Part shown: piece by piece, positions 1-64,000 of the stretch
Numbering within the stretch: the stretch's first letter is position 1
How the letters are laid out: each line of letters begins with the position of its first letter
Assembly: GCA_016765135.1 (NCBI GenBank)
Contig: JAESQN010000031.1
Location: 62,001-126,000 of the forward strand
Direction of reading: 5' to 3'
DNA from: Robiginitomaculum sp.
Lineage (GTDB): Bacteria > Pseudomonadota > Alphaproteobacteria > Caulobacterales > Maricaulaceae
Length of the DNA stretch: 64,000 nt
Notes under the pieces: generated by a model
What the model was told of the DNA's origin: nothing
Seen by the model: the letters and a program-made list of their open reading frames with translations, nothing else
Database searches by the model: none
Position numbers and translations under genes: made by a program

Positions 1-2
1 CT

Positions 3-1142
3 GTCACCGTAACGGCTTACGGCGACATTGGCGGCATTGGTATTGGCACCAAAGCATTTCATCTTGGCCAACAAGAACCCCGACCGACCAGCGGTTGGAT
101 CGGGAAAATTCTCGATCATTCTGCCCGTTGCCTAGACGGCAGCATACCGCCTCAAGGACATATGTCCGCACCTTTAAAGGCGACACCGCCAAAAAACCGC
201 AAAGCCATTGGCAAAAGGCTCAATACTGGCCTCGCCGCAATTGACAGTTTCCTACCTCTATGCAGAGGCCAGAGGCTTGGGCTGTTTTCCGGCTCCGGAG
301 TTGGCAAATCAACCTTGCTGGCCGACCTGGCCAAAGGCTGTGATGCCGATATTGTTATCCTGGCCCTGATCGGCGAGAGGGGGCGTGAGGTACGCGATTT
401 CACCCAGGACACGCTCGGCCCAAAAGGCATGAAAAAATCCATTGTCTTTGTCGCAACTTCCGACGAGCCGCCCGCGCTGAAGCTCAGGGCCGCTTGGCTG
501 GCAATGGCCAGTGCTGAATATTTCAGGGACCAAGGCAAGCATGTTCTGTTGCTATTTGACAGTCTGACCCGCTTCGCCGAAGCCCACCGCAGTATTGCCC
601 TGAGCGCGGGCGAGACGCCCTCCTTGCGCGCCTTCCCCCCGTCCACATTTGGAGCGCTGGCCCAACTATGCGAACGCGCCGGGCCTGGTCGTGAAGGGCT
701 AGACAAAGAAGGGCAAGAAAAAGAACAGGGCGATATTACGGCTGTGTTCAGCGTGCTGGTGGCTGGCTCCAACATGGAAGAACCCGTTGCTGATATGGTA
801 CGGGGTATATTGGACGGGCATGTGGTGTTGGAACGTAATATTGCCGAGCGGGGCCGCTATCCGGCTATTGATATTCGCCGTAGCGTCTCGCGAGCCTTGC
901 CCGGCTGCGCCTCAGATATTGAAAATGAAAGCCTCCACCATGCGCGGCGCCTCATTGGTGCCTATGAAGATGCCCGCACATTGATCAGCGCCGGGCTTTA
1001 TCAGCCGGGGAGTGACAAGATGCTAGACGAAGCCGTGGAAAAATACGAAAATCTCGACGGATTTGTCTCGCGCAAAAACCTGAAAACCACAGAGGAAGCT
1101 TTTGCGAAATTACGAGAAATATTAAATCCCACAGATGATTAG
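3..1142 (+). CDS. fliI: Flagellar export ATPase FliI (5' end cut by window edge)
   Basis: FliI is the soluble ATPase that energises substrate delivery to the flagellar type III export gate. The frame is open from base 3, so the N-terminal part of the usual ~440-residue protein lies outside the window; the ATG at 162 is internal. The visible part has a Walker A loop (GSGVGKST), a GERGREV segment with the catalytic glutamate, and a Walker B strand (LLLFDSLTRFA), all in the order expected of the F1-beta-like fold. The gene converges on the DUF1217 gene and the two overlap by 4 bp tail to tail. Identification is firm; only the missing start is uncertain. Confidence 0.95.
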   Translation, partial: VTVTAYGDIGGIGIGTKAFHLGQQEPRPTSGWIGKILDHSARCLDGSIPPQGHMSAPLKATPPKNRKAIGKRLNTGLAAIDSFLPLCRGQRLGLFSGSGVGKSTLLADLAKGCDADIVILALIGERGREVRDFTQDTLGPKGMKKSIVFVATSDEPPALKLRAAWLAMASAEYFRDQGKHVLLLFDSLTRFAEAHRSIALSAGETPSLRAFPPSTFGALAQLCERAGPGREGLDKEGQEKEQGDITAVFSVLVAGSNMEEPVADMVRGILDGHVVLERNIAERGRYPAIDIRRSVSRALPGCASDIENESLHHARRLIGAYEDARTLISAGLYQPGSDKMLDEAVEKYENLDGFVSRKNLKTTEEAFAKLREILNPTDD

Positions 1143-1969
1143 ACATTCGACAAAAGTAAGTTTTCTATCCCGGTGCTGCCCAAACCTCCACCTAATATTG
1201 ATAATGCTGTCATGCCACGGGTATTGGCACCGGGGCCGTTATTTACCTGTTCGCGCAACTGAAACCGCCTAATCGCGTCGTCAACAACTTGCGGATCAGA
1301 GAAGATATCAATGCTGTCACTACCAAACAACAGTTTGGCTTTATCAACCAGAATGCCGACTTGCTGGTCAATATCGATCTGGGAAAATGCGGGCGGAAGA
1401 TTAAACGCGCCTTCAAGCACGGCGCGTATTGGCCTTGAACCAAGTGCCCTGAGCCAACCTGTGGTTTGGGTCAGGCCTTGCCCGGCCAAATCGGCCATTT
1501 CTCGTTTGAAATTCATGGCAAGGCGCATGGAATTGTCTACATTGCCAACGGCGGTTTCAAAACCGACAATTAGAAAGTTGTCAACGATTTCGTCGACCCG
1601 CCCGGAAGTGGGAAAAAAACCACCGTCCGCAAAAGAGAACATTTCGGTGAACGCTATATAAGCCGGATTACCGAGCCGGTTGGCGAAACTTTGCGGATCA
1701 AATACGCCTTGGTCTAATATGTTGCGCACAAAAGCCCGTTTGTCCAACTCCTCTCCCAAGCCAAAAGCGCCAAGCGCCACCGACAACAAGCGCCGGTCAG
1801 ACACCAGGTCTTGGGAGGTTTCAACATTGCCAATATTTTCACGAAAATAATCCACATCGCGCTGAATACTTGCCGAGCGGTTAAACAGTTCTTGCTGGCG
1901 CTCTTGTGTGCGCTCTAAAAACCTCCAGCCTGCCAGACCGGAAAAGGGTATAACCGGGTTCAAGTCCAT
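1139..1969 (-). CDS. DUF1217-type flagellar protein
   Basis: A 276-residue protein resembling the alphaproteobacterial DUF1217 family, whose genes sit in flagellar loci and which is often annotated as a flagellar basal-body or FlgF-like protein without a settled function. No signal peptide is visible; the sequence looks soluble and helical with repeated short hydrophobic and acidic stretches. It is the last gene of the flagellin-flaF-flbT-DUF1217 operon: its ATG overlaps the flbT stop by one base, so it is probably translationally coupled to flbT. Family membership is from recall of sequence style and context; a role in flagellar assembly is inferred from the operon. Confidence 0.75.
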   Translation of the reverse strand: MDLNPVIPFSGLAGWRFLERTQERQQELFNRSASIQRDVDYFRENIGNVETSQDLVSDRRLLSVALGAFGLGEELDKRAFVRNILDQGVFDPQSFANRLGNPAYIAFTEMFSFADGGFFPTSGRVDEIVDNFLIVGFETAVGNVDNSMRLAMNFKREMADLAGQGLTQTTGWLRALGSRPIRAVLEGAFNLPPAFSQIDIDQQVGILVDKAKLLFGSDSIDIFSDPQVVDDAIRRFQLREQVNNGPGANTRGMTALSILGGGLGSTGIENLLLSNV

Positions 1970-2406
1970 CAGCCGGTTTTCTGCAAGTCAATATTATGTG
2001 CTGATATGTTCCCATGGGAGAGCATTTGCTGCTCTATAGGCAATACCCGTTTCAGGGTAACAAGAACCGAGTAATAGCGCCCGCGTGCGGCGTCCGTCAT
2101 CGCTTTGGTAATTTGGCTTTCCAAGCTTGTGCCGCTGAAAACTTTGCCGAGCCCCGACAGGCTTGCAAGCAGATCAATCCCGCCGCTTGCCTGCGGCGTA
2201 TCGCCCGACAATATAAGTTGCGCCAGATAATAAGCGCGGCGTACAGGCGTATTTACATCATCAGGATGCAGACAATCACCAAGGCGTAAAACATTGACGC
2301 TATTATCAGGCAGGCGAATTTGCCCGCGCTTCGGGCCATTTTGAACCAGGGCACCGTTTACGAGAAATTTTTCGTCCGCTTTTAAGCTAAGAACCAATCC
2401 GGACAT
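1969..2406 (-). CDS. flbT: Flagellin translation regulator FlbT
   Basis: A 145-residue protein with the FlbT pattern: an N-terminal segment starting SGLVLSLKADEKFLVNGA, then a beta-rich part and a helical C-terminus. In Caulobacter FlbT binds flagellin mRNA and restrains its translation and stability until the hook is complete; in some relatives it acts positively. Here the gene lies two places downstream of flagellin and overlaps flaF upstream and DUF1217 downstream by single bases (TAATG-type junctions), so the set is probably made together. The FlbT/FlaF pair is one of the best pointers to an alphaproteobacterium. Confidence 0.9.
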   Translation of the reverse strand: MSGLVLSLKADEKFLVNGALVQNGPKRGQIRLPDNSVNVLRLGDCLHPDDVNTPVRRAYYLAQLILSGDTPQASGGIDLLASLSGLGKVFSGTSLESQITKAMTDAARGRYYSVLVTLKRVLPIEQQMLSHGNISAHNIDLQKTG

Positions 2407-2801
2407 TATGCTGCCTCCGTTTTGGGTGATTTCATTAAAAATGCCCGTTTTCCTGCTATGACATTATTGTTAACTTCGATCAGTATTTGATGTCCAGCTT
2501 CGCCGCGAAGCACTTTATGTGTATGTTCGCGGGTAAATTCTGCTAAATAAATCAGACTGGATTTTAAATCATCGTTCAGGGCGTTTTCCGGGTTTGTGAT
2601 ATCGAGAAAAATAATATTCCAAAGTCTTGCATTGTCAGCGACCGCCTCACTAAGCGCGCTAATGCCTCCGGGTTTGGCAATGTCCGCGCCTGCTAGGCGA
2701 CCCGTAATATCTGTGAAAATCTTTAGTTCAAGCTCTATATCAGAACCCATTTGTTTTAGTGTATTTGTATAGCCTCTTCTGGCCAGTTCAGATGCACGCA
2801 T
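2406..2801 (-). CDS. flaF: Flagellin synthesis/secretion regulator FlaF
   Basis: A 131-residue helical protein with the FlaF signature: an N-terminal ARRGYTNTLKQMGSDIELEL-like helix, a central LWNIIFLDITNPEN segment and a C-terminal part with several hydrophobic positions. FlaF is needed for flagellin synthesis or secretion and works opposite FlbT. The start is supported by a purine-rich ribosome-binding site (AGGAAGGAAA) about 8 bases upstream. It lies just downstream of the flagellin gene, separated by a perfect hairpin. Confidence 0.88.
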   Translation of the reverse strand: MRASELARRGYTNTLKQMGSDIELELKIFTDITGRLAGADIAKPGGISALSEAVADNARLWNIIFLDITNPENALNDDLKSSLIYLAEFTREHTHKVLRGEAGHQILIEVNNNVIAGKRAFLMKSPKTEAA

Positions 2802-2831
2802 TTTACCAATTTCCTTCCTGGATCGTAGGTG

Positions 2832-2859
2832 GGGTCAGGGCGAAAATACGCCCTGACCC
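2832..2859 (-). terminator. Perfect 11-bp hairpin between flagellin and flaF
   Basis: An inverted repeat with 11 paired bases (GGGTCAGGGCG and its complement) and a 6-base loop starts 20 bases after the flagellin stop. On the flagellin strand it is not followed by a run of T, so it may be a leaky terminator or an mRNA 3'-end stabiliser that sets the flagellin:flaF ratio rather than a full terminator. Confidence 0.6.
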
Positions 2860-2879
2860 ATTTTAGTATTCCCCAAAGC

Positions 2880-4082
2880 CTATCTGAATAATGACAGAAT
2901 TGACTGCGGGGCCTGGTTAGCGATTGAAAGCGCCTGAACGCCCAACTGCTGCTGAACCTGCAAGGACTGCAAGCGGGCAGATGCCTCTTCCAGGTCTGCA
3001 TCCACAAGCGCGCTAATACCGGCCTTCATGCTATCCATCAGGGAGTTGACAAACTCGCCTTGAATTTCAATCCGCTTTTGTGATGAACCGAAATTGGAAG
3101 CCGCATCAACGGCAACCTGCAACATGCCGTCTATTTTAGACAGGGCGTCAGTTGCACCCGCAGCCGTGGAAACATCAAACCCGGCGACATCACCAAGACC
3201 ACCACCAGCAGTACCGTCTTCAGTTTGGCCAAGAATTGCCAAATTCAAGGCAGGTGCGCCTGTTGCATTATTGATTGTAACCACGGAATTTGTTGCGGTC
3301 GGGTCTGCAACATTTGAGATATCAACGGTAACACCGGTAATATTAGCTGCATCGATAGCGGCCTTAATACCTGCAGTAACATCATTAAGCGTATCGCCTG
3401 CGCGTGCTACATAGTTAATGGTATCGGCACCAACTGTAAATGAATAGCTGTCGCCTTCAGACGTTTCACCTGCAGTAAATGTCATTGTGCCGCTTGCACC
3501 GCCTGCAATTGTTGCGCCGCTGACCGCTACAGAAGTTGCACCGGCAATAGTCGCACCAGCTCCCAGCGTTAGAGCGCTTGTTTCAAGGCTGGAACGGCTG
3601 ACATTGATATTGCTCGCCGTTACCGTACCGTCAGAGGCACGGTCAAGCGAAGATAGCACATTGATAGAACCGCCGCCTTGCAACAGGTTTTGGCCGTTAA
3701 ATTGTGCGGCCCCTACAATAGAATTGACCTGATCACGCAAAGCGCTGACGTCGGTCTGGATTTTTGAGCGGTCAACATTGTCTTCTTGCGCAGATACAAT
3801 GAGGGATTTCATTTCTATAAGCAACTCTGTCACTTGCTCAGACGCAGCACGGGCCACGCCGACGGTTGCAGAACCAAGGTTCAAAGTGTCAGAGATTTGA
3901 TCAAAACTCGCCACATCAGCCGACATAACAGTTGCTATCGCAAAAACCGCCGCATTATCTTTGGCGTTTGCAACTTTTTTACCGGTTGAAATTTCACTTT
4001 GTACCTGACCCAAATTCTTGTTGACTCCGCGAAGAGTTTCAAGAGCGACCATGGCGCTGGTGTTTGTTAAAATACTAGACAT
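2880..4082 (-). CDS. Flagellin
   Basis: A 400-residue flagellin, the filament subunit. The N-terminal D0/D1 region (about residues 1-150) has the conserved pattern ending in a FNGQNLL motif, and the C-terminal D1/D0 region (about 320-400) ends ANQAPQSILSLFR, as in alphaproteobacterial flagellins. The middle (about 155-310) is rich in Ala, Thr, Gly and Ser and is the surface-exposed variable part, a plausible glycosylation target given the sugar genes nearby. The gene heads the operon with flaF, flbT and DUF1217. Only one flagellin gene is present in the window; others may exist elsewhere. Confidence 0.95.
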   Translation of the reverse strand: MSSILTNTSAMVALETLRGVNKNLGQVQSEISTGKKVANAKDNAAVFAIATVMSADVASFDQISDTLNLGSATVGVARAASEQVTELLIEMKSLIVSAQEDNVDRSKIQTDVSALRDQVNSIVGAAQFNGQNLLQGGGSINVLSSLDRASDGTVTASNINVSRSSLETSALTLGAGATIAGATSVAVSGATIAGGASGTMTFTAGETSEGDSYSFTVGADTINYVARAGDTLNDVTAGIKAAIDAANITGVTVDISNVADPTATNSVVTINNATGAPALNLAILGQTEDGTAGGGLGDVAGFDVSTAAGATDALSKIDGMLQVAVDAASNFGSSQKRIEIQGEFVNSLMDSMKAGISALVDADLEEASARLQSLQVQQQLGVQALSIANQAPQSILSLFR

Positions 4083-4262
4083 AGGTTTTTTCCATTATTA
4101 TCCTTTGGCAAACCTGCCGCAGGTGATTGAATAAAAGCCTCCCCCACCATGGGAAAAGCAAAGACCAAACATTAAATGTGTTCGGCCACCTATCATCCTG
4201 ATAAATTCTGCTAATACAGAACAACCCTCTTGAGTTGTAAATATATATATTGCATGCAATGG

Positions 4263-4278
4263 CTAACATACTCTTAAC
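4263..4278 (+). promoter_or_regulatory. Possible CtrA-like box upstream of flagellin
   Basis: CTAA-N7-TTAAC, one mismatch from the CtrA consensus TTAA-N7-TTAAC. It lies about 180 bases upstream of the flagellin start, just past the flgN stop. Such near matches also occur by chance in AT-rich spacers. Confidence 0.25.
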
Positions 4279-4286
4279 ACGCTCTA

Positions 4287-4685
4287 TTAAAATGCTTTTT
4301 CGCTGGACGCTGGTTCTTCTTCAAAAGAGAGCGCTCTACCCTGTCTGCCATATGCGCCCACTTGCACTTCTTTGTTCTCCAGCAGTAAAATACGTTCATG
4401 TACAGATTTAACGCCGTTGGCAATGCCGCGAAGCAAGAGGCCGTTTTCTATACTCAGGCTTTTAAGATGCGCCAGGCGAGGGGCTAAATACGGTCTATAT
4501 TTTTGGGCAATTGCGTTTGCGTCTATACTGCCCATGACGATTGCTAGCGATTTTATTTTCTCCGCCTTCAAGGTTGAAGACTGGTCTATAGTATTGAATT
4601 TACCAGCGCGGAGCATTTTAATTTCCGCTTTTAAAATTGATATCAGTTCAGATATTTCCCGGTTACAATCTGCCAAGCTCACCAT
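4287..4685 (-). CDS. flgN: FlgN-like flagellar export chaperone
   Basis: A 132-residue, largely helical protein of the size and heptad character of FlgN, the cytoplasmic chaperone that holds hook-junction proteins FlgK and FlgL before export. The first half (about residues 5-60) can form a coiled coil, followed by a second long helix near residues 80-115. The gene overlaps the upstream flgJ-type gene by 23 bases, so the two are co-transcribed. No catalytic motif is expected. FlgN is poorly conserved, so the call leans on length, helical pattern and position. Confidence 0.7.
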   Translation of the reverse strand: MVSLADCNREISELISILKAEIKMLRAGKFNTIDQSSTLKAEKIKSLAIVMGSIDANAIAQKYRPYLAPRLAHLKSLSIENGLLLRGIANGVKSVHERILLLENKEVQVGAYGRQGRALSFEEEPASSEKAF

Positions 4686-4986
4686 TATTGTCTTCCTTTT
4701 GGGTTATGTAGGCTGAAATTTTCTCAGCAATGCCAAAGCCGCCATTATTTGTAATGTCTTTGGCCAGCTCTTCGAGATAAAATTGCGTAAAACTTTCTAC
4801 AGATTTTCCGCCGCCCGAAGTAAGCGCGTCTGCCAGGCCGCTAAATTGCAACATTTGGGCGATAAAGGCGGCCTCGAACTCGCGAGCCGACTTTAAGGCC
4901 GCGTCTGGTTCAGGCAAAACAAGGTCGCGCCGCATCTCCAGTGTTTTCTGGTTGGTTGAGGTCAAGGCATGTGAAGAATCTATCAT
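4663..4986 (-). CDS. flgJ: FlgJ-type rod-binding protein (rod-cap domain only)
   Basis: A 107-residue protein matching the N-terminal rod-binding domain of FlgJ; the stretch AREFEAAFIAQMLQFSGL is diagnostic. FlgJ caps the growing rod. The muramidase domain found in enterobacterial FlgJ is absent, as is usual in alphaproteobacteria. An ATG at 4986 (MIDSSH) is preferred over a GTG 21 bases upstream, because the longer version runs towards the CtrA-type box at 5010-5025. The gene diverges from fliK and is followed by flgN, which it overlaps. Confidence 0.82.
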   Translation of the reverse strand: MIDSSHALTSTNQKTLEMRRDLVLPEPDAALKSAREFEAAFIAQMLQFSGLADALTSGGGKSVESFTQFYLEELAKDITNNGGFGIAEKISAYITQKEDNNGELGRL

Positions 4987-5009
4987 GGCATGAAGAATAT
5001 ATAACACAC

Positions 5010-5025
5010 GTTAATGTTGAGTTAA
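5010..5025 (-). promoter_or_regulatory. Perfect CtrA-type box between flgJ and fliK
   Basis: On the minus strand the site reads TTAA-CTCAACA-TTAAC, an exact match to the alphaproteobacterial CtrA consensus TTAA-N7-TTAAC. It sits midway in the 62-base divergent spacer, about 24 bases from each start codon. CtrA activates or represses flagellar genes in this class, so control of both divergent operons is plausible. Confidence 0.6.
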
Positions 5026-5048
5026 GTATATTCATCTATTTCCCACCT

Positions 5049-6398
5049 ATGAACAATTCATTTCCCCAACAATCCTTTGCAACCCCCACAACGGCCAGGC
5101 ACCCTACTGAGCTGCAAGCCGTTTCTACACCCCAACCAGATACCAGCAAACGAAATAACGATAGCGAAGTCAGGGAGGGTTTGCCAGCCGCAAATCTTGC
5201 TGGCAAAGAGGAATTTGCCGCAGTCTTGGTCAATTTGGAAAATCCGTTTGCGATCAAAGAAATGCCGCCTGCACTCACACCGAAAAATGCATCTGTGCAA
5301 GACAACCGTGGACTTGATATAAGTGTTGCAGAACCGATTTTACCAAATTCAAATTTATATAATCATAACACAACCCTATCTGGGCAGGGCGAGGGCGAAG
5401 CGGCAGAAACAAAACAAAACACAAAGAGCGCCATAGCATATGTGGGAAACATCTTGCTTGCTGGAAATGAAAACACACATGCTCCGGCACCGACAATTGT
5501 GCCAAGCCCAAGCAGGCATATACAGGCACTTGAAAACACTGTGTTGGCATTGCCTGTACCAGAAAATACCCGCCGCAGTGTTTTGGGGCCAGAGATTGCC
5601 AACATAGCCAATATACCCCTGCCTGCTTTTTTGTCCAAGCTGCCACACACACACACCGCAACCACATCATCACCAAAAACCGATATTGATACAAAACTTG
5701 AAGGCGGCAAGCCTGATAGAAGCCAGATTGTCATAAATACGGTAAACCCTATACAATTGGCGGCCCTGGATTTAACAATCCCGGATATGAAAATTGCTCA
5801 ACAACCCGCTAGCAATACTGAAACAATACTTTTACAATCTACATCTTTCTCCATTACCGAGAAATCTTCTAGCTTGCCGATAACTGGTTTTCAGCCTGTC
5901 TCACCAAAGCAAAGTCAACTCATAATAACGCAAATTGGGGAAGCCCTTGCGGGGCAGATAACCAATAAAACCTCCGCTGCAAGCGACAAAGCTGGCAATA
6001 CACTCATGCCTGTTTTGGTGCAGTTATCGCCAGCCGAACTTGGCCGGGTACAAATTCAGTTCAGTTTTAATGCCAATGAACGCATTACGGCGAATATAAT
6101 TGCCGAAAACCCGGAAACGGGTGCATTGCTAAAACAAAAATCCGACTTGCTTTTCACTCAGCTCAAGCTCGGTGGGTTTGTCAATATTGATCTAAGTTTT
6201 GAGACAAAGAACGAAAACAATTTTTCAAACCTTGGCTCAGGCAACTCAAAAAACCAAAATCCGCGAATTGAGCAACACACACCGGAAAACCTCTCCGGAA
6301 ATGAAGCGCATGACAAACAACAAAGTAACATCCAAAAACCACATGCCGCTCGCACAAATGCGCATATAATTACAGACCAGTTGGACATCACATTATAG
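5049..6398 (+). CDS. fliK: Flagellar hook-length control protein FliK
   Basis: A 449-residue protein in two parts. Residues 1 to about 300 are low-complexity, rich in Pro, Thr, Asn and Ser, like the ruler part of FliK. The C-terminal part holds the conserved Flg_hook domain, with LMPVLVQLSPAELGRVQIQF followed by a segment ending LGGFVNIDLSF. FliK measures the hook and switches export from hook to filament substrates. The ATG at 5049 (MNNSFPQQ) is chosen because an earlier GTG at 4941 would overlap the divergent flgJ gene and the CtrA-type box. flgD follows after 9 bases, so the two form an operon. Confidence 0.88.
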   Translation: MNNSFPQQSFATPTTARHPTELQAVSTPQPDTSKRNNDSEVREGLPAANLAGKEEFAAVLVNLENPFAIKEMPPALTPKNASVQDNRGLDISVAEPILPNSNLYNHNTTLSGQGEGEAAETKQNTKSAIAYVGNILLAGNENTHAPAPTIVPSPSRHIQALENTVLALPVPENTRRSVLGPEIANIANIPLPAFLSKLPHTHTATTSSPKTDIDTKLEGGKPDRSQIVINTVNPIQLAALDLTIPDMKIAQQPASNTETILLQSTSFSITEKSSSLPITGFQPVSPKQSQLIITQIGEALAGQITNKTSAASDKAGNTLMPVLVQLSPAELGRVQIQFSFNANERITANIIAENPETGALLKQKSDLLFTQLKLGGFVNIDLSFETKNENNFSNLGSGNSKNQNPRIEQHTPENLSGNEAHDKQQSNIQKPHAARTNAHIITDQLDITL

Positions 6399-6407
6399 GA
6401 GAGAGAA

Positions 6408-6839
6408 ATGGATATCAACAAAACCATAAACCTGCTGCAAAGCCAAATGCAAAACACCCCGACAGGTTTTTCTAAAGAACAAAGCCTTCCCAAAACCACG
6501 CCCGAAACCACGGCAGGCGGGGAGGAAGCATCAGTGAAAACAAACGGTACAAATTCAGACACAACCAATACAGCCAACCCACAGCAAACTACGGGCGCAG
6601 AATTTTCAACTTTTTTGACATTGCTGACGGCGCAGATTAGAAACCAGGATCCGCTGGCTCCGCTGGACTCGACGCAATTTGTGGAGCAACTCGCGACATT
6701 TTCCAATTTGGAATTACAGGCGAAGGGCAATCAATCCCTGGAGCTTATCTCCGCCCTTTTAGCCCGCCAAATTGAACTGCTCACACCAAGTGAAGAGCCA
6801 GAAACGGGCCCGGCCAGCGCAATTGACACGGCCGCATAA
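6408..6839 (+). CDS. flgD: Hook-capping protein FlgD (short form)
   Basis: FlgD forms the scaffold cap for hook assembly. The 143-residue product has a low-complexity N-terminus (residues 1-60) and then the conserved FlgD core: FSTFLTLLTAQIRNQDPLAP followed by STQFVEQLATFSNLEL. It ends soon after, so the C-terminal tudor-like and Ig-like domains of the ~220-residue enterobacterial protein are absent, as in several alphaproteobacteria. A strong AGGAGAGAG ribosome-binding site precedes the ATG. It converges on fliL1 with a 3-base gap. Confidence 0.9.
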   Translation: MDINKTINLLQSQMQNTPTGFSKEQSLPKTTPETTAGGEEASVKTNGTNSDTTNTANPQQTTGAEFSTFLTLLTAQIRNQDPLAPLDSTQFVEQLATFSNLELQAKGNQSLELISALLARQIELLTPSEEPETGPASAIDTAA

Positions 6840-6842
6840 CGC

Positions 6843-7421
6843 CTATTGGTCTTGGCGCATTAAATCCAAAATCAGGACATTGTTCACACCGTCTTTCATT
6901 ACACTTTGACTTGCATCCAACAAAGCCCCCCGCAATTTGTCATATGTAGCCGCGCTGGTTAAATCATCAGAAAATGCGCCTTCATGCGACAGTGCAAGTA
7001 GTTCTCGCATGATTGCGTCGCGTAATTTTGGCTCCAGTGTATAGGCGTTTTGCGGAGCATCTTTTCCTAGCTCCAGGTTTATGTTCAATAAAACCAGAGA
7101 CCGGATTTTCCCATTGCCCATGATGGGAACAACAAATTGGCGTTTGAACTTCATATAGGTAATGTCATTTGCGTAAGCCGAACTTTCCTCGTCTTTACCG
7201 TCCTTCCCCTTTTTCTTTTTCTTCTTTTTTTTGTCCTTTTTACCGCCTGCCTTATCTTTCTTTTTGGCGGATTTTTTCTTGTCAGATGCTGTGGTTTTGG
7301 ACTTGCTGGATATGTCTTCACCAGACCCGGCCGCCGCTTTATTACGTAAAAAATCAGCACCAACCCCACCCAGCACAATAGCAAGGATCAAGGAGACCGG
7401 GAATAAAATTTTCTTGATCAT
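6843..7421 (-). CDS. fliL: FliL-like basal-body protein with lysine-rich spacer (copy 1)
   Basis: A 192-residue single-pass inner-membrane protein: one N-terminal transmembrane helix (about residues 5-24), a spacer of about 50 residues dominated by Lys (about 40-77, with a run of eight Lys), then a FliL-type periplasmic domain ending NVLILDLMRQDQ. FliL stabilises stator units around the motor. It is the last gene of the fliM-motA-...-flgH operon, 8 bases after flgH. A second FliL lies at 24588-25106, so the cell has at least two. The charged spacer is unusual. Confidence 0.8.
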   Translation of the reverse strand: MIKKILFPVSLILAIVLGGVGADFLRNKAAAGSGEDISSKSKTTASDKKKSAKKKDKAGGKKDKKKKKKKKGKDGKDEESSAYANDITYMKFKRQFVVPIMGNGKIRSLVLLNINLELGKDAPQNAYTLEPKLRDAIMRELLALSHEGAFSDDLTSAATYDKLRGALLDASQSVMKDGVNNVLILDLMRQDQ

Positions 7422-7429
7422 AGTTTGTC

Positions 7430-8176
7430 CTAAAACGGCAATATTTTGTCAATAAATTTACTGCCCGGTTTTTCTTCTGTCGTGCGTGTAATTTGACCCC
7501 GGCCACCGTAAAAGATTTTGGCGTCCGCGATCTTGTCATAAGTAATTGTGTTGAGGCGCGAAATATCCGCAATGCGTATAACCCCGGACACTTGCAAATA
7601 ACGTAGCTCATTATTGACCATGATTTCCTGACGTCCGATCAGGCTTAAATACCCATTGGGCAACACGGCATTAACCCGCGCAGCCAGGCGCAGTGTCAGC
7701 CTTTCCCTGCGCGAAATATTTCCCTGGCCAGACAGATTCCTACCGCTGGTTAAATCCACGGCGGGGCTCAAACTTGCCCCGGCTGGCAGGACTTTAGCAA
7801 CCAGTTCGGGAATACCAAAGAATGAGGATATTTCCAGGTTCTTCTGGGTGCTGTAATCTGTCGTGACCGTGTTTTGCAACTGGGCTTCATCGTCAATATC
7901 AATCTCCACCGTCAATATATCGCCGAGTTGGCTGGCGCGCCTGTCACCAAAAAGAGACTTGGGAGAAGAACTCCAAAGCGATGTCATTTGTGAAGCCGGG
8001 CGCTGTGAAAAGCGGTCTTTTATATGTTCTGGCTTTGGCGCAGTGTTGGCCGTTAAAGATGCAGACGGTTGTTCCTGCCAGTTTTTTGGCAAGGCTTTGG
8101 GGAGTTTTAAATCCTTTGACGATGCGCAAGCCGATAATACAATTACGCAAAAAGCTGGCAACATGAAATGTCTCAT
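7430..8176 (-). CDS. flgH: Flagellar L-ring lipoprotein FlgH
   Basis: FlgH builds the outer-membrane L ring. The 248-residue precursor starts with a lipoprotein signal; the lipobox LSAC puts the lipidated cysteine at residue 17. The mature part has the FlgH hallmarks SLFGDRRASQLGDILTVEI and, near the C-terminus, an ISGVIR-like segment (here LQVSGVIRIADISRLNTITY). The start overlaps the flgA stop by 4 bases and fliL1 follows 8 bases after its stop. Confidence 0.95.
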   Translation of the reverse strand: MRHFMLPAFCVIVLSACASSKDLKLPKALPKNWQEQPSASLTANTAPKPEHIKDRFSQRPASQMTSLWSSSPKSLFGDRRASQLGDILTVEIDIDDEAQLQNTVTTDYSTQKNLEISSFFGIPELVAKVLPAGASLSPAVDLTSGRNLSGQGNISRRERLTLRLAARVNAVLPNGYLSLIGRQEIMVNNELRYLQVSGVIRIADISRLNTITYDKIADAKIFYGGRGQITRTTEEKPGSKFIDKILPF

Positions 8177-8604
8177 CCGTTCACCTCCACGAGATCGTTG
8201 GCTATAACAATAGCGGTTATTTTTTTACGTGAACTTGTATTCATTACGGTGATGGTTTCGCCCTTGGCGCCGGCTTGCAAAGCCCGTCCTTTTGCCGATA
8301 ACCGCATTGCGCCAAATGTGTAGACCATGCTGACTTGCGAATTTCGTTTGACCAAAACTGGCGCACTCAGATAATGGGCCTCAACCTTGTGGCCCGCATA
8401 AACCGTCCTTGTCAATTGCTGACCGATATAGCTATTACGCACAGAAACCATATCTTCGTCTGCACCTGGCTTAATCGAAACATTGCTATTGGTTAAAATT
8501 GTTCCGCGCTTTAAAATCATATTGGCCGTAATGTCCGCCGCCCATGCCTGGGCCGGAAAACAAAGGGAAACTAAACACAAGGCAAAAAAGAATGTGGTTT
8601 TCAT
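8173..8604 (-). CDS. flgA: P-ring assembly chaperone FlgA
   Basis: FlgA is the periplasmic chaperone for P-ring subunit FlgI. The 143-residue precursor has a Sec signal peptide cleaved near AWAADI (about residue 22), followed by a SAF-like domain with the typical ILKRGTILTNSNV and IGQQLTRTVYAGHKVE segments. It is shorter than the ~220-residue enterobacterial form, as is common in alphaproteobacteria that lack the N-terminal domain. The start overlaps the flgG stop by one base and the stop overlaps flgH by four. Confidence 0.9.
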   Translation of the reverse strand: MKTTFFFALCLVSLCFPAQAWAADITANMILKRGTILTNSNVSIKPGADEDMVSVRNSYIGQQLTRTVYAGHKVEAHYLSAPVLVKRNSQVSMVYTFGAMRLSAKGRALQAGAKGETITVMNTSSRKKITAIVIANDLVEVNG

Positions 8605-9389
8605 TATCTCATCCTCGTGGTTGTCGAATACATTTCGTCCGCCGCCGTGATGATTTTCGAGTTAAGCTCATAGCCGCGCTGGGCTTCGATCAATTCTGAT
8701 ATTTCCCTGACAACATCGACACTGGAACTTTCAAGATAGCCCTGGCGCATAAACCCGATGCCCTCGCTACCGGGCAGGCCGGAAATCGGGGTGCCGGAAG
8801 CATCGGTCTGGCGAAATAGGTTTCCGCCCAGTGCCTCAAGCCCTTTTTCATTAGCAAATGTTGTCATGGTAATGGAGCCAATTTGTTGCCCGCCGGTTAC
8901 ATTGTCGAAAAAGGCGGACACCTCCCCGTCGCGGCTTATTTCAATACGCCGCGCATCGTTTGGAATTGTGATATTATCTGCAAGCGCAAACCCGTCCTGC
9001 GTCACCATCAAGCCTTCGGATGAGCGGTTAAATTTACCGTCGCGTGTATAAGCGCTATCGCCGCTCGGCAGGGCAATTTCGAAATAGCCCCGCCCCTCAA
9101 TCCCCAAATCAAGGTCACCTCCCGTAGGGCTCAGTGCACCTTGGGATATTTGCAAGGAAACGGTTGAGAGGCGAACCCCCATCCCTACTTGTATGCCAGC
9201 GGGGACAATATCACCGGTTTGTGAGGACAAGGCCCCGGGGGTTAGTTCTTGTTGGTAGATCAGGTCGGCAAATTCTGCCACCCTCGGCGCATAGGCTGTC
9301 GTGCTCATATTCGCAATATTATTGGCAATGACATTTACGCGGGTTTGCTGTGCGGCCATGCCTGTTGCGGCTATTTTAAGTGCAATCAT
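8604..9389 (-). CDS. flgG: Distal rod protein FlgG
   Basis: FlgG forms the distal rod of the flagellar axis. The 261-residue protein has the N-terminal rod motif (QTRVNVIANNIANMSTTAY), a central region with YTRDGKFNRSSEG, and the C-terminal EISELIEAQRGYELNSKIIT helix that packs in the axial core. It is in the operon between flgF (54 bases upstream) and flgA. The length is the usual one for FlgG. Confidence 0.95.
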   Translation of the reverse strand: MIALKIAATGMAAQQTRVNVIANNIANMSTTAYAPRVAEFADLIYQQELTPGALSSQTGDIVPAGIQVGMGVRLSTVSLQISQGALSPTGGDLDLGIEGRGYFEIALPSGDSAYTRDGKFNRSSEGLMVTQDGFALADNITIPNDARRIEISRDGEVSAFFDNVTGGQQIGSITMTTFANEKGLEALGGNLFRQTDASGTPISGLPGSEGIGFMRQGYLESSSVDVVREISELIEAQRGYELNSKIITAADEMYSTTTRMR

Positions 9390-9443
9390 TTCAGGTCCTC
9401 CTTTTTTGCTCTTGCAATTTTTACTATCTATTTGGCGCCCCTT

Positions 9444-10199
9444 TTATGGCGATTGCCCAACCGTGCGGATGGTTTTGCCAATTCTCTCGTCTTCAATATC
9501 CAAAAGCTTTTGCCCGGCCTCATAGGCGCGCTGCACTTCGATCATCCGGGCTATTTCTATGATTGGTTTTACGTTCGAGCTTTCCAGAAAGCCCTGCAAA
9601 ATCCTGGGTGCTTCCAGCGGCTCAAACTGCCCCCCTTCGCGCACTTGCCACAAATTACTACCGGTACGGGCCAGCATCTCTGCTGGCGCTGTAACAACAC
9701 CTATATTACCGAGCGGGTTTCCGTCTACGCTTATGCTTCCGTCACCGCCGACCGTAACCAGGCCTGCTTCCGGTGGTATCTGGATCGGAGCGCCGCCCTC
9801 GTCCAGAACATTATAGCCGTCAACAGTGATCAACATGCCGTCGGGGTTGGTCATAAAGCGGCCCGCTCTTGACAGCCGTTCCCCGGCCGGAGTTTCGATG
9901 AGGAAAAAACCTTCACCGTCAATAGCAAAATCATAAGTCCCGCCAGTTTGCTCCATACCGCCGCTTGAAAAATCATTGAAATGCGCACCGGCCCGGCCCA
10001 TGGACACGGTATTTTTTAAACTGTCAGTCACCGCGCCACCAGTTGCACGTGCGCCGGCTTGTATAACATATTCGCTAAAAACAGCCCCTTGGCGGCGGAA
10101 ACCGGTTGTGCTTACATTGGCAATATTATTGGCAATGACGCTCATTTCCTTTAACAGACCCGACTGTCTGCTCAGGTTTATATAGACCGAATTATCCAT
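9444..10199 (-). CDS. flgF: Proximal rod protein FlgF
   Basis: FlgF is a proximal rod subunit of the basal body. The 251-residue product has the N-terminal SVIANNIANVSTTGFRRQG motif, a SRAGRFMTNPDG segment and the C-terminal EIARMIEVQRAYEAGQKLL helix. The start MDNSVYI at 10199 is preferred over an upstream codon nine residues earlier, because it is the typical FlgF start; it overlaps the preceding 608-aa gene by 8 bases, which suggests coupling. flgG follows. Confidence 0.93.
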   Translation of the reverse strand: MDNSVYINLSRQSGLLKEMSVIANNIANVSTTGFRRQGAVFSEYVIQAGARATGGAVTDSLKNTVSMGRAGAHFNDFSSGGMEQTGGTYDFAIDGEGFFLIETPAGERLSRAGRFMTNPDGMLITVDGYNVLDEGGAPIQIPPEAGLVTVGGDGSISVDGNPLGNIGVVTAPAEMLARTGSNLWQVREGGQFEPLEAPRILQGFLESSNVKPIIEIARMIEVQRAYEAGQKLLDIEDERIGKTIRTVGQSP

Positions 10200-12018
10200 T
10201 ATCTGCGCTCTCTTTTGGCGTCTCACCCGGATTTAGATAATGCTTAAAAAGGCCCAGCTCATTATTCAGGTGTGATTGCAAAGCCGCCAAATCATTGATC
10301 GCATACGACCTGCCCGACGTTAACAATAACGACGAAGCAACACTTAAAGTGGCTGCCAGTTCTTGTTTTACCCGTGGCAATGTTTCTTTTGCAGACGGGC
10401 TGGACAGTCTTTTTTTTCTGATGCCGTTATTGGCCAAAGACCAGTATCCTTCATTCCAGGAGCTTTTAATAAACGCATTTTGTATGATGTCGTTTTCGGG
10501 CAGTTTTCTTCGAATGGCTATGGCTTTGTTCGGGTTCTTGCCAGCAAATGCCTGCTCAATTTCTTTGGCTTTAAATTCTGGTTGTTCAAAAACATGTTTT
10601 GGAAAACCTGCTGTAACATCCGGGTTTTTCGAGTTCATTGAATAACTGATCGCTAATAAATTCAGGGTTTTGGTATCCAGATTTTTCCATTCACTCATTG
10701 GTATAATTTGCAAGGCAAGATTTGGTAATCCCAACTGCGCACACGCATAAATACCGGCCTGCTTCAATAATTTAGCGTCTTTCAGGTGCGAGAAAAAGCT
10801 TTCCTCACTGATCAATATTTCAAGAGCCGATATTTTTTTGCGTTTATCATCATCCAATAAATCTGATTGTACATAACGACCGATAGTGACAACACCGTCT
10901 TCAAAATATTTGCTCCCGACCTCAAAGCTAGCTTTAACCAGATCAATTGCTGTCTTAAAGTCATGGTTTTTAGCCAAAAGAGCCATTTTTTGTGCTTGGG
11001 CCTGTTTGCCCAACGGATGGTCCGAATATGTTTGTGCGGCTGCGTCTAGATCTTGCATAAAGCCTGGATATATATCCTCGTCTTTAGGCAAGTGCCCTGA
11101 CAGGGCTTGCAAGGCATGGGCCTGATAGGGGCCGCCGTTTTTGGCAAAACTTTTTATTTTTTTTATGCCCGCAGCTTTCTTGTTTGCATCACTGCTATTT
11201 ACCGCAAGCAGGGCTTCGAGGAATTGCAGATCAGCACTTAAAACCGCCTGCCCTGTATCCGAATGCTCCGGCTGCGCCTCCAATAAAATTTTATACAGTG
11301 CGGTAGCCGTTTTCAGATCAGCATTTTGCACCGCTTTTATCCCCAACCTCTGGCCGAGTGTATTTCGCAAGTTTTTTGGCAATCCCTCAATTTGTTCTAC
11401 AAGCTGATCGATTTCGGGGACGGGCAGAGGTGTATAAATATCCTGCATGACAAACGCCCACATATTCGCCCCGGCGTAACACTCTGCCTGGGCCTGCATG
11501 AAATCCGCATCATCTTTTGTGGCAAGACCCATGAGGGTTTTGGCCATTACGCCAATGGCCAGTTTTTTTGGCCCGTCCAGTGTACCGGCGGTCATCAATG
11601 CCTCTTCCCCGAAACCAAGCCCAAGATAAGCCAGAGCCAGGGCTTCGGCTTTATCCATATCTATCTGGTCCGGCCCGGTTATCATGCCCGCTTTCAACAA
11701 GAGTAAGTCCTCATATTTGTCCACTCTTGTTGCGGGTGGAAAAGTAAATACATTTGTAGGCGTACAAGCTTTGGGGTGTTCGGTTTTTACTGCTGGTTCA
11801 ACCGCCACGGAGTTTTTGCCTGGTTTATTATTGATGTTTACCAAATCCTGGCGGGCGGCCGCTTTGATCAATGCGTCTAGGCGCGACTGAGTGCGTTGCA
11901 GACTTTCTTTGTGAGCATCCGGTTTGTTTTCAGCAGCACGAGATATTGCAGGTGTTAAAGCCAGACCAAGTAAAACCAGGCCAAGTGCGGTGGATAAACT
12001 GAGAAATGTTTTATACAT
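10192..12018 (-). CDS. Periplasmic helical-repeat protein between motA and flgF
   Basis: A 608-residue protein of unknown function. Residues 1 to about 28 form a Sec signal peptide ending near ISRAAEN, so it is exported. The rest is almost entirely helical, with Ala/Leu-rich TPR- or HEAT-like repeats (for example ALALAYLGLGFGEEALMTAG near residue 125). It overlaps motA by one base upstream and flgF by eight bases downstream, so it is tightly built into the motor operon. Rhizobial loci also carry a poorly characterised gene between motA and flgF, and MotC there is a periplasmic MotB partner. A stator- or rod-associated role is inferred from position, not shown. Confidence 0.6.
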   Translation of the reverse strand: MYKTFLSLSTALGLVLLGLALTPAISRAAENKPDAHKESLQRTQSRLDALIKAAARQDLVNINNKPGKNSVAVEPAVKTEHPKACTPTNVFTFPPATRVDKYEDLLLLKAGMITGPDQIDMDKAEALALAYLGLGFGEEALMTAGTLDGPKKLAIGVMAKTLMGLATKDDADFMQAQAECYAGANMWAFVMQDIYTPLPVPEIDQLVEQIEGLPKNLRNTLGQRLGIKAVQNADLKTATALYKILLEAQPEHSDTGQAVLSADLQFLEALLAVNSSDANKKAAGIKKIKSFAKNGGPYQAHALQALSGHLPKDEDIYPGFMQDLDAAAQTYSDHPLGKQAQAQKMALLAKNHDFKTAIDLVKASFEVGSKYFEDGVVTIGRYVQSDLLDDDKRKKISALEILISEESFFSHLKDAKLLKQAGIYACAQLGLPNLALQIIPMSEWKNLDTKTLNLLAISYSMNSKNPDVTAGFPKHVFEQPEFKAKEIEQAFAGKNPNKAIAIRRKLPENDIIQNAFIKSSWNEGYWSLANNGIRKKRLSSPSAKETLPRVKQELAATLSVASSLLLTSGRSYAINDLAALQSHLNNELGLFKHYLNPGETPKESADNG

Positions 12019-12884
12019 TATGCAGCCTTTTTGAGCGCTTTGAGGGCTTCCTCGACATCGTTAAAACTTGGGCGCTGGTGTTTGGGAGCGCTGCGGCGCG
12101 CAACTTCAACACATATATGTGTCGGGTTTTTATGCAAGCTGGAGACCAGCACTTCGCGAATAAGGGTATAGAAATAGTGCTCTTGTTCACGTAATGCTTT
12201 AATTTTTGTCGAAAGCGGCCCGACAAGCGCATAGGCCAGAAAGACACCAAGAAATGTACCCACCAAGGCGCTTCCGATCATATGGCCGAGCACTTCCGGC
12301 GGCTTGTCAATCGAGGCCATAGTTTTAATAATACCCAGCACAGCCGCGACAATCCCGAGCGCAGGTAGTGCGTCCGCCATGGTTTGCAGGGCATGGGAGC
12401 CGTGTAATTTTTCTTCTTTGATGGCCTCCAGTTGTTTATCCAGTAATTCCTCGACCTGATAGACATCATCAAAGTTCATAATCATTGAGCGAATAGTATC
12501 GCAGATTAACTCGACAATTCCCTTGTCCTTCAGGATTTTGGGATATTGCTGGAAAAGGTCTGAATCTTCCGGGTTTTCAATGTGGGTTTCGATATCCACC
12601 GGGCTTTCGCGTAAAATCCGCACCAATTCGTGCATCAAGCATAACATGTCGTTATAATCGGCTTTCTTCCACTTTGGCCCCTTAAATGCGGCCCCGATAT
12701 CGCCAAGTGTATGCTTCACACCCGCCATATCATTACCAACCAGAAACGCACCAATAGCCGCCCCGCCAATAATCATCATTTCGTAAGGAGCGGAATACGC
12801 GATAACCGCCATGTTGCCGCCAGCCAGCAGAAAACCCCCAAAAACCATAATTATGGTTACAATTATACCGATTACAACATTCAT
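12018..12884 (-). CDS. motA: Flagellar stator protein MotA
   Basis: MotA is the ion-channel stator subunit that pushes on FliG. The 288-residue protein has four transmembrane helices: two near the N-terminus (residues 2-50), and two near residues 168-220 containing the conserved ALGIVAAVLGIIKTM and LGVFLAYALVGPL segments. The cytoplasmic loop carries the charged region LMHELVRILRESPVDIE. ATG at 12884 is preferred over a GTG two codons earlier. It follows fliM after 67 bases and overlaps the next gene by one base. motB is encoded divergently at 14074. Confidence 0.95.
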   Translation of the reverse strand: MNVVIGIIVTIIMVFGGFLLAGGNMAVIAYSAPYEMMIIGGAAIGAFLVGNDMAGVKHTLGDIGAAFKGPKWKKADYNDMLCLMHELVRILRESPVDIETHIENPEDSDLFQQYPKILKDKGIVELICDTIRSMIMNFDDVYQVEELLDKQLEAIKEEKLHGSHALQTMADALPALGIVAAVLGIIKTMASIDKPPEVLGHMIGSALVGTFLGVFLAYALVGPLSTKIKALREQEHYFYTLIREVLVSSLHKNPTHICVEVARRSAPKHQRPSFNDVEEALKALKKAA

Positions 12885-12951
12885 ATACACTCATAACTCG
12901 CTAAGGTTGCTAAACTATTAACGCGGCTGGCTATTTGGGCTAAAGACGTTG

Positions 12952-13953
12952 CTATTTATTATGGTCGATAATCTCCAAGCCGTTCAAAAAAGCCGGGTCA
13001 ATGTCTTCATTTAACTTAACCGCCTTGTGGGCTTTGAAGGCCCCGAGGGTAGCTGCGGCCAGGACAATATGGCCACTGTCGGTTCTTGTCTTGATATTAA
13101 GCCGCTCGTGGGAAGCTCCTGGCAGGGAAATTATTTGTCCAGGCTCCAATCGCGTACATGATGCAATCGAAAGCCTGAGGTCTTCTATAACTATTTCCAG
13201 CGAGCGCGTTGCGCTCAACATGGTGCTCCGCATATGCTGCGCCCACGGATCGTCCGGGTCAATTGTAGGTTGGGCTTGTTGTTCTTGTGCTGCCCGCATA
13301 AGTATTTCAGCAATTGGGCGTGCTATATAAAGGGTTAGACCAAGCTCATCACTAGCGTTGTTATCCTTGTTGGCTTGCTTGCCTTTAACAGGTTTCTTTT
13401 GTGTTTTTTGGCTTTCCTTTAAGGACATAGGGAAATACAGCCTCATCCATTTTTCGCTACGGGCAAATTTTATGTCTGCAATACCCTCCACTGAGACGGC
13501 CCGACCTATAATGTCTTCGCAAATTAAATCCCCGCCCAAAACATTTAACCCATCTAAAACAAGCTCGGCAATTGGTTGCATGATCAGAAAATCAAGCAGG
13601 GAAAATTCACCACCGTTAACAGGCAGACTTCCCAGCTTTGCTTTTATTACAGATTTTGCCATAGGCTTTGAAATTTCTACCAATACCTGGCAATCTTCCT
13701 CCTGTTTGTCATTTTTAACCGGCCCCCCAACGGCGAAGAGCAGGCCAGTTATGTCTTTCTTGATCTCGTCAAAGGGTAGCGCACCCAAAAGAACTGGCCC
13801 GCGACCTAGTTGCTCAAGGCCAATTTCTTGCTCCAAACTGTTTTCCAAATATGCCGCTAATTGCTCATACAACCCCGTAAGTTGTAATTTTAAGGTCGTA
13901 TACGAGGCAGGCAGGCCATTTCCTGCTCTTATTTTCTTCATCATTATGCTCAT
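12952..13953 (-). CDS. fliM: Divergent flagellar motor switch protein FliM
   Basis: FliM is the C-ring protein linking FliG and FliN. The 333-residue protein has a C-terminal SpoA-type domain (about residues 260-325, from LRLSIASCTRLEPGQIISLP to AFKAHKAVKLNED) and a central FliM-like region. The usual N-terminal CheY-P-binding motif (LSQxEIDALL) is not visible. A Lys-rich insert lies near residues 185-200. A ribosome-binding site AGGA lies 8 bases before the ATG. It heads the operon with motA through fliL1, and diverges from motB. Confidence 0.75.
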   Translation of the reverse strand: MSIMMKKIRAGNGLPASYTTLKLQLTGLYEQLAAYLENSLEQEIGLEQLGRGPVLLGALPFDEIKKDITGLLFAVGGPVKNDKQEEDCQVLVEISKPMAKSVIKAKLGSLPVNGGEFSLLDFLIMQPIAELVLDGLNVLGGDLICEDIIGRAVSVEGIADIKFARSEKWMRLYFPMSLKESQKTQKKPVKGKQANKDNNASDELGLTLYIARPIAEILMRAAQEQQAQPTIDPDDPWAQHMRSTMLSATRSLEIVIEDLRLSIASCTRLEPGQIISLPGASHERLNIKTRTDSGHIVLAAATLGAFKAHKAVKLNEDIDPAFLNGLEIIDHNK

Positions 13954-14037
13954 GTGAAATCCTGTTCACTAAAAATAACGGTTTTTAAACCATATTGTTT
14001 ATGTCGATATTTAGCATTTAGTCATAAAAACTCAACC

Positions 14038-14053
14038 TTAAGTAAATATAAAC
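14038..14053 (+). promoter_or_regulatory. Possible CtrA-like box upstream of motB
   Basis: TTAA-N7-TAAAC, one mismatch from TTAA-N7-TTAAC, ending 20 bases before the motB start in the fliM/motB divergent spacer. The spacer is AT-rich, so chance is not excluded. Confidence 0.25.
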
Positions 14054-14073
14054 AAAATGGGTTAGGTGAAGCA

Positions 14074-14898
14074 ATGAGTGCAGAGGTAGAAGAGTGTCAA
14101 CGCCCCATCATCATTCGCAGAAAAAAGATTTACGCAGCAGAAGGGCATCATGGTGGTGCCTGGAAAGTTGCTTATGCGGATTTTGTTACGGCTATGATGG
14201 CGTTTTTTTTGTTGATGTGGCTACTAAATGCCACAACAGAAGAACAACGCAAAGGAATTTCCGATTATTTCAATCCTTCTATTCCATTAGCGGCCGTATC
14301 TGGTGGTGGATCGGATGCTCTGAGCGGGGACAGTATATTTGCTGAAAACACCCTGGCCAGAAACGGGACAGGCGCGAATAGCCAGCGTACTTTCTCCAAG
14401 GACACAATCCCCGATGAAGGCGAAAACACTGATAAGGCTGATTTTGATAATTTGGCCGAGCTTGCAAATGCAATGGGTGAGGAAAACCGCCATATATCTG
14501 AGCATATGCAAGTAAAAATGAGCCCGGAAGGCCTAGTGATTGAGCTTATTGACAAAGACGGAGAGCCGTTGTTTTCCATTGGCCAATCCAAACCGTCCCC
14601 CCTTATGCTTGAGCTTGTAACCATAGTTTCGAATGCGTTCAGGGACGTTGAAAATAACATTAAAATAGTTGGTCATACAGACTCCCGCGCCTTTATTGGC
14701 AACAAGGACGGGGCCGGGCAATACTCAAATTGGGAATTGTCATCTGACCGCGCCAATATGGCGCGGCGCCTTTTGATAAAAAACCGCTTCAGGGCAAATC
14801 AAATTGTCGAGGTTGCGGGCAAAGCGGATACAGACCGTGTTGTATCCGACGGCATGGCCGCACAAAACCGGAGAATATCAATTATAATATTAAAGTAA
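14074..14898 (+). CDS. motB: Flagellar stator protein MotB
   Basis: MotB is the peptidoglycan-anchored stator subunit. The 274-residue protein has a basic N-terminus, one transmembrane helix (about residues 34-54) with the proton-carrying aspartate (YADFVTAMMAFF, Asp36), and a C-terminal OmpA-like domain with IKIVGHTDSRAF and a SSDRANMARRLL helix. The start at 14074 follows an AGGTGAA ribosome-binding site; the frame is open further upstream, but the added residues do not look like MotB. flgE starts 114 bases downstream. Confidence 0.95.
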   Translation: MSAEVEECQRPIIIRRKKIYAAEGHHGGAWKVAYADFVTAMMAFFLLMWLLNATTEEQRKGISDYFNPSIPLAAVSGGGSDALSGDSIFAENTLARNGTGANSQRTFSKDTIPDEGENTDKADFDNLAELANAMGEENRHISEHMQVKMSPEGLVIELIDKDGEPLFSIGQSKPSPLMLELVTIVSNAFRDVENNIKIVGHTDSRAFIGNKDGAGQYSNWELSSDRANMARRLLIKNRFRANQIVEVAGKADTDRVVSDGMAAQNRRISIIILK

Positions 14899-15012
14899 TG
14901 GAAGTAACTGTCTCCGACTACCAGATAACTGCGGCAGAAATCAGGTTATAGGTTTGTTAACTTTAAGTATATACACCAATTAGTTGTATATAAACAAGTT
15001 TAGGAAAAACTT

Positions 15013-16317
15013 ATGACCATATCTTCTGCTTTGAACGCAAGTGTAATGGGGTTGAGCGTAAATGCTACCCGCCTTGCAACAATTTCTGACAATATCGCCA
15101 ATTCTGCCACTTACGGCTACAAACGATCGGATGTCGATTTTTCGTCCATGGTTATCAGCCAGCGCCGCAGTGTTTATGCTGCGGGCGGCGTGCGGGCAAC
15201 ATCGTTTAAAAATATTGCCGGGCAAGGCGCTTTAGTCGCCACTGGAAATTCGACAGACATTTCCATTGGCGGGCGCGGGCTTATTCCTGTTACCGATCAA
15301 TTTGGCATAAATGAAACAGGGGCTCAGCGCTCATTACAATTTGTGCCCACAGGCTCTTTTTCAGCAGATGAAAACGGGTTTTTACGCACACTTAGCGGGC
15401 TTAATCTTTTAGGTTGGGCAGCAGATACAAATGGTGAAATTACCAATGTGAGCCGCGATAGTGGTGCGGGTCTGGTGCCTGTTAACATAGGTGTCAGCCA
15501 GTTTTCTGCCTCGCCAACCAATTTAATAAATCTTGGCGTCAACCTGCCCGCAGAATCAACCCTGCCAACGTCCAGTGGTGACCCCTTCACATTGCCTGTG
15601 GAATATTACGATAATCTTGGCAGGGCGCAAAATTTAACTTTCACATTTACACCGACAGTTGACCCGACAGGCGCGACAAACAGCTGGACGGTTAATGTAT
15701 ATGATGGCGCCGGGGATCCAAGCGTTTCTATCGCTGACTTCGCCCTTACTTTTAATGACACCGCAACGAACGGCGGCTCAATAGCCAGCGTGACGCCCGG
15801 TGCAGGCATGAGCTATGACGCCGCCACAGGCCAGGTTAGTTTTGATGTCGTCAAGGGCCCGATTAGTGCTTTTATTGGCAAAGTCGGCGACAATACTGGC
15901 CTCACCCAACTTTCTGCACCTTTTTCTCCTTTTAACGTCAATAAAGACGGCGCGCCGATTGGTGATTTACAGTCCGTTGAAATAGACGCGCAAGGGTTTC
16001 TGGAAGCGGTTTATGATACCGGGTTTCGCCGCGTTCTCTATCAAATCCCTGTTGCGGATGTGCCGAATTTAAACGGGTTGCAAGCGCTTAACAATCAGGC
16101 TTACGCTATCTCACAAAGCTCAGGTGATGTTTATTTCTGGGATGCGGGTTCTGGCCCGGTTGGTAATATTGTCGGGTATTCTCTCATGGAATCGACAACA
16201 GATATCGCAACAGAGCTTACCAATCTGATCGAAACCCAACGGGCATATTCTTCAAATGCGAAAATCGTTCAAACCGTGGATGAAATGCTTCAAGAAACAA
16301 CAAATCTGAAACGCTAG
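15013..16317 (+). CDS. flgE: Flagellar hook protein FlgE
   Basis: FlgE is the hook subunit. The 434-residue protein has the N-terminal motif RLATISDNIANSATYGYKRS, a long central surface domain, and the C-terminal ESTTDIATELTNLIETQRAYSSNAKIVQTVDEMLQE-type helix shared by axial proteins. A ribosome-binding site (AGGAAAA) precedes the ATG by about 6 bases. It is followed by flgK after 20 bases, so flgE-flgK-flgL-flgI form an operon, possibly from a promoter in the 114-base spacer after motB. Confidence 0.95.
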   Translation: MTISSALNASVMGLSVNATRLATISDNIANSATYGYKRSDVDFSSMVISQRRSVYAAGGVRATSFKNIAGQGALVATGNSTDISIGGRGLIPVTDQFGINETGAQRSLQFVPTGSFSADENGFLRTLSGLNLLGWAADTNGEITNVSRDSGAGLVPVNIGVSQFSASPTNLINLGVNLPAESTLPTSSGDPFTLPVEYYDNLGRAQNLTFTFTPTVDPTGATNSWTVNVYDGAGDPSVSIADFALTFNDTATNGGSIASVTPGAGMSYDAATGQVSFDVVKGPISAFIGKVGDNTGLTQLSAPFSPFNVNKDGAPIGDLQSVEIDAQGFLEAVYDTGFRRVLYQIPVADVPNLNGLQALNNQAYAISQSSGDVYFWDAGSGPVGNIVGYSLMESTTDIATELTNLIETQRAYSSNAKIVQTVDEMLQETTNLKR

Positions 16318-16337
16318 CCCCCAACAAGGCTTAACAA

Positions 16338-17807
16338 ATGACCCTTTCGTCTGCCTTAGCTGCTGCAAATTCAGGCTTGGCCACCACGTCAAGGCGCGCT
16401 GGTATCGCGGCGGGTAATATTGCCAATGCTTCAACACCCGGCTATGTCCGCCGCTCCTTACGGGTCGGCGAGATAGTCCTGAACGGGCAAGGCCAGGGGG
16501 CGCGTGTCTTGGGGGTAGACCGTGCGCAGGACATCGGCTTGACCCGCGAACGCAGACAAGCAGGCGCTTCGGCGGCGCGTGCTGATGTAATTGCCAGAAG
16601 CTATACAGACTTGAACCGGGAACTTGGTGCGCCGGGAGACGGTTACGGCTTGTTTGCCTCGTATCAAAACGTGGAAAGTGCCTTGCGTGAGCTTAGCGTA
16701 ACACCCGAATCGCCAGCCTTGCAAAACGCTGGCGCTAACGCCCTTAACGCCCTGGCCTTGCAGCTTAATGAACAATATTCTGTAGGTCAGGCCCAGCGCC
16801 TGACCGCCGACAACACCATTGCCCGCTCGGTGCGGACTGTAAACTCGGGCTTGCAGCGCATCCAAAGCTTAAACGGGCAAATTGCGGGCCTGGGTGGTAA
16901 CTCGGGGGAAATCGCTGCACTTGAAGATGAGCGCGGGCGTGTGCTCGACGAAATTTCCGGAATTTTACCAATTAAAGTTATTGCACGAGAGTTTGGCCAA
17001 ATTGACATCACCACAGAGCAGGGCGTCTTCTTGCTGGCTGGCAATGTTTTTGAACTTGAATTTACGCCAGCCGGGGTTATCCCGCCCGGTAGTCAACTTG
17101 GCGACGGCTCCAATATACTGTCCGGCCTGTATGTGGGTGAGCAAAACCTGACACCCAATTCCGATGGGCCTTTCGCCCTTCCCTCGGGTACTCTATCGGG
17201 GCTTTTTACCGTTCGCGATGTTATTGCACCTGAATTTCTTGGTGGCCTCGACAGCCTTGCCGGCGACCTTGTTGCCCGGTTCTCGGATGCCGGTGTCGAC
17301 CCGACAAACCCGGCTGGCGCTCCGGGCCTGTTTACAGATAACGGCCTGGCTTTAGATCCTAACAATTTGGCGGGACTAGCAGGCAGAATACGTGTAAATG
17401 CTGCGATAGACACAAGCCAGGGCGGGTCTGCTACCCGGCTTCGTGACGGTCTTGGCGCCACTGGGACAGGGCCAGTTAGTAATTCCGAAATATTAAATAA
17501 TTTACTGGACGCGTTTACAAACTCAAACGCAGCCCCTTCCGGTTCCGGGCTTTCAGGTTCACTGACTTCCAGCGAACTGGCCGCAGGGATTTCGTCTGTT
17601 ATTGGTGAGGCTCGCGTAAATGCGGACGCGGTAGCAACAACGTCTTTGGCCAGGGCCAGCGCTTTGGCCGATGCGGAATTATCTCTTACCGGGGTCGATA
17701 CGGACGCCGAAATACAATCTCTTTTATTGATTGAGCAATCCTATGCCGCAAATGCAAGGGTCATACAGACCATCAGCGACATGCTCGATACATTGATGCA
17801 AATTTAG
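16338..17807 (+). CDS. flgK: Hook-filament junction protein FlgK
   Basis: FlgK (HAP1) joins hook and filament. The 489-residue protein carries the N-terminal axial motif RRAGIAAGNIANASTPGYVR, a helical D1 region (QSLNGQIAGLGG... followed by LEDERGRVLDEIS) and the C-terminal IQSLLLIEQSYAANARVIQT helix ending TLMQI. Only 20 bases separate it from flgE, and flgL starts 8 bases after its stop. FlgK is an expected client of the FlgN-like chaperone. Confidence 0.94.
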   Translation: MTLSSALAAANSGLATTSRRAGIAAGNIANASTPGYVRRSLRVGEIVLNGQGQGARVLGVDRAQDIGLTRERRQAGASAARADVIARSYTDLNRELGAPGDGYGLFASYQNVESALRELSVTPESPALQNAGANALNALALQLNEQYSVGQAQRLTADNTIARSVRTVNSGLQRIQSLNGQIAGLGGNSGEIAALEDERGRVLDEISGILPIKVIAREFGQIDITTEQGVFLLAGNVFELEFTPAGVIPPGSQLGDGSNILSGLYVGEQNLTPNSDGPFALPSGTLSGLFTVRDVIAPEFLGGLDSLAGDLVARFSDAGVDPTNPAGAPGLFTDNGLALDPNNLAGLAGRIRVNAAIDTSQGGSATRLRDGLGATGTGPVSNSEILNNLLDAFTNSNAAPSGSGLSGSLTSSELAAGISSVIGEARVNADAVATTSLARASALADAELSLTGVDTDAEIQSLLLIEQSYAANARVIQTISDMLDTLMQI

Positions 17808-17815
17808 AGGCCTGT

Positions 17816-18826
17816 ATGTTTTTATCAGCCGCCCCAGACCTGCTTAGTTTCCAACGCCAAACCCGACTAACCTCCGATTTAAAAGCGCGACTTGAAATAA
17901 CCTCGCGTGAGGCCGTTACCGGGCGGCGTGAGGATATTGCATCTGTTGTCAGCGGTGATGTGGGTAGCATACATCTATTACAAAAGGCGGTGGACGATAT
18001 TGAACAAGACGGCCGTATCAATGCATTGTCCGAAGCCAGGTTGGATTTGATGTCGTCCAGCTTAAGTGCTATTCGCGGTGTTATAGGCAGTCTTGACACG
18101 CTGGCCCTGAGTAGCATTTCAACCCCCAACATTTTCGGGCTCGGCACGATCGCCCAACAAGCCGAAGCCAATTTGCGCTCCACCATGTCCCTGATCGGCA
18201 CCACCCAAGGCAATAGAAAATTGTTCTCCGGTGATGCGACAGACCAAATTCCACTGGCTAGGGCTGATAAACTTCTGGATGATGTGCGCACTATAATGCA
18301 GGCGGGGCCAGACCCTGCCAGCATTGAAACTGCACTGGATTTTTACTTTGATGATCCGCTCGGCGGCTTTGCTACAGACATATATAAAGGCGGTGAAGGC
18401 AACGCCCCGCCAAGTTTTCTCGCGGACGGCTCGAAAATAGAGTTTAGCGTGCGGGCCGATGACCAAGCTTTGCGCGACACCATGCGCGGGTTGGCCGTTC
18501 TAGCGACCGCACAAAGCACGGGCTATGATATTACTGGCAATGAATTTAACGCCGTATTTACTGGCGGTGCCGCGTCTGTCTCCAAAGGCAAGGGCGGTAT
18601 TATCAAATTGGAAGGCGGGCTCGGTATATATTCCGGCCTGCTTGAAAATGCGACCGAGCAACAATCCGCCGAAAGGCTGACCATCGGCCAAGCCCTTAAC
18701 GGCATCACGGGCCGAGACCAATTTGAAGCAGCGGCGGAACTTAAACAGCTCGAAATCCAGCTACAAGCTTCCTATTTGATCACCGCCCGTCTCGCCAATC
18801 TCAACTTGACCAATTTCATTAGGTAA
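17816..18826 (+). CDS. flgL: Hook-filament junction protein FlgL
   Basis: FlgL (HAP3) sits between FlgK and the filament. The 336-residue protein has a flagellin-like N-terminal helix (FLSAAPDLLSFQRQTRLTSD, LEITSREAVTGRREDI) and a C-terminal helix ending ARLANLNLTNFIR. It is about the usual length. flgI starts 3 bases after its stop, so the two are very likely co-translated. The predicted export chaperone is FlgN. Confidence 0.92.
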   Translation: MFLSAAPDLLSFQRQTRLTSDLKARLEITSREAVTGRREDIASVVSGDVGSIHLLQKAVDDIEQDGRINALSEARLDLMSSSLSAIRGVIGSLDTLALSSISTPNIFGLGTIAQQAEANLRSTMSLIGTTQGNRKLFSGDATDQIPLARADKLLDDVRTIMQAGPDPASIETALDFYFDDPLGGFATDIYKGGEGNAPPSFLADGSKIEFSVRADDQALRDTMRGLAVLATAQSTGYDITGNEFNAVFTGGAASVSKGKGGIIKLEGGLGIYSGLLENATEQQSAERLTIGQALNGITGRDQFEAAAELKQLEIQLQASYLITARLANLNLTNFIR

Positions 18827-18829
18827 ATC

Positions 18830-19936
18830 ATGAAATATTTCAAACTTTTTATTCTTGTTCTTTTTTGCAGTTTCGTGCTTGTCCCCGAGGCCAACGCACA
18901 AGTTAAAATCAAGGATATTGTTGATATAGAGGGTGTACGCGGCAATGACCTTGTCGGTTATGGTCTCGTCATCGGGCTGGACGGCAGTGGAGATAGCATT
19001 CGCCAATCCCCCTATACGGAAGAGGCTCTCTCCAACCTGCTTGAGCGGCTTGGAGTTAATATTCAAGGCAGTGATTTTCGTCCCAATAATGTGGCTGCCG
19101 TGCTGGTTACCGCCAGCCTGCCAGCTTTTGCCCGTAAAGGTTCGCGCATTGATGTCAATATATCCTCTATCGGGGATGCGAAAAATCTGTCCGGGGGCAC
19201 CCTCGTCATGACACCGCTCAATGCCGCTGATGGCAATGTTTATGCCGTGGCCCAGGGCAGTGTACTGATTAGCGGTTTTAAAGCAGAAGGGGACGCCGCC
19301 TCTATCACCGAGGGTGTACCAACATCGGGAACCATTCCGAACGGGGCGCGGGTTGAGCAGGAAATCAAGTTTGATTTTAATGCCATGCGCTCGGTTCGCC
19401 TGGCTCTGCGGTCCCCGGATTTCACCACGGCCTTGAGAATTGAAAATATAATCAACCAGGAATCCGGTGTGCATATTGCCGAAATGCTGGACGCGGGTAC
19501 GGTCGAGCTTAACCTTGCAAGTGGCAGCAAATCCACGGCCCATCAACTGGCCGCCATAGAAAACTATCAACTAAACCCGGCACAAAAAGCCAGGGTGGTT
19601 ATTGACCAGCGCTCCGGTACTATCGTGCTGGGTACAAATGTAAAAATTTCCTCGGTCGCTATCGCCAAAGGCAATCTTTCAATAAAAATAGCCGAAGCCC
19701 CGATTGCCGTCCAGCCCAACCCGTTTGCACCGGGACAATCTATCATATTGCCGCGTACCTCCGTTGAGGTAAATGACGGCAAGCCAGGTAATATTACCTT
19801 GATCGAGAGCAATATCACCCTGCCAGATCTTGTCGCCGGGCTAAATGCTCTGGGCGTATCACCACGCGAAATGATCGACATTCTAAAGACAATGAAAACC
19901 GCCGGGGCACTACACGCGGAACTTGTTTTGCAGTAA
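18830..19936 (+). CDS. flgI: Flagellar P-ring protein FlgI
   Basis: FlgI builds the periplasmic P ring around the rod. The 368-residue precursor has a signal peptide cleaved after ANA (residue 23) and then the family hallmarks: KIKDIVDIEGVRGNDLVGYG, LDGSGDS, NVAAVLVTASLP and, near the C-terminus, LNALGVSPREMIDILKTMK. It needs FlgA for assembly. It ends the flgE-flgK-flgL-flgI operon and faces fliG tail to tail with 37 bases between; no clear terminator hairpin is visible there. Confidence 0.96.
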   Translation: MKYFKLFILVLFCSFVLVPEANAQVKIKDIVDIEGVRGNDLVGYGLVIGLDGSGDSIRQSPYTEEALSNLLERLGVNIQGSDFRPNNVAAVLVTASLPAFARKGSRIDVNISSIGDAKNLSGGTLVMTPLNAADGNVYAVAQGSVLISGFKAEGDAASITEGVPTSGTIPNGARVEQEIKFDFNAMRSVRLALRSPDFTTALRIENIINQESGVHIAEMLDAGTVELNLASGSKSTAHQLAAIENYQLNPAQKARVVIDQRSGTIVLGTNVKISSVAIAKGNLSIKIAEAPIAVQPNPFAPGQSIILPRTSVEVNDGKPGNITLIESNITLPDLVAGLNALGVSPREMIDILKTMKTAGALHAELVLQ

Positions 19937-19973
19937 TGTTTTGCTTGGCAGGCCCTCTAAACTCACGATGCCC

Positions 19974-21062
19974 CTATTCGCCAGTTTCTTCTATGTCGAT
20001 ATAGGTGATTGTTCCCGACTTTTCTTGTCTGGAGATAAAGCTCATCAGGGCTATGATTGCGCTGTCCGCTTCTTTTTCGGACAAATTGCCCAACTCCTCG
20101 ACCTGTTCCTTGTATTGCTCGGCCATGCGCTGGGAAATATTGGCGAAGAGAAATTCTGTCGTTTTGGGTTCCGTCGCACTGCCAGCCTTGAGGGCGTTTA
20201 ATAAATCCTGTGCATCCATATCGCGAAATATCAGCGGCACGGCCGTTTTGGGCAAACGTGTTGGCAAATCCTCGAATGTCAGCAAGCCTTTACGGATTTT
20301 ATCGGCAGTGTCAGGATTGCTTTTGCTGATAATATCCATCAACCGGTTTCGCCTTGTCTTGGGAAGAACCCCCATGACTTCAGCCATAAAGTTGGCGGTT
20401 TTCGAGCCGTCGTCCGTTTGTTTTTTCTCTAAAAACTCTATGCGTAAAAGCTCGGTGATCGCCTTTTCAACATCTGTGCCGTATTGCGTGCCGCCCGACA
20501 TGTGGCTGGCGGCGGCTTCAGCCATTTTATCTGAAAGCTCAGCCAGGATTTCTCCTGCTTTTACACTGTCCATTTTGGACAGTACAAAACTTGTCAATTC
20601 AGGGCGCTGCTCATTTAAATAACCAGCCAGTCGTGCGGATTTTTCTTTCTTGAGAGCCTCCCAGACACTACCATTATCACCCTCACTTGCATCCACAACG
20701 TCTCCAAACACGCGCTTCGCCCGGTCTGTTGACAATAGCGTTTCGGCAAGCTCGCGGGCTTGTTTTTCTCCACCGTGCAGACCGCTTTCATTTTCCTGTA
20801 AACTTGTGATAAATTCGGCAATGGTAGCGAGCAGGATGGGCCTTGCTATAAATTTTATTGTTTGCATCGCCGTAACAAAACTGCGTAAATGCCGGTCTTC
20901 AAGAGCCTCGACAATAGGCTTGGCATGTTCGGCGCCAAGCAAGGCAATAATAATTGCACCTTTTTGGCTTTTGGAATATGCGCTCGCCGCACTGCTTATC
21001 TCGTGGACATTTGGCGGCTGGATATCCGCTCGCTGGCCCGTTAATAAAGTCCCGGCCATCAT
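19974..21062 (-). CDS. fliG: Flagellar motor switch protein FliG
   Basis: FliG is the C-ring protein on which MotA acts. The 362-residue protein is diverged but keeps the family's middle and C-terminal parts: a TFEDLPTRLPKTAVPLIFRD helix-turn-helix and a C-terminal segment ISQRMAEQYKEQVEELGNLS, the region carrying the charged torque helix. It is the last gene of fliF-fliH-fliN-fliP-fliG; its ATG overlaps the fliP stop (ATGA). Placing fliG after fliP rather than next to fliF is noteworthy. Divergence lowers certainty slightly. Confidence 0.82.
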   Translation of the reverse strand: MMAGTLLTGQRADIQPPNVHEISSAASAYSKSQKGAIIIALLGAEHAKPIVEALEDRHLRSFVTAMQTIKFIARPILLATIAEFITSLQENESGLHGGEKQARELAETLLSTDRAKRVFGDVVDASEGDNGSVWEALKKEKSARLAGYLNEQRPELTSFVLSKMDSVKAGEILAELSDKMAEAAASHMSGGTQYGTDVEKAITELLRIEFLEKKQTDDGSKTANFMAEVMGVLPKTRRNRLMDIISKSNPDTADKIRKGLLTFEDLPTRLPKTAVPLIFRDMDAQDLLNALKAGSATEPKTTEFLFANISQRMAEQYKEQVEELGNLSEKEADSAIIALMSFISRQEKSGTITYIDIEETGE

Positions 21063-21826
21063 CCATACCCTGCAATCAGTGCTTCGGTGATTTTCATCCA
21101 GCCATCAGCAACGACAAAAAAGGCCAATTTGAAGGGCAGGGAGACAACCGCTGGCGGTACCATCATCATGCCCATCGCCATCAAAACTGAGGCAACGATT
21201 AAATCAATTATCAAAAACGGCAGAAAAATCACAAAACCAATTTGAAAACCGCGCTTTATTTCTGAAAGCATAAAAGCCGTGACAAGCAGGCTAAACTCCG
21301 GTTCTTCAATATTAAACTCCCGGTCAGGCATGGTCGCGGCCAGACGCTCCAACGAATCTTCCCCGACGCGTTTTTTCATAAACACTCGAAATGGTGCCAG
21401 GGTGCGCTCGGTAGCCTGCATCTCGGTTATTTCCCCGTCCATATAAGGCGAAATACCCTCTTCCCATGATTGGGTAAAAACCGGCTGCATGATAAAAAAT
21501 GTCAAGAACATTGCCAGCCCCATAATCATCATATTGGGCGGAGATTGTTGCAAACCGATTGCCTGACGCAGAAAAGAAAAGACAATAACTATAAACGGTA
21601 AACAGGTGATCATCATGGCAATACCCGGAGCAAGACTAAGCACTGTCACAATCAGGAAAAGCTGAATAATCCGTTTGTCAAAACCGCCACCCTCCAGCTG
21701 CGCCTGCCCAAGCAATGAGCCTGGATCAATATCGGGCACTTGCCCAAATGCACTGACGCCCCAAAACAAAATCGACGCAAGCCACAAGAACGCTAGAAAT
21801 ATTCTAAATCGCTTATCTGCTATCAT
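21059..21826 (-). CDS. fliP: Flagellar export gate protein FliP
   Basis: FliP is a core membrane subunit of the type III export gate. The 255-residue precursor has a cleavable-type N-terminal hydrophobic segment (about residues 9-28), then four membrane segments with hallmarks IVTVLSLAPGIAMMIT, FSFLRQAIGLQQSPPNMMI and, C-terminally, VASVLMAMGMMMVPPAVVSLPFK-type sequence. It overlaps fliN and fliG by four bases on either side. The companion genes fliQ and fliR are not in the window. Confidence 0.96.
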   Translation of the reverse strand: MIADKRFRIFLAFLWLASILFWGVSAFGQVPDIDPGSLLGQAQLEGGGFDKRIIQLFLIVTVLSLAPGIAMMITCLPFIVIVFSFLRQAIGLQQSPPNMMIMGLAMFLTFFIMQPVFTQSWEEGISPYMDGEITEMQATERTLAPFRVFMKKRVGEDSLERLAATMPDREFNIEEPEFSLLVTAFMLSEIKRGFQIGFVIFLPFLIIDLIVASVLMAMGMMMVPPAVVSLPFKLAFFVVADGWMKITEALIAGYG

Positions 21827-22176
21827 TGCAGTACATCCATGGAAACATTGACGATCTCGGTCAGCTTGACACCAATTTCTCCGGTTTTAGGGTTAGTCTC
21901 CACAAGCTCTCCACGTGCAATTACCCGGCTGTCAATTACGAGGTCTACCGGGTCTTCCAACCTGCAATCCAGGGGCAATAATGTATCTTGCTTCATTTGC
22001 AATAATTCACCAATTGTTGGCCGGGCAGTGCCTATAACCACCTGGACATTTACATCCAGCGCATAGATTGAACGCTTGTACTGGTTGTCATCGGCCTGGC
22101 TTCGTTGCTCATGTAATGGGGCTTCCTGCGCTTGTTTTGAGCCAACTTGTTTATTTGGTTGTTCGGCTTTTGCCAT
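21823..22176 (-). CDS. fliN: Flagellar motor switch protein FliN
   Basis: FliN is the small C-ring protein. The 117-residue product has a polar N-terminus and a SpoA domain (about residues 45-115) with YALDVNVQVVIGTARPTIGE and DLVIDSRVIARGELVE. The start at 22176 (MAKAEQ) is set by an AGGAG ribosome-binding site; an open stretch upstream overlaps fliH in another frame and is not FliN-like. It overlaps fliH by 26 bases and fliP by 4. Confidence 0.93.
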   Translation of the reverse strand: MAKAEQPNKQVGSKQAQEAPLHEQRSQADDNQYKRSIYALDVNVQVVIGTARPTIGELLQMKQDTLLPLDCRLEDPVDLVIDSRVIARGELVETNPKTGEIGVKLTEIVNVSMDVLQ

Positions 22177-22816
22177 TTTGTTCTCCTGAATAATTACTTT
22201 CAAGCAAGGCCAGACATTCCTGGACTGCCGCGTCAATATCGATCTCTCCGCCGCCGTTTTGCCAGATGGCACATACTTTGTTGGCGGGGTTTTTTTTGTC
22301 AATTTCTATAGAAAAACCAGAGTTTGCAGACTGTGCCTCGGTGTGGTCTGTTAGCGTGCCCATGATCATCAATAGATCTTTTTTTAGCTGCGGCGGGGCG
22401 TGTAATGTTACATGTCCGTGCAGGGCCTGTGCGCTGGTTTTGACAATAAAATCCCTAATTTCCGTCAAGGCGTTCCGCTTGGCAAGCGAGGGCAGAGCTG
22501 CACGTAATATGGCAATAACGACCCGCCCGTGGCTGGTTTCCATCTGTTGGCTAACTCCGCGTAATTCTTGCAGCATTTTTGTGATGTTTTCCCTGTTGCT
22601 TTCAACCTCCGAAAGGGCTTGCAAGCGACCTTCCATCAAACCGTCTTCAAAAGTTTTTTCTGTTTTCAATCGTGCGGGTTCTTGTATGTCCGGGTTTTGT
22701 CCATTTGGCATGTCCGTAATATTCATGGGGTGAAACCGAGCCAGCGAACCGATTGATGTCCCAACAGGGTTGTCAAAACGTCGGATTTTTTCAGTTAAAT
22801 TCAAGGGTACATTCAT
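22151..22816 (-). CDS. fliH: FliH-like flagellar export ATPase regulator
   Basis: A 221-residue protein in the FliH position between fliF and fliN. FliH holds FliI and links it to FliN at the C ring. Visible features are a polar N-terminus, a helical middle (about residues 55-110, coiled-coil-like ENITKMLQELRGVSQQMETS) and a mixed C-terminal domain ending in an IWQNGGGEIDIDAAVQECLA segment, which resembles the FliH/YscL C-terminus. The family is poorly conserved, so the call rests partly on gene order. It overlaps fliF by four bases. Confidence 0.72.
   Translation of the reverse strand: MNVPLNLTEKIRRFDNPVGTSIGSLARFHPMNITDMPNGQNPDIQEPARLKTEKTFEDGLMEGRLQALSEVESNRENITKMLQELRGVSQQMETSHGRVVIAILRAALPSLAKRNALTEIRDFIVKTSAQALHGHVTLHAPPQLKKDLLMIMGTLTDHTEAQSANSGFSIEIDKKNPANKVCAIWQNGGGEIDIDAAVQECLALLESNYSGEQNGKSRTTK
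22183..22187 (-). promoter_or_regulatory. fliN ribosome-binding site
   Basis: AGGAG seven bases before the ATG at 22176, inside the end of fliH. It decides the fliN start against a longer reading frame. Confidence 0.75.
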
Positions 22817-24438
22817 GATATTTGTTCACTATGGACTGAGGTTGCATGGGCAGAGTTTTCTGCCTCAAGCCAGGACGACAGCAATGATATTGCTCCGTCC
22901 GGGTTTTCCTGAGCCGCGTTTTTTAGAAGCTCGGCCGGATCTTCCGGGGCATTTATGAGCCTTCCTTCAGTGTTTTGCGGGGCTGGTAAACCGGGTATAG
23001 CGCTGGCTCCCATGCCAATCGCTGGCAATTCCATCTGCCCTAACAAAGCTTGTTCTGCACTATTGCCTACAGAACCCCCCGCAGTACCACCAAGCAATGG
23101 TTTGATCACAAACATACCCAAAGCCAGAACTATAAGCCCTAAAAATCCGGCCTGCACCATGCTCCATAAATAGCGCTCAATAAATTTGGACATGGCGCTT
23201 GGCATCTCAAGAGCCCCCTCAAGGTCAGGGGTTTCAAATGCAAAGCTTTTGAGCGTTAGAACATCACCTCGCTCGGCATCAATACCGGCCGAAGCCAGAG
23301 ACAATTCGCGCAGGGCGGTTAATTCTTCTTTGGCTCTGGGTACATATGTGACAGCACCCGTATCATCAGCACCACGCACATCATTTATAAGAACAGCAAC
23401 ACTCATCCGCTTTATCGCACCGGGCAAAGTTTTGGAATTGCGGATAAGCTCCGAGATTTCGTACTGGATTGTTTCTGTAGTTTCGCCCCTGTTTGCATTG
23501 CTGGTACCCGTTGCATTTTCTCCTTCGGGCAAGTTACTGGCCACACCGACAGCAGCAGATGTACCGGTGCTTGTATCTGTAATTTCGCTAATGGTTTGGG
23601 ATTTGATTACACGGGCCTCCGGGTCAAATGTACGCTGGGTTGTTGTTTCGGATTTCCGGTCAATATCCAGTGTGACGCTTACACGAACATTGCCGCTACC
23701 AACACGAGCTTCCAGTAAAGACAGCAGGTTTTTTTTAATAGCTGCCGCACGCTCAAGACCGCCAAGACCGCCTTCAGCTCGCCCGGCAATCATGGCACCG
23801 TCGCTGCCTGGCCCCGCTACAATGCCGGTCTTTGCATCTATAACCACAACATCGGACGGGTTCAAACCCGCCACCGACAAAGCCGTAAGATACTGTACAG
23901 CCTTGGCCGTTTGCATATTTATGCCGCCGCTTGAACGCAATGTCACCGATGCGGATTGTGCAGCGGGTGCGCCTGAAAACCGCGAGCGTTTAGCCGCTCC
24001 CAAATGCACCCGCGCTAAATCCACAGACGGCAAGGCCAGTATGGTGCGCGCCAGCTCGCCCTCCTTGGCCCGCCAATAGGCCGTGTCGAACATATCGGAT
24101 GTCATGGCAAAACTGTTAACGTCGTCAAACAGCTCATACCCGGCTATGCTTTGGCGCGGCAGACCCTCTTTCGCCAGCTCAAGCCGCAAAGAATCGCGCT
24201 TGTCTGCTTGCGCATAAATAGCCGAGCCGCGTACTTCATAGGCAACATTTTTTGCGGCAAGCTCGGCAATAACTTCACCCGCCACCTTGCCGTCCAAACC
24301 AGAATACAGCAAATCCATTTGCGGCTTCAAGGTTTGTTTTACCAAAAGGCTCATAGCCGCAATTGTCGCCACAACCGCAATGGTGGCGATAATTTGTTTT
24401 CTCATATTCAAAGACAGAAATACCTGAAACGCATTCAT
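22813..24438 (-). CDS. fliF: Flagellar MS-ring protein FliF
   Basis: FliF forms the MS ring in the inner membrane. The 541-residue protein has two transmembrane helices, near residues 14-33 and near 440-460 (FLGLIVLALGMFVIKPLL), flanking the periplasmic ring-building domains. Hallmarks are DLLYSGLDGKVAGEVIAELA, an SSLPRQSI-like loop (here KEGLPRQSIAGYELFDD) and SETTTQRTFDPEARVIKS. The ATG at 24438 is fixed by an AAGGA site. The gene heads the fliF-fliH-fliN-fliP-fliG operon and diverges from fliL2. Confidence 0.95.
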   Translation of the reverse strand: MNAFQVFLSLNMRKQIIATIAVVATIAAMSLLVKQTLKPQMDLLYSGLDGKVAGEVIAELAAKNVAYEVRGSAIYAQADKRDSLRLELAKEGLPRQSIAGYELFDDVNSFAMTSDMFDTAYWRAKEGELARTILALPSVDLARVHLGAAKRSRFSGAPAAQSASVTLRSSGGINMQTAKAVQYLTALSVAGLNPSDVVVIDAKTGIVAGPGSDGAMIAGRAEGGLGGLERAAAIKKNLLSLLEARVGSGNVRVSVTLDIDRKSETTTQRTFDPEARVIKSQTISEITDTSTGTSAAVGVASNLPEGENATGTSNANRGETTETIQYEISELIRNSKTLPGAIKRMSVAVLINDVRGADDTGAVTYVPRAKEELTALRELSLASAGIDAERGDVLTLKSFAFETPDLEGALEMPSAMSKFIERYLWSMVQAGFLGLIVLALGMFVIKPLLGGTAGGSVGNSAEQALLGQMELPAIGMGASAIPGLPAPQNTEGRLINAPEDPAELLKNAAQENPDGAISLLSSWLEAENSAHATSVHSEQIS

Positions 24439-24445
24439 GTGCGAA

Positions 24446-24450
24446 TCCTT
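24446..24450 (-). promoter_or_regulatory. fliF ribosome-binding site
   Basis: AAGGA eight bases before the ATG at 24438; it favours this start over a GTG five codons upstream. Confidence 0.7.
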
Positions 24451-24531
24451 CACACTATGGTCAAAAATTTGGCTGAAGCCGTCGACCCAATTTATAAAAT
24501 TTAATTTACAAGCTTAAATAGACTTCAATTG

Positions 24532-24547
24532 TTAACAGAACATTTAC
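24532..24547 (+). promoter_or_regulatory. Possible CtrA-like box between fliF and fliL2
   Basis: TTAA-N7-TTTAC, one mismatch from TTAA-N7-TTAAC, in the AT-rich 149-base divergent spacer of fliF and fliL2. It is about 40 bases before fliL2. Chance occurrence is possible. Confidence 0.25.
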
Positions 24548-24587
24548 TATAGCGTGCTTTTATAATGGATAACTCGCGGTGATTGAA

Positions 24588-25106
24588 ATGAACAAGCCTA
24601 CTAAAAACGAAAAAAATAAAGATAAAAAACTTGCCGACGCCAAGCCAAAATCCGGTATGCTTGGCAAGCTTATTTTGCCTGTGGTATTGGGCATTACCTC
24701 ATTTTCCACTGTCTATTTTCTGCCACGAGCCGAGGCACCTATAGCCGAGACCAAAACCCTTGCTACAAGCGACCCGGCGCATGATAAAACCGGTGACGGG
24801 TCTGTGCCAATTGAGACATCTTTTATAAACCTTGAACCTTTTATGGTTTCCCTTAAGGGCCGCTCACATATCTTGCGCATTAGTATTACATTGGAGGCGC
24901 CGCAAGAAAGTGCTGATCTTATTGACCCCAAAAACCCAAAACTCCGCGATGCGTTTATGGGGTATTTAAGTGCATTGGGTATGGAGCAGGTGGAAGATGC
25001 TGCTTTTTTAGTCCGGCTCCGCGCCCAGCTAACAAGGCGGGCAAAATTTGTTCTCGGGCCGACCAATGTTCAAAATGTTTTAATCACAGATTTTATGGTG
25101 CGATAA
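24588..25106 (+). CDS. fliL: FliL-like basal-body protein (copy 2)
   Basis: A 172-residue protein with a basic cytoplasmic N-terminus (Lys-rich, about residues 1-25), one transmembrane helix (about 27-46, LILPVVLGITSFSTVYFL) and a FliL periplasmic domain with FINLEPFMVSLKGRSHILRISITLE and a C-terminal NVQNVLITDFMVR. This copy is closer to canonical FliL than the one at 6843-7421. The ATG at 24588 is used; a GTG three codons earlier is possible. It heads the fliL2-DUF6468-motE operon, with only 2 bases before the next gene. Confidence 0.85.
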   Translation: MNKPTKNEKNKDKKLADAKPKSGMLGKLILPVVLGITSFSTVYFLPRAEAPIAETKTLATSDPAHDKTGDGSVPIETSFINLEPFMVSLKGRSHILRISITLEAPQESADLIDPKNPKLRDAFMGYLSALGMEQVEDAAFLVRLRAQLTRRAKFVLGPTNVQNVLITDFMVR

Positions 25107-25108
25107 TT

Positions 25109-25594
25109 ATGTATGCTTATATTCCCGATATTCTTTTATTGCTGGTTTCCGGCATCACCTGTTTATATTGCCTGGTTTTAAGCCGCCGGTTGAAGAAGCT
25201 GCAAAGCCTTGAAGGCGGGCTTGGCGGCTCAATTGTTGAGCTGACGCAGGCAATTTCAAAAACCAGTGAAGCCGCCAGCCAGGCGCGGCGTGCAACAGAA
25301 GAAAATATTGCGGTTTTGCGACAGCTTCTCCGTGAAGCACAAGACACAACACCACAAATTGAAGCCCGAATCGAGAGCCTGCGCTATTCAAGAATAGCCG
25401 CGCAAACGGCACATGCCGAGCTTGAAAAAATATTGACTTCAGAAATTAAGCCGGAGCTACAAAATGCGCGCCAGGCTTCGCAATCATTATTGCAAATCGT
25501 GCGCGAGGTTAGCGACTTTCAACGCCGCTCCAAAAACCTGAAGACACCAGGCACAAAACGTGCACCAAACACAAAACGCGAAAGAGCAGCATGA
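25109..25594 (+). CDS. DUF6468-like membrane-anchored flagellar protein
   Basis: A 161-residue protein with one N-terminal transmembrane helix (about residues 6-26) and a long charged helical region with coiled-coil character (about 28-145), ending in a basic tail. Proteins of this build, annotated DUF6468, occur between fliL or fliM and motE in alphaproteobacterial flagellar loci. Function is not established; a membrane-anchored helper of stator or C-ring assembly is possible. It follows fliL2 after 2 bases and overlaps motE by 4 bases. The family name is from recall of gene order and architecture. Confidence 0.65.
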   Translation: MYAYIPDILLLLVSGITCLYCLVLSRRLKKLQSLEGGLGGSIVELTQAISKTSEAASQARRATEENIAVLRQLLREAQDTTPQIEARIESLRYSRIAAQTAHAELEKILTSEIKPELQNARQASQSLLQIVREVSDFQRRSKNLKTPGTKRAPNTKRERAA

Positions 25595-26199
25595 AAATCC
25601 GTATATTACCGCTACTCGGCTTTCTGTTCACTCTGGCAATCGTTAGCAGAGCCTATGCCCTGTCAAATGATGCGCCGGGCGCTGAAAATAACGTCACAAC
25701 CGAAAGTCCGGAAGCTGACATTTTGTCCAAAGATGTTGCGGGAGAAGAAACCGCCCAAGAAACTACAAAGAAACAATGTTTGAGCGGCGAAGTGCTGATT
25801 GCGGTTAATAAAAAAATGGTCGTACTCGCCAAACGCGAAGACGAGATGAAAGAAAAAGAAAGCGCGTTTAAAGCAATTCGCCTGCGACTTGACAAGCAAT
25901 TATTGGCAATCAATGCCGCCAAGGCCAGCCTTGACGATAACATTCTGAAACGCACAGAGCAGGCACAAAAAGACTTGTCGCATTTAACCCAGATGTATCA
26001 AAGCATGAAGCCAAAGCAGGCCGCAAAGATTTTTAACGAAATGGACGTTAATTTCGCTGCCGGGTTTTTGCGCGAAATGAAAGGCGCACACGCCGGGTTG
26101 ATTTTATCCAATATGAACACAAAAAAGGCCTACCGGATCAGCCTCGTGCTGGCTTCCAGAGGCGCCAAATACAGAGACACAAACAACACCCTGCCTTAA
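25591..26199 (+). CDS. motE: MotE-like motility protein
   Basis: A 202-residue exported protein: signal peptide (about residues 1-23, ending SRAYA), an acidic linker, a coiled coil (about 75-130) and a C-terminal MgtE-N-like domain with YQSMKPKQAAKIFNEMDVNFAAGFLREMK and ILSNMNTKKAYRISLVLA. In rhizobia MotE is a periplasmic chaperone that helps MotC and so the MotB stator. Its start overlaps the DUF6468-like gene by 4 bases. It is the last flagellar gene before the glycan locus. Confidence 0.83.
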   Translation: MKIRILPLLGFLFTLAIVSRAYALSNDAPGAENNVTTESPEADILSKDVAGEETAQETTKKQCLSGEVLIAVNKKMVVLAKREDEMKEKESAFKAIRLRLDKQLLAINAAKASLDDNILKRTEQAQKDLSHLTQMYQSMKPKQAAKIFNEMDVNFAAGFLREMKGAHAGLILSNMNTKKAYRISLVLASRGAKYRDTNNTLP

Positions 26200-26250
26200 A
26201 TAATGCAAGCCAGGCCCAACTCCCTGATTAACATTGCGCTCCATATAGAC

Positions 26251-26271
26251 TGGACTTGCCCCGGTTTAGTT
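26251..26271 (+). repeat. Terminal inverted repeat, right end of the mini-element
   Basis: 21 bases beginning TGGACTTGCCCC, the exact reverse complement of 26562-26582. Confidence 0.9.
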
Positions 26272-26287
26272 CCGGGTTAACTACTCA

Positions 26288-26416
26288 TTATGCTGCCTTG
26301 CTTTCGAAGGCACCGGGTGAGTGCGTAGCCTGCCTTTTGTACATTTCGCCCAAGGTGGAATGTCTTCGTTTTGGATTATAGAATCCATTGATGTATTTGA
26401 ACAGGGTAATATGTGC
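26288..26416 (-). pseudogene. IS3-family transposase orfB, C-terminal fragment
   Basis: The minus strand encodes 42 residues including LFKYINGFYNPKRRHSTLGE and ending SPGAFESKAA before a TAA. This is the conserved C-terminus of IS3 orfB transposases after the catalytic glutamate. Everything upstream, including all DDE residues, is deleted. The fragment cannot make an active enzyme. Confidence 0.88.
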
Positions 26417-26561
26417 CTATTTTCGTATGTGCCAGATGTTCCTCCAGATCATCTCGGCCTTGATAGTTTTCCAAGAGGCAGGCCTCGCACTTGAAATTCT
26501 TTGGTATGTTGCTTGGCCATAATAGTTCTCCTTGATGGCCGTTATACTCATAACACCCCGC

Positions 26562-26582
26562 AACTAAACCGGGGCAAGTCCA
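26562..26582 (-). repeat. Terminal inverted repeat, left end of the mini-element
   Basis: 21 bases forming a perfect inverted pair with 26251-26271; this end lies upstream of the orfA remnant. Confidence 0.9.
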
Positions 26583-26605
26583 CAACAAAAAATGGCGCAA
26601 AACTA

Positions 26606-27844
26606 TCAGGTATCAAAACTTGGGTGTGCTTGTTCGCAAGTATCGACACTGCATAAAAAGTCAAATAAAATTTTGGCAGCAGTATGATGTGTCAGCACAT
26701 TTGTTGGTTTGGTTTTTTCGCCCTTTCTCAAAGTTTCAAGTCCAAAAATCAATGGGCGGAGTGTCGCTTTATCTTCTACAAGCGACAACCACGAGCCTCC
26801 GCCAAAATATAAGATGGGCCGACCAGCCAGAGCGTATTCCGCATATTTCCCCGGCAGGGCATGACTATCCTTTGGTGTATAGAGCAAAAGTCCGTCCGCT
26901 TGTCTTTGCATGGCATGGGCCGTGTCTAGAGAAACACTTCCGTGATGAAGGGTGCGGACAGATGCGGTTTTTAGCAAAGACTTTTCCGCTTTGCTCAACG
27001 GGCCAACAATGTGCAAAACAAGCTCGGGGCGGTTTTTGCTCACAGGGGCCAGAACATCAAGCAAAGGGCCAAGTTCACGCCTTCTATCCGAGAAGCTAAA
27101 CCCGCCAGTGTGAACAATATTAAGGCTCGTTTTATCAAATATGACGGGTTTAGTTTTATGGCCCGAAGCGGCGCTATCATCACGGGCAGGCCTGCTGAAA
27201 TGGGGCAGAACAAGTTCAGGGGTATTGGGAGGGCAATACAAACGGGCTTCTTGTAACACCGTTTCTGATACGCCGGTGATGGCCGTAGCTTTGCTCAGGG
27301 TTCTCTTGGCAATGCGACGTTCAAAAAATGCGCGGATTTTTGAGCGCTCCAAAATCACCCTGTGGGGCATGGATATCCAAGTATCGCGTAGCTCGGCCAA
27401 CCAAGGCACATTGAGTGACCTGGCCAAGGCCGCCCCAGCTATGTGCGAGGATTCTGGTGGGCTGGTTGTCATAAGCCAGTCTGGTTTTATGTCGCTGGCC
27501 TCCAGTTTCTTAACTACATCCCTAGCCCAGCGAATGTCTGGATCGGGCCAAAACAACCATTGGCGCAAAATATCTTTTGGACTGGGTTGTTGATTTCGCG
27601 TGGTGTTGGCTTCCTCATCTTGGTTGGGCGCATCTTGTTTTAAATCTGCCTGCAAGCCTTTTTGTAACCCTCGTTGAATGGCTGTGTTGGGCACACAAAT
27701 ATGATCCGGGTCGTCCAGGTTAAAGGGTGTAACCAAAGTGACTTTATGTCCTTGCGACCGCAGGGCTTGTGTGAGTAAATAGGGCCGACGGGCGCCGCCT
27801 GAAATTTCGGGTGGATAGTGTCTGGCAATGAGTAGAATGTGCAT
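26606..27844 (-). CDS. Family-4-type glycosyltransferase
   Basis: A 412-residue GT-B glycosyltransferase. The N-terminal half begins LLIARHYPPEISGGARRPY, the acceptor-domain start common in GT4 enzymes, and the C-terminal half has an LNIVHTGGFSFSDRR strand-loop and a KYAEYALAGRPILYF motif near residue 345 in the donor site. A polar insert (about residues 60-95, Gln/Asn/Asp-rich) is unusual. No transmembrane segment is seen, so it probably acts at the cytoplasmic face of the inner membrane. It diverges from the wbp genes. Donor and acceptor are unknown. Confidence 0.82.
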   Translation of the reverse strand: MHILLIARHYPPEISGGARRPYLLTQALRSQGHKVTLVTPFNLDDPDHICVPNTAIQRGLQKGLQADLKQDAPNQDEEANTTRNQQPSPKDILRQWLFWPDPDIRWARDVVKKLEASDIKPDWLMTTSPPESSHIAGAALARSLNVPWLAELRDTWISMPHRVILERSKIRAFFERRIAKRTLSKATAITGVSETVLQEARLYCPPNTPELVLPHFSRPARDDSAASGHKTKPVIFDKTSLNIVHTGGFSFSDRRRELGPLLDVLAPVSKNRPELVLHIVGPLSKAEKSLLKTASVRTLHHGSVSLDTAHAMQRQADGLLLYTPKDSHALPGKYAEYALAGRPILYFGGGSWLSLVEDKATLRPLIFGLETLRKGEKTKPTNVLTHHTAAKILFDFLCSVDTCEQAHPSFDT

Positions 27845-27969
27845 AGGCTAAGCGCTTAATAACAAAAATTATAACTACAGATGCTTTAACGTAACATATA
27901 GTGATAAAATACATATTTAAAATACTTCACTTCTGTATATCTTCATGTATAGAAGGCCAACTTATTTAT

Positions 27970-27974
27970 GGAGG
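27970..27974 (+). promoter_or_regulatory. Ribosome-binding site deciding the wbpD GTG start
   Basis: GGAGG six bases before the GTG at 27981. No similarly placed site supports the upstream ATG at 27945. Confidence 0.7.
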
Positions 27975-27980
27975 GGCACT

Positions 27981-28556
27981 GTGGCGAAACCAGACTCAAA
28001 TTATTATTGTCATGAAAGTTCGTATATAGACGACAATGTGTCTATTGGCGATGGCACCAAAATCTGGCATTTTTGCCATATATTGCCCGGTACTACGATC
28101 GGGAAAAACTGCTCACTTGGCCAAAATGTTATGGCCGGGCCAGACGTAATAATCGGCAATGGCTGCAAAATTCAGAACAATGTCGCCCTGTACAAAGGTG
28201 TGATATTGGAAGACGGTGTGTTTTGCGGGCCGAGTATGGTTTTCACGAATGTGACAACACCGCGTTCAGAGGTCAATCGGCAAAGTGAATATGTGATCAC
28301 CCTTGTGCGCAAGGGTGTCACCATTGGCGCCAACGCCACTATTGTTTGCGGCCATGAATTGGGCGAATACTGTTTTATTGGTGCCGGAGCAGTCGTCACC
28401 AAAGACGTAAAACCTCATGCAGTCATGGCCGGGGTTCCGGCCAAACAAATCGGCTGGGTCGCCCATAGCGGCGAAATGTTGAGAGATGATTTGAAATGTC
28501 CGCGCACGGGCGATCAATATGAAGTAGTTGACGAAAACTTAGTTCGCAAACCATAA
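27981..28556 (+). CDS. wbpD: WbpD/WlbB-type UDP-amino-sugar N-acetyltransferase
   Basis: A 191-residue left-handed beta-helix acyltransferase. Hexapeptide repeats (VSIGDGTKI, TTIGKNCSLGQNVMAG, VIIGNGCKIQ, VTIGANATIVCG) run through residues 20-150, with the WbpD-type ending GVPAKQIGWV. WbpD acetylates the 3-amino group of UDP-2-acetamido-3-amino-glucuronic acid. The GTG start is used because a strong GGAGG lies six bases before it; an ATG 36 bases upstream lacks one. It heads the wbpD-wbpB-wbpE-wbpA operon, which holds all four steps to UDP-diacetamido-glucuronic acid. Confidence 0.87.
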   Translation: MAKPDSNYYCHESSYIDDNVSIGDGTKIWHFCHILPGTTIGKNCSLGQNVMAGPDVIIGNGCKIQNNVALYKGVILEDGVFCGPSMVFTNVTTPRSEVNRQSEYVITLVRKGVTIGANATIVCGHELGEYCFIGAGAVVTKDVKPHAVMAGVPAKQIGWVAHSGEMLRDDLKCPRTGDQYEVVDENLVRKP

Positions 28557-28645
28557 TTGCAATATGTAGAAATTAGCAATATGAGGCGCGCAGACTATCG
28601 AGTTTCATGTAATAAAATCAAGGGCGGCGTAAGCTGTGATAAATT

Positions 28646-29605
28646 ATGAATAATGTTAAAGTTGCCGTTGTCGGCTGTGGACATTGGGGCAAGAATCTGG
28701 CCAGGAATTTTGCTGAACTGGGCGCGCTCAAAGCTGTCATAGACCCAAACCCGCAGACGGCACAAACCCATGCGAAAATGCACGGTGTTGAAGCGGTGGA
28801 TATGGACACCGCATTGGCGGATCCGGAAATATCCGGTCTGGTGATCGCCGCCCCGGCGGAATTACACAAAGATTTGGCCTTACAAGTCATTGCGGCCGGC
28901 AAACATGTCTATGTGGAAAAGCCCTTGGCATTGTCTGTTGCAGACGGCGAGATCATGAGAGATGCCGCCAAACGGGCGGGCGTGCTTTTGATGGTTGGGC
29001 ATTTGTTGCAATATCATCCGGTTTTCGCCGCCTTGCGCGAGATGGTCAAAGCGGGCGAGTTGGGCAAATTGCGCTATGCCTATTCACACCGGCTCAGCAT
29101 GGGAAAATTCAGGCTTGAAGAAGACGCGTTTTGGTCTTTGGCGCCCCATGATGTTTCGATGATTTTAGCGTTATTCGGTGAGGCACCAACAAAGGTTTCC
29201 GGCGGCGGGCTTGATTTTATCACGCCCGGCATTGCCGACGAATCCCGTTTGGACATGTCCTTCCCCTCTGGCGGTCGCGCCCATATATTTGCCAGCTGGC
29301 TACATCCTTTCAAGGAGCAAAAACTGGTAGTTGTCGGCGAAAAGGCTATGGCGGTGTTTGACGATACTGTAGCTTGGGAAAATAAACTGGCCCTCTATAA
29401 GCATAAAGTTGATATGTCAGGGCCGGTTCCAGTTCCGGTCAAGGCGGATGTGGAATATATCGACGTGCCAAACGGCGAACCTCTTAAATCCGAATGCCAG
29501 CATTTCCTGGACTGTATAAAGTCCGGCCAAACACCACTCACGGATGCCGAAGAAGCTTTACGGGTATTGCGGGTCTTGGAAACGCCACATTTACCGTCAG
29601 TATAA
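28646..29605 (+). CDS. wbpB: WbpB/WlbA-type UDP-sugar 3-dehydrogenase
   Basis: A 319-residue Gfo/Idh/MocA oxidoreductase. The N-terminal Rossmann fold starts VKVAVVGCGHWGKNLARNF, and the EKPLA motif (about residue 93) carries the conserved lysine. WbpB oxidises C3 of UDP-N-acetyl-glucosaminuronic acid to the 3-keto form used by the aminotransferase next door. It lies 89 bases after wbpD and 41 bases before wbpE. The substrate is inferred from its three partners. Confidence 0.85.
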   Translation: MNNVKVAVVGCGHWGKNLARNFAELGALKAVIDPNPQTAQTHAKMHGVEAVDMDTALADPEISGLVIAAPAELHKDLALQVIAAGKHVYVEKPLALSVADGEIMRDAAKRAGVLLMVGHLLQYHPVFAALREMVKAGELGKLRYAYSHRLSMGKFRLEEDAFWSLAPHDVSMILALFGEAPTKVSGGGLDFITPGIADESRLDMSFPSGGRAHIFASWLHPFKEQKLVVVGEKAMAVFDDTVAWENKLALYKHKVDMSGPVPVPVKADVEYIDVPNGEPLKSECQHFLDCIKSGQTPLTDAEEALRVLRVLETPHLPSV

Positions 29606-29646
29606 TCTATTTCAACTCCAACCCATATTAACACCCATATTAAAAA

Positions 29647-30783
29647 ATGAGCAAAATCATGAGCATTCAATTTATCGACCTACAAGCCCAACGGGCCCGC
29701 CTTAAAGATGAAATCAACACAGGCATTCAAAACGTTCTGGAACACGGCGGCTTTATTATGGGGCCGGAAGTTCGGGAATTTGAAAGCAAATTGGCAGAAT
29801 TTGGTCAGGCCAAACATGCACTTGGCTGTGCTAACGGTACGGATGCTCTGCTTTTGGCTATGTTGGCCTGGGAGATCGGCCCTGGCGATGCGGTGTTCTG
29901 CCCGTCCTTTACCTTTTGCGCCACGGCGGAGATTGTCGCAAATGTGGGGGCAACACCCATCTTTGTCGATGTGGAGCGCGACACCTATAATCTAAGTTTG
30001 CGAAGCCTAGAGCTGGCCATTGCCGAAGTTAAAGCCGCAGGCGAATTTACACCAAAAGCCATTATTGCGGTTGATCTGTTTGGCCAAAGCGCCGATTATG
30101 AAGGCCTTGCAAAGATTGCCAAAGCCCACGGGTTAAAATTATTGGCCGACTCGGCTCAAGGTTTTGGTACGACCTTAAACGGCAAACACCCCTTACACTG
30201 GGCCGATCTCACAACAACCAGTTTTTTTCCAGCCAAGCCTTTGGGCTGTTACGGCGACGGCGGTGCTATTTTAACCGATGACGACGAGCTGGCGGCTGTG
30301 ATCAATTCCCTGCGGGTACACGGCAAGGGTACGGACAAATATGACAATGTGCGTATCGGGGTCAATTCAAGGCTGGATACCATTCAGGCGGCAATTTTAT
30401 TGCCAAAACTGTCCGTATTTGCCGACGAGATTGAAAAAAGGAATGTCATTGCAAGCCGCTATATCGACGCCCTAAAAGACCATGCTTTGCGCGTGCCGGC
30501 GGTTATGGACGGGGTTGTCTCGACTTGGGCTCAGTTCACGATAGAAGTGCCGGACCCAACGGATTTTGCCGCAAAGTTAAAAGACAGAGGCGTGCCAACG
30601 GCTCGCTATTATCCAAAACCTGTGCATATGCAGTCCGCCTACGCCCATTATCCGGTGCAGGGCAATGGGCTTGGCAATACAAATGCCTGTATTGAGCACA
30701 TCATCAGCCTGCCCATGCACCCATATCTTGACGAAAAAACACAAAACATTATCATTGACGCTGCCAAGGCGGCACTGACATAA
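29647..30783 (+). CDS. wbpE: WbpE/WlbC-type sugar aminotransferase
   Basis: A 378-residue PLP-dependent DegT/DnrJ/EryC1/StrS aminotransferase. The Schiff-base lysine is in TTSFFPAKPLGCYGDGG (Lys197), with ANGTDALLLAM for phosphate binding and ADSAQGFG for the PLP ring. WbpE transfers an amino group from glutamate to the 3-keto sugar nucleotide made by WbpB. ATG at 29647 is used; a second ATG four codons later is equally possible, since neither has a clear ribosome-binding site. Confidence 0.88.
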   Translation: MSKIMSIQFIDLQAQRARLKDEINTGIQNVLEHGGFIMGPEVREFESKLAEFGQAKHALGCANGTDALLLAMLAWEIGPGDAVFCPSFTFCATAEIVANVGATPIFVDVERDTYNLSLRSLELAIAEVKAAGEFTPKAIIAVDLFGQSADYEGLAKIAKAHGLKLLADSAQGFGTTLNGKHPLHWADLTTTSFFPAKPLGCYGDGGAILTDDDELAAVINSLRVHGKGTDKYDNVRIGVNSRLDTIQAAILLPKLSVFADEIEKRNVIASRYIDALKDHALRVPAVMDGVVSTWAQFTIEVPDPTDFAAKLKDRGVPTARYYPKPVHMQSAYAHYPVQGNGLGNTNACIEHIISLPMHPYLDEKTQNIIIDAAKAALT

Positions 30784-30832
30784 ATAACGAAACCGAATTA
30801 TTGATAAAGACGCTTTTAGGGGTTGAAAACAA

Positions 30833-32164
30833 ATGAGTATTACAAAAGAATTTTTGCAAAAGGCAAATGATGGCACGCTCGTCGTCGGCATTGTTGGTTT
30901 GGGTTATGTGGGCTTGCCTTTGGCAGATGCCTATGTGGCGAAAAATGTCAAAGTGATTGGCTATGATATTAGCCAGGCCAGGGTTGACGAGCTGAACAGC
31001 GGTAAATCCGGTATGCGCCATATTGCCGATAGCCGGGTTGCCTCTATGGTGGAAAAAGGGTTGTTTCGCGCCACAACCAATGCCGCAGATTTAAAGGAAG
31101 CCGATGCGCTGCTGATTGCCGTGCCGACACCCTTGGACAAATATCACCGTCCGGACCTCTCCTATGTTAAAGACACGTGCGAAACTTTGAAAGATCATTT
31201 GCGCCGGGGTCAGCTTGTTGTATTGGAATCCACGACCTATCCCGGCACGACTGAAGAGGTCATGCAACCAATTTTAGAAAAAAGCGGGCTGGTAGCTGGC
31301 GAAGATTTTGCCATGGCCTATTCTCCGGAACGTGAGGATCCAGGCAATGAAGATTTTGAAACTGCGACCATTCCAAAAGTCGTTGGTGCGGATACCGAAG
31401 GCGCCCGCGCCATGGCAAATGCCGTCTACGAAAAAATAGTAGAGACAGTCATTGTCTCCAATGCCCGCACGGCAGAAGCGACTAAGTTGGTCGAAAATAT
31501 TTACCGCTGGATCAATATTGCCGCCGTCAACGAAATGAAAATTATCTTTGAAAAAATGGACATCGATATTTGGGAAGTTATAGATGCGGCCAAAACCAAA
31601 CCTTTTGGGTTTCATGCGTTTTATCCGGGTCCTGGCGTTGGCGGGCATTGTATCCGTATCGACCCCTATTATTTGTCGTGGAAAGCTCGCGAACACGGTC
31701 TTGCCACACATTTCATCGAGCTTGCCGGTGAAATAAATACAAAAATGCCGCGCCGTATTATATCGCGCCTGTTAGAAGAAATGTCCTTGCGGCATCAAAA
31801 GGCTTTGTCCGGCTCAAAAGTTTTATTGTGCGGTCTAGCCTACAAGAAAAACATCGACGATATGCGCGAAAGCCCGTCTTTGGAGCTGTTTCACATTCTT
31901 AAAGAGCATGGCGCCAATGTTGAATATTACGATTCTTATATTCCTGAAATTCCGATGACCCGTGAGCATCCGGAATTTACTGGCCTCAAATCTATTGAGT
32001 GGTCACAAGCCAAACTGAGCGAATTTGATGCCGTTGTTATTGCTACAGACCATACCAATGTTGCCTATGAAGACCTTGGTAAATATGTGCCGCTGATCAT
32101 TGATACCCGCAATGTGATGGCTGAATTTAGCGAGAAATATGCAGACAAAATTGTGAAAGCATAA
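30833..32164 (+). CDS. wbpA: WbpA-type UDP-N-acetylglucosamine 6-dehydrogenase
   Basis: A 443-residue nucleotide-sugar dehydrogenase. It has the NAD-binding GIVGLGYVGLPLADAYV (about residues 18-34), the ESTTYPGTTEEV segment and the catalytic cysteine in GPGVGGHCIRIDPYYL. This subgroup oxidises C6 of UDP-GlcNAc, the first step of the diacetamido-uronate pathway, twice with NAD. UDP-glucose 6-dehydrogenase activity cannot be ruled out by eye, but the wbpB, wbpE and wbpD neighbours point to UDP-GlcNAc. It closes the four-gene set. Confidence 0.88.
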   Translation: MSITKEFLQKANDGTLVVGIVGLGYVGLPLADAYVAKNVKVIGYDISQARVDELNSGKSGMRHIADSRVASMVEKGLFRATTNAADLKEADALLIAVPTPLDKYHRPDLSYVKDTCETLKDHLRRGQLVVLESTTYPGTTEEVMQPILEKSGLVAGEDFAMAYSPEREDPGNEDFETATIPKVVGADTEGARAMANAVYEKIVETVIVSNARTAEATKLVENIYRWINIAAVNEMKIIFEKMDIDIWEVIDAAKTKPFGFHAFYPGPGVGGHCIRIDPYYLSWKAREHGLATHFIELAGEINTKMPRRIISRLLEEMSLRHQKALSGSKVLLCGLAYKKNIDDMRESPSLELFHILKEHGANVEYYDSYIPEIPMTREHPEFTGLKSIEWSQAKLSEFDAVVIATDHTNVAYEDLGKYVPLIIDTRNVMAEFSEKYADKIVKA

Positions 32165-32223
32165 ATATTCTCTGTATATGACAAACACGCAAATCAAGTT
32201 GCATTTTGCGCGTTTGACGGATT

Positions 32224-33384
32224 TTGGAGTTGACCATACTACAGGCAAAACGAGTGGCGTTTATCAGTGAGCAATGCCTGGGTTTTAACGGGCGGTATCT
32301 CAAATGCGCAGATGCCTTACAACAAGCGGGTATGGATGTTGAAACCGTGGTGCTGGCGAAAGGCCCGACCGACAAATCATCCGCGATAACCCATATTCAA
32401 AGACCCAATTGGGGCCAAACCAAAATTGGTACGAGCTTGGCCTACCGCGCCTTAAAAAACCGGGCATTAAATTTCATCAAACGCCAGAACTATGATGTCT
32501 ATCATGCCATGGACTATGTGTCTCTGGAAGTAGCCGCGCAGGCCAAAGCCCGCTTTGGCGGCAAAATAGTTTTTGATGCTTGTGAAATTTTCACGGAAAC
32601 GGCATTTTCGACCCCTGAGTTAAAGGTCTATATTCAAAAACTGTTTGATAAATGTGCGCAGGCTATAGATGTAGTGCTGACGCCCAGCACATATCTCGGG
32701 GACACTTACGCAAAACTTTGCCCCCAATGGCCGAAAGCACAAATCATTTCTAATGCGCCTGCGCACAAACTTGAACATGCCTATGATGGCCGCATGCACC
32801 GTGCGCTGGGGCTTGAGGCGTCTGAAAAAATCCTGCTCTATCACGGGGCTTTTTCAGTCCGCAGAGGCTTACGGGATTTGGTGGATAGCGCCCATGCCCT
32901 GCCGTCTGGTTACTGGCTTGTACTTATGGGGTACGGGGCATTGGAGATTGAACTAAAAGCCGCTGCACAGCGGGTCAATCGGAGAGCCAATCGCCAAGTT
33001 GTGCGTTTTTTAGACCCTGTACCCAATGCCGAATTGCTGGACTGGATATGCGGAGCCCATTACGGCCTCATCCCCTATGAAGACGGGCCGCTAAACCACA
33101 CATATTGTACGCCCAACAAGCTCTATGAATATCCGGCTGCCGGCGTGCCATTGATTACCACGCGCTTGTTGGCCCTTGAGGACGTGATCAATACATACGA
33201 AATTGGCCAGATCATTGCAGGCCCGTTGACAGGTAAAAAAATCAGGTTATGGCTACAAACAATGAATGATGACAAGCGGTGCAAGCTTGTTAATAATTGT
33301 AAGAAAATGACCAGCACAACATCTTGGACAAAGAACGCAGACAGGTTGCAAGGCATATATGAAGGCCTGTTTCTTAAGGCCTAG
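32224..33384 (+). CDS. Glycosyltransferase, GT4-like
   Basis: A protein of up to 386 residues with GT-B features: a KVVFDACEIFTET-like segment in the acceptor half (here KIVFDACEIF, about residue 117), then an ILLYHGAFSVRRGLRDLVD strand and a C-terminal NKLYEYPAAGVPLITT donor-binding loop that keeps the E-x7-type glutamate. The start is uncertain: the first codon is TTG at 32224, with a GTG at 32254 as the main alternative. It follows wbpA and precedes the transglutaminase-like gene, so it probably adds a sugar in the same glycan. Confidence 0.78.
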   Translation: MELTILQAKRVAFISEQCLGFNGRYLKCADALQQAGMDVETVVLAKGPTDKSSAITHIQRPNWGQTKIGTSLAYRALKNRALNFIKRQNYDVYHAMDYVSLEVAAQAKARFGGKIVFDACEIFTETAFSTPELKVYIQKLFDKCAQAIDVVLTPSTYLGDTYAKLCPQWPKAQIISNAPAHKLEHAYDGRMHRALGLEASEKILLYHGAFSVRRGLRDLVDSAHALPSGYWLVLMGYGALEIELKAAAQRVNRRANRQVVRFLDPVPNAELLDWICGAHYGLIPYEDGPLNHTYCTPNKLYEYPAAGVPLITTRLLALEDVINTYEIGQIIAGPLTGKKIRLWLQTMNDDKRCKLVNNCKKMTSTTSWTKNADRLQGIYEGLFLKA

Positions 33385-33431
33385 ACCACATAATAATTGC
33401 CCGAACATTGGGTGTATCTTAAAGGGTAAAT

Positions 33432-34433
33432 ATGACAACGCTCGAAAAAATTGCGAAAAAAATATCGGGCCATCGCGGCAGCAAGCTGGATAAAGCCAGA
33501 TATTTGAATGCGTGGATTTACGGCTCTCTTGCCTTGTCGGTCAAAGACCGGGAAGACGATTCCGTTGCACAAACTTTAAAGCACATGAACGGCTCTTGCG
33601 GGCATCGCGACAATTTATTCAGGGAAGTAGCAACATTACTCGGTTGGAAAAGTCGGCGCGTCGGGTTTCATGAAGTGCCTATCCAGCTGGCCCATGTTGG
33701 AACTGAAGTTCGGATCAATGGCAAATGGCACTTTTTTGACCCGACATTTGGTATTTATCTTGCAACAATAGAAGCGCCAGAAGCCGTACTGTCTATTGAA
33801 GATGCGCGAAAATCCTACCCGAATGTCAAGGTTTTTTATACAAATCAACCGCCCTATCTCGGTAAATCTTTACGAAAGGCCGACAAAACCTACACGCCGC
33901 TCACGGAAGATATTCTCATTCATCCGAGCGGTGATTGGCCCTTAGCTTCTATTGATGGCACCTATTTTTTATCCAAGCTCATTATCGAAGCCGAAGGCAA
34001 GCATTATATATCTGAAATTACAATCCCCATTCAACAAGGCGATGTATTTACATTTGACGAAGAGGCTTTGGCAAAAGGACATCTTGCTTTCAATTATGGG
34101 GAAACATATGTAGGTTATGCGCAAATATTGGGGAAATATTGGGGGCGTGGGCCAATTGTCTCCAAACGCATCTCATTTCTGACGACTAGTCCCCTTAATA
34201 TGCACATATCAATGCAACTCAGGCACGCGCCAATGGAAAATGTATACGCCAACATGCGGCACACGACCTCCAATTATGAATTAAAGGCCACACAGATCAC
34301 CAAAAACACTCAAGACAATATTATAAGCTGGGAGTTTATTATCACACCTCCCATGACAATCTTTAATGTCAGGGTGAGCCACGACGATTCAGCCGTAATA
34401 GAAAACCTTACAATACGGGCGACTGCCTTATAA
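33432..34433 (+). CDS. Transglutaminase-like protein (cytoplasmic)
   Basis: A 333-residue protein with a transglutaminase-like core. The Cys-His-Asp triad is readable: HMNGSCGHRDNLF (Cys56), PIQLAHVGTEV (His88) and GKWHFFDPTFG (Asp103). Beyond residue ~110 the protein continues with a long beta-rich part without known motifs. No signal peptide is seen. Such domains act as cysteine proteases, peptide cross-linkers or amide-bond formers. Its place among sugar genes, and a second anchored relative at 59257-60573, suggest a role in glycan attachment or modification, but this is inference. Confidence 0.7.
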   Translation: MTTLEKIAKKISGHRGSKLDKARYLNAWIYGSLALSVKDREDDSVAQTLKHMNGSCGHRDNLFREVATLLGWKSRRVGFHEVPIQLAHVGTEVRINGKWHFFDPTFGIYLATIEAPEAVLSIEDARKSYPNVKVFYTNQPPYLGKSLRKADKTYTPLTEDILIHPSGDWPLASIDGTYFLSKLIIEAEGKHYISEITIPIQQGDVFTFDEEALAKGHLAFNYGETYVGYAQILGKYWGRGPIVSKRISFLTTSPLNMHISMQLRHAPMENVYANMRHTTSNYELKATQITKNTQDNIISWEFIITPPMTIFNVRVSHDDSAVIENLTIRATAL

Positions 34434-34454
34434 AAGCAATTTCAAGCTTACAAT

Positions 34455-35105
34455 CTATTGCGGATTCAGACTTAAAGACGATCCAAAAAGGATTGCGCCA
34501 CCCTTTTCAACATTTGTCACTCTAAGCAAAGCACAACCGTGGCTATTCGCGAAAGTATGGGAAATATAAATTGTCTGAGGTTGATCCGTTATAACAGCCG
34601 CAACAGTCGTGGCTTCCGGATTTTCAGCTGTACAAAAATTGGATATTTGCAAAACAATGTTGGCGGCTTCACCTGGATTTGTCCAAAATATGGCTTCCCC
34701 AGCGAACGAAACTCCTGCCTCTACAGGCGTATCCGTCCTGTAAAGACCAATATACCTGTTAAATTTCATTTGTATTTTATCAACAACATAACTTCCCGTT
34801 GCATTAGTGGTAACGTTACGATCGATTTGCATGCCATCGGAGGACATATAAAAATTTTCAAAATCATGCCGAGCTAAATCGCTTTCAACCAGCCCCGGCT
34901 GTTTTTCAAAACCCGCTTCATCTTCCAGATCTAACGGCGCAATCCTGATGGTTGGTGGATTATCTTTTTCGGCAGTAGGGTTTATATTTTTCAACTCTAC
35001 TTCAGTGGTTTCGGCACGATTTTCTTCGCATCCAGTCATTAGCACTGCTGAAAAACCTACGGAAATTGCCAAACCTATTGCCAGTCTGATAATTTTAGTC
35101 GTCAT
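34455..35105 (-). CDS. Predicted lipoprotein
   Basis: A 216-residue precursor with a lipoprotein signal: a hydrophobic stretch at residues 8-22 and lipobox LMTGC, giving a lipidated Cys26. The mature part begins acidic and Pro/Glu-rich (about 27-75) and continues as a beta-rich domain with ISNFCTAENPEATTVAAV and a cysteine pair (about residues 158 and 191) that could form a disulphide. No family is recognised. It converges on the transglutaminase-like gene and its upstream side faces the decayed IS3 element. Confidence 0.65.
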   Translation of the reverse strand: MTTKIIRLAIGLAISVGFSAVLMTGCEENRAETTEVELKNINPTAEKDNPPTIRIAPLDLEDEAGFEKQPGLVESDLARHDFENFYMSSDGMQIDRNVTTNATGSYVVDKIQMKFNRYIGLYRTDTPVEAGVSFAGEAIFWTNPGEAANIVLQISNFCTAENPEATTVAAVITDQPQTIYISHTFANSHGCALLRVTNVEKGGAILFGSSLSLNPQ

Positions 35106-35261
35106 TTGTCTTCGCCCTCAATTGATATGTCCATCGACAAGGAGCGTTAGGGCAAAACCTAGAAGAACGCAATATAAAGTTTGTACAGATGATAGCATTT
35201 TAATGTTTTGAACCGCTCCAGGCTTGCCGGAAGCTTCTAATCTATAGTAAAAGGAACCATT

Positions 35262-35585
35262 ATGAGCAATACAAGAAACAGTTTTTCACTTGAAGTGCGT
35301 GCGCGAGCCGTGCGGATGTGTTGGAGAACGAGGGCAATTATTCGTCCCGCTGGGCAGCGATCACATCTATATTGACCAAGATTGGATGTGTACCGCAAAC
35401 CCTAAGCAGCTGGATTAAGCGCACGGAAGTTGACAGCGGTACACGGGTTGGCGTTCCGAGCGATATAGTCGACAAGATAAAGGCACCGGAACGCAAGGTT
35501 CGAGAATTACGCCAAGTCAATGAGATACTACGAAGGCGTCCGCGTATTTTGCCCAGGCGGAGCTCAACCGCCCGTTCAAACGATG
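35262..35585 (+). pseudogene. IS3-family orfA, frameshifted
   Basis: Starts MSNTRNSFSLEVRARAVRM after an AAGGAA site, then loses one base near 35313-35318, after which the orfA sequence continues in another frame (LENEGNYSSRWAAITSI through PQTLSSWIKR, the helix-turn-helix region). A second one-base loss near 35530 shifts the C-terminal EILR region. With both corrected the frame ends at the expected overlap with orfB. Confidence 0.85.
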
Positions 35586-36540
35586 ACAAGATTTATTGAT
35601 GATCACCGTAGTGATTACGGGGTCGAGCCAATTTGCAAAGCTTTGCCATTGTCCCGTCAACTTATTATACCCGTCTAGCCGAGCGACGTGACCTGTCCAG
35701 ACTGTCTACACAGGCGAAACGTGACGTTGTTTTGAAGCCAGAGATCAAGCGCGTGTTTAAGGACAATCGCAAGATTTACGGTGTGCGCAAAGTCTGGCAT
35801 CAGATGCGCAGAGAGGGCCATGATATTGCACGGTGCACGGTCGCACGGTCGCAAGGTCGCAAGGTCGCAAGGTCGCAAGGTCGCAAGGTTAATGTGAGAA
35901 CTAGGCATTAACAGGGTAAAAGCCAGCAAACCACCTTCAGCAACAAGGCGGATGTATGTCCACGGGATTTAGTGAACCGGCAGTTCAAAGCACCAGCACC
36001 CAACGTATTATGGGTGTCGGTTTTTTTACAAGAGCACTTCCTTCGGTCGCCCATGTCTCCACATGGGCGGGGTTTGTTTATGTGGCGTTCGTCATTGATA
36101 CTTACGCCCGCCGGGTTGTCAGTTGGCGTGTCAGCCGAACGCCGTATACGAAGTTTGTTCTGGATGCTTTGGAGCAAGCTTTGCATGAGCGGCAACCCGT
36201 GCATAAATCTGGCCTCGTTCACCACAGTGATCGGGGCAGTCAATATTTGTCGATTAAATATACGGAACGTCTGGCCGAAGCTGGCATTGAGCCATCTGTC
36301 GGCAGTGTCGGGGACAGTTACGACAACGCCTTGGCCGAAACTATCAACGGTCTTTACAGGGCCGAACTTATTCATCGGCAAGGCCCGTGGAAACCATTTG
36401 AAGCGGTGGAATTTGAGACCCTCAAATGGGTAGACTGGTTTGTTCACAAACGAATATTAGGATCGATCGGCAACATCCCGCCCGCCGAAGCAGAGGAGAA
36501 CTATTACGCAGCACTGGACAAAGTCCCAAAGGCTGCATAA
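35583..36540 (+). pseudogene. IS3-family orfB transposase, multiply disrupted
   Basis: Begins MTRFIDDHRSDYGVEPICKA, shifts frame near 35645, and continues TYYTRLAERRDLSRLS. At 35841-35888 an 8-bp tandem array replaces normal sequence, and an insertion near 36025 breaks the segment with the first catalytic Asp. The last part (from about 36060) is intact in one frame, with TWAGFVYVAFVIDTYARRVV, HHSDRGSQYLSIKY (second Asp) and the glutamate in DNALAETINGLYR. It cannot yield a working transposase. Confidence 0.87.
35841..35888 (+). repeat. 8-bp tandem repeat array, six copies
   Basis: Six consecutive copies of TCGCAAGG (the first reads TCGCACGG) lie inside the dead orfB. Because the unit is 8 bases, each gain or loss changes frame. 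The array probably grew by slippage in sequence free of selection. Confidence 0.95.
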
Positions 36541-36711
36541 CTGAAACGAAACAGCCTCCGGCAAACTCGGAGCGGTTCAGTTTTGGAGGTCTCTTATTTG
36601 TGTCTTTTACCTCATTAATTTGCCGAAACAACCCCCGTTATCTGTGTTGACGTATGTGTTTAGAAAGCCTAATGAGTGGGCTGTTTTTAAACTTTCCGAG
36701 GATACATTATT

Positions 36712-37701
36712 ATGGACATAAGGGGCAAAAAATTTGTTCTTGTTGGCGGTGCCGGTTTGATCGGGTCGCACACTGTGGATGCACTTACAAAGCAAGATGT
36801 GAGCGAAATCGTAATTTATGATAATTTTGTTCGCGGGCGGATGTCGAATTTAGAAGCCGCCCTCAAAGATCCGCGCGTTAAAATCTATGATATTGGCGGC
36901 GATATTTTACAGTCCGATATTTTGCAGTCGGCCATAAAGAATGCTGACGGCGTATTTCATTTTGCCGCCCTTTGGCTGCTGCAATGCCAAGAATACCAAC
37001 GAGCCGCTTTCGATGTCAATATTCGCGGCACATTTAACGTGCTGGAGGCTTGTGTGCAGCACAATGTCGAGCGCCTGGTCTGGTCTTCTTCGGCGTCCGT
37101 GTACGGCGACGCGGTGGAAGAACCCATGACAGAAGACCATCCCTTTAAAAATACCAATTTTTACGGCGCGACCAAAATAGCCGGCGAGGCCATGCTGACG
37201 GCCTATGCCCACCGCTTTGATCTGCCTGCGGTCGGCTTGCGCTATATGAATGTTTACGGCCCGCGCCAGGATTACCACGGCGCTTATATTGCGGTGATTA
37301 TGAAAATGCTCGACAGGATTGACAATGGTATCGCGCCTGACGTTTACGGCGACGGTAGCCAAGCCTATGATTTTGTTTATGTAGAAGATTGTGCAAAAGC
37401 CAATGTTTGTGCCATGCAGGCCGATACGACCGCCGAATTTTATAATGTCGGCACCGGCAAACGCACCACCATCAAAACTGTGGCTGAAATGCTGCTCAAA
37501 TTAACCGGTTCTGACTTGCAAATAAACTATTTGCCTGAAGGGGAAACCTTTGTGAAAAACAGAATTGGTTGCCCGAAAAAAGCAGCAGATGAAATCGGAT
37601 ATATTGGTGATGTTGACCTAGAATATGGCCTCAAACAACTCATTGAATGGCGGAAAAACAATATTGAAGAAGTCGCAAAACGGCGCGATAAAAACCGTTA
37701 G
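36712..37701 (+). CDS. NAD-dependent sugar epimerase/dehydratase
   Basis: A 329-residue extended short-chain dehydrogenase. The Rossmann motif VLVGGAGLIGSHTVDALT, the WSSSASVYGD strand with the catalytic Ser, and YGATK with catalytic Tyr and Lys are all present, plus LRYMNVYGPRQDYHGAY typical of UDP-glucose 4-epimerase-like enzymes. The substrate cannot be read from sequence. It is the first gene after the decayed IS3 element and is followed by asnB after 20 bases, so the two may be co-transcribed. Confidence 0.85.
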   Translation: MDIRGKKFVLVGGAGLIGSHTVDALTKQDVSEIVIYDNFVRGRMSNLEAALKDPRVKIYDIGGDILQSDILQSAIKNADGVFHFAALWLLQCQEYQRAAFDVNIRGTFNVLEACVQHNVERLVWSSSASVYGDAVEEPMTEDHPFKNTNFYGATKIAGEAMLTAYAHRFDLPAVGLRYMNVYGPRQDYHGAYIAVIMKMLDRIDNGIAPDVYGDGSQAYDFVYVEDCAKANVCAMQADTTAEFYNVGTGKRTTIKTVAEMLLKLTGSDLQINYLPEGETFVKNRIGCPKKAADEIGYIGDVDLEYGLKQLIEWRKNNIEEVAKRRDKNR

Positions 37702-37721
37702 GTTTAACGGCGGATAAAATT

Positions 37722-39626
37722 ATGTGTGGCATCACAGGTCTCTTAAATACAAATAACGCCCCTGCCGACCTGAGCATTGTGCAAGGCATGACGGATTTGC
37801 TTGCCCACCGGGGGCCAGACGGGGACGGGCTATACAAGGACGGGGCTTTAGGCTTGGGCCATCGCCGACTAGCGATTATTGACTTGTCCGATGCGTCTGC
37901 GCAGCCGATTACCAGTGAAGATGGTCGTTATACACTTACCTATAACGGCGAGCTGTATAACTATAAGGAAATCCGCCAGGAGCTCATACATAAGGGCCAC
38001 AGCTTCCACAGCTCCGGTGATACGGAAGTTTTTCTAAAAGCGCTTATACAGTGGGGGGAAAAAGCCCTGTTACGATTTAACGGCATGTTTGCTTTCGCTT
38101 TATGGGATACAAAAGAGAAAACATTGTTGCTCGGCCGAGACCGGTTTGGTGTCAAACCAGTCTATTATGCCCAACTCAAAAACACGTTCATATTTGCCTC
38201 CGAAATAAAGGCGTTCAACGCCCACCCCGAATTCCGTACCCAACTCAATAAGCAAGGGCTTGCCGAATACCTTACCTTTCAGAATTTTTTGTCGGACCAA
38301 ACATTATATGAAGACGCCAAATTATTGCCACAAGGGTCATTTCTTAGGGTTTCGCAAATTGGCATTATTGGCAGACCGGTACAATATTGGGACTTTAATT
38401 TCCAGGAACCAATAAATCCTCCCTCAAAAAGCGAGCTTCTTGACGAGCTGGATTTTTTGTTCCAGCAGGCTGTAAAGCGGCAACTTGTTAGTGATGTTGA
38501 TGTTGGGGCCTATTTATCAGGCGGTATCGATTCGGGGTCAATTACGGCCATAGCCGCAAAAAATCTGCCCTATATGAAGACCTTTACAGTCGGCTTTGAT
38601 TTAAGCTCAGCTTCAGGCGTTGAGCTTGCTTTTGATGAGCGTGCAAATGCTGAATATATGTCCTATGTTTTCAAAACCGAACAATATGAAAGCGTATTGA
38701 AATCCGGGGACATGGAGCGGGCTCTCCCCAAGCTGGTCTACCACCAAGAAGAACCACGGGTTGGGCAATGTTACCCGAATTTTTACGCTGCAAAACTGGC
38801 CAGCGCATTTGGCAAGGTTGTACTTTCGGGCGGGGGTGGCGATGAATTATTTGGCGGATACCCCTGGCGTTACTACCGTGCAGCAGGAAAAAGCAACTTT
38901 AACGATTATGTCGACACCTATTATGATTTTTGGCAGCGATTGATCCCAAATGATTCGTTTAAAAACATTCTTGCGCCAATCTGGGATGAAGTCTCCCACG
39001 TGAATACGAAAGATATTTTCAAAAACGTGTTTAATGGCGCACACCCCAAGAAATTGGCCCCAGAAGATTGCTTGAATATGTCCTTGTATTTCGAGGCAAA
39101 AACCTTCTTAAACGGCTTGCTTGTCATGGAGGACAAGCTCTCCATGGCACACAGTCTTGAAACCCGCTTGCCATTTTTAGATAATGATTTGGTTGATTTT
39201 GCCATGCGCCTACCCGCCTATATGAAGGTAGGAAGTTTACACGAAGTCGTGTCTTTAGACGAGAATGAGGCGAATGGAAAAACCAATAAATATTACCAAA
39301 AAACCAAGGACGGTAAATTGGCCTTGCGCGAAGTTATGCAAAGGCATTTGCCTGCCAAGGTTACAAACGAAATAAAGCAAGGATTTTCTGCGCCAGACGC
39401 CAGCTGGTTTAAGGGCGAAAGCATTGATTTTGTGCGAGAGCGCCTCATAGATGATGAGAGTTCCGGGATTTACGATGTACTGGACTTTGATACGACAAAA
39501 CTACTTGTCAATGAACATCTCACTGGCAAACAAAACCGGCGTTTGTTGATTTGGTCTTTATTATATCTGGATCAATGGTGGAAAATCAATACGCCGAACA
39601 CTGCTACATCAACGGCTGAGCCGTGA
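37722..39626 (+). CDS. asnB: AsnB-type glutamine amidotransferase/synthetase
   Basis: A 634-residue two-domain enzyme. The N-terminal glutaminase domain starts MCGITGLLNT with the nucleophile Cys2 and keeps RGPDGDG and YNGELYNYKEIR. The C-terminal synthetase domain has the PP-loop LSGGIDSGS (about residue 265) and a GGDELFGGYPWRY segment. In housekeeping use it makes asparagine, but in surface-sugar loci AsnB-like enzymes (for example WbpS) amidate the carboxyl of uronic acids. Its place between two epimerase genes favours that role. It overlaps the next gene by 4 bases. Confidence 0.85.
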   Translation: MCGITGLLNTNNAPADLSIVQGMTDLLAHRGPDGDGLYKDGALGLGHRRLAIIDLSDASAQPITSEDGRYTLTYNGELYNYKEIRQELIHKGHSFHSSGDTEVFLKALIQWGEKALLRFNGMFAFALWDTKEKTLLLGRDRFGVKPVYYAQLKNTFIFASEIKAFNAHPEFRTQLNKQGLAEYLTFQNFLSDQTLYEDAKLLPQGSFLRVSQIGIIGRPVQYWDFNFQEPINPPSKSELLDELDFLFQQAVKRQLVSDVDVGAYLSGGIDSGSITAIAAKNLPYMKTFTVGFDLSSASGVELAFDERANAEYMSYVFKTEQYESVLKSGDMERALPKLVYHQEEPRVGQCYPNFYAAKLASAFGKVVLSGGGGDELFGGYPWRYYRAAGKSNFNDYVDTYYDFWQRLIPNDSFKNILAPIWDEVSHVNTKDIFKNVFNGAHPKKLAPEDCLNMSLYFEAKTFLNGLLVMEDKLSMAHSLETRLPFLDNDLVDFAMRLPAYMKVGSLHEVVSLDENEANGKTNKYYQKTKDGKLALREVMQRHLPAKVTNEIKQGFSAPDASWFKGESIDFVRERLIDDESSGIYDVLDFDTTKLLVNEHLTGKQNRRLLIWSLLYLDQWWKINTPNTATSTAEP

Positions 39627-40537
39627 GAGTATTATTGACAGGGGCAGCCGGGTTTATAGGCAAGCAGATTGCTCGTAGCCTACAAAATAGTTGGGCGGTT
39701 TATGCAGTTGTGCGCGATAGTAACACCCTCTCCGCGAAACAGCTCGCCGGGTATTCTACACTTATCGAAGATGACATCTCACAGGGCCTTACACGTGAAA
39801 GGTATCCCACAAAAATAGATGCCGTCATTCATTGTGCGCAATCTTTGGCTTATCAAACTTTTCCGGCAAACGCTCTGGATGTTTCCAATGTTAATGTAGC
39901 GGCCACGGCTCACCTTCTTGATTATGGGCTTAAGGCAGGGGCAACGTCATTTTGCCATATATCAAGCGGTTCGGTTTATGAGCCTTATGATCAAACATTA
40001 CACGAAGGCAGTGTTTTGACACCTAGTTCAATAAATGGATGCTCAAAAGCCGCCGCGGAAATGTTGGTCAGGAGCTATGCCTCGCTCATGAAAACTTGCT
40101 CTTTACGGGTTTTCATGCCCTACGGCCCCGGCCAAACCAACAGATTGTTACCGAACCTTATCCATAAAGTTCTTATGGGCGAAACCATTACTTTGGCCCA
40201 AGGCCGAGGCCCTGTTATTGCCCCTATTCATGTTGAGGATGTTGCAAACATCATCAGTTCTGCTTGTCAGGACCAATGGCAGGGGGTCGTGAATATCGCT
40301 GGCATGGAAACCATGCCTCTTTCGGACGTGGTTACGAGCATTGCAAAAACCTTAAGACAAGATTTAAACATCAAGACCACCAGCGAAGCGTCAATCAACC
40401 TGACCCCCCCCTTGGATATTTTGAAATCCAAAATACCAACAGTCGGTTTCATTGATTTTAAAACTGGGTTATCCGAAACAATCAGCGCATATCTCTCTGA
40501 AGGAACTAACGATATAAACCCATTTAGATCAACATGA
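39623..40537 (+). CDS. NAD-epimerase-like protein lacking the catalytic tyrosine
   Basis: A 304-residue extended short-chain dehydrogenase-like protein. It has a clear Rossmann motif (VLLTGAAGFIGKQIA) and an HISSGSVYEPY strand, but where the family has Y-x-x-x-K it reads N-G-C-S-K (SSINGCSKAAAE), so the catalytic Tyr is replaced by Asn. It may be a binding or regulatory protein or use another acid/base. It overlaps asnB by 4 bases and the following glycosyltransferase-like gene by 4 bases, so it is kept in the operon. Confidence 0.75.
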   Translation: MRVLLTGAAGFIGKQIARSLQNSWAVYAVVRDSNTLSAKQLAGYSTLIEDDISQGLTRERYPTKIDAVIHCAQSLAYQTFPANALDVSNVNVAATAHLLDYGLKAGATSFCHISSGSVYEPYDQTLHEGSVLTPSSINGCSKAAAEMLVRSYASLMKTCSLRVFMPYGPGQTNRLLPNLIHKVLMGETITLAQGRGPVIAPIHVEDVANIISSACQDQWQGVVNIAGMETMPLSDVVTSIAKTLRQDLNIKTTSEASINLTPPLDILKSKIPTVGFIDFKTGLSETISAYLSEGTNDINPFRST

Positions 40538-42453
40538 GTTACACAAAAAACATTCTTGTTCTCTCTTCAATGTATCATTATACACATATGAGCCAAATGA
40601 TAGATTATTTGGCTGCCTATAAAACATACTCGCGGCATAATTATTTCTTCCATAATTTTATCTATGAATTTGACCCTAAAACGATAGATTTTGACCGTTT
40701 CGATGTTGTGATGCTGCCCCACAATTTTTGGCCAATGAATTTAAATGAAGAACAAAGAGCCGCATTGGCCGCAACCAAAGCTTTAAAAGCGTTGTTTTTA
40801 CAAGATGAATATCAGGAAGTTCGAAATATCAACAAGGTTATGGACGAAATGGGTATTGACCTTATGTTCACTTGCGTTGCAGAAAAAGATTTTGATGTTT
40901 TTTATCCCAAGAAACGGATCAAAAGCCTACAGGCTGTATACGGCGTTCTCACGGGTTACGTTTCAGACGCAATGATGGCTCCAGACATGCTACAATTGGA
41001 AAACAAAACAATTGATGTCGGTTTTCGCTCTCGCGTATCTCCTGATTTTTTAGGTAAGCTGGGTTATGAAAAATTACGGATCGCGGAAAAGTTTGGGGCA
41101 TTTGCAACAGAGCAAGGCCTAAGCACCAATATTTCAGTCAACGAAGACGACCGGCTGTCAGGGCATCGCTGGACCGAATTTTTACAGAGCTGTAAAACCC
41201 AATTAGGCACGCCTAGCGGCTCAAGTGTGATTGATTTTGATGGTAAGCTGATGAAAACATCAACGTCCTATCGGCGAGCCTTTCCCCACGTGCCGTTCCA
41301 TGAAGTCTTTGACGCTAATCTGGCCAGATATGATGGGAAATACGGCATAGATACAGTTTCACCGCGAACCTTCGAGTGTGCCGCAACTGGTACAGCCATG
41401 GTGCAACTTGAGGGGTATTGTGGCGGTATATTGACGCCCGGAAAGCATTATATTGAGATTAAGGCTGACTATTCGAATATGGGTGACGTGGTCGAGCAAA
41501 TCAAAGACACCCGCCATTGCCAAACAATTGCAAAACAAGCCCATGCCGATTTAATCGCAAGTAATAAATACAATTTCCGCACCCATGTTGAAAAAATTGA
41601 TGACATTTTTGATTATCACTTACCCAATGCGAAAGCCCGTTCTACATTTCTTGATCCGAAAGCTTTTTATAACCAGATAATATGGCGACACGATCAAAGC
41701 TTTACAATGGGCGACGGCGGTCTGATTTATCTCAATACTTTCAAAGCCGAAAAGTTACAAGAAGCAGAACAGCAAAATACCAAATTACGAAAAGTTCCAA
41801 TTATTGGCAAGATGGTAAACCGAACTGGCGGAGAACCTATCAAGAAAGTAGCCAAGGGAAAGGCCGCGCTTCAATTGGTCAGGACGTTCCCTGTCTTTCG
41901 CTCTTTATTTTTGCGCGCAATTATGTCTGGAAAGAATGGGCCCAGACTGGAAGTTATTTTAAAGGATATTTTACTGCTCGGCATCATAAAATCGGTACAA
42001 AGCGGGTTGAATCTTTCTGGTACAGGTTTTGGTGCTAGGTTGCAGCTTGAAGATGAAAAGATCGTGCTCATTGGCGACCCCAAATTTAGCCTACAGGAAC
42101 CGGATGAAGCATTTTTCGAAAAAAGAAACCCTGGCGACAAGGTGCCACGAAAGGATGTTCGTGAGCAATTGAACGAATATTTACAATATGAAAACGGGCA
42201 AATTGTTGTGGATCTAGCGTCCGTGTTTCCGCTTGCAGTTTTTGCCAGCAGCATTATCTTCTATTGGCCGCTGGAAGCAAGGCCAGATAGCTTTCGCTCC
42301 AACGCTGATCTATATTACCACTTGCCTGGGTTTACGCAAATATCAAAATCATTCCCCTTACTCTCCAAACAGGTGATAAATGAGGCACTTACACCAGCCT
42401 CGGCTTCCGAATTGAACGCTTTAACGTTAATTTTTGAAAATAAGAAAGAATGA
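40534..42453 (+). CDS. Glycosyltransferase-like protein, paralogue family member A
   Basis: A 639-residue protein. Its first ~350 residues share an ordered motif set with the products at 44712-46370 and 57650-58942: LFLQDEYQ, AVYGVLTGYVSD, HRWTEFLQSC, GTPSGSSVIDFDGKL, VSPRTFECAATGT and DYSNMGDVVEQ. The SPR-x-x-E segment resembles the donor-site loop of GT-B enzymes. The C-terminal ~290 residues are unique to this member and match nothing recognised. No signal peptide or membrane helix is clear. It overlaps the upstream epimerase-like gene by 4 bases. Function is unknown; a glycosyltransferase role is inferred. Confidence 0.65.
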   Translation: MSYTKNILVLSSMYHYTHMSQMIDYLAAYKTYSRHNYFFHNFIYEFDPKTIDFDRFDVVMLPHNFWPMNLNEEQRAALAATKALKALFLQDEYQEVRNINKVMDEMGIDLMFTCVAEKDFDVFYPKKRIKSLQAVYGVLTGYVSDAMMAPDMLQLENKTIDVGFRSRVSPDFLGKLGYEKLRIAEKFGAFATEQGLSTNISVNEDDRLSGHRWTEFLQSCKTQLGTPSGSSVIDFDGKLMKTSTSYRRAFPHVPFHEVFDANLARYDGKYGIDTVSPRTFECAATGTAMVQLEGYCGGILTPGKHYIEIKADYSNMGDVVEQIKDTRHCQTIAKQAHADLIASNKYNFRTHVEKIDDIFDYHLPNAKARSTFLDPKAFYNQIIWRHDQSFTMGDGGLIYLNTFKAEKLQEAEQQNTKLRKVPIIGKMVNRTGGEPIKKVAKGKAALQLVRTFPVFRSLFLRAIMSGKNGPRLEVILKDILLLGIIKSVQSGLNLSGTGFGARLQLEDEKIVLIGDPKFSLQEPDEAFFEKRNPGDKVPRKDVREQLNEYLQYENGQIVVDLASVFPLAVFASSIIFYWPLEARPDSFRSNADLYYHLPGFTQISKSFPLLSKQVINEALTPASASELNALTLIFENKKE

Positions 42454-42484
42454 TGACCGCCAACTTTCTTAAAGTCCCCGAGGC

Positions 42485-43591
42485 CTACTCAGACTGGACC
42501 AAGGTCACAAGGGCATCTAGGTATTGAAAGACAACCGTCAAGGCCTCTTCATTGCCCAATTCATATGCACGCAAAAATGTAGCAATTCCAGTGGCATAAA
42601 AGGGCCCGCCAATCAAAGACGAAACATGCAAATAGGCAAGATTCATTGTCGCCGTCACATGGCCGGATGCGCTAGCATTTTCGTACCAAAGTACGGCACC
42701 CTCAAGATCCACCTCTCCACCAAGCCCTGTCTGTAAAAGGGCCGCGTAATGGTGCTGTGCGCCCAAATGTCCCATTTCTCCAGCCTTTCGATAATACTTT
42801 CTGGCATCTGCCATGTTAATTTCACACCCAATACCTAGCTGGTAATAAGTTCCTAGCGTAAAAATACTTTCTATATTTCCTAGTTTAGCGGCCAGACAGT
42901 GCTTCTCAAAGGCGGCTTGGTGCTTGCCTTGATTATAGAGTTCTACAGCGCTTTGAAATAAAGTTTGCATCTCATGGGTTTTCTTTTTTGAACTTCGAAC
43001 CCGGTTCAAAATCCGATGCGTTATCGGTCGGGCTTTCAGGCTTTCGTTTACAAATACCAATGGAGCTGTATAATCAGGGGCCAACTCTGTCAAACGCTCT
43101 TGAATCGTATTCAGAACATCTTCTTTCGCGCCCAGATATTGCAATGTTTTCGAGAGTTCAATATAAATATCCTGCACGGGCTGTGACAAGGGTCCAAATC
43201 GTTCGCGGGATCTGGATATTACTTCCTTATATCCTTGAATCACTTCATTTTTGTCAGCTGACATCTTGAGAAGCCTCAAAATTAGCAAGTCAACTTTCAG
43301 TATGATCTCTGGGCTAGATTTTTCACTGTTCTTGACAACCTCTAGACATTCTCTAATTTTGTCTGCTTCGTCTGTTAGGGATTGCTCGTTACAATATTGA
43401 ACGAAATCCTCAAAAATGGCTAGGTCTTCGTCAGTGAATAAAAACTCTCCCGTTTTCAGAGAGTTGGAAATCACTGCCACGGGTCTTCTTAATGCCTTTT
43501 TATAGGCCGCCAGGGCCTGCTCAGGAATTGCTAGAGCCGAGCAAACTTTGGCCAAGTTATGATGGAGGTATGTTTGGTCGATCGTCAGCAT
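42485..43591 (-). CDS. Sel1/TPR-repeat protein
   Basis: A 368-residue helical-repeat protein. The C-terminal part (about residues 210-330) holds three Sel1-like repeats, with YNQGKHQAAFEKHCLAAKLG, DARKYYRKAGEMGHLGAQHH and AVLWYENASASGHVTATMNL. The N-terminal part is TPR-like (EQALAAYKKALRRP near residue 25). There is no signal peptide, so it is probably cytoplasmic and acts by protein binding. It lies convergent with member A (32 bases apart) and divergent from the unknown gene at 43774, as an isolated minus-strand gene in a plus-strand locus. Confidence 0.8.
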   Translation of the reverse strand: MLTIDQTYLHHNLAKVCSALAIPEQALAAYKKALRRPVAVISNSLKTGEFLFTDEDLAIFEDFVQYCNEQSLTDEADKIRECLEVVKNSEKSSPEIILKVDLLILRLLKMSADKNEVIQGYKEVISRSRERFGPLSQPVQDIYIELSKTLQYLGAKEDVLNTIQERLTELAPDYTAPLVFVNESLKARPITHRILNRVRSSKKKTHEMQTLFQSAVELYNQGKHQAAFEKHCLAAKLGNIESIFTLGTYYQLGIGCEINMADARKYYRKAGEMGHLGAQHHYAALLQTGLGGEVDLEGAVLWYENASASGHVTATMNLAYLHVSSLIGGPFYATGIATFLRAYELGNEEALTVVFQYLDALVTLVQSE

Positions 43592-43773
43592 TATTGCTAT
43601 CCTAAACTAGAAATGGCTTGTAGACATTGTTTTCCAATGTACTATAATACTATCTTTATTACAATGAAAGAAAGGGTAATCCTCTAAGATAAGGGAATGC
43701 AGATCAGCGCTGATTCTCGAAAATAACTATATTCTTGATAGCCATGCAATTCGAAAGACACTTGTTTTAAGAG

Positions 43774-44715
43774 ATGAATACACAGACACAAAAACACCCA
43801 TCCTTGGCCGTTCGCCGATTTAGTGGCAGCGTTGGTGCTCATGCCATGGATGATGATATTTCCAAAAAATATGAACGGAGTGCTTATAATTATATTCAAG
43901 TATCCCTCAAGGATAAGGACTATAAGGACGCTGATCCGGGCATTCTTGCATTACATTTGCAACAATTCTCTCTCTATAATATTGGCATTAAAAGTTGGGA
44001 GGAAACGGCAGAAATCCTTTTAATCGTTGCAGGTTATGTACGAGAGATGAAGCATAATTATACGCACCCTATTTGGCTGGCAATGTACAGACACGTAAAA
44101 AACGCTCCTGACGCGCAATCCGCTGGAGCTTTTATAAGCAAGGGCATCTTGAAAAAATCGATCGAGCACAAAGATTGGAACAAACTTCCAGACACACTTA
44201 AGTTTGAAGGTTTGATATTTGCTAGTAAAATGGAGGGTGTACTTCCGTCCAGATTTGCATCCGTAAAAACCTTTCGTTCATTTTTTAAATCCTCTAAAGT
44301 CGCCTGCGGTTGTTTACTTGCCGTCTGCGCTGAATTTATGCACGCTGGGCGCCGCAAAGATTTGCAGCACTGTGTTGACTTGCTTAAACAAATGAACCCG
44401 GGCTTGTTTGATCTTGATGATATCTCAGTTAGCGGGTTTCTATTTGCGGTTTCTAGGTTTCGGCGAAGCTTACACAATCAAAACTCTGAGTTTGAACAAA
44501 GCAGGAAGGTGCTCACCAAAACGTGGGGAAAGGCAATTTTATTGCCAATGCAACCTGAGGGGAGGAAGGCTCGCTTTGAGGCGATCAAGTTTCTGTACCA
44601 AGAACGTTTGCAAAATGCCGCTTTGCTTCAGGACGAGCAAGCTAAAATACAAGCACATAACAACTGGAAATCATACTTGCTAAAACAGATTGACACACAT
44701 GGGAAGCGCGCATGA
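43774..44715 (+). CDS. Unrecognised protein upstream of glycosyltransferase-like member B
   Basis: A 313-residue protein of no family I recognise. It is mostly helical with no signal peptide or membrane helix. A Cys-rich hydrophobic stretch lies near residue 178 (KVACGCLLAVCAEFMHAG), and the C-terminus is charged. It overlaps the start of the next gene by 4 bases (ATGA), so it is probably translated together with member B. Length and helix content hint at a repeat-type scaffold, like the Sel1 protein next door, but this is not supported by a clear repeat. Confidence 0.6.
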   Translation: MNTQTQKHPSLAVRRFSGSVGAHAMDDDISKKYERSAYNYIQVSLKDKDYKDADPGILALHLQQFSLYNIGIKSWEETAEILLIVAGYVREMKHNYTHPIWLAMYRHVKNAPDAQSAGAFISKGILKKSIEHKDWNKLPDTLKFEGLIFASKMEGVLPSRFASVKTFRSFFKSSKVACGCLLAVCAEFMHAGRRKDLQHCVDLLKQMNPGLFDLDDISVSGFLFAVSRFRRSLHNQNSEFEQSRKVLTKTWGKAILLPMQPEGRKARFEAIKFLYQERLQNAALLQDEQAKIQAHNNWKSYLLKQIDTHGKRA

Positions 44716-46370
44716 CCAAGGTAATTTTGATTTTACATGATTTATCCGTTGGTTCTCGGCGAACCAATCGCGACCATGTCTATAATTTTTCCAAATATCA
44801 AAAGGGGAATTTATATATTTTCCATTGCGCCCGCGCACCTATAACAGACGAATTAAAACAAATAGATTTTGACGGGGTCATTATAAATTATTGTTTTTTG
44901 GGAAATAGGGCTGGTGGCCATTACCACCAGTACAAGAAAGGTTTTGCTTGGATACGAGATTTAAATTGCCCAAAAATAGCTCTGTGTCAGGATGATTATA
45001 CTGACAATGAAATTCTGGATGAGTGGCTCGACTATATGAACATAACCACGATTTACAGCCCTATACAGGAAAATGTAAATATTCTATACCCGATAAATTG
45101 GGGCCGGAAAACATTTAAACTTGGCCTTACCGCATATACCGATAGCGTAGAAATGGATGAGTTACAGCGCTATGCCACCCCGTACAAGAAACGAAAATTT
45201 GATGTCGGAACTCGGGTTCGGTACTTACCGCCTCAATTTGGTCGCTATGGACGCATCAAAGGTGAAACCGCGGAAGACTTTCGTGATGCAGCGGATGTTG
45301 CTGGTTTCTTAACGAATATCTCTACGGATCCACAAGATGTTATTTTTGGAAGCCATTGGTTAAAGTTTGTCGGGAATTGTAGGTTTACCTTAGGATCTAA
45401 AGGTGGCTCCAGCCTATGTGACCCACGTGGGGATATCCGTAAAGACATTTCAGAATATATGGTAAAAAACCCAGATGCGGGATTCACAGAAGTGGAGAAG
45501 ATGTGCTTCCCGGATCTGGATAATCGCTATATTTTTGCTGGTGTAAGCCCACGCCTGTTTGAAGCTGCAGCGTTAAAGACCTGTCAGATATTGATACGGG
45601 ACGAGTATGTTGGTGGTCTTGAGGAATATGTTGATTATATTCCGTTAGATGAAGATTTATCGAACCTTGAAGAAGTGTTTGAACTGATGCGTGATGACGA
45701 TAAATGCATGGCAATGACCGAAAGCTGTTACCAAAAACTCATCGCCAGCAAACAATTTGATTATGGATATTTCGTAGACGATGTTTTATCTCAAATTCCA
45801 GAAAAAAAGAAATCCTTGCCCTTGAAAACCATCAAATTGGTTGAGGCGCATTTCGAACAACTTAAGCCATACAGCCAATTGCGGAAAAAGTGTGGTGGAT
45901 TCACCGAACAATTATGGCGCCGTGTTCTTTATTTTTCAGAGTTCTCCGATGTATTAGATTATGCCGGATCCGTGTCTGAGCTTCCCGATGGCTTGTCCAT
46001 ATGCCCATCAGCAGCCGACCATTTGATGGATTTACCAATGTCCACCCACACCCTTTGTCAAGTTAGTGAAGTGCTGTCCTACGCAAAGTTTTTTGGCGCA
46101 GGTACCTCAGAAATGAAGCATATTCTGAAATTAATTGTTGTAGAGCGACATAATGAAGGACAATGGGCCTTTTGGTGGGATATGTGTGAATATATCTATG
46201 AACCCCTAACCGTATTGGCCAAGCCTGTTGTTAGACAAAAGCCCAGGGTTCAGAAGCGTACCAAGAAATCTGCAATTACAAAACCAGTGATGAATACGAG
46301 GACGAAAAAAAAACGTGCGACCACTAAGGTTTCAGTGAAAACAACAACATCTAAAAGCGTACGCACATGA
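44712..46370 (+). CDS. Glycosyltransferase-like protein, paralogue family member B
   Basis: A 552-residue protein with the same ordered motifs as members A and C: IALCQDDYTD (near residue 90), LGLTAYTDS, HWLKFVGNCRFTLG, GGSSLCDPRGDIRKD, FTEVEKMCFPD, VSPRLFEAAALKTCQIL and YIPLDEDLSNLEEVFE. The C-terminal ~45 residues are a strongly basic Lys/Thr-rich tail, similar to DNA- or polyanion-binding tails, absent from A and C. Both neighbours overlap it by 4 bases. A GT-B-like sugar transferase is the best guess; no activity is known. Confidence 0.65.
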   Translation: MTKVILILHDLSVGSRRTNRDHVYNFSKYQKGNLYIFHCARAPITDELKQIDFDGVIINYCFLGNRAGGHYHQYKKGFAWIRDLNCPKIALCQDDYTDNEILDEWLDYMNITTIYSPIQENVNILYPINWGRKTFKLGLTAYTDSVEMDELQRYATPYKKRKFDVGTRVRYLPPQFGRYGRIKGETAEDFRDAADVAGFLTNISTDPQDVIFGSHWLKFVGNCRFTLGSKGGSSLCDPRGDIRKDISEYMVKNPDAGFTEVEKMCFPDLDNRYIFAGVSPRLFEAAALKTCQILIRDEYVGGLEEYVDYIPLDEDLSNLEEVFELMRDDDKCMAMTESCYQKLIASKQFDYGYFVDDVLSQIPEKKKSLPLKTIKLVEAHFEQLKPYSQLRKKCGGFTEQLWRRVLYFSEFSDVLDYAGSVSELPDGLSICPSAADHLMDLPMSTHTLCQVSEVLSYAKFFGAGTSEMKHILKLIVVERHNEGQWAFWWDMCEYIYEPLTVLAKPVVRQKPRVQKRTKKSAITKPVMNTRTKKKRATTKVSVKTTTSKSVRT

Positions 46371-47038
46371 ACCTGTGTGCAATCCATCAACCCAACTTTT
46401 TTCCGTGGCTCGGATATTTTGATAAAATATCACGTGCCGATATATTTGTATTCATGGATGATGTCGATTACCCCAAAAGTGGTAGCGGCGGCATGGGTTC
46501 ATGGTCAAACCGAGTAAAAATAAATGTACACGGCAATGCCCAATGGCTTGGATGCCCTGTGAACAAAAAAACCGGCAACAACAAAATTAAAGATGTACTC
46601 ATAAGCAATGATCCAAAATGGCGGAAAAAAGCACTAAAAACACTACAGATGAATTATGCAAAGTCCGAAAATTTTCCACAGGCTATGGATATATTAGAAC
46701 CCCTCATCCTGAACCCGACCAGTTCATTATCCGCATATAACACTCATGCGATTATTAAAATTTCCGAAGCGCTTGGTTTGCACACAAAATTTGTTTGGCA
46801 ATCGCGATTGGGCACCTCGCATGCTAGTACGGATGTGTTGATAGAAATTTGTAAAGCGGTAGATGCAAATCAATATTTAGCTGGCAGCGGGGCAGGTGGC
46901 TATCAGGATGACGATAAAATTCGAGCATCAGGAATTGAACTAATCTATCAAAATTTCAAGCCCGAACCATATGGCGAAACCAAATCCTATGTTGCGGGAT
47001 TGTCTGTTATTGACTATCTCATGCACCAAAGATTTTAA
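46367..47038 (+). CDS. WbqC-family protein
   Basis: A 223-residue protein of the WbqC family, found in O-antigen and glycan loci. Hallmarks are the N-terminal CAIHQPNFFPWLGYFDKISR, FVFMDDVDYPKSG and WSNRVKI, and later YLAGSGAGGYQDDDKI. The family has been linked to sugar-modification steps (for example in Vibrio, Pseudomonas and Escherichia O-antigen clusters), but the reaction is not settled. It overlaps member B by 4 bases and precedes the cysteine-cluster glycosyltransferase. Confidence 0.82.
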   Translation: MNLCAIHQPNFFPWLGYFDKISRADIFVFMDDVDYPKSGSGGMGSWSNRVKINVHGNAQWLGCPVNKKTGNNKIKDVLISNDPKWRKKALKTLQMNYAKSENFPQAMDILEPLILNPTSSLSAYNTHAIIKISEALGLHTKFVWQSRLGTSHASTDVLIEICKAVDANQYLAGSGAGGYQDDDKIRASGIELIYQNFKPEPYGETKSYVAGLSVIDYLMHQRF

Positions 47039-47077
47039 TTTTTGTGGTTTGCCGCCATTATTCAAGGAACATCACTC

Positions 47078-48601
47078 ATGGACGAAAAGACAATACCTGA
47101 CTTAAAACCGAGGCATGAAGACATAGACATTATGCGCGGAGGGTTAGAAAAACCATGGTTACTCCCCAACCTTGCCCATAGGTATGCAGAAAAATACTTT
47201 CCTGATATTTCTCTCCCCCCCTATGAACACTTAAACTTACCAATGACCGAAGCTCAACTCAAAAAACGCTGGGCCAGTCTAGTCGCAGAAGACAAAGAAA
47301 AAGCAACGAGACAATTGCAAGGGTCTCGCCTGAATAAAAAACAAAACAGCTCATTTCAATCTCCCTTTGGGAAACCATTGAGCGAGATAATGCGCCCAAA
47401 AAGCAAGGTGCGCGGTTCGGTAGTGTTTATCCACCATTCTTATTATCATTTCTATTATCTCGCCAGCGCACTGCGGGATCGGGGTTGGAATGCATGGTGC
47501 ATTTCCCTTGAGGATCCAGAGGGTGGAAACGCGCCATATTACCATGGAGAAGATTTGAATTTATGGCATGAGGAGTCAGCTACTCGCCATGGACTTCAGC
47601 AAGAATTGTTTGAGGCGGTGTATGAGCATTTTGACATGATCCACTTTCATGGAGATTCAAAATTTTCGATTTTTGATAAAACTCTTTGTTACAACAATGA
47701 AAGGGATGGGATTGGTTGGGATTTTTTGGAATTGAAAGCCCGCGGTGTAAAAATCGGTCATTCCATAAGTGGTTGCCTGACGGGGCAACGGAAAAGCGTA
47801 TTTAACAAAGTTAGTCGTGGGGTTTGTAATAAATGTGTCTGGCAAAACCGACCGGATGTTTGCTCTGAAGCGGCCCAGTACCAGTCGGGAGAACGCATCA
47901 AACTGATCTGTGATCTCAACGCACTGGAAGTAGATTGGCCCGGCGATGTATCCCGGCGCACAAAAAACTGTTTCTACGACCCTCTGACCTATTGTTTCAA
48001 TGAGCAGCTTTGGAACCCTGACATTGAAATTCCCAAGCATATCGAGCGTTTTAAACGAAAGCCTGGCGAACTTTTGGTTTTCCATGCAGTTGGCAATTTA
48101 AAAGACCGACAATCCCAAACTAAAAACATTAAAGGTACACCTGCCGTTTTGGCCGCTATGAAGCGTTTGAAAAAGGAAGGGCATAAAGTCAAGCTGATCT
48201 TTAAAACCGGGGTACTTTCTAAAGATATGCGGTTTTATCAGATACAAGCAGATATTATTGTCGATCAGATCAATTATGGTCGTTACGGGGCGACCGCGCG
48301 GGAAACTATGGCACTTGGCGTGCCAACAATTTGCCATATAAACCCTGAACAGCCTGACGGTATCAAACCTTCATTGGCATTAAATGAGTGCCCGTTGGTC
48401 GATGCCACTGAAGAGACGATATATGACGTGTTAAAAGATTTGGTGGCTAACCCTGAAAAACGCAAAAAAGCGGGAGAAGCCGGGCGTGCTTATGCCATGA
48501 AATGGCATTCGTCAGCTGCCTGCGCCGAGCGCTTCGAACGCGTGTATGACAGAATGATGGCAAGTAAATACCCGTTGGATGTTGATGAAGTTTATGAATA
48601 G
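47078..48601 (+). CDS. Glycosyltransferase with a four-cysteine insert
   Basis: A 507-residue protein with a GT-B-like second half: FHAVGNLKDRQSQTKNIKGT, VKLIFKTGVL and a donor-site loop YGATARETMALGVPTICH. Near residues 240-270 it has a cluster of four cysteines spaced C-x16-C-x2-C-x8-C (SGC, GVC, NKC, DVC), which looks like a metal-binding or disulphide site and is not standard for GT4. The ATG at 47078 is preferred because an AAGGAAC site precedes it. It ends one base before the next gene starts. Confidence 0.72.
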   Translation: MDEKTIPDLKPRHEDIDIMRGGLEKPWLLPNLAHRYAEKYFPDISLPPYEHLNLPMTEAQLKKRWASLVAEDKEKATRQLQGSRLNKKQNSSFQSPFGKPLSEIMRPKSKVRGSVVFIHHSYYHFYYLASALRDRGWNAWCISLEDPEGGNAPYYHGEDLNLWHEESATRHGLQQELFEAVYEHFDMIHFHGDSKFSIFDKTLCYNNERDGIGWDFLELKARGVKIGHSISGCLTGQRKSVFNKVSRGVCNKCVWQNRPDVCSEAAQYQSGERIKLICDLNALEVDWPGDVSRRTKNCFYDPLTYCFNEQLWNPDIEIPKHIERFKRKPGELLVFHAVGNLKDRQSQTKNIKGTPAVLAAMKRLKKEGHKVKLIFKTGVLSKDMRFYQIQADIIVDQINYGRYGATARETMALGVPTICHINPEQPDGIKPSLALNECPLVDATEETIYDVLKDLVANPEKRKKAGEAGRAYAMKWHSSAACAERFERVYDRMMASKYPLDVDEVYE

Positions 48602-49714
48602 ATGAGCCTTGATGTTGACTGCATTGTAATCGGGGCCGGGGTAATTGGTCTGGCTATTGCAAGACGCATGGCGATATCTGGTTTATCGGTCTATGTGCTG
48701 GAAAAGGAAACACAGTTTGGCACCCAGATCAGTTCTCGAAATTCAGAGGTCATTCATGCCGGAATCTATTACCCAAAAAATTCCCTAAAAGCAGATCTGT
48801 GCGTAAAGGGCCGCAATCAGATCTATGCTTATTGTCAGGATCGCGACATTGCGCATCTTAAATGCGGCAAGCTGATTGTTGCAACGGATGAAGTAGAGGC
48901 CGGAAAATTACACACCATTAAAGAGGCCGCACTTGCCAATGGTGTTGATGACATAATTGAAATATCCGCAGCTAAAATCAAAGAGCTAGAACCACAAGTC
49001 AACGCTTGCGCCGCCCTGCTTTCCCCCTCGACCGGAATACTTGATTCCCATGCTTTTATGCTTTCCCTGCAGGGGGATATAGAAAATGCTGGTGGGCAAG
49101 TTGTGTTTCAATGTCCAGTTCAGGCGATTATTGTCAAACCCAATCATCTGCAAGCGCAAATCGACGATAGTGAGCAAACCAAAATATCTGCTAAATATGT
49201 TTTCAATTGCACGGGTTTGGCCGCGCAAAAATTGGCACAAAACACCAAAGGATATGATCCATCACTTATCCCGCCGCTTTATTATGTACCAGGTCGGTAT
49301 TATATTTTATCTGGGCGCCCGGTATTTAACCGGTTGATATACCCGGTTCCAACTGATGGCGGTCTTGGCGTTCATGCTACCTTGGATATGCAAGGGCAAA
49401 TCAAATTTGGCCCCGACGCCAGATGGACAGACCGGATCGACTATTCTGTGCCTGAACGCTGTCCGAAAAACTATATTGCGGCTATTAGAAAATATTACCC
49501 CAACATTGATCCATCGCGCCTGCACGCCGGATATGTTGGTGTGCGGCCCAAGCTTGCGGCGCAAGGTGAAGGGTTTAAAGACTTTATCATTCAAACTGAA
49601 CAAACGCACAATTGTGCGGGGCTGGTACATTTGTTCGGGATCGAATCCCCTGGACTAACCGCTTCATTGGCGATTGCAAAGCATGTCGATGATTATATTG
49701 CCGGTCAAGACTGA
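48602..49714 (+). CDS. LhgO-like FAD-dependent oxidoreductase
   Basis: A 370-residue flavoprotein of the DAO superfamily. The N-terminal dinucleotide motif is CIVIGAGVIGLAIARRMA, followed by the FAD motif QISSRNSEVIHAGIYYPKNS. This RNS-VIHAGIYY pattern is typical of L-2-hydroxyglutarate oxidase-like proteins. The ending GLVHLFGIESPGLTASLAIA also fits. The native substrate in a glycan locus is unknown; a 2-hydroxy acid or an amino-sugar side chain is possible. It starts directly after the previous stop. Confidence 0.78.
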   Translation: MSLDVDCIVIGAGVIGLAIARRMAISGLSVYVLEKETQFGTQISSRNSEVIHAGIYYPKNSLKADLCVKGRNQIYAYCQDRDIAHLKCGKLIVATDEVEAGKLHTIKEAALANGVDDIIEISAAKIKELEPQVNACAALLSPSTGILDSHAFMLSLQGDIENAGGQVVFQCPVQAIIVKPNHLQAQIDDSEQTKISAKYVFNCTGLAAQKLAQNTKGYDPSLIPPLYYVPGRYYILSGRPVFNRLIYPVPTDGGLGVHATLDMQGQIKFGPDARWTDRIDYSVPERCPKNYIAAIRKYYPNIDPSRLHAGYVGVRPKLAAQGEGFKDFIIQTEQTHNCAGLVHLFGIESPGLTASLAIAKHVDDYIAGQD

Positions 49715-49732
49715 GCTTGAAACAAGAGCCAG

Positions 49733-51154
49733 TTAACGGATATTATCCCTGCCAGAACGCGCTAAATGATCATCATAAGTCTTCATGATATTTTGCGCCT
49801 CCAACAGTACCGCACGTTCAATTCGCTGACGCGGCGGCATAGCGGTGGGTGTCCACCATTCAGGGTGAACAAGTACATGTAATTGCTCATGCTCTACGCT
49901 GGCAATGACTTCGGGAATTGGCTTATGACGCCAATAACCGTTGGAATCTGAACAATACCCATACTCGTCCCGGAGTGTCTTGCCGTAGCAATTGACCATG
50001 CCCGCCATTATGTCTTTATCAAAGGCAATGAAATTACCACAAGTCGGGTCATGATAACTTACGGCCTCAATTGGTGCGTCAAGGCTTTGGGACAACAAAT
50101 CCCGCTCTTTGGCCATGGTGTCTTCAAGTTCAGCTTCACTCCACTGGTCTTTCTCATAAGCGGCGGCATCAAAGTGCAACCCGGCACTATGGCCCATTTT
50201 TAAAATTTCGCGGGCGATTTTTTGGGTGTCATGCTCCAAAATATTGTAATAAGGGAGGCGGAGCGTAAACATATAGCTCGCCTTGATCCCCAAATTATGC
50301 TCGATTTCAGCAATGCGGTAAGCTTGATGGATTGAATGGTCAAGATCATGCCGCAAAATCAGATGCCGCCCAGTACGACCTTCAAGATAGCTGGCAAATT
50401 TATAATCTTTTTTTGCCTGGAACAGCATATGGCGATATTTGTTTTCGGTAAAGTCTGCCCAACGTTTTTGATCTCTGCTGTGCACATCCGTCACAGGCGT
50501 AGGCCCTTCATATCCAAACCGGTGTCCGCTCAGGTCCAGATAGGCGTTATTATGGCCGGGAGCTGCCACAGAAGCTAGTCGCGAACCGATTGCAGATGAA
50601 CCGTCCAACGGCGAAATGCGACAAAAACTCTTGAAATCCAACCGGGTCGTTTTTCGTGTTCCCCATTGTTGACCAGTGGGTAAAACAGGTTCGCCGGATG
50701 CCAATTTTCCAACCAGACTTCCAAACAGAACCACCCCGGACTTTTCGGCCATGTTTATATAGTCCTGCGGTGTCGATCCGGCTGGAACTTTATATGTTTC
50801 TACATCAACAATTTGGCCAGCATCTACTTTACTCGTCATGATATGGGCAGTTGCGCCATAGGTCTTTATTTGATCAAAATGGGCAAAATGATGCGGGTCT
50901 CTACCAGGGTATTCGGGCGTTGCCGGATGAATATTATAGGCATTTCCAGCGAGTGAGTTTATGATTTTTTCTGGAACTATTACACCAGTGGCAAAACTAA
51001 CCAGTGTAAACGCGGCATCCTGTTGATCAATTGTTTTGAAAAATTGTATAAGGTCATTTTTCGTAAAAATAGCCGTTGAATCAATATTTGATGCTGCAGT
51101 TATTTTGCAAAGCTGATCTGCCCAGCCAAGGTTGGTCAACAAAATAATCTTCAT
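49733..51154 (-). CDS. Formyltransferase / polysaccharide-deacetylase-like fusion
   Basis: A 473-residue two-domain protein. The N-terminal part (about 1-170) resembles formyltransferases that use 10-formyl-tetrahydrofolate: the N-x-H motif in YNIHPATPEYPGRDP (Asn74, His76) and the Asp in SKVDAGQIVD (Asp111). The C-terminal part (about 265-460) resembles NodB-type deacetylases, with HLILRHDLDHS, a GLHFDAAAY motif and VSYHDPTCGNF. The joined architecture suggests a bifunctional sugar-N-modifying enzyme, for example deacetylating then formylating an amino sugar. It converges on the LhgO-like gene with 18 bases between. Confidence 0.72.
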   Translation of the reverse strand: MKIILLTNLGWADQLCKITAASNIDSTAIFTKNDLIQFFKTIDQQDAAFTLVSFATGVIVPEKIINSLAGNAYNIHPATPEYPGRDPHHFAHFDQIKTYGATAHIMTSKVDAGQIVDVETYKVPAGSTPQDYINMAEKSGVVLFGSLVGKLASGEPVLPTGQQWGTRKTTRLDFKSFCRISPLDGSSAIGSRLASVAAPGHNNAYLDLSGHRFGYEGPTPVTDVHSRDQKRWADFTENKYRHMLFQAKKDYKFASYLEGRTGRHLILRHDLDHSIHQAYRIAEIEHNLGIKASYMFTLRLPYYNILEHDTQKIAREILKMGHSAGLHFDAAAYEKDQWSEAELEDTMAKERDLLSQSLDAPIEAVSYHDPTCGNFIAFDKDIMAGMVNCYGKTLRDEYGYCSDSNGYWRHKPIPEVIASVEHEQLHVLVHPEWWTPTAMPPRQRIERAVLLEAQNIMKTYDDHLARSGRDNIR

Positions 51155-51425
51155 AATTGGCGTGTCCTCGTTTTCCGAGAGATATATACAAAAAAAAATT
51201 AAATGATAGGATAATTAGTCTTAGCTACAGTGAATGGTTTTGACATATCAACATTGTCGCCCTCGTGCCAAACCCGTTCTGAATTCCTCTGCTGCTGGCG
51301 TGGTTTTCCAGTTTGAGGATGCTGCATTGCGGGCATAGGTGCTCATCGACAGCAACCAGTATAACAAATCTTTAGGAGGGGTTTCCCATTTAGCAGGGCA
51401 GGTTGTACTCAGTCATGGTATGTTC
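51155..51425. other. Intergenic stretch, no gene recognised
   Basis: About 270 bases between the fusion gene and the methyltransferase gene, both on the minus strand. The minus strand can encode a 43-residue peptide starting at about 51331 and ending NYPII, but it resembles no family and has no supported start. No hairpin or repeat stands out. Confidence 0.4.
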
Positions 51426-52520
51426 CTAAATTTTAGGGATCAAACACGCAAATACATTATCAGTTGTATCCGTGGCGGCAAACACCTTGCGGTCCTTGGT
51501 ATGGAAATAGCGGTCCAGCAAGGGTAGAAACCATTCATCATTTGTGTGGAACAGATGATGGTCATCAAGCGGACCGTCATAATCCGTTATCGGGTTGGGT
51601 GCGGTTTGTACATTGGCATACCAGATAATGAAATGCCCGTTTTTGGTAAGCACTCTCGCCGTCTCCTCCAATGCCCGTTCCACATCAATGACATGGTCCA
51701 ATGAGGTAGCATTGATAATGGTGTCAAAGCTTTTGTTTTTAAAAGGGATAAATTCGTTTAATCCTTTAAAGACAGGAAAGTTGGGTTCTGCGACCAAATC
51801 CAATGGCTCTATGGCCGTTAGCTGATCGACTGGCAGTCCTTGCAAATATATAGGATTGGCATAGGGACCACAGCCAATATCAAGAACCTGGCCTTTGTAA
51901 AACAATTTAACATAAGCGCGAAACGCCCGCGCTTCTCGTGAAGTCCATGTACTACAATTAAAATTAGGAGCTTCAATATACGATTTCTTCGCCGCGGCGA
52001 ACAGTTTTTTCCAAACTGGGTACAGCTTTGGCCTATATTTTTTTAATTGTTCAAATGCGTTTTCAGGATCATAATTTTCAGATACATCAGGACGATTGCC
52101 CTTACTGCTTCGGCTTGTCTTGGTAAGTGCCGCCGTTTCAAGTATGCAATATGCACCCTCATGATTAAAATCTCTCTGCTTAACCTGACCCGCAAAAGCA
52201 TCCAACCGCGCATTTAAAGCTTGTAAATGCGGTATCACTTCAATTTGTATAGTGCTCATTACCTCGCCTTTTACCATAGTGGGCAGATCGTCAATCAAAC
52301 CTTGCAAGCTGACCGTCAATGCAGACGCTTCTATTTTGGTATGTGTAGCCGCCGTGCCAATTGGTTCAAGATTGCGGTAAACTTCTTCAAGCGTCGGGCC
52401 AACAATTTGATTAGGAAGTTTGTTAATAGCCGTGAAAACCAGCTGTATCTCTGCCAGCAATTCACTTCGAAGAGCGGTAATTTCTTCCTGCGACATTACT
52501 GTAATTTCTACATTTGACAT
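51426..52520 (-). CDS. SAM-dependent methyltransferase with coiled N-terminus
   Basis: A 364-residue protein. Its C-terminal half has a class I methyltransferase fold: the SAM-binding motif GQVLDIGCGPYANPIYL (about residue 210), an acidic LTAIEPLDL loop, FDTIINATSLDHVIDVERAL and a later ARVLTKNGHFII strand. The N-terminal ~130 residues are helical, with long hydrophobic/polar stretches resembling a coiled coil. ATG at 52520 is chosen because a GGATG-type site precedes it; an upstream TTG would add nine residues. Its place suggests methylation of a sugar in the glycan, but the acceptor is unknown. Confidence 0.75.
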   Translation of the reverse strand: MSNVEITVMSQEEITALRSELLAEIQLVFTAINKLPNQIVGPTLEEVYRNLEPIGTAATHTKIEASALTVSLQGLIDDLPTMVKGEVMSTIQIEVIPHLQALNARLDAFAGQVKQRDFNHEGAYCILETAALTKTSRSSKGNRPDVSENYDPENAFEQLKKYRPKLYPVWKKLFAAAKKSYIEAPNFNCSTWTSREARAFRAYVKLFYKGQVLDIGCGPYANPIYLQGLPVDQLTAIEPLDLVAEPNFPVFKGLNEFIPFKNKSFDTIINATSLDHVIDVERALEETARVLTKNGHFIIWYANVQTAPNPITDYDGPLDDHHLFHTNDEWFLPLLDRYFHTKDRKVFAATDTTDNVFACLIPKI

Positions 52521-52696
52521 AAAGCATCCAATTCGTTGCACCAACAATTTATACCTAGTTCTAGGAACTTAAATATACACATCAATAAATACGGACTACT
52601 ATGCTGCTAATTTCACACACTAACCATACTAAAAAACATCTTAAGTATACATACCTCACACAAAGTAGCCAACAATAAAGTAGGTGTTGCTTAATT

Positions 52697-53853
52697 TGTA
52701 TAAGCTCAGATAGATGTGAGATTTTTATGGTTTGCTTTATTTAAGCTGCTTCCGCCATAATGGGTTTGTAACAACAACCAAATTGGAGGAAGCAGCTATG
52801 CAGATCAAATATCTACACCCTAATATCTATAAACTATACGCCTGGGCGCGTACACAAGAATGTTTGGACGCCTATAGGCGCAAATATGAGGACGTTGTAC
52901 GCCAGTGGCGATCCTTGAAAGCCGAGGGAGTTAGTGACCAAAAATGTGCGCAGTTCGTCGGTATATCCCGTGCCACATACTATCGGTACAAGAAAGTATT
53001 GGACAAGCTTGCGCGCGGGATTACACCGCCGTCAAAGCGCCCTCGCAGGCTCAATAAACCCCTGTGGGGCGAAACCGAAAAGCAACTTGTACAAGAGGCA
53101 GGCTACGCACTCTTGCGTATTCGCAGAGCAAACCAAACATGGGGTAAGAGCAAAATCGCTGTCGTTCTGCGCCGTGACCACGGCCAGACTATGAGCGAGA
53201 GCACCGTTGGGCGGATACTCAGGGTTCTGCTTGCTAAAGGTATAATCACCAAGTCACGCTCAGCCCCAAGGGCGAAGAGGAAGATAAACTTTAGGAAATC
53301 CCACGCAAAACGCTGGGTTTATAAGGCCTATAAGAACATGAAAATGGGCGAACGGGTGCAGATCGACCACGTGACAGTGACCAAGAACGGCATCACCGTA
53401 AAGCACTTCCAGGCATGGGAGCGAAAATCCAAATTCATTCACGCTCAAGTCTACTCTCACGCCAAAGCATCTTCCGCCAAGCGGCTCCTTGTTGAGTTAC
53501 TCACCACTGCACCGTTCAAAATCAAATCCATACAGGTGGACGGCGGTTCGGAATTCATGGCCGAATTCGAGCAGGTATGCGAAGATTTGAACATACCGCT
53601 CATAGTTCTGCCACCGAGCAGGCCAACGTATAACGGCGGGGTCGAGCGCGGAAACAGAACCTTCAAGGAAGAGCTTTATTACCGCCGAGACCTCTTGGCA
53701 GACAGCACCGGAGCTATGCGCTTCGAGCTGAGAAAAGCGGTGCACAAGTACAACACATACCGCCCACATTACGCTCTTGCCGGATTAACACCAATGGCAT
53801 ATATCAAAAATACCCAAAAGGCGGATGAGTCTCAAAATACCTGAACCTATACA
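52697..53853 (+). mobile_element. IS481-like insertion sequence, apparently intact
   Basis: A 1157-base element with imperfect terminal inverted repeats: left TGTATAAGCTCAGATA and right, inverted, TGTATAGGTTCAGGTA (3 differences in 16). It is flanked by AATT on both sides (52693-52696 and 53854-53857), a probable target duplication, though AATT is palindromic. It encodes one full transposase. It sits between the methyltransferase gene and an IS1595-type relic. Confidence 0.85.
52798..53844 (+). CDS. IS481-like transposase
   Basis: A 348-residue transposase with a retroviral-integrase-like core. The N-terminal helix-turn-helix includes KCAQFVGISRATYYRYKK. The DDE triad can be read: Asp in GERVQIDHVTVT, Asp in IQVDGGSEFMAEF, and, 35 residues later, Glu in NGGVERGNRTFKEEL. 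The start at 52798 follows a TTGGAGGAAG site; the frame is open for 22 codons upstream, into the element's left end. The stop falls inside the right inverted repeat, as is common in compact ISs. It appears intact. Confidence 0.88.
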   Translation: MQIKYLHPNIYKLYAWARTQECLDAYRRKYEDVVRQWRSLKAEGVSDQKCAQFVGISRATYYRYKKVLDKLARGITPPSKRPRRLNKPLWGETEKQLVQEAGYALLRIRRANQTWGKSKIAVVLRRDHGQTMSESTVGRILRVLLAKGIITKSRSAPRAKRKINFRKSHAKRWVYKAYKNMKMGERVQIDHVTVTKNGITVKHFQAWERKSKFIHAQVYSHAKASSAKRLLVELLTTAPFKIKSIQVDGGSEFMAEFEQVCEDLNIPLIVLPPSRPTYNGGVERGNRTFKEELYYRRDLLADSTGAMRFELRKAVHKYNTYRPHYALAGLTPMAYIKNTQKADESQNT

Positions 53854-53984
53854 AATTTAACATTCGGGGTTGCGCTAGAAAGCTAGGTCAAATACCCTTA
53901 CGCAGTGTCGTTGGGTAAAAACGACCCAAAATGGGCTTTGGTACACCATTAGATTTGCAGTCCAAAACCACTTCCTCGCTTCGC

Positions 53985-54270
53985 TCAGGGCGCGCATATA
54001 ACGCTTTGCTCGGTTCCAAAAATTTTCAATCCCGTTGATGTGATTATGTCTTTCTACAAACAACTCTGAATGATTAATCCAAAAAAAGTGAAAGTCAGAA
54101 ACATCAAGCGCATTATAACCACGCCGACCATCCGTATACACGATACTATCGGGCACAACCTTTTACCCAATGATTGGCTGCAAAGTCCTGGAAGAGGCGC
54201 CCGGAATGACCTTGGTATTAGTCTCCCTACCACCACGCTTTAGTCGTTCCAGCAACAAAATGCTCTATTA
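53985..54270 (-). pseudogene. IS1595-type (ISXO2-like) transposase fragment
   Basis: The minus strand encodes a C-terminal transposase fragment: VVPDSIVYTDGRRGYNALDV, INHSELFVERHNHINGIENF and NRAKRYMRAL. These match the ISXO2-like catalytic domain. Upstream in the same frame KRGGRETNTKVIPG continues it but is interrupted by a stop near 54165. The start of the gene and its final part are missing, and no terminal repeats were found. It lies beside the IS481-like element, so this spot has taken more than one insertion. Confidence 0.82.
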
Positions 54271-54369
54271 AACATTCCTGTTTACATCGGCCAATTCTGC
54301 TCTTTCTCATACTTGTCTTCTATAATACACCTTATGCTTTATCTGGGGCAACCTTAATGTTCATAGGAG

Positions 54370-55170
54370 TTATAGAGACAATAACGGCAAGTCATGGCTG
54401 GCCAGGACTTCGTTAATGTCTTCTTTGCGTAATATTCTATTTTTAATATCCAGGGCCTGCGGCACATCGGTAAGCGCAATTTGTCGTCCCTCATGCAATA
54501 CCAGCACAATATTACACCAGCGTTTGATAAGTGCGTCTACATGGGTTGCCAAAACGAGTATATGTTCTTCATGGAACATGCCCTCAATACGTTCTTGCGC
54601 CTTGTCAACGAACCGCGCATCGCCTGCACCAATCCACTCGTCTAAGATATAAATTTGCGAGGACATGCTTGTCACAATCGCAAACCCAAGACGTGCGCTC
54701 ATACCTGAGGAATATGTTCTCACAGGCAAATCTATATCCGAGCCAAGGTCGGCAAATTCGAGAATTGTAGGCAAATAACGGTCAATTTGTTTTTCCGTGA
54801 GCCCAGCCTGGCGTCCACGGCGGTAAATATTTTGATAGCCGGTGCGTTCAGGATCCATGCCAGTGCCGGCCGCAATTAGCCCAGCAACCTTTCCGATTCT
54901 AACAACCTTGCCAACCTCTGGCTCATATATGCCCAACAACACATTTATCAAAGTTGATTTACCCGCCCCATTTGCGCCGATTATGCCAAGGCGGTCGCCC
55001 GAACGAAGGGTAAAATTTATATTTTGCAAAGCCACTTTATGTTGGCGTTTTGAACGTTTCTTAAAACGCAACATTTCGCCAACTTTATTCTTGAAAGAAC
55101 GGGTTTCAGAAATAAAGAGGGGAAAAACCACTTTAACATTCGTCACAGACAGGCGGGAGGTAATTTTCAT
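54370..55170 (-). CDS. wzt: Wzt-like polysaccharide ABC transporter ATPase
   Basis: A 266-residue ABC ATPase. It has Walker A GANGAGKST, the signature YSSGMSARLGF and Walker B IYILDEW with the acidic residues, plus a switch His in LATHVDAL. The length leaves no room for the C-terminal carbohydrate-binding domain of classical Wzt, so export is probably not governed by that end-cap recognition. The partner permease Wzm lies immediately upstream (2-base gap). The pair exports a lipid-linked O-antigen or capsule-type glycan across the inner membrane. Confidence 0.88.
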   Translation of the reverse strand: MKITSRLSVTNVKVVFPLFISETRSFKNKVGEMLRFKKRSKRQHKVALQNINFTLRSGDRLGIIGANGAGKSTLINVLLGIYEPEVGKVVRIGKVAGLIAAGTGMDPERTGYQNIYRRGRQAGLTEKQIDRYLPTILEFADLGSDIDLPVRTYSSGMSARLGFAIVTSMSSQIYILDEWIGAGDARFVDKAQERIEGMFHEEHILVLATHVDALIKRWCNIVLVLHEGRQIALTDVPQALDIKNRILRKEDINEVLASHDLPLLSL

Positions 55171-55172
55171 AA

Positions 55173-56057
55173 TTATGACCAGTATATGATCCGGCGACGG
55201 AATTTGACAAACACAAGAATAGCAAAGATCCAGACAACCATCGCCAGACCCATAACAACGAAATAATGCATGAGTTTCGGCGTACCGCCCAATAGAGGCG
55301 TTCGCATTAACTCCAAAAAATAATAAAACGGGTTTAAATCCAAAATTAAGTGCGGCTTACCTTGTGGTATATCCGCTGCTCGCCAAAAAACCGGGCTTAA
55401 ATAAAACCCGAACTGCAAAAAATTTGAAACGGCATGAGGTAAGTCTTTTAAACGGGCACCAAAAACACCCAATATTATCCCGCCCGGAACAAGCACAAGC
55501 ATAACAAGGACGACACCGGGAATAAACAGGAAAATTTGCCAATGAAAGCCGACAAACAAAAAGGACACGCCGAGAACAACAGGCGCGCTAAACAACAGCA
55601 CCACAAAGCTTCGAGCAACCAGCCGTACAGGAATTTCTGCGAAAGACAAATGGAAACCTGTACTCGCAGCGGTAGGAGAGCCGTACATTGCCCCGCCCTC
55701 GGCCAGGGTCGAGTATATGAATGTCCAAAAAACGACACCACAAGCCACATATACAATATAAGTTGGATCCGTGATTTTAAACAAAAATTTACCCAAAATC
55801 ATAAAGCCGGTTACAAAAACCAGCGTCCCTGCCACATTCCACAACGGGCCCAGGAACGAACGGCGATAGCGCGATAAAACATCATCAGCCCCCTCGCGGA
55901 GTATCGCACCAAACCTGGTAAACACCGTCGCTACATCCGCCAGGGTCGAAGCCATTGGATTAGCCGCATCCGTAATAAATATTTCGCGTTTGGCAATTGC
56001 CTTCCTGCGCAAGGCCCTTTTCTCCAGTTTGGTTAATTTATGGTCAGAAACAAACAA
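55173..56057 (-). CDS. wzm: Wzm-like polysaccharide ABC transporter permease
   Basis: A 294-residue permease of the ABC-2 type. The polar N-terminus (about residues 1-55, rich in Arg and Lys) is followed by six membrane helices between about 65 and 285. The motif SRYRRSFLGPLWNV just before helix 1 is typical of Wzm and KpsM proteins. It carries the glycan through the membrane with the Wzt-like ATPase. It is preceded, after 89 bases, by the glycosyltransferase gene at 56147-57649, so the four genes read as one operon. Confidence 0.88.
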   Translation of the reverse strand: MFVSDHKLTKLEKRALRRKAIAKREIFITDAANPMASTLADVATVFTRFGAILREGADDVLSRYRRSFLGPLWNVAGTLVFVTGFMILGKFLFKITDPTYIVYVACGVVFWTFIYSTLAEGGAMYGSPTAASTGFHLSFAEIPVRLVARSFVVLLFSAPVVLGVSFLFVGFHWQIFLFIPGVVLVMLVLVPGGIILGVFGARLKDLPHAVSNFLQFGFYLSPVFWRAADIPQGKPHLILDLNPFYYFLELMRTPLLGGTPKLMHYFVVMGLAMVVWIFAILVFVKFRRRIIYWS

Positions 56058-56146
56058 GGCAGGCTCCTTTAAATCGGCAACTAAACTTCCGAGTGGAAAG
56101 CTCGTTAGTTACCCTGTTTCGTCCATAACTGACAAGGAGGAAATTA

Positions 56147-57649
56147 TTATTTTTCATAGATATCCAGGAGTATGTGGGCAAAATGTCCATAATTATATTC
56201 ATTCAGCGCATAGTTACGTCCGGCTTTACCATGGACGGCTATTTTGGCCGGGGATGCAAGCAATAATGACAATGCCCTGCCAAAATCTCCGGCCTTCTTG
56301 TCATCATAAATAACCCCGCAGCTGGCCAGTTCAATAATGCTTTCAACATTGGGTAAAGGCGTGCTGATGATGGCTAAACCCGCCAACATATATTGTGAAA
56401 GTTTATTCGGGCATGCGCCGGCGTGATTTTCCACATATGAATGATAAGGAATAATACCTATGTCTGCGGTGCTCGCATATGCAATAAGCTTGTCTTCGCC
56501 TATACTGTCAAGAAAATATATGGACTGGTTTAAAAGCCCCGTACCGTGAGCATGATTGATCAACTGCTTCCGAAATACATTGTTGGGGCCCCTGATAAAC
56601 AGGGCCGCATTTTTCGGGTTGAGCTTTGCCCACTCGTCTATCACCCACTCCACCCCCCTGTGCTTCGCAAACCCGCCTTGAAACAGGACGGAAACCCGAC
56701 CCTGGGCCAGTTTTTTTATGTCAGATTTTTTCGGGACTTCAAACTCTCCGTCTTTGCGGGGTGAGGCATTTGGCAGAACCAGGAAATCAAGGCGCGGGAA
56801 CCGGGCGTTAAATTTCTCCGCCAACCCGGGCGACACTGTAACGGCGGCGTCCACATGCTTAAACAACATCCGCTCCAAGGCAAAAAACAAATAGCGGGGC
56901 CTGGGCCAAAGTAAATATGCATCCGGACCATACTCATGGGCATCATATATAAGCCGGCAGCCGTATTTTGCTTTTAGCAAACTGGCTGCAAGCAGGCTAT
57001 CCGGATCGTGGGCATGAATGATGTCTGGTATATATCCGTTTTGTTCAACATCAAAAAGCACACAAGCCGCAAACCCGGCCATGTGATCTCGAAAATACCA
57101 ACGGTAGCCGCGCAACGCCTCGATCAGGGGGCGAAACCTGCCGCCCGACACAAACCGCCATATATTTCTGGGGATTTGTTTAATTTTCAAGACCAGTGTT
57201 TGTAAATAGCGACGATAATATAAGGCACTATAATTCAGCACGGCCTGGCCTTTTGGCAAATGCCGGACACTTAAATATACCGCCCTAAGGCCGCGCACCA
57301 AAATCTTAAAACCCAAAAAAACCAGTATGAATGGCAGGCTAATTAAAAAAGGAAGTGTCCAGATTGCCAGATCTCTGCCGCGCGGAACAATGCCGGAACC
57401 CAGCATAAGCATGAGGATATTGCGGAGCTTCAAGGACGGATGTTCAGGTGTAAAAATATTTTCGGGTATATTTGGTTTTGGGCCTTTGTGCTTTATCTGC
57501 CCTTTGGCTACATGAGAAAACCCCATCACGCGCACATCATAACCGTTTTCTTTACCAAAATTGGCACTCCAGCCTATTCTGGGGTCAAGGGAGGGTTGGT
57601 GACAACATAAGACCAAAAGCCGTTTTTTATTTTTGGCCGGACTTGTCAT
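56147..57649 (-). CDS. GT4-type glycosyltransferase with membrane-embedding insert
   Basis: A 500-residue GT-B enzyme. The N-terminus reads RLLVLCCHQPSLDPRIGWSANF, DIIHAHDPDSLLAASLL and YDAHEYGPDAYLL, and the donor half has VSVLFQGGFAKHRGVEW and CPNKLSQYMLAGLAIISTPLPN. A hydrophobic stretch (about residues 98-127) between the Rossmann halves may bind the membrane or mark an insert. It is one base before the next upstream gene's stop region, so translation with member C is likely. Donor and acceptor sugars cannot be assigned. Confidence 0.83.
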   Translation of the reverse strand: MTSPAKNKKRLLVLCCHQPSLDPRIGWSANFGKENGYDVRVMGFSHVAKGQIKHKGPKPNIPENIFTPEHPSLKLRNILMLMLGSGIVPRGRDLAIWTLPFLISLPFILVFLGFKILVRGLRAVYLSVRHLPKGQAVLNYSALYYRRYLQTLVLKIKQIPRNIWRFVSGGRFRPLIEALRGYRWYFRDHMAGFAACVLFDVEQNGYIPDIIHAHDPDSLLAASLLKAKYGCRLIYDAHEYGPDAYLLWPRPRYLFFALERMLFKHVDAAVTVSPGLAEKFNARFPRLDFLVLPNASPRKDGEFEVPKKSDIKKLAQGRVSVLFQGGFAKHRGVEWVIDEWAKLNPKNAALFIRGPNNVFRKQLINHAHGTGLLNQSIYFLDSIGEDKLIAYASTADIGIIPYHSYVENHAGACPNKLSQYMLAGLAIISTPLPNVESIIELASCGVIYDDKKAGDFGRALSLLLASPAKIAVHGKAGRNYALNEYNYGHFAHILLDIYEK

Positions 57650-58942
57650 CTAGCCGCGCTCGAAAAAACGGTAAACCGGCCTTGCCAGTATTGCCAAAAA
57701 GCGGTAGCGCGGCGGGTTTTTAAGATATGCCACTTCTGCTTGGATAATTCGCCAGTTAAACCAGTCCTTAAAATTCAAAACTCTGCGCTTGAACAGATCT
57801 TTTACGGGGGCTGGTTTTGCCTCCAGAGCGTCGATGCAAAATTTTTCTATGCCGCCGACGAACCCGCGGTAAGTGAATTTCTTTGTCTCGATAATGTCTG
57901 CATAAGACCGGTCCACCATGGTTTGCACACGTTCATCGTCCAGAAGAGCTTCGAAAACCGCATCCAAATTCGTATAATCAGGTGCCACAGGAATATAATG
58001 CTGCCAGGGGCGCAAAACCCCGTTATAATGTCCCTCAATTAAAATCTGGCAAGTCTTGGTTGCGGCGGCTTCCAGATGGCGCGGCGACAATGCCCTTAAG
58101 TCCAGCGAGCCTTCTTGCGACATAAAGCAGGCCGCCTGAACCTCCTCAAAGCTCGCATTTTTGTGTGTTTCCAGATAATTTTCGACTTTTTCCTTTAACC
58201 GCCCGTCCCGGTCAATGATCGAGGCTCCGCCCTCAACCCCGACAACGGCCCGACTATTGGCCAAAAATTTAAGCCAGTCCATGCCTGATATTGTATCGGC
58301 GTCATTGAGCGAAATATCGACCGCCAGGTTTCTTTCGCGGGCCTCTTTTTGAAAAACCTCTCCAATGCGTACTTTTTGAATGCCGTGTTCCCCGAGCCAA
58401 TAGGCGGCCCGCCAGGCCCGGTAGCTGATCATCCACTTACGCTGTGCCAACGGTTTATGAAAAGACTGGATGCGGCGCAGAACCTTTTCGTCAATATACC
58501 CCGTGAGCACGGTTTTATATTTGACCGTATTGCGCTTCACATTTTTGTAAATAATCGGCCACTGGCTCTCGTCTGCACAGCTCAGGACAATATCAACATT
58601 GAAATCATCGATAATTTTGGACAACATATCCGTGTGGATAAATTCGTCCTGGGGCATGGCAATTTTCAAGGCCGGGTATGTGCCGATCTCGCGCACAATA
58701 GCCGTGAATTTATTAAATACATCCCGCCCCCAGCGCATGCCGCAAAAACTTGTATGAAAGACAATTACGTCAAAAGACATGCTGCGGATAGTGTCCCACG
58801 GCCAGCCAAGGGCAATATTGATATAAACGACCCGGTGTTTTGAATAACGCTTTAAGGCGTATAAGTGCGTTTCAATGGTGCTGCGCAAAGGATAAACACC
58901 GCGTGTGTAATACACAACCAGAATGGTTTTTCTTGATCGCAT
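57650..58942 (-). CDS. Glycosyltransferase-like protein, paralogue family member C
   Basis: A 430-residue protein sharing ordered motifs with members A and B: IAMPQDEFIH, TVLTGYIDEK, DWLKFLANSRAVVG, EGGASIIDRDGRLKE, FEEVQAACFM, LSPRHLEAAATKTCQIL and DYTNLDAVFEAL. It is the smallest member and so defines the family core. The start at 58942 (MRSRKTILVV) is chosen over a codon 11 residues upstream. It is directly followed by the GT4 gene at 56147-57649. A glycosyltransferase role is inferred. Confidence 0.68.
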   Translation of the reverse strand: MRSRKTILVVYYTRGVYPLRSTIETHLYALKRYSKHRVVYINIALGWPWDTIRSMSFDVIVFHTSFCGMRWGRDVFNKFTAIVREIGTYPALKIAMPQDEFIHTDMLSKIIDDFNVDIVLSCADESQWPIIYKNVKRNTVKYKTVLTGYIDEKVLRRIQSFHKPLAQRKWMISYRAWRAAYWLGEHGIQKVRIGEVFQKEARERNLAVDISLNDADTISGMDWLKFLANSRAVVGVEGGASIIDRDGRLKEKVENYLETHKNASFEEVQAACFMSQEGSLDLRALSPRHLEAAATKTCQILIEGHYNGVLRPWQHYIPVAPDYTNLDAVFEALLDDERVQTMVDRSYADIIETKKFTYRGFVGGIEKFCIDALEAKPAPVKDLFKRRVLNFKDWFNWRIIQAEVAYLKNPPRYRFLAILARPVYRFFERG

Positions 58943-59256
58943 AATTATTCCACACCCATAAAGCTGACACGTCAAAGACCATTACAGCTTAATATCTAAG
59001 AGGGCAATGTGCATTTTCTGTCGCTGTTTTGCTCCATGTGCTTCTTTATGAATCCATCCTCAACCAAACCTGGATATAGCTTAGGGAGTCTCTAAATTAG
59101 GGGTATAGTCCATACCACTTATTTAAACCTGTCAGCCATAGCTCAAGTCTGGGGCGACAGAGATGGGGTATGTTTACCACATTAAGGACGGTTAGAGCGA
59201 AAGGCTATAACCAAAAGGAGCAATTTGGTGTGCATTTGCAAAGCCATTTGAACGTA
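58943..59256. other. Intergenic stretch of 314 bases, nothing recognised
   Basis: This spacer separates two minus-strand genes. It has stops in all frames at short spacing, no tRNA-like fold and no obvious inverted repeat. Some phrases look like decayed coding sequence, but no family could be named. A promoter for member C may lie here. Confidence 0.4.
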
Positions 59257-60573
59257 TTATTTCTCTTGGACACCGTTCTGGCCTTTAGCCGAAAGCTCTT
59301 CTCCGAAATCCACAGCATTGAAGTAGTCTAGATACCCCATATTGTAGGTTCCGGTTCCGTCTTGCCAGTTTGGTGACAATAATGGAGGGGCGGCTTCTTT
59401 GACGGTCAAACTGGAATACGGTTTTTTACCATCTAAGCTTTGCGTGTATTGCCGTATCATGGGTGTGGTGGGCAACATTTCCATACGTTGTTTTTCCGTT
59501 GAGCTAAGCTGCATAAGCTCAGTGGCACTGAGAAGCCTTCCGTCCAACCTAAACATGAACCCGAACCACGGATCAATGCCTACCCATTTACCCCACTCTG
59601 GAACCCAAAACTCTGCAAGTGCGTGGGAATACGGTACTAGACCCTTGAAGGGAGGAAAGTAATTATAGGCACCCACACGGCGGACTTTTGGTATAAGTGT
59701 AGACGAAGCAGCCATCTCCAGCCACATGTCCCGCATGCCGGCACATTGAAATGCTGATTGCCCAGACCAAACAAGGTCTAATCGGGATTTAATCGGTAGG
59801 GCGTTAAATTGGGTTCGCGCAATTCCAGCACTGCCTATACGTATAGGCTGGGTGTAAAAAATACTTGCTAAGCGCACAGCTTCCAACACCGTAGGGTTAT
59901 CTGTGTTCAATTGATCACGAATTTCACTGGCAACAATTAGATTGGGTAGCGTCTCCATTGGCTCATAAGACAAACTAGCTTGCTTTGCCAAGTCTATGGT
60001 AGTTGGTAGTGTCAAATTAGTTCGACCCGCAATTGTATAGCCATCAGCCTTGTTCATACCAATTGTCGCAAGGTGGGCGGGAGATTGTCTAATAAGTTCA
60101 ATATATTTCGGGGTTTTACAAGATTGCGCGAAACTCAAATTGTTTGAAACAAAGCTAGGTAGGATTTGACAAACTGTCGGCTTAAAAATCAAATAATAGC
60201 GTTGTTGCTTTAGGGTTGCTTCCAAAGCGGCGGGATACGACCATACCATATCTTCGGGGCCGCCAAATATTTCATTCTTATATTTTGTAAAAGTTTCAAA
60301 ACCATTTTTATCCGGTTCCGTGCCGTTAAATAAATCTACATTACCAGTAGTAACCAACATTGCCGTTGTAAACGAAAGGGTCGATTGCTCTATACGAACA
60401 AGTACGCCCCCATTATTTATTGGTGGAGAGGCATGCCTAAATTTCGTGAGCGTAATATCATCTTGCTGCAAAGATTTGGCACCAAATACACCACCTGCGA
60501 CAAAAAGTATGATCACCAAGCCGCCCGCAATGAGCTTAAATTTCCTTTTTGTAGTTTTCATATTCCGGCCCAT
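59257..60573 (-). CDS. Membrane-anchored transglutaminase-like protein
   Basis: A 438-residue protein with one N-terminal transmembrane helix (about residues 13-31), so the body is probably periplasmic. Near the C-terminus it has a transglutaminase-type triad: GQSAFQCAGMRDM (Cys277), VPYSHALAEFW (His317) and WVGIDPWFGF (Asp334). The ~240 residues before it have no recognised family. It lies downstream of the WbpI-type gene in the same orientation. It parallels the cytoplasmic relative at 33432-34433. Possible roles are cysteine protease, cross-linking or glycan attachment to protein. The start may be the second ATG, four codons later. Confidence 0.68.
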   Translation of the reverse strand: MGRNMKTTKRKFKLIAGGLVIILFVAGGVFGAKSLQQDDITLTKFRHASPPINNGGVLVRIEQSTLSFTTAMLVTTGNVDLFNGTEPDKNGFETFTKYKNEIFGGPEDMVWSYPAALEATLKQQRYYLIFKPTVCQILPSFVSNNLSFAQSCKTPKYIELIRQSPAHLATIGMNKADGYTIAGRTNLTLPTTIDLAKQASLSYEPMETLPNLIVASEIRDQLNTDNPTVLEAVRLASIFYTQPIRIGSAGIARTQFNALPIKSRLDLVWSGQSAFQCAGMRDMWLEMAASSTLIPKVRRVGAYNYFPPFKGLVPYSHALAEFWVPEWGKWVGIDPWFGFMFRLDGRLLSATELMQLSSTEKQRMEMLPTTPMIRQYTQSLDGKKPYSSLTVKEAAPPLLSPNWQDGTGTYNMGYLDYFNAVDFGEELSAKGQNGVQEK

Positions 60574-60652
60574 TTACCAGCAAACAAGATGGCTTGCAAG
60601 TTACAATGCCCACATAGCTATACGAATAAAACGCTTCAGATTTGCTCTGGTA

Positions 60653-61714
60653 TCATTGTTTGGTTTTCAAAAAATCAGACACAAGACCAGCACACAGATC
60701 AGCCGCATCTCCAAGGCCGTAATCGGCAATTGTGCCGCGTTTCCCGTGCCAATCATCCGCTGTCCATAACCGGTTCCAGCCCGCTTCAATGGTTTCAACC
60801 CATTCGGTTTCGTCGCGCATGGTGATACAAGGTTTGCGGTGGAAATAGGCTTCTTTTTGCAGGCCGCCAGAATCCGTCAGCACCAAATCACAATGCTGTA
60901 ACAAGGTATGCAGATCAAAATATCCCACCGGGTCGATCAATTGCAAGCCTTTGGGAACAATACCGCGTTTGGCCAGCAACTGGCGGGTGCGCGGGTGGAC
61001 GGCAAAAATAATCGGGCGGTCTTGTGCCTGGTTTTCCAAAAATGCAATCAGTTTATCAAACCGCTCTGGGTTGTCGGTGTTTTCAGCCCGGTGCATGGTA
61101 CAGACGGCAAATGGCTTGTCTTTCACACCAAGCTTGTCCAGTAAATCTGTATTGCTTTTGGTCTTGTCTATGGCAAATAATGTGGCGTCGTGCATGACAT
61201 CGCCGACCATATGGACGCCGTTTTCAATGCCTTCAGCTTTCAGATTATCAACGGAAATCTGGGTTGGGCACAGTAATAGCTCAGAGACTTGATCCGATAA
61301 AATCCGGTTAATTTCTTCAGGCATTTTACGGTTAAATGATCGCAACCCAGCTTCTACATGGATGACAGGAATATGTATTTTCACCGCCGCCAACGCCCCC
61401 GCCAAGGTTGAATTTGTATCGCCGTAAATCAGGATAGCGTCCGGTTTTTCGTCTAAAAAAATTACTTCCAAAGCCTCCAGCATTCTTCCTGTCATCTGCC
61501 CGTGGGAGCCGCCGCCAAGTTCAAGGCGGTGTTTCGGGGTTGGAATACCCAATTCTTCAAAGAAAATATCCGACATATTGGCATCATAATGTTGTCCGGT
61601 ATGGACGATATGTTCTTCAATATCGGGGAAAGCCCTAAATGCGCGGCTGATGGCGGCCGCCTTGATGAATTGGGGCCGCGCACCGACGATTGTCAATATT
61701 TTCTTGCGCGCCAT
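60653..61714 (-). CDS. wbpI: WbpI/WecB-type UDP-sugar 2-epimerase
   Basis: A 353-residue UDP-N-acetylglucosamine 2-epimerase-family protein with the GT-B-like fold. Hallmarks are VGARPQFIKAAAISRAF, IYGDTNSTLAGALAA, HVEAGLRSFNRKMPEE and LTDSGGLQKEAYFH. WbpI members invert C2 of UDP-diacetamido-glucuronic acid to the manno form; WecB members act on UDP-GlcNAc. Because WbpA, WbpB, WbpE and WbpD are all in the window, WbpI is the better reading, but by sequence alone the two cannot be separated. It ends 11 bases from the next gene's start in the operon. Confidence 0.83.
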   Translation of the reverse strand: MARKKILTIVGARPQFIKAAAISRAFRAFPDIEEHIVHTGQHYDANMSDIFFEELGIPTPKHRLELGGGSHGQMTGRMLEALEVIFLDEKPDAILIYGDTNSTLAGALAAVKIHIPVIHVEAGLRSFNRKMPEEINRILSDQVSELLLCPTQISVDNLKAEGIENGVHMVGDVMHDATLFAIDKTKSNTDLLDKLGVKDKPFAVCTMHRAENTDNPERFDKLIAFLENQAQDRPIIFAVHPRTRQLLAKRGIVPKGLQLIDPVGYFDLHTLLQHCDLVLTDSGGLQKEAYFHRKPCITMRDETEWVETIEAGWNRLWTADDWHGKRGTIADYGLGDAADLCAGLVSDFLKTKQ

Positions 61715-61725
61715 ATTGCTGCCTC

Positions 61726-62811
61726 CTAACCTAGGTATTTCTTCGCGTCCGGGACAAAATGCACATGTTGGGCAATACAGCGCTTGATTGTCGGCATATT
61801 TTCCTTGGTCCAGGCAACGGTTTTGGCAATGCCTTCCTCGATGCCCACGGAGGCTTTAAATCCAAGTTCAGCTTCAGCCTTGGCGGCACTGCCAAAGCGG
61901 TTGCCCGAGCTGTCCCAGGCGCGGCGGGCTTTGCGCAAGTCCAGGGGTGTCCCATTGCCCGTTGCTTTATTGATGGCTTCGGCCAATTCGCGGATCGTGG
62001 TCTCATCGCCCGACGCCAGATTATAAGCTTCGGACGGTTTGCCGTGCAGGGCGGCGGCCATCAGACCACGGGCCATGTCCTCGACAAAGATAAAGTCGCG
62101 GGATGTCCGCCCTTCATCGTCCAATGGCAAAGCTTCCCCGTGCAGGGATTTAAATACAAATGTCGGGGTAACATTGCGCCAAATTGTATGCACCGTGCCG
62201 CGCCAGCGACCAGCACCCAAAATTTCGCCGGGGCCGTAAACGTTCATAAACCGGGCTTTAACAAATGGCAGACCGTCAGATTTCCAGTAATAATTACCGT
62301 AAAGCTCGCCGATGATTTTCGAAACCGAATAAGGGCTGTCATGAAATAATGATACAGGCGCTTCTTCGTCGGTTGCGGTTGCTTCCCCGTAGGTTTTCGC
62401 CGCAACGGCACAGGCGGCGGCGGCATAGACGATTTTCTTGAGGCCTTTAATTTGCGCCAAACGGTTAAACAGCGCCAGGCTGGAATAATTATTGTGCATA
62501 TGATCACGCATCGGGTCTTCGATGGAAGACTGGTTGCCGTGAAATGTCGCCAATTGATAAGCGTAATCCAGATCGTCCGGCAGGCGCTCCAAAACCTCCG
62601 CATTGGTGATAGAGCGCGGGATAAATTCAACTCTTGGATCGTCCCAGACATTGACCATATCGGCGGACAGCAAATTATCCACCACTATCAGCTTCTTGAT
62701 ATCTTCCTTCAGCAGCATTTTTGCCAGATTAGAGCCGACAAACCCGGCCCCGCCAACGATCAATATTGTTGCGCCGGTGAAATTTTTTGTATCAAATTTT
62801 GTTCTAGTCAT
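61726..62811 (-). CDS. NAD-dependent sugar epimerase/dehydratase
   Basis: A 361-residue extended short-chain dehydrogenase with ILIVGGAGFVGSNLAKML, a YQLATFHGNQSSIEDP loop, SPYSVSK (Tyr and Lys of the active site) and FMNVYGPGEI. It also has a short AAACAVAAKTYGE strand in place of the usual Ser-rich one. It overlaps the upstream epimerase gene by one base. The substrate is unknown; UDP-glucose 4-epimerase-like and dehydratase-like relatives are both possible. Confidence 0.83.
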   Translation of the reverse strand: MTRTKFDTKNFTGATILIVGGAGFVGSNLAKMLLKEDIKKLIVVDNLLSADMVNVWDDPRVEFIPRSITNAEVLERLPDDLDYAYQLATFHGNQSSIEDPMRDHMHNNYSSLALFNRLAQIKGLKKIVYAAAACAVAAKTYGEATATDEEAPVSLFHDSPYSVSKIIGELYGNYYWKSDGLPFVKARFMNVYGPGEILGAGRWRGTVHTIWRNVTPTFVFKSLHGEALPLDDEGRTSRDFIFVEDMARGLMAAALHGKPSEAYNLASGDETTIRELAEAINKATGNGTPLDLRKARRAWDSSGNRFGSAAKAEAELGFKASVGIEEGIAKTVAWTKENMPTIKRCIAQHVHFVPDAKKYLG

Positions 62812-63758
62812 TATTTTTTCTCCACATCGGGAGCCTTTACATGTGAAAAGATCGCCGTCACACCAAATTCATCATACCATTGATACATTTTACGGATGGT
62901 ATCTTCAAAGGAAACTTTGGCTTTCCAGTTGAAAGCTTTCTCGGTTTCACTTGCATCCAAAACCACCGTCTGGACATCGTCCGCGCCAGCCGGAACCACC
63001 GGAACCGGCTCGTCCATGGTAATGCCCAGATAGGCCACGGCCTGATCAAACACATCGTTAATGGATTTGCTTTCGCCCGTTCCAACATTAAACACACCCT
63101 GGGGCGCATCTGCGTCCAAAGCCAGCTCCAAAAACGCCATAAAATCCGACATGTCCATAAAATCACGGTAGGTATCCGAACAAAAACAGCCCTTGCCGGC
63201 TTTCAGACGGGTGTAGAATGTCGGGATAGGCCCGATAGACAGGCGCGGCCCGGTAATATTGGACAAACGCAAGGAGACCACGTTGAGATTGGCCGCCAGC
63301 ATAACTTGTTCGCCAGCGGTTTTGGACACCCCGTAACTGGTAAACGGCTTGGAGGGCGCATCATTGGGGATCGGTGTCGTTTCCGGGCGGCCAAATGTCA
63401 GCGAGGTCTGGAAATTGACCAACCGCTTGACGCCGACCCGTTCAGATGCACGGGCCACATAAATTGAACCCAGCACATTGGTGCGGGCATCTTCAACCCA
63501 ATCATCCGGGTCTTTATAAGCGGCGGCTGAATGAATGACATGGGTTGGCTTGAAACCGTCAAACACCCGGTTCACCAGAGCTTCGTCGGAAACGGAGCCC
63601 TCGATGATTTCAAGGTTTTCGGCATTTTGCGGCAAGGAGGCCCGATAACCTGTGGCAAAATTATCCAGAACCAATATCTCCATGCCTGGCCGTTCAAGAT
63701 AAGCATCGATAATATTTGCGCCCAAACATCCTGCGCCGCCAGTGATTAAAAGTTTCAT
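62811..63758 (-). CDS. NAD-dependent sugar epimerase/dehydratase
   Basis: A 315-residue extended short-chain dehydrogenase with LLITGGAGCLGANIIDAYL, VNFQTSLTFGRPE (catalytic Ser/Thr strand) and TSYGVSKTAGE (Tyr and Lys). A LRLSNITGPRLSIGP segment follows. It lies 17 bases downstream of a partial epimerase gene and overlaps the next gene by one base, so three such enzymes sit in a row. They probably make sugars or sugar precursors for the glycan. Confidence 0.84.
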   Translation of the reverse strand: MKLLITGGAGCLGANIIDAYLERPGMEILVLDNFATGYRASLPQNAENLEIIEGSVSDEALVNRVFDGFKPTHVIHSAAAYKDPDDWVEDARTNVLGSIYVARASERVGVKRLVNFQTSLTFGRPETTPIPNDAPSKPFTSYGVSKTAGEQVMLAANLNVVSLRLSNITGPRLSIGPIPTFYTRLKAGKGCFCSDTYRDFMDMSDFMAFLELALDADAPQGVFNVGTGESKSINDVFDQAVAYLGITMDEPVPVVPAGADDVQTVVLDASETEKAFNWKAKVSFEDTIRKMYQWYDEFGVTAIFSHVKAPDVEKK

Positions 63759-63775
63759 GATAGTGTCCGCCGTCT

Positions 63776-64000
63776 TTAAGTTTCTTTGTCGTCTTTAAGT
63801 TTCAAATGGGTATATTCACCCAAGGTGCCGTGCTCATTATAATACTCCACCGCAAGGGCAACAAATGTATCAAGCGGCGTAAAATCAATAGCCCCAAAAT
63901 CCTTGTATGTCCGCGACGGATCCAGCAATATTGAAGCGGCGTCGTCTTCGCCCAATGGATGCACATCAGGCGCGGGATAATCATTGATTTTCAACGCTTT
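63776..64000 (-). CDS. Epimerase-like protein, C-terminal part only (cut by right edge)
   Basis: The open frame runs off the right end of the window. The 74 visible residues include PDVHPLGEDDAASILLDPSR, a DFTPLDTFVALAVEYYNEHG helix and GEYTHLKLKDD, which fit the C-terminus of a NAD-dependent sugar epimerase. The TTG at 63994 is not a start but part of the open frame. The gene is the first visible member of the epimerase-epimerase-epimerase-wbpI run. Confidence 0.6.
   Translation of the reverse strand, partial: KALKINDYPAPDVHPLGEDDAASILLDPSRTYKDFGAIDFTPLDTFVALAVEYYNEHGTLGEYTHLKLKDDKET

Follow-up and report, generated by a model that had tools for sequence, protein, structure and literature searches.

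The stretch of Robiginitomaculum sp. DNA analysed here, 64,000 nucleotides in length and hereafter called the window, contains three related open reading frames, A, B and C, together with genes for sugar-nucleotide synthesis, other glycosyltransferases and polysaccharide export (Table 1). All three reading frames were found where the earlier note had placed them; C lies on the minus strand, a point on which that note was silent. The window holds one AsnB gene and half of an AsnB-SDR cassette, of which SDR1 and a second AsnB gene lie just past the window end.

Table 1. Genes and residues of interest in the window.
Feature	Position	Strand	Remarks
Hexapeptide acyltransferase	27945..28556	+	Putative WbpD-like place in pathway
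Gfo/Idh/MocA oxidoreductase	28646..29605	+	Putatively WbpB-like
DegT aminotransferase	29647..30783	+	Putatively WbpE-like
Nucleotide-sugar dehydrogenase (WbpA/Ugd-like)	30833..32164	+	TIGR03026, 418.6 bits (cut-off 189.8)
SDR epimerase/dehydratase adjoining AsnB	36712..37701	+	
AsnB-like glutamine-dependent amidotransferase	37722..39626	+	PP-loop SGGIDS and MCGI with glutaminase Cys; upstream of A, with one gene between
SDR-type protein overlapping start of A	39623..40537	+	
Family member A	40534..42453	+	639 aa; GT-B core at about residues 1-357, then 282-residue C-terminal part
Asp91 of A (QD motif)	40804..40806	+	Candidate catalytic base; invariant in 67/67 members
Family member B	44712..46370	+	552 aa; core at about residues 1-359, then 193-residue tail with basic Lys/Thr end
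Asp94 of B (QD motif)	44991..44993	+	Candidate catalytic base; invariant position
WbqC-family protein overlapping end of B	46367..47038	+	PF08889, 3.1e-60
Another GT1-type transferase	47042..48601	+	Sub-threshold Pfam match
Wzt-type polysaccharide ABC export ATPase	54370..55170	-	NF050108, 6.2e-58, under cut-off
Wzm-type polysaccharide ABC export permease	55173..56057	-	NF050109, 2.4e-41, under cut-off
GT4-type glycosyltransferase directly downstream of C	56147..57649	-	
Family member C	57650..58942	-	430 aa; GT-B core and short helical tail; model pLDDT 94.8
Asp99 of C (QD motif)	58646..58648	-	Candidate catalytic base; invariant position
WecB-type UDP-GlcNAc 2-epimerase	60653..61714	-	TIGR00236, 313.9 bits (cut-off 210.15)
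SDR3 of AsnB-SDR1-SDR2-SDR3 cassette	61726..62811	-	
SDR2 of AsnB-SDR1-SDR2-SDR3 cassette	62811..63758	-	

A, B and C are homologous. Each pair shares 30% identity by BLASTP, over 278 residues for A and B (111 bits, E 5e-30), 370 for A and C (170 bits, E 5e-51) and 348 for B and C (172 bits, E 1e-52), whereas C shuffled 500 times reached at most 32.7 bits with A or B. The sharing of motifs that had drawn attention to these proteins is thus true homology. Their order is the same in the three proteins, but two of the spellings given earlier were off: in A, it is Arg rather than His or Asp that precedes W-x-E-F-L, and the end motif of B is DLSN instead of DY[ST]N. As had been pointed out, the proteins differ outside the core, which is followed by 282, 193 and 63 residues in A, B and C, respectively; the tail of B is indeed basic and rich in Lys and Thr, with 18 Lys or Arg and 10 Thr within its last 52 residues. 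The C-terminal part of A matches no Pfam family at E <= 0.01, is mostly modelled with pLDDT <50 and has relatives in three of 41 genomes, its own among them. No fourth copy of the family was detected in the genome at E <= 0.01.

None of the Pfam and NCBIfam models claims A, B or C over its cut-off, which agrees with the earlier note, where no described family was recognised, and by the same cut-offs there is no strong match of all three to a characterised glycosyltransferase family. The DUF3880-like transferases proposed for comparison gave no Pfam match either, in A, B and C at E <= 1 or among the 16 families matched by 67 family members at E <= 0.1. The glycosyltransferase-like nature of the proteins is borne out at the level of structure, as the AF2 model of C (pLDDT 94.8, pTM 0.92) has a GT-B fold with two Rossmann-like domains. 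Its best PDB match by Foldseek is PimB' (3oka, 3.1e-9, TM about 0.5), and VIA-align pairs it with T4 AGT (1y6f, Z 20.1, rmsd 3.6 over 307), BshA (3mbo, Z 18.9) and T4 BGT (1j39, Z 18.2); these matches span residues 2-375. The top BFVD match is a CgeB-like protein (1.8e-11), and several further matches bear that name. GT90 structures are absent among the matches listed, the best 50 per PDB fold comparison, which is neutral either way.

Seventy-two family ORFs were collected from 45 loci and the window, five of which, with short or weak matches, were excluded from the alignment and the tree. Across the 67 remaining members, which come from many phyla, Q98, D99, R175, W223, G239, D244, P287 and E291 (C numbering) are invariant, and K190 and R288 are conserved in 66 and 64 of them. 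The PHROGs collection yielded only weak matches of unknown function, and tblastn searches with C alone found no relatives in 72,556 plasmid records (E 1e-5) or 50,697 phage records (E 0.01).

Judged by sequence, the closest characterised relative of the family is GT90 (POGLUT1/Rumi; Pfam Glyco_transf_90), through one C-terminal motif of 44 columns. The family matches POGLUT1 at 1.6e-6, POGLUT2 at 5.7e-4 and a bacterial GT90 profile at 96.3% (E 1.9e-9), the latter built from 14 out of 16 available GT90 loci, one of the 16 having internal stops. The match fell to 0.3-0.8% with one alignment reversed and stood at 95.9% with both reversed, as expected for a match of ordered residues. The motif, around L-x-P-x-x-HY-[IV]-P-x-x-D-x-S, is thus present in both families, and the accessible text of PMC5543122 describes a GT-B fold for POGLUT1 too. 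In contrast, the homology does not run along the whole catalytic domain: family residues 1-300 have no detectable similarity to GT90 (0.1%). The Pfam model PF05686 matches none of A, B and C at E <= 1 and six of the 67 members at E <= 0.1 (best 0.0068), with no match over its cut-off. Full membership of GT90 was rejected, since only one motif matches. According to the same text, POGLUT1 is an inverting enzyme with Asp133 as the base and Arg218 and Arg279 on the phosphates (PMC5543122). Our searches for literature on GT90 together with bacteria and LPS found none.

A second distant link leads to the CgeB/YkvP-like Glyco_trans_1_2 family (PF13524; cut-off 25 bits), which matches A with 19 bits (E 0.0014) and B with 12.2 bits (E 0.18), does not match C at E <= 1 and has sub-threshold matches in 33 of the 67 members at E <= 0.1. 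These matches and the top BFVD fold match speak for a relationship, but the profile match is limited to part of the C-terminal domain. As for GT4 (PimA, BshA, MshA) and the T4 DNA glucosyltransferases, which we take to be GT72 and GT63, they have the overall GT-B fold in common with the family (VIA Z 17-20) but differ in sequence, with 8-15% identity among the VIA-align matches listed. The E-x7-E motif is a signature of GT4. Unlike GT4 enzymes, the family lacks this pair, as none of the 67 members has a Glu eight residues before E291 and only six have one 6-10 residues before it, and its profile does not match 16 GT4 proteins from the family loci and the window (hhalign, 0.2%). These two results led us to reject plain GT4 membership.

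The genetic context of the family provides information of another kind. AsnB homologues are present in 35 of the 45 family loci versus 2 of 13 Wzt control loci (Fisher p 8e-5), bearing in mind that the controls are all of the window's class and some are shortened by contig ends, and that the family loci, retrieved with two peptide patterns of A, B and C, lean to similar members and differ in flank length. AsnB is the next gene downstream of at least 16 of 58 family genes (10 of 361 for others) and the next gene upstream of at least 8 of 61 (11 of 343 for others), these counts being lower bounds because crude gene calling misses genes. A run of AsnB and then two or three SDR genes occurs in 17 of the family loci, from eight named phyla; the count tolerates gaps of up to 1.7 kb from one gene to the next, in which other genes may lie, and three of these loci (L018, L022 and L026, the last in a Hyphobacterium strain) are kin of the window. 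Counted as single homologues, SDR genes are found in 21 to 22 of the 45 family loci versus 1 to 2 of the 13 controls, the cassette itself having been counted in family loci only. Relatives of the GT1-type transferase downstream of the WbqC-family gene are best hits in nine of the 45 loci. The associations of AsnB and of the AsnB-SDR cassette with family loci are new here: we found no description of the cassette in the open-licence literature on AsnB in such loci, and no literature on AsnB, NAD-dependent epimerase, UDP-GlcNAc 2-epimerase and polysaccharide biosynthesis together.

These data bear on the possibility that A, B and C are ordinary divergent GT4/CgeB-like enzymes (Glyco_trans_1_2) with a retaining mechanism and no special tie to AsnB, the latter being merely frequent in polysaccharide loci. 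The PF13524 matches, the CgeB-like BFVD match and the presence of retaining GT4 enzymes among the top PDB folds favour this reading, as does the small size of the AsnB control, limited to 13 loci of one class. Nevertheless, the lack of a profile match to the local GT4 proteins, the missing first Glu of E-x7-E and the frequency of AsnB in family relative to control loci make it unlikely.

The recurrence of an AsnB-like enzyme suggests that many family members use, as donor sugar or as acceptor, amino sugars with an ammonia-derived group. The known amidine-forming PP-loop enzymes are of another, shorter type. Both AsnB proteins of the locus have the MCGI and SGG[IV]DS motifs of the glutaminase Cys and the PP-loop and score over the cut-off of the general asparagine-synthase model. 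In the accessible text of PMC7468200, the AsnB homologues PGN_1234/WbpS and WbqG are tied to uronamides, and WbpS and WbqG are placed in TIGR03108 (XrtA amidotransferase), for which the two AsnB proteins of the locus score 423.7 and 409.2 bits, far under the cut-off of 816.9. Similarly, a Bordetella locus in which a putative AsnB gene has a number between those of transferases produces a GalNAcAN glycan, according to the available part of PMC12407052. Like these Wbp/Vim and b-Cool loci, the window has an AsnB-like amidotransferase within a polysaccharide locus, and it also has WbpA-, WbpB-, WbpD- and WbpE-like genes, at the family level; the accessible text of PMC7468200 and PMC12407052 mentions no SDR cassette in those loci. 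A uronamide is the likeliest amidated amino sugar to be handled. Outside the window this reading is weak because a Ugd-type dehydrogenase, needed to make a uronic acid, was detected in just 2 of the 45 family loci within the flanks retrieved.

Alternatively, the product of the AsnB partner might be an acetamidino (amidine) group or a different amide, and that of the AsnB-SDR cassette an undescribed sugar. The scarcity of Ugd homologues and the two or three SDR genes that the cassettes carry instead are consistent with this, but the distinct type of the known amidine-forming enzymes and the link of AsnB homologues to uronamides in the accessible text of PMC7468200 make us regard it as rather improbable. 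In a bolder version, which we hold to be similarly doubtful, A, B and C would belong to a GT-B family of its own that links GT90 with CgeB-like enzymes and is dedicated to AsnB-ammonia-modified sugars, with a travelling cassette making an undescribed amidated sugar nucleotide.

Family relatives occur in many phyla, beyond the locus of A, B and C. In a tree of 74 rows, computed by a quick method with SH-aLRT support only and in which some rows are apparently the same gene twice (G007 with L004/L018, G019 with L022, G020 with L026), B, A and C each have a starred group of their own, with 20, 22 and 23 rows, respectively. They thus represent three ancient subfamilies in three deep clades, without recent duplicates; their mutual identity of about 30% and these clades led us to reject a recent triplication. 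This is in line with different steps, as the step specialisation proposed in the earlier note would predict. Given their separate clades, each of the three most probably forms a linkage of its own within a single polysaccharide. Several copies are also found in 17 of the 45 other loci (two in 10, three in 7). That A, B and C are equivalent duplicates serving dosage or polymerisation, as their common core and invariant residues and the one-clade copies of some loci (e.g. L031 and L034) might suggest, is very improbable given their separate starred clades and their low mutual identity relative to that with their orthologues in one sister genome (87%, 74% and 88%, counted on the columns used for the tree).

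Altogether, we favour, with a probability of about 0.6, the view that A, B and C are GT-B transferases that build a surface polysaccharide, specialised by clade and often for amidated amino sugars, with distant links to GT90 and to CgeB-like enzymes. The C-terminal domain would hold the nucleotide-sugar donor through the invariant Arg of Y-R, the conserved Lys, the Arg of S-P-R, the Glu and the HYIP-x-x-D-x-SN loop, and the sugar would be added to a lipid-linked surface glycan during its growth. As in GT90, the reaction would be inverting, with the invariant Asp of Q-D-[ED] as its likely catalytic base, and the resulting polysaccharide would be exported by the Wzm/Wzt transporter of the locus. 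The homology, the fold, the conservation, the clades and the gene associations are computed results; catalysis, donor, acceptor and order of steps are our proposals. Counting against the favoured view are the single local motif shared with GT90, the rarity of Ugd-type dehydrogenases near family genes, the general asparagine-synthase type of the AsnB proteins of the locus, the loci with copies of one clade only and the fact that the literature searched reports no enzymatic activity for any family member.

The curated models that we searched miss A, B and C as well as their relatives from other bacterial surface-glycan loci. The partnership with AsnB and the SDR cassette suggests that an amidated amino sugar recurs. 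Defining the family by its invariant residues, its confidently modelled fold and its strong genetic partnership makes three anonymous ORFs testable enzymes.

The open reading frames A, B and C lie where the earlier note had placed them, and their relatedness is confirmed at the sequence level, well beyond chance, since every pair aligns in BLASTP at 30% identity and scores between 111 and 172 bits, whereas none of 500 shuffles of C exceeded 32.7 bits, and the order of the shared motifs is identical in A, B and C. Only details of these motifs as first written slip, A having R before W and B having DLSN. At E <= 0.01 the window's own genome contains A, B and C and no further copy. Pfam yields weak Glyco_trans_1_2 matches for A (0.0014) and B (0.18), both below the curated cut-off, and no such match for C; NCBIfam yields none for any of them at E <= 0.1, and no curated cut-off is reached in either collection.

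Features of the window discussed here
Feature	Position	Strand	Remarks
Transglutaminase-like gene	33432-34433		Recognised by Pfam
SDR-type protein	39623-40537	+	Precedes A
A	40534-42453	+	Family member
313-aa ORF	43774-44715	+	Overlaps start of B; no convincing Pfam family, no NCBIfam family
B	44712-46370	+	Family member
473-aa ORF	49733-51154	-	Formyltransferase stretch at residues 57-136 (Pfam); longer C-terminal part without Pfam name
Transposase/integrase-like ORF	52732-53844	+	Within polysaccharide region; from reading its sequence
C	57650-58942	-	Family member
438-aa protein	59257-60573	-	Adjoins C; no Pfam match at E <= 0.01, no NCBIfam match at E <= 1e-5
SDR2 and SDR3 of the AsnB-SDR cassette	61726-63758	-	Cassette also at L057 3-4707

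A scan of GTDB species contigs found relatives in 45 loci from many phyla; by the core profile, 28 of these loci hold a single copy, 10 hold two and 7 hold three. Among the window's kin the family is patchy, occurring in 4 of 41 genomes, and in 2 of 299 of a phylum sample, own genome counted in both. An alignment of 67 of the 72 family ORFs, the window's included, shows no variation at Q98, D99, R175, W223, G239, D244, P287 and E291 (numbered as in C; 67/67), while K190 is conserved in 66 members and R288 in 64. As a separate observation, loci L023, L032 and L047 contain single ORFs that fuse the family core to a GT4-type transferase domain.

The GT-B fold, for which the earlier note had proposed a structural search, was indeed recovered. 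The AlphaFold2 model of C, built with the 67-member alignment (mean pLDDT 94.8, pTM 0.92), resembles GT-B enzymes in Foldseek, PimB', BshA and HepE among them, at TM-scores near 0.5; in VIA-align it matches T4 AGT over 307 residues (Z 20.1, rmsd 3.6) and also T4 BGT (Z 18.2). A CgeB-like protein ranks first among viral models (1.8e-11); rank 2, at a low TM-score of 0.33, is a "lipopolysaccharide-modifying enzyme", a name used for GT90/CAP10 proteins. The full-length model of A has a good core and a C-terminal part without confident prediction.

The motif L-x-P-x-x-HYIP-x-x-D-x-SN is where the family profile aligns with POGLUT1 (1.6e-6) and POGLUT2 (5.7e-4); Drosophila Rumi reaches no better than E 1. 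The same 44 columns align with a profile built from 14 bacterial GT90 proteins (96.3%, E 1.9e-9). As this score drops to 0.3-0.8% with one side reversed, a GT4 profile gives 0.2%, and family residues 1-300 alone give 0.1% against GT90, that is, no similarity, the link to GT90 is, judging from these profiles, real but local, the likeness being one C-terminal motif. GT4 differs further by its E-x7-E pair, a Glu eight residues before E291 occurring in 0 of 67 members. PMC5543122 describes POGLUT1 as a GT-B enzyme of inverting type whose base is Asp133 and whose Arg218 and Arg279 act on the phosphates; PMC13084666 likewise gives POGLUT2 an Asp as base, with three Arg at the diphosphate. By analogy, D99 would be a candidate catalytic base, and R175, K190 and R288 may act near the donor phosphates.

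In a quick tree with SH-aLRT support only (74 rows, a few of them duplicates), B, A and C fall in separate starred groups of 20, 22 and 23 rows, and one sister genome has orthologues of A, B and C that are 87%, 74% and 88% identical in the tree's columns. As read from the drawn tree, members of the A and B clades occur together in L011, L025, L029, L032 and L036, an A-clade member accompanies a C-clade member in L010, and L007, L014 and L020 also mix groups. These separate groups and mixed loci are consistent with a distinct role for each of A, B and C but are no proof of it; the placed copies of L005, L006, L012, L017, L031 and L034 belong to a single clade per locus, which counts against such a division. 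L047 and L048 have just one placed copy each.

A follows, in this order, a gene for an asparagine-synthase-like amidotransferase (AsnB) and an SDR-type gene, whose product lacks, between residues 112 and 190, the Y-x3-K motif present in the other four SDRs examined and may not be a working SDR. Downstream of C lie GT4, Wzm and Wzt; upstream are first a protein without an assigned family, next WecB, and then SDR3 and SDR2. The series goes on directly beyond the end of the window with SDR1 and another AsnB. Judged by eye, the spacing of Cys, His and Asp in the 438-aa protein resembles a transglutaminase triad. Farther left in the window are WbpD-, WbpB-, WbpE- and WbpA-like genes.

An AsnB homologue is present in 35 of the 45 family loci versus 2 of 13 Wzt-centred loci of the same class (Fisher p 8e-5), and is the next gene downstream of 16/58 family genes versus 10/361 other genes in the same loci. 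A cassette in which two or three of the SDRs follow AsnB, all on one strand, recurs in 17/45 loci from eight named phyla (L008, L010, L013, L015, L017, L018, L022, L023, L025, L026, L030, L031, L035, L037, L041, L043 and L044). In the window's locus, neither AsnB has lost the glutaminase Cys or the PP-loop. The literature links AsnB homologues of polysaccharide loci with uronamides: the amide is lost when PGN_1234 (WbpS) is deleted, and WbqG, as cited there, is required for it (PMC7468200); in Bordetella, a GalNAcAN-containing oligosaccharide is the product of a locus in which a putative AsnB is numbered between transferases (PMC12407052). A general uronamide reading is weakened in that, within the fetched flanks, only 2/45 family loci hold the Ugd-type dehydrogenase needed for a uronic acid. 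Weighing these precedents against that count, we place low confidence in a uronamide as the product of the AsnB chemistry, moderate confidence in the family's tie to that chemistry, and high confidence in a transferase role for the family.
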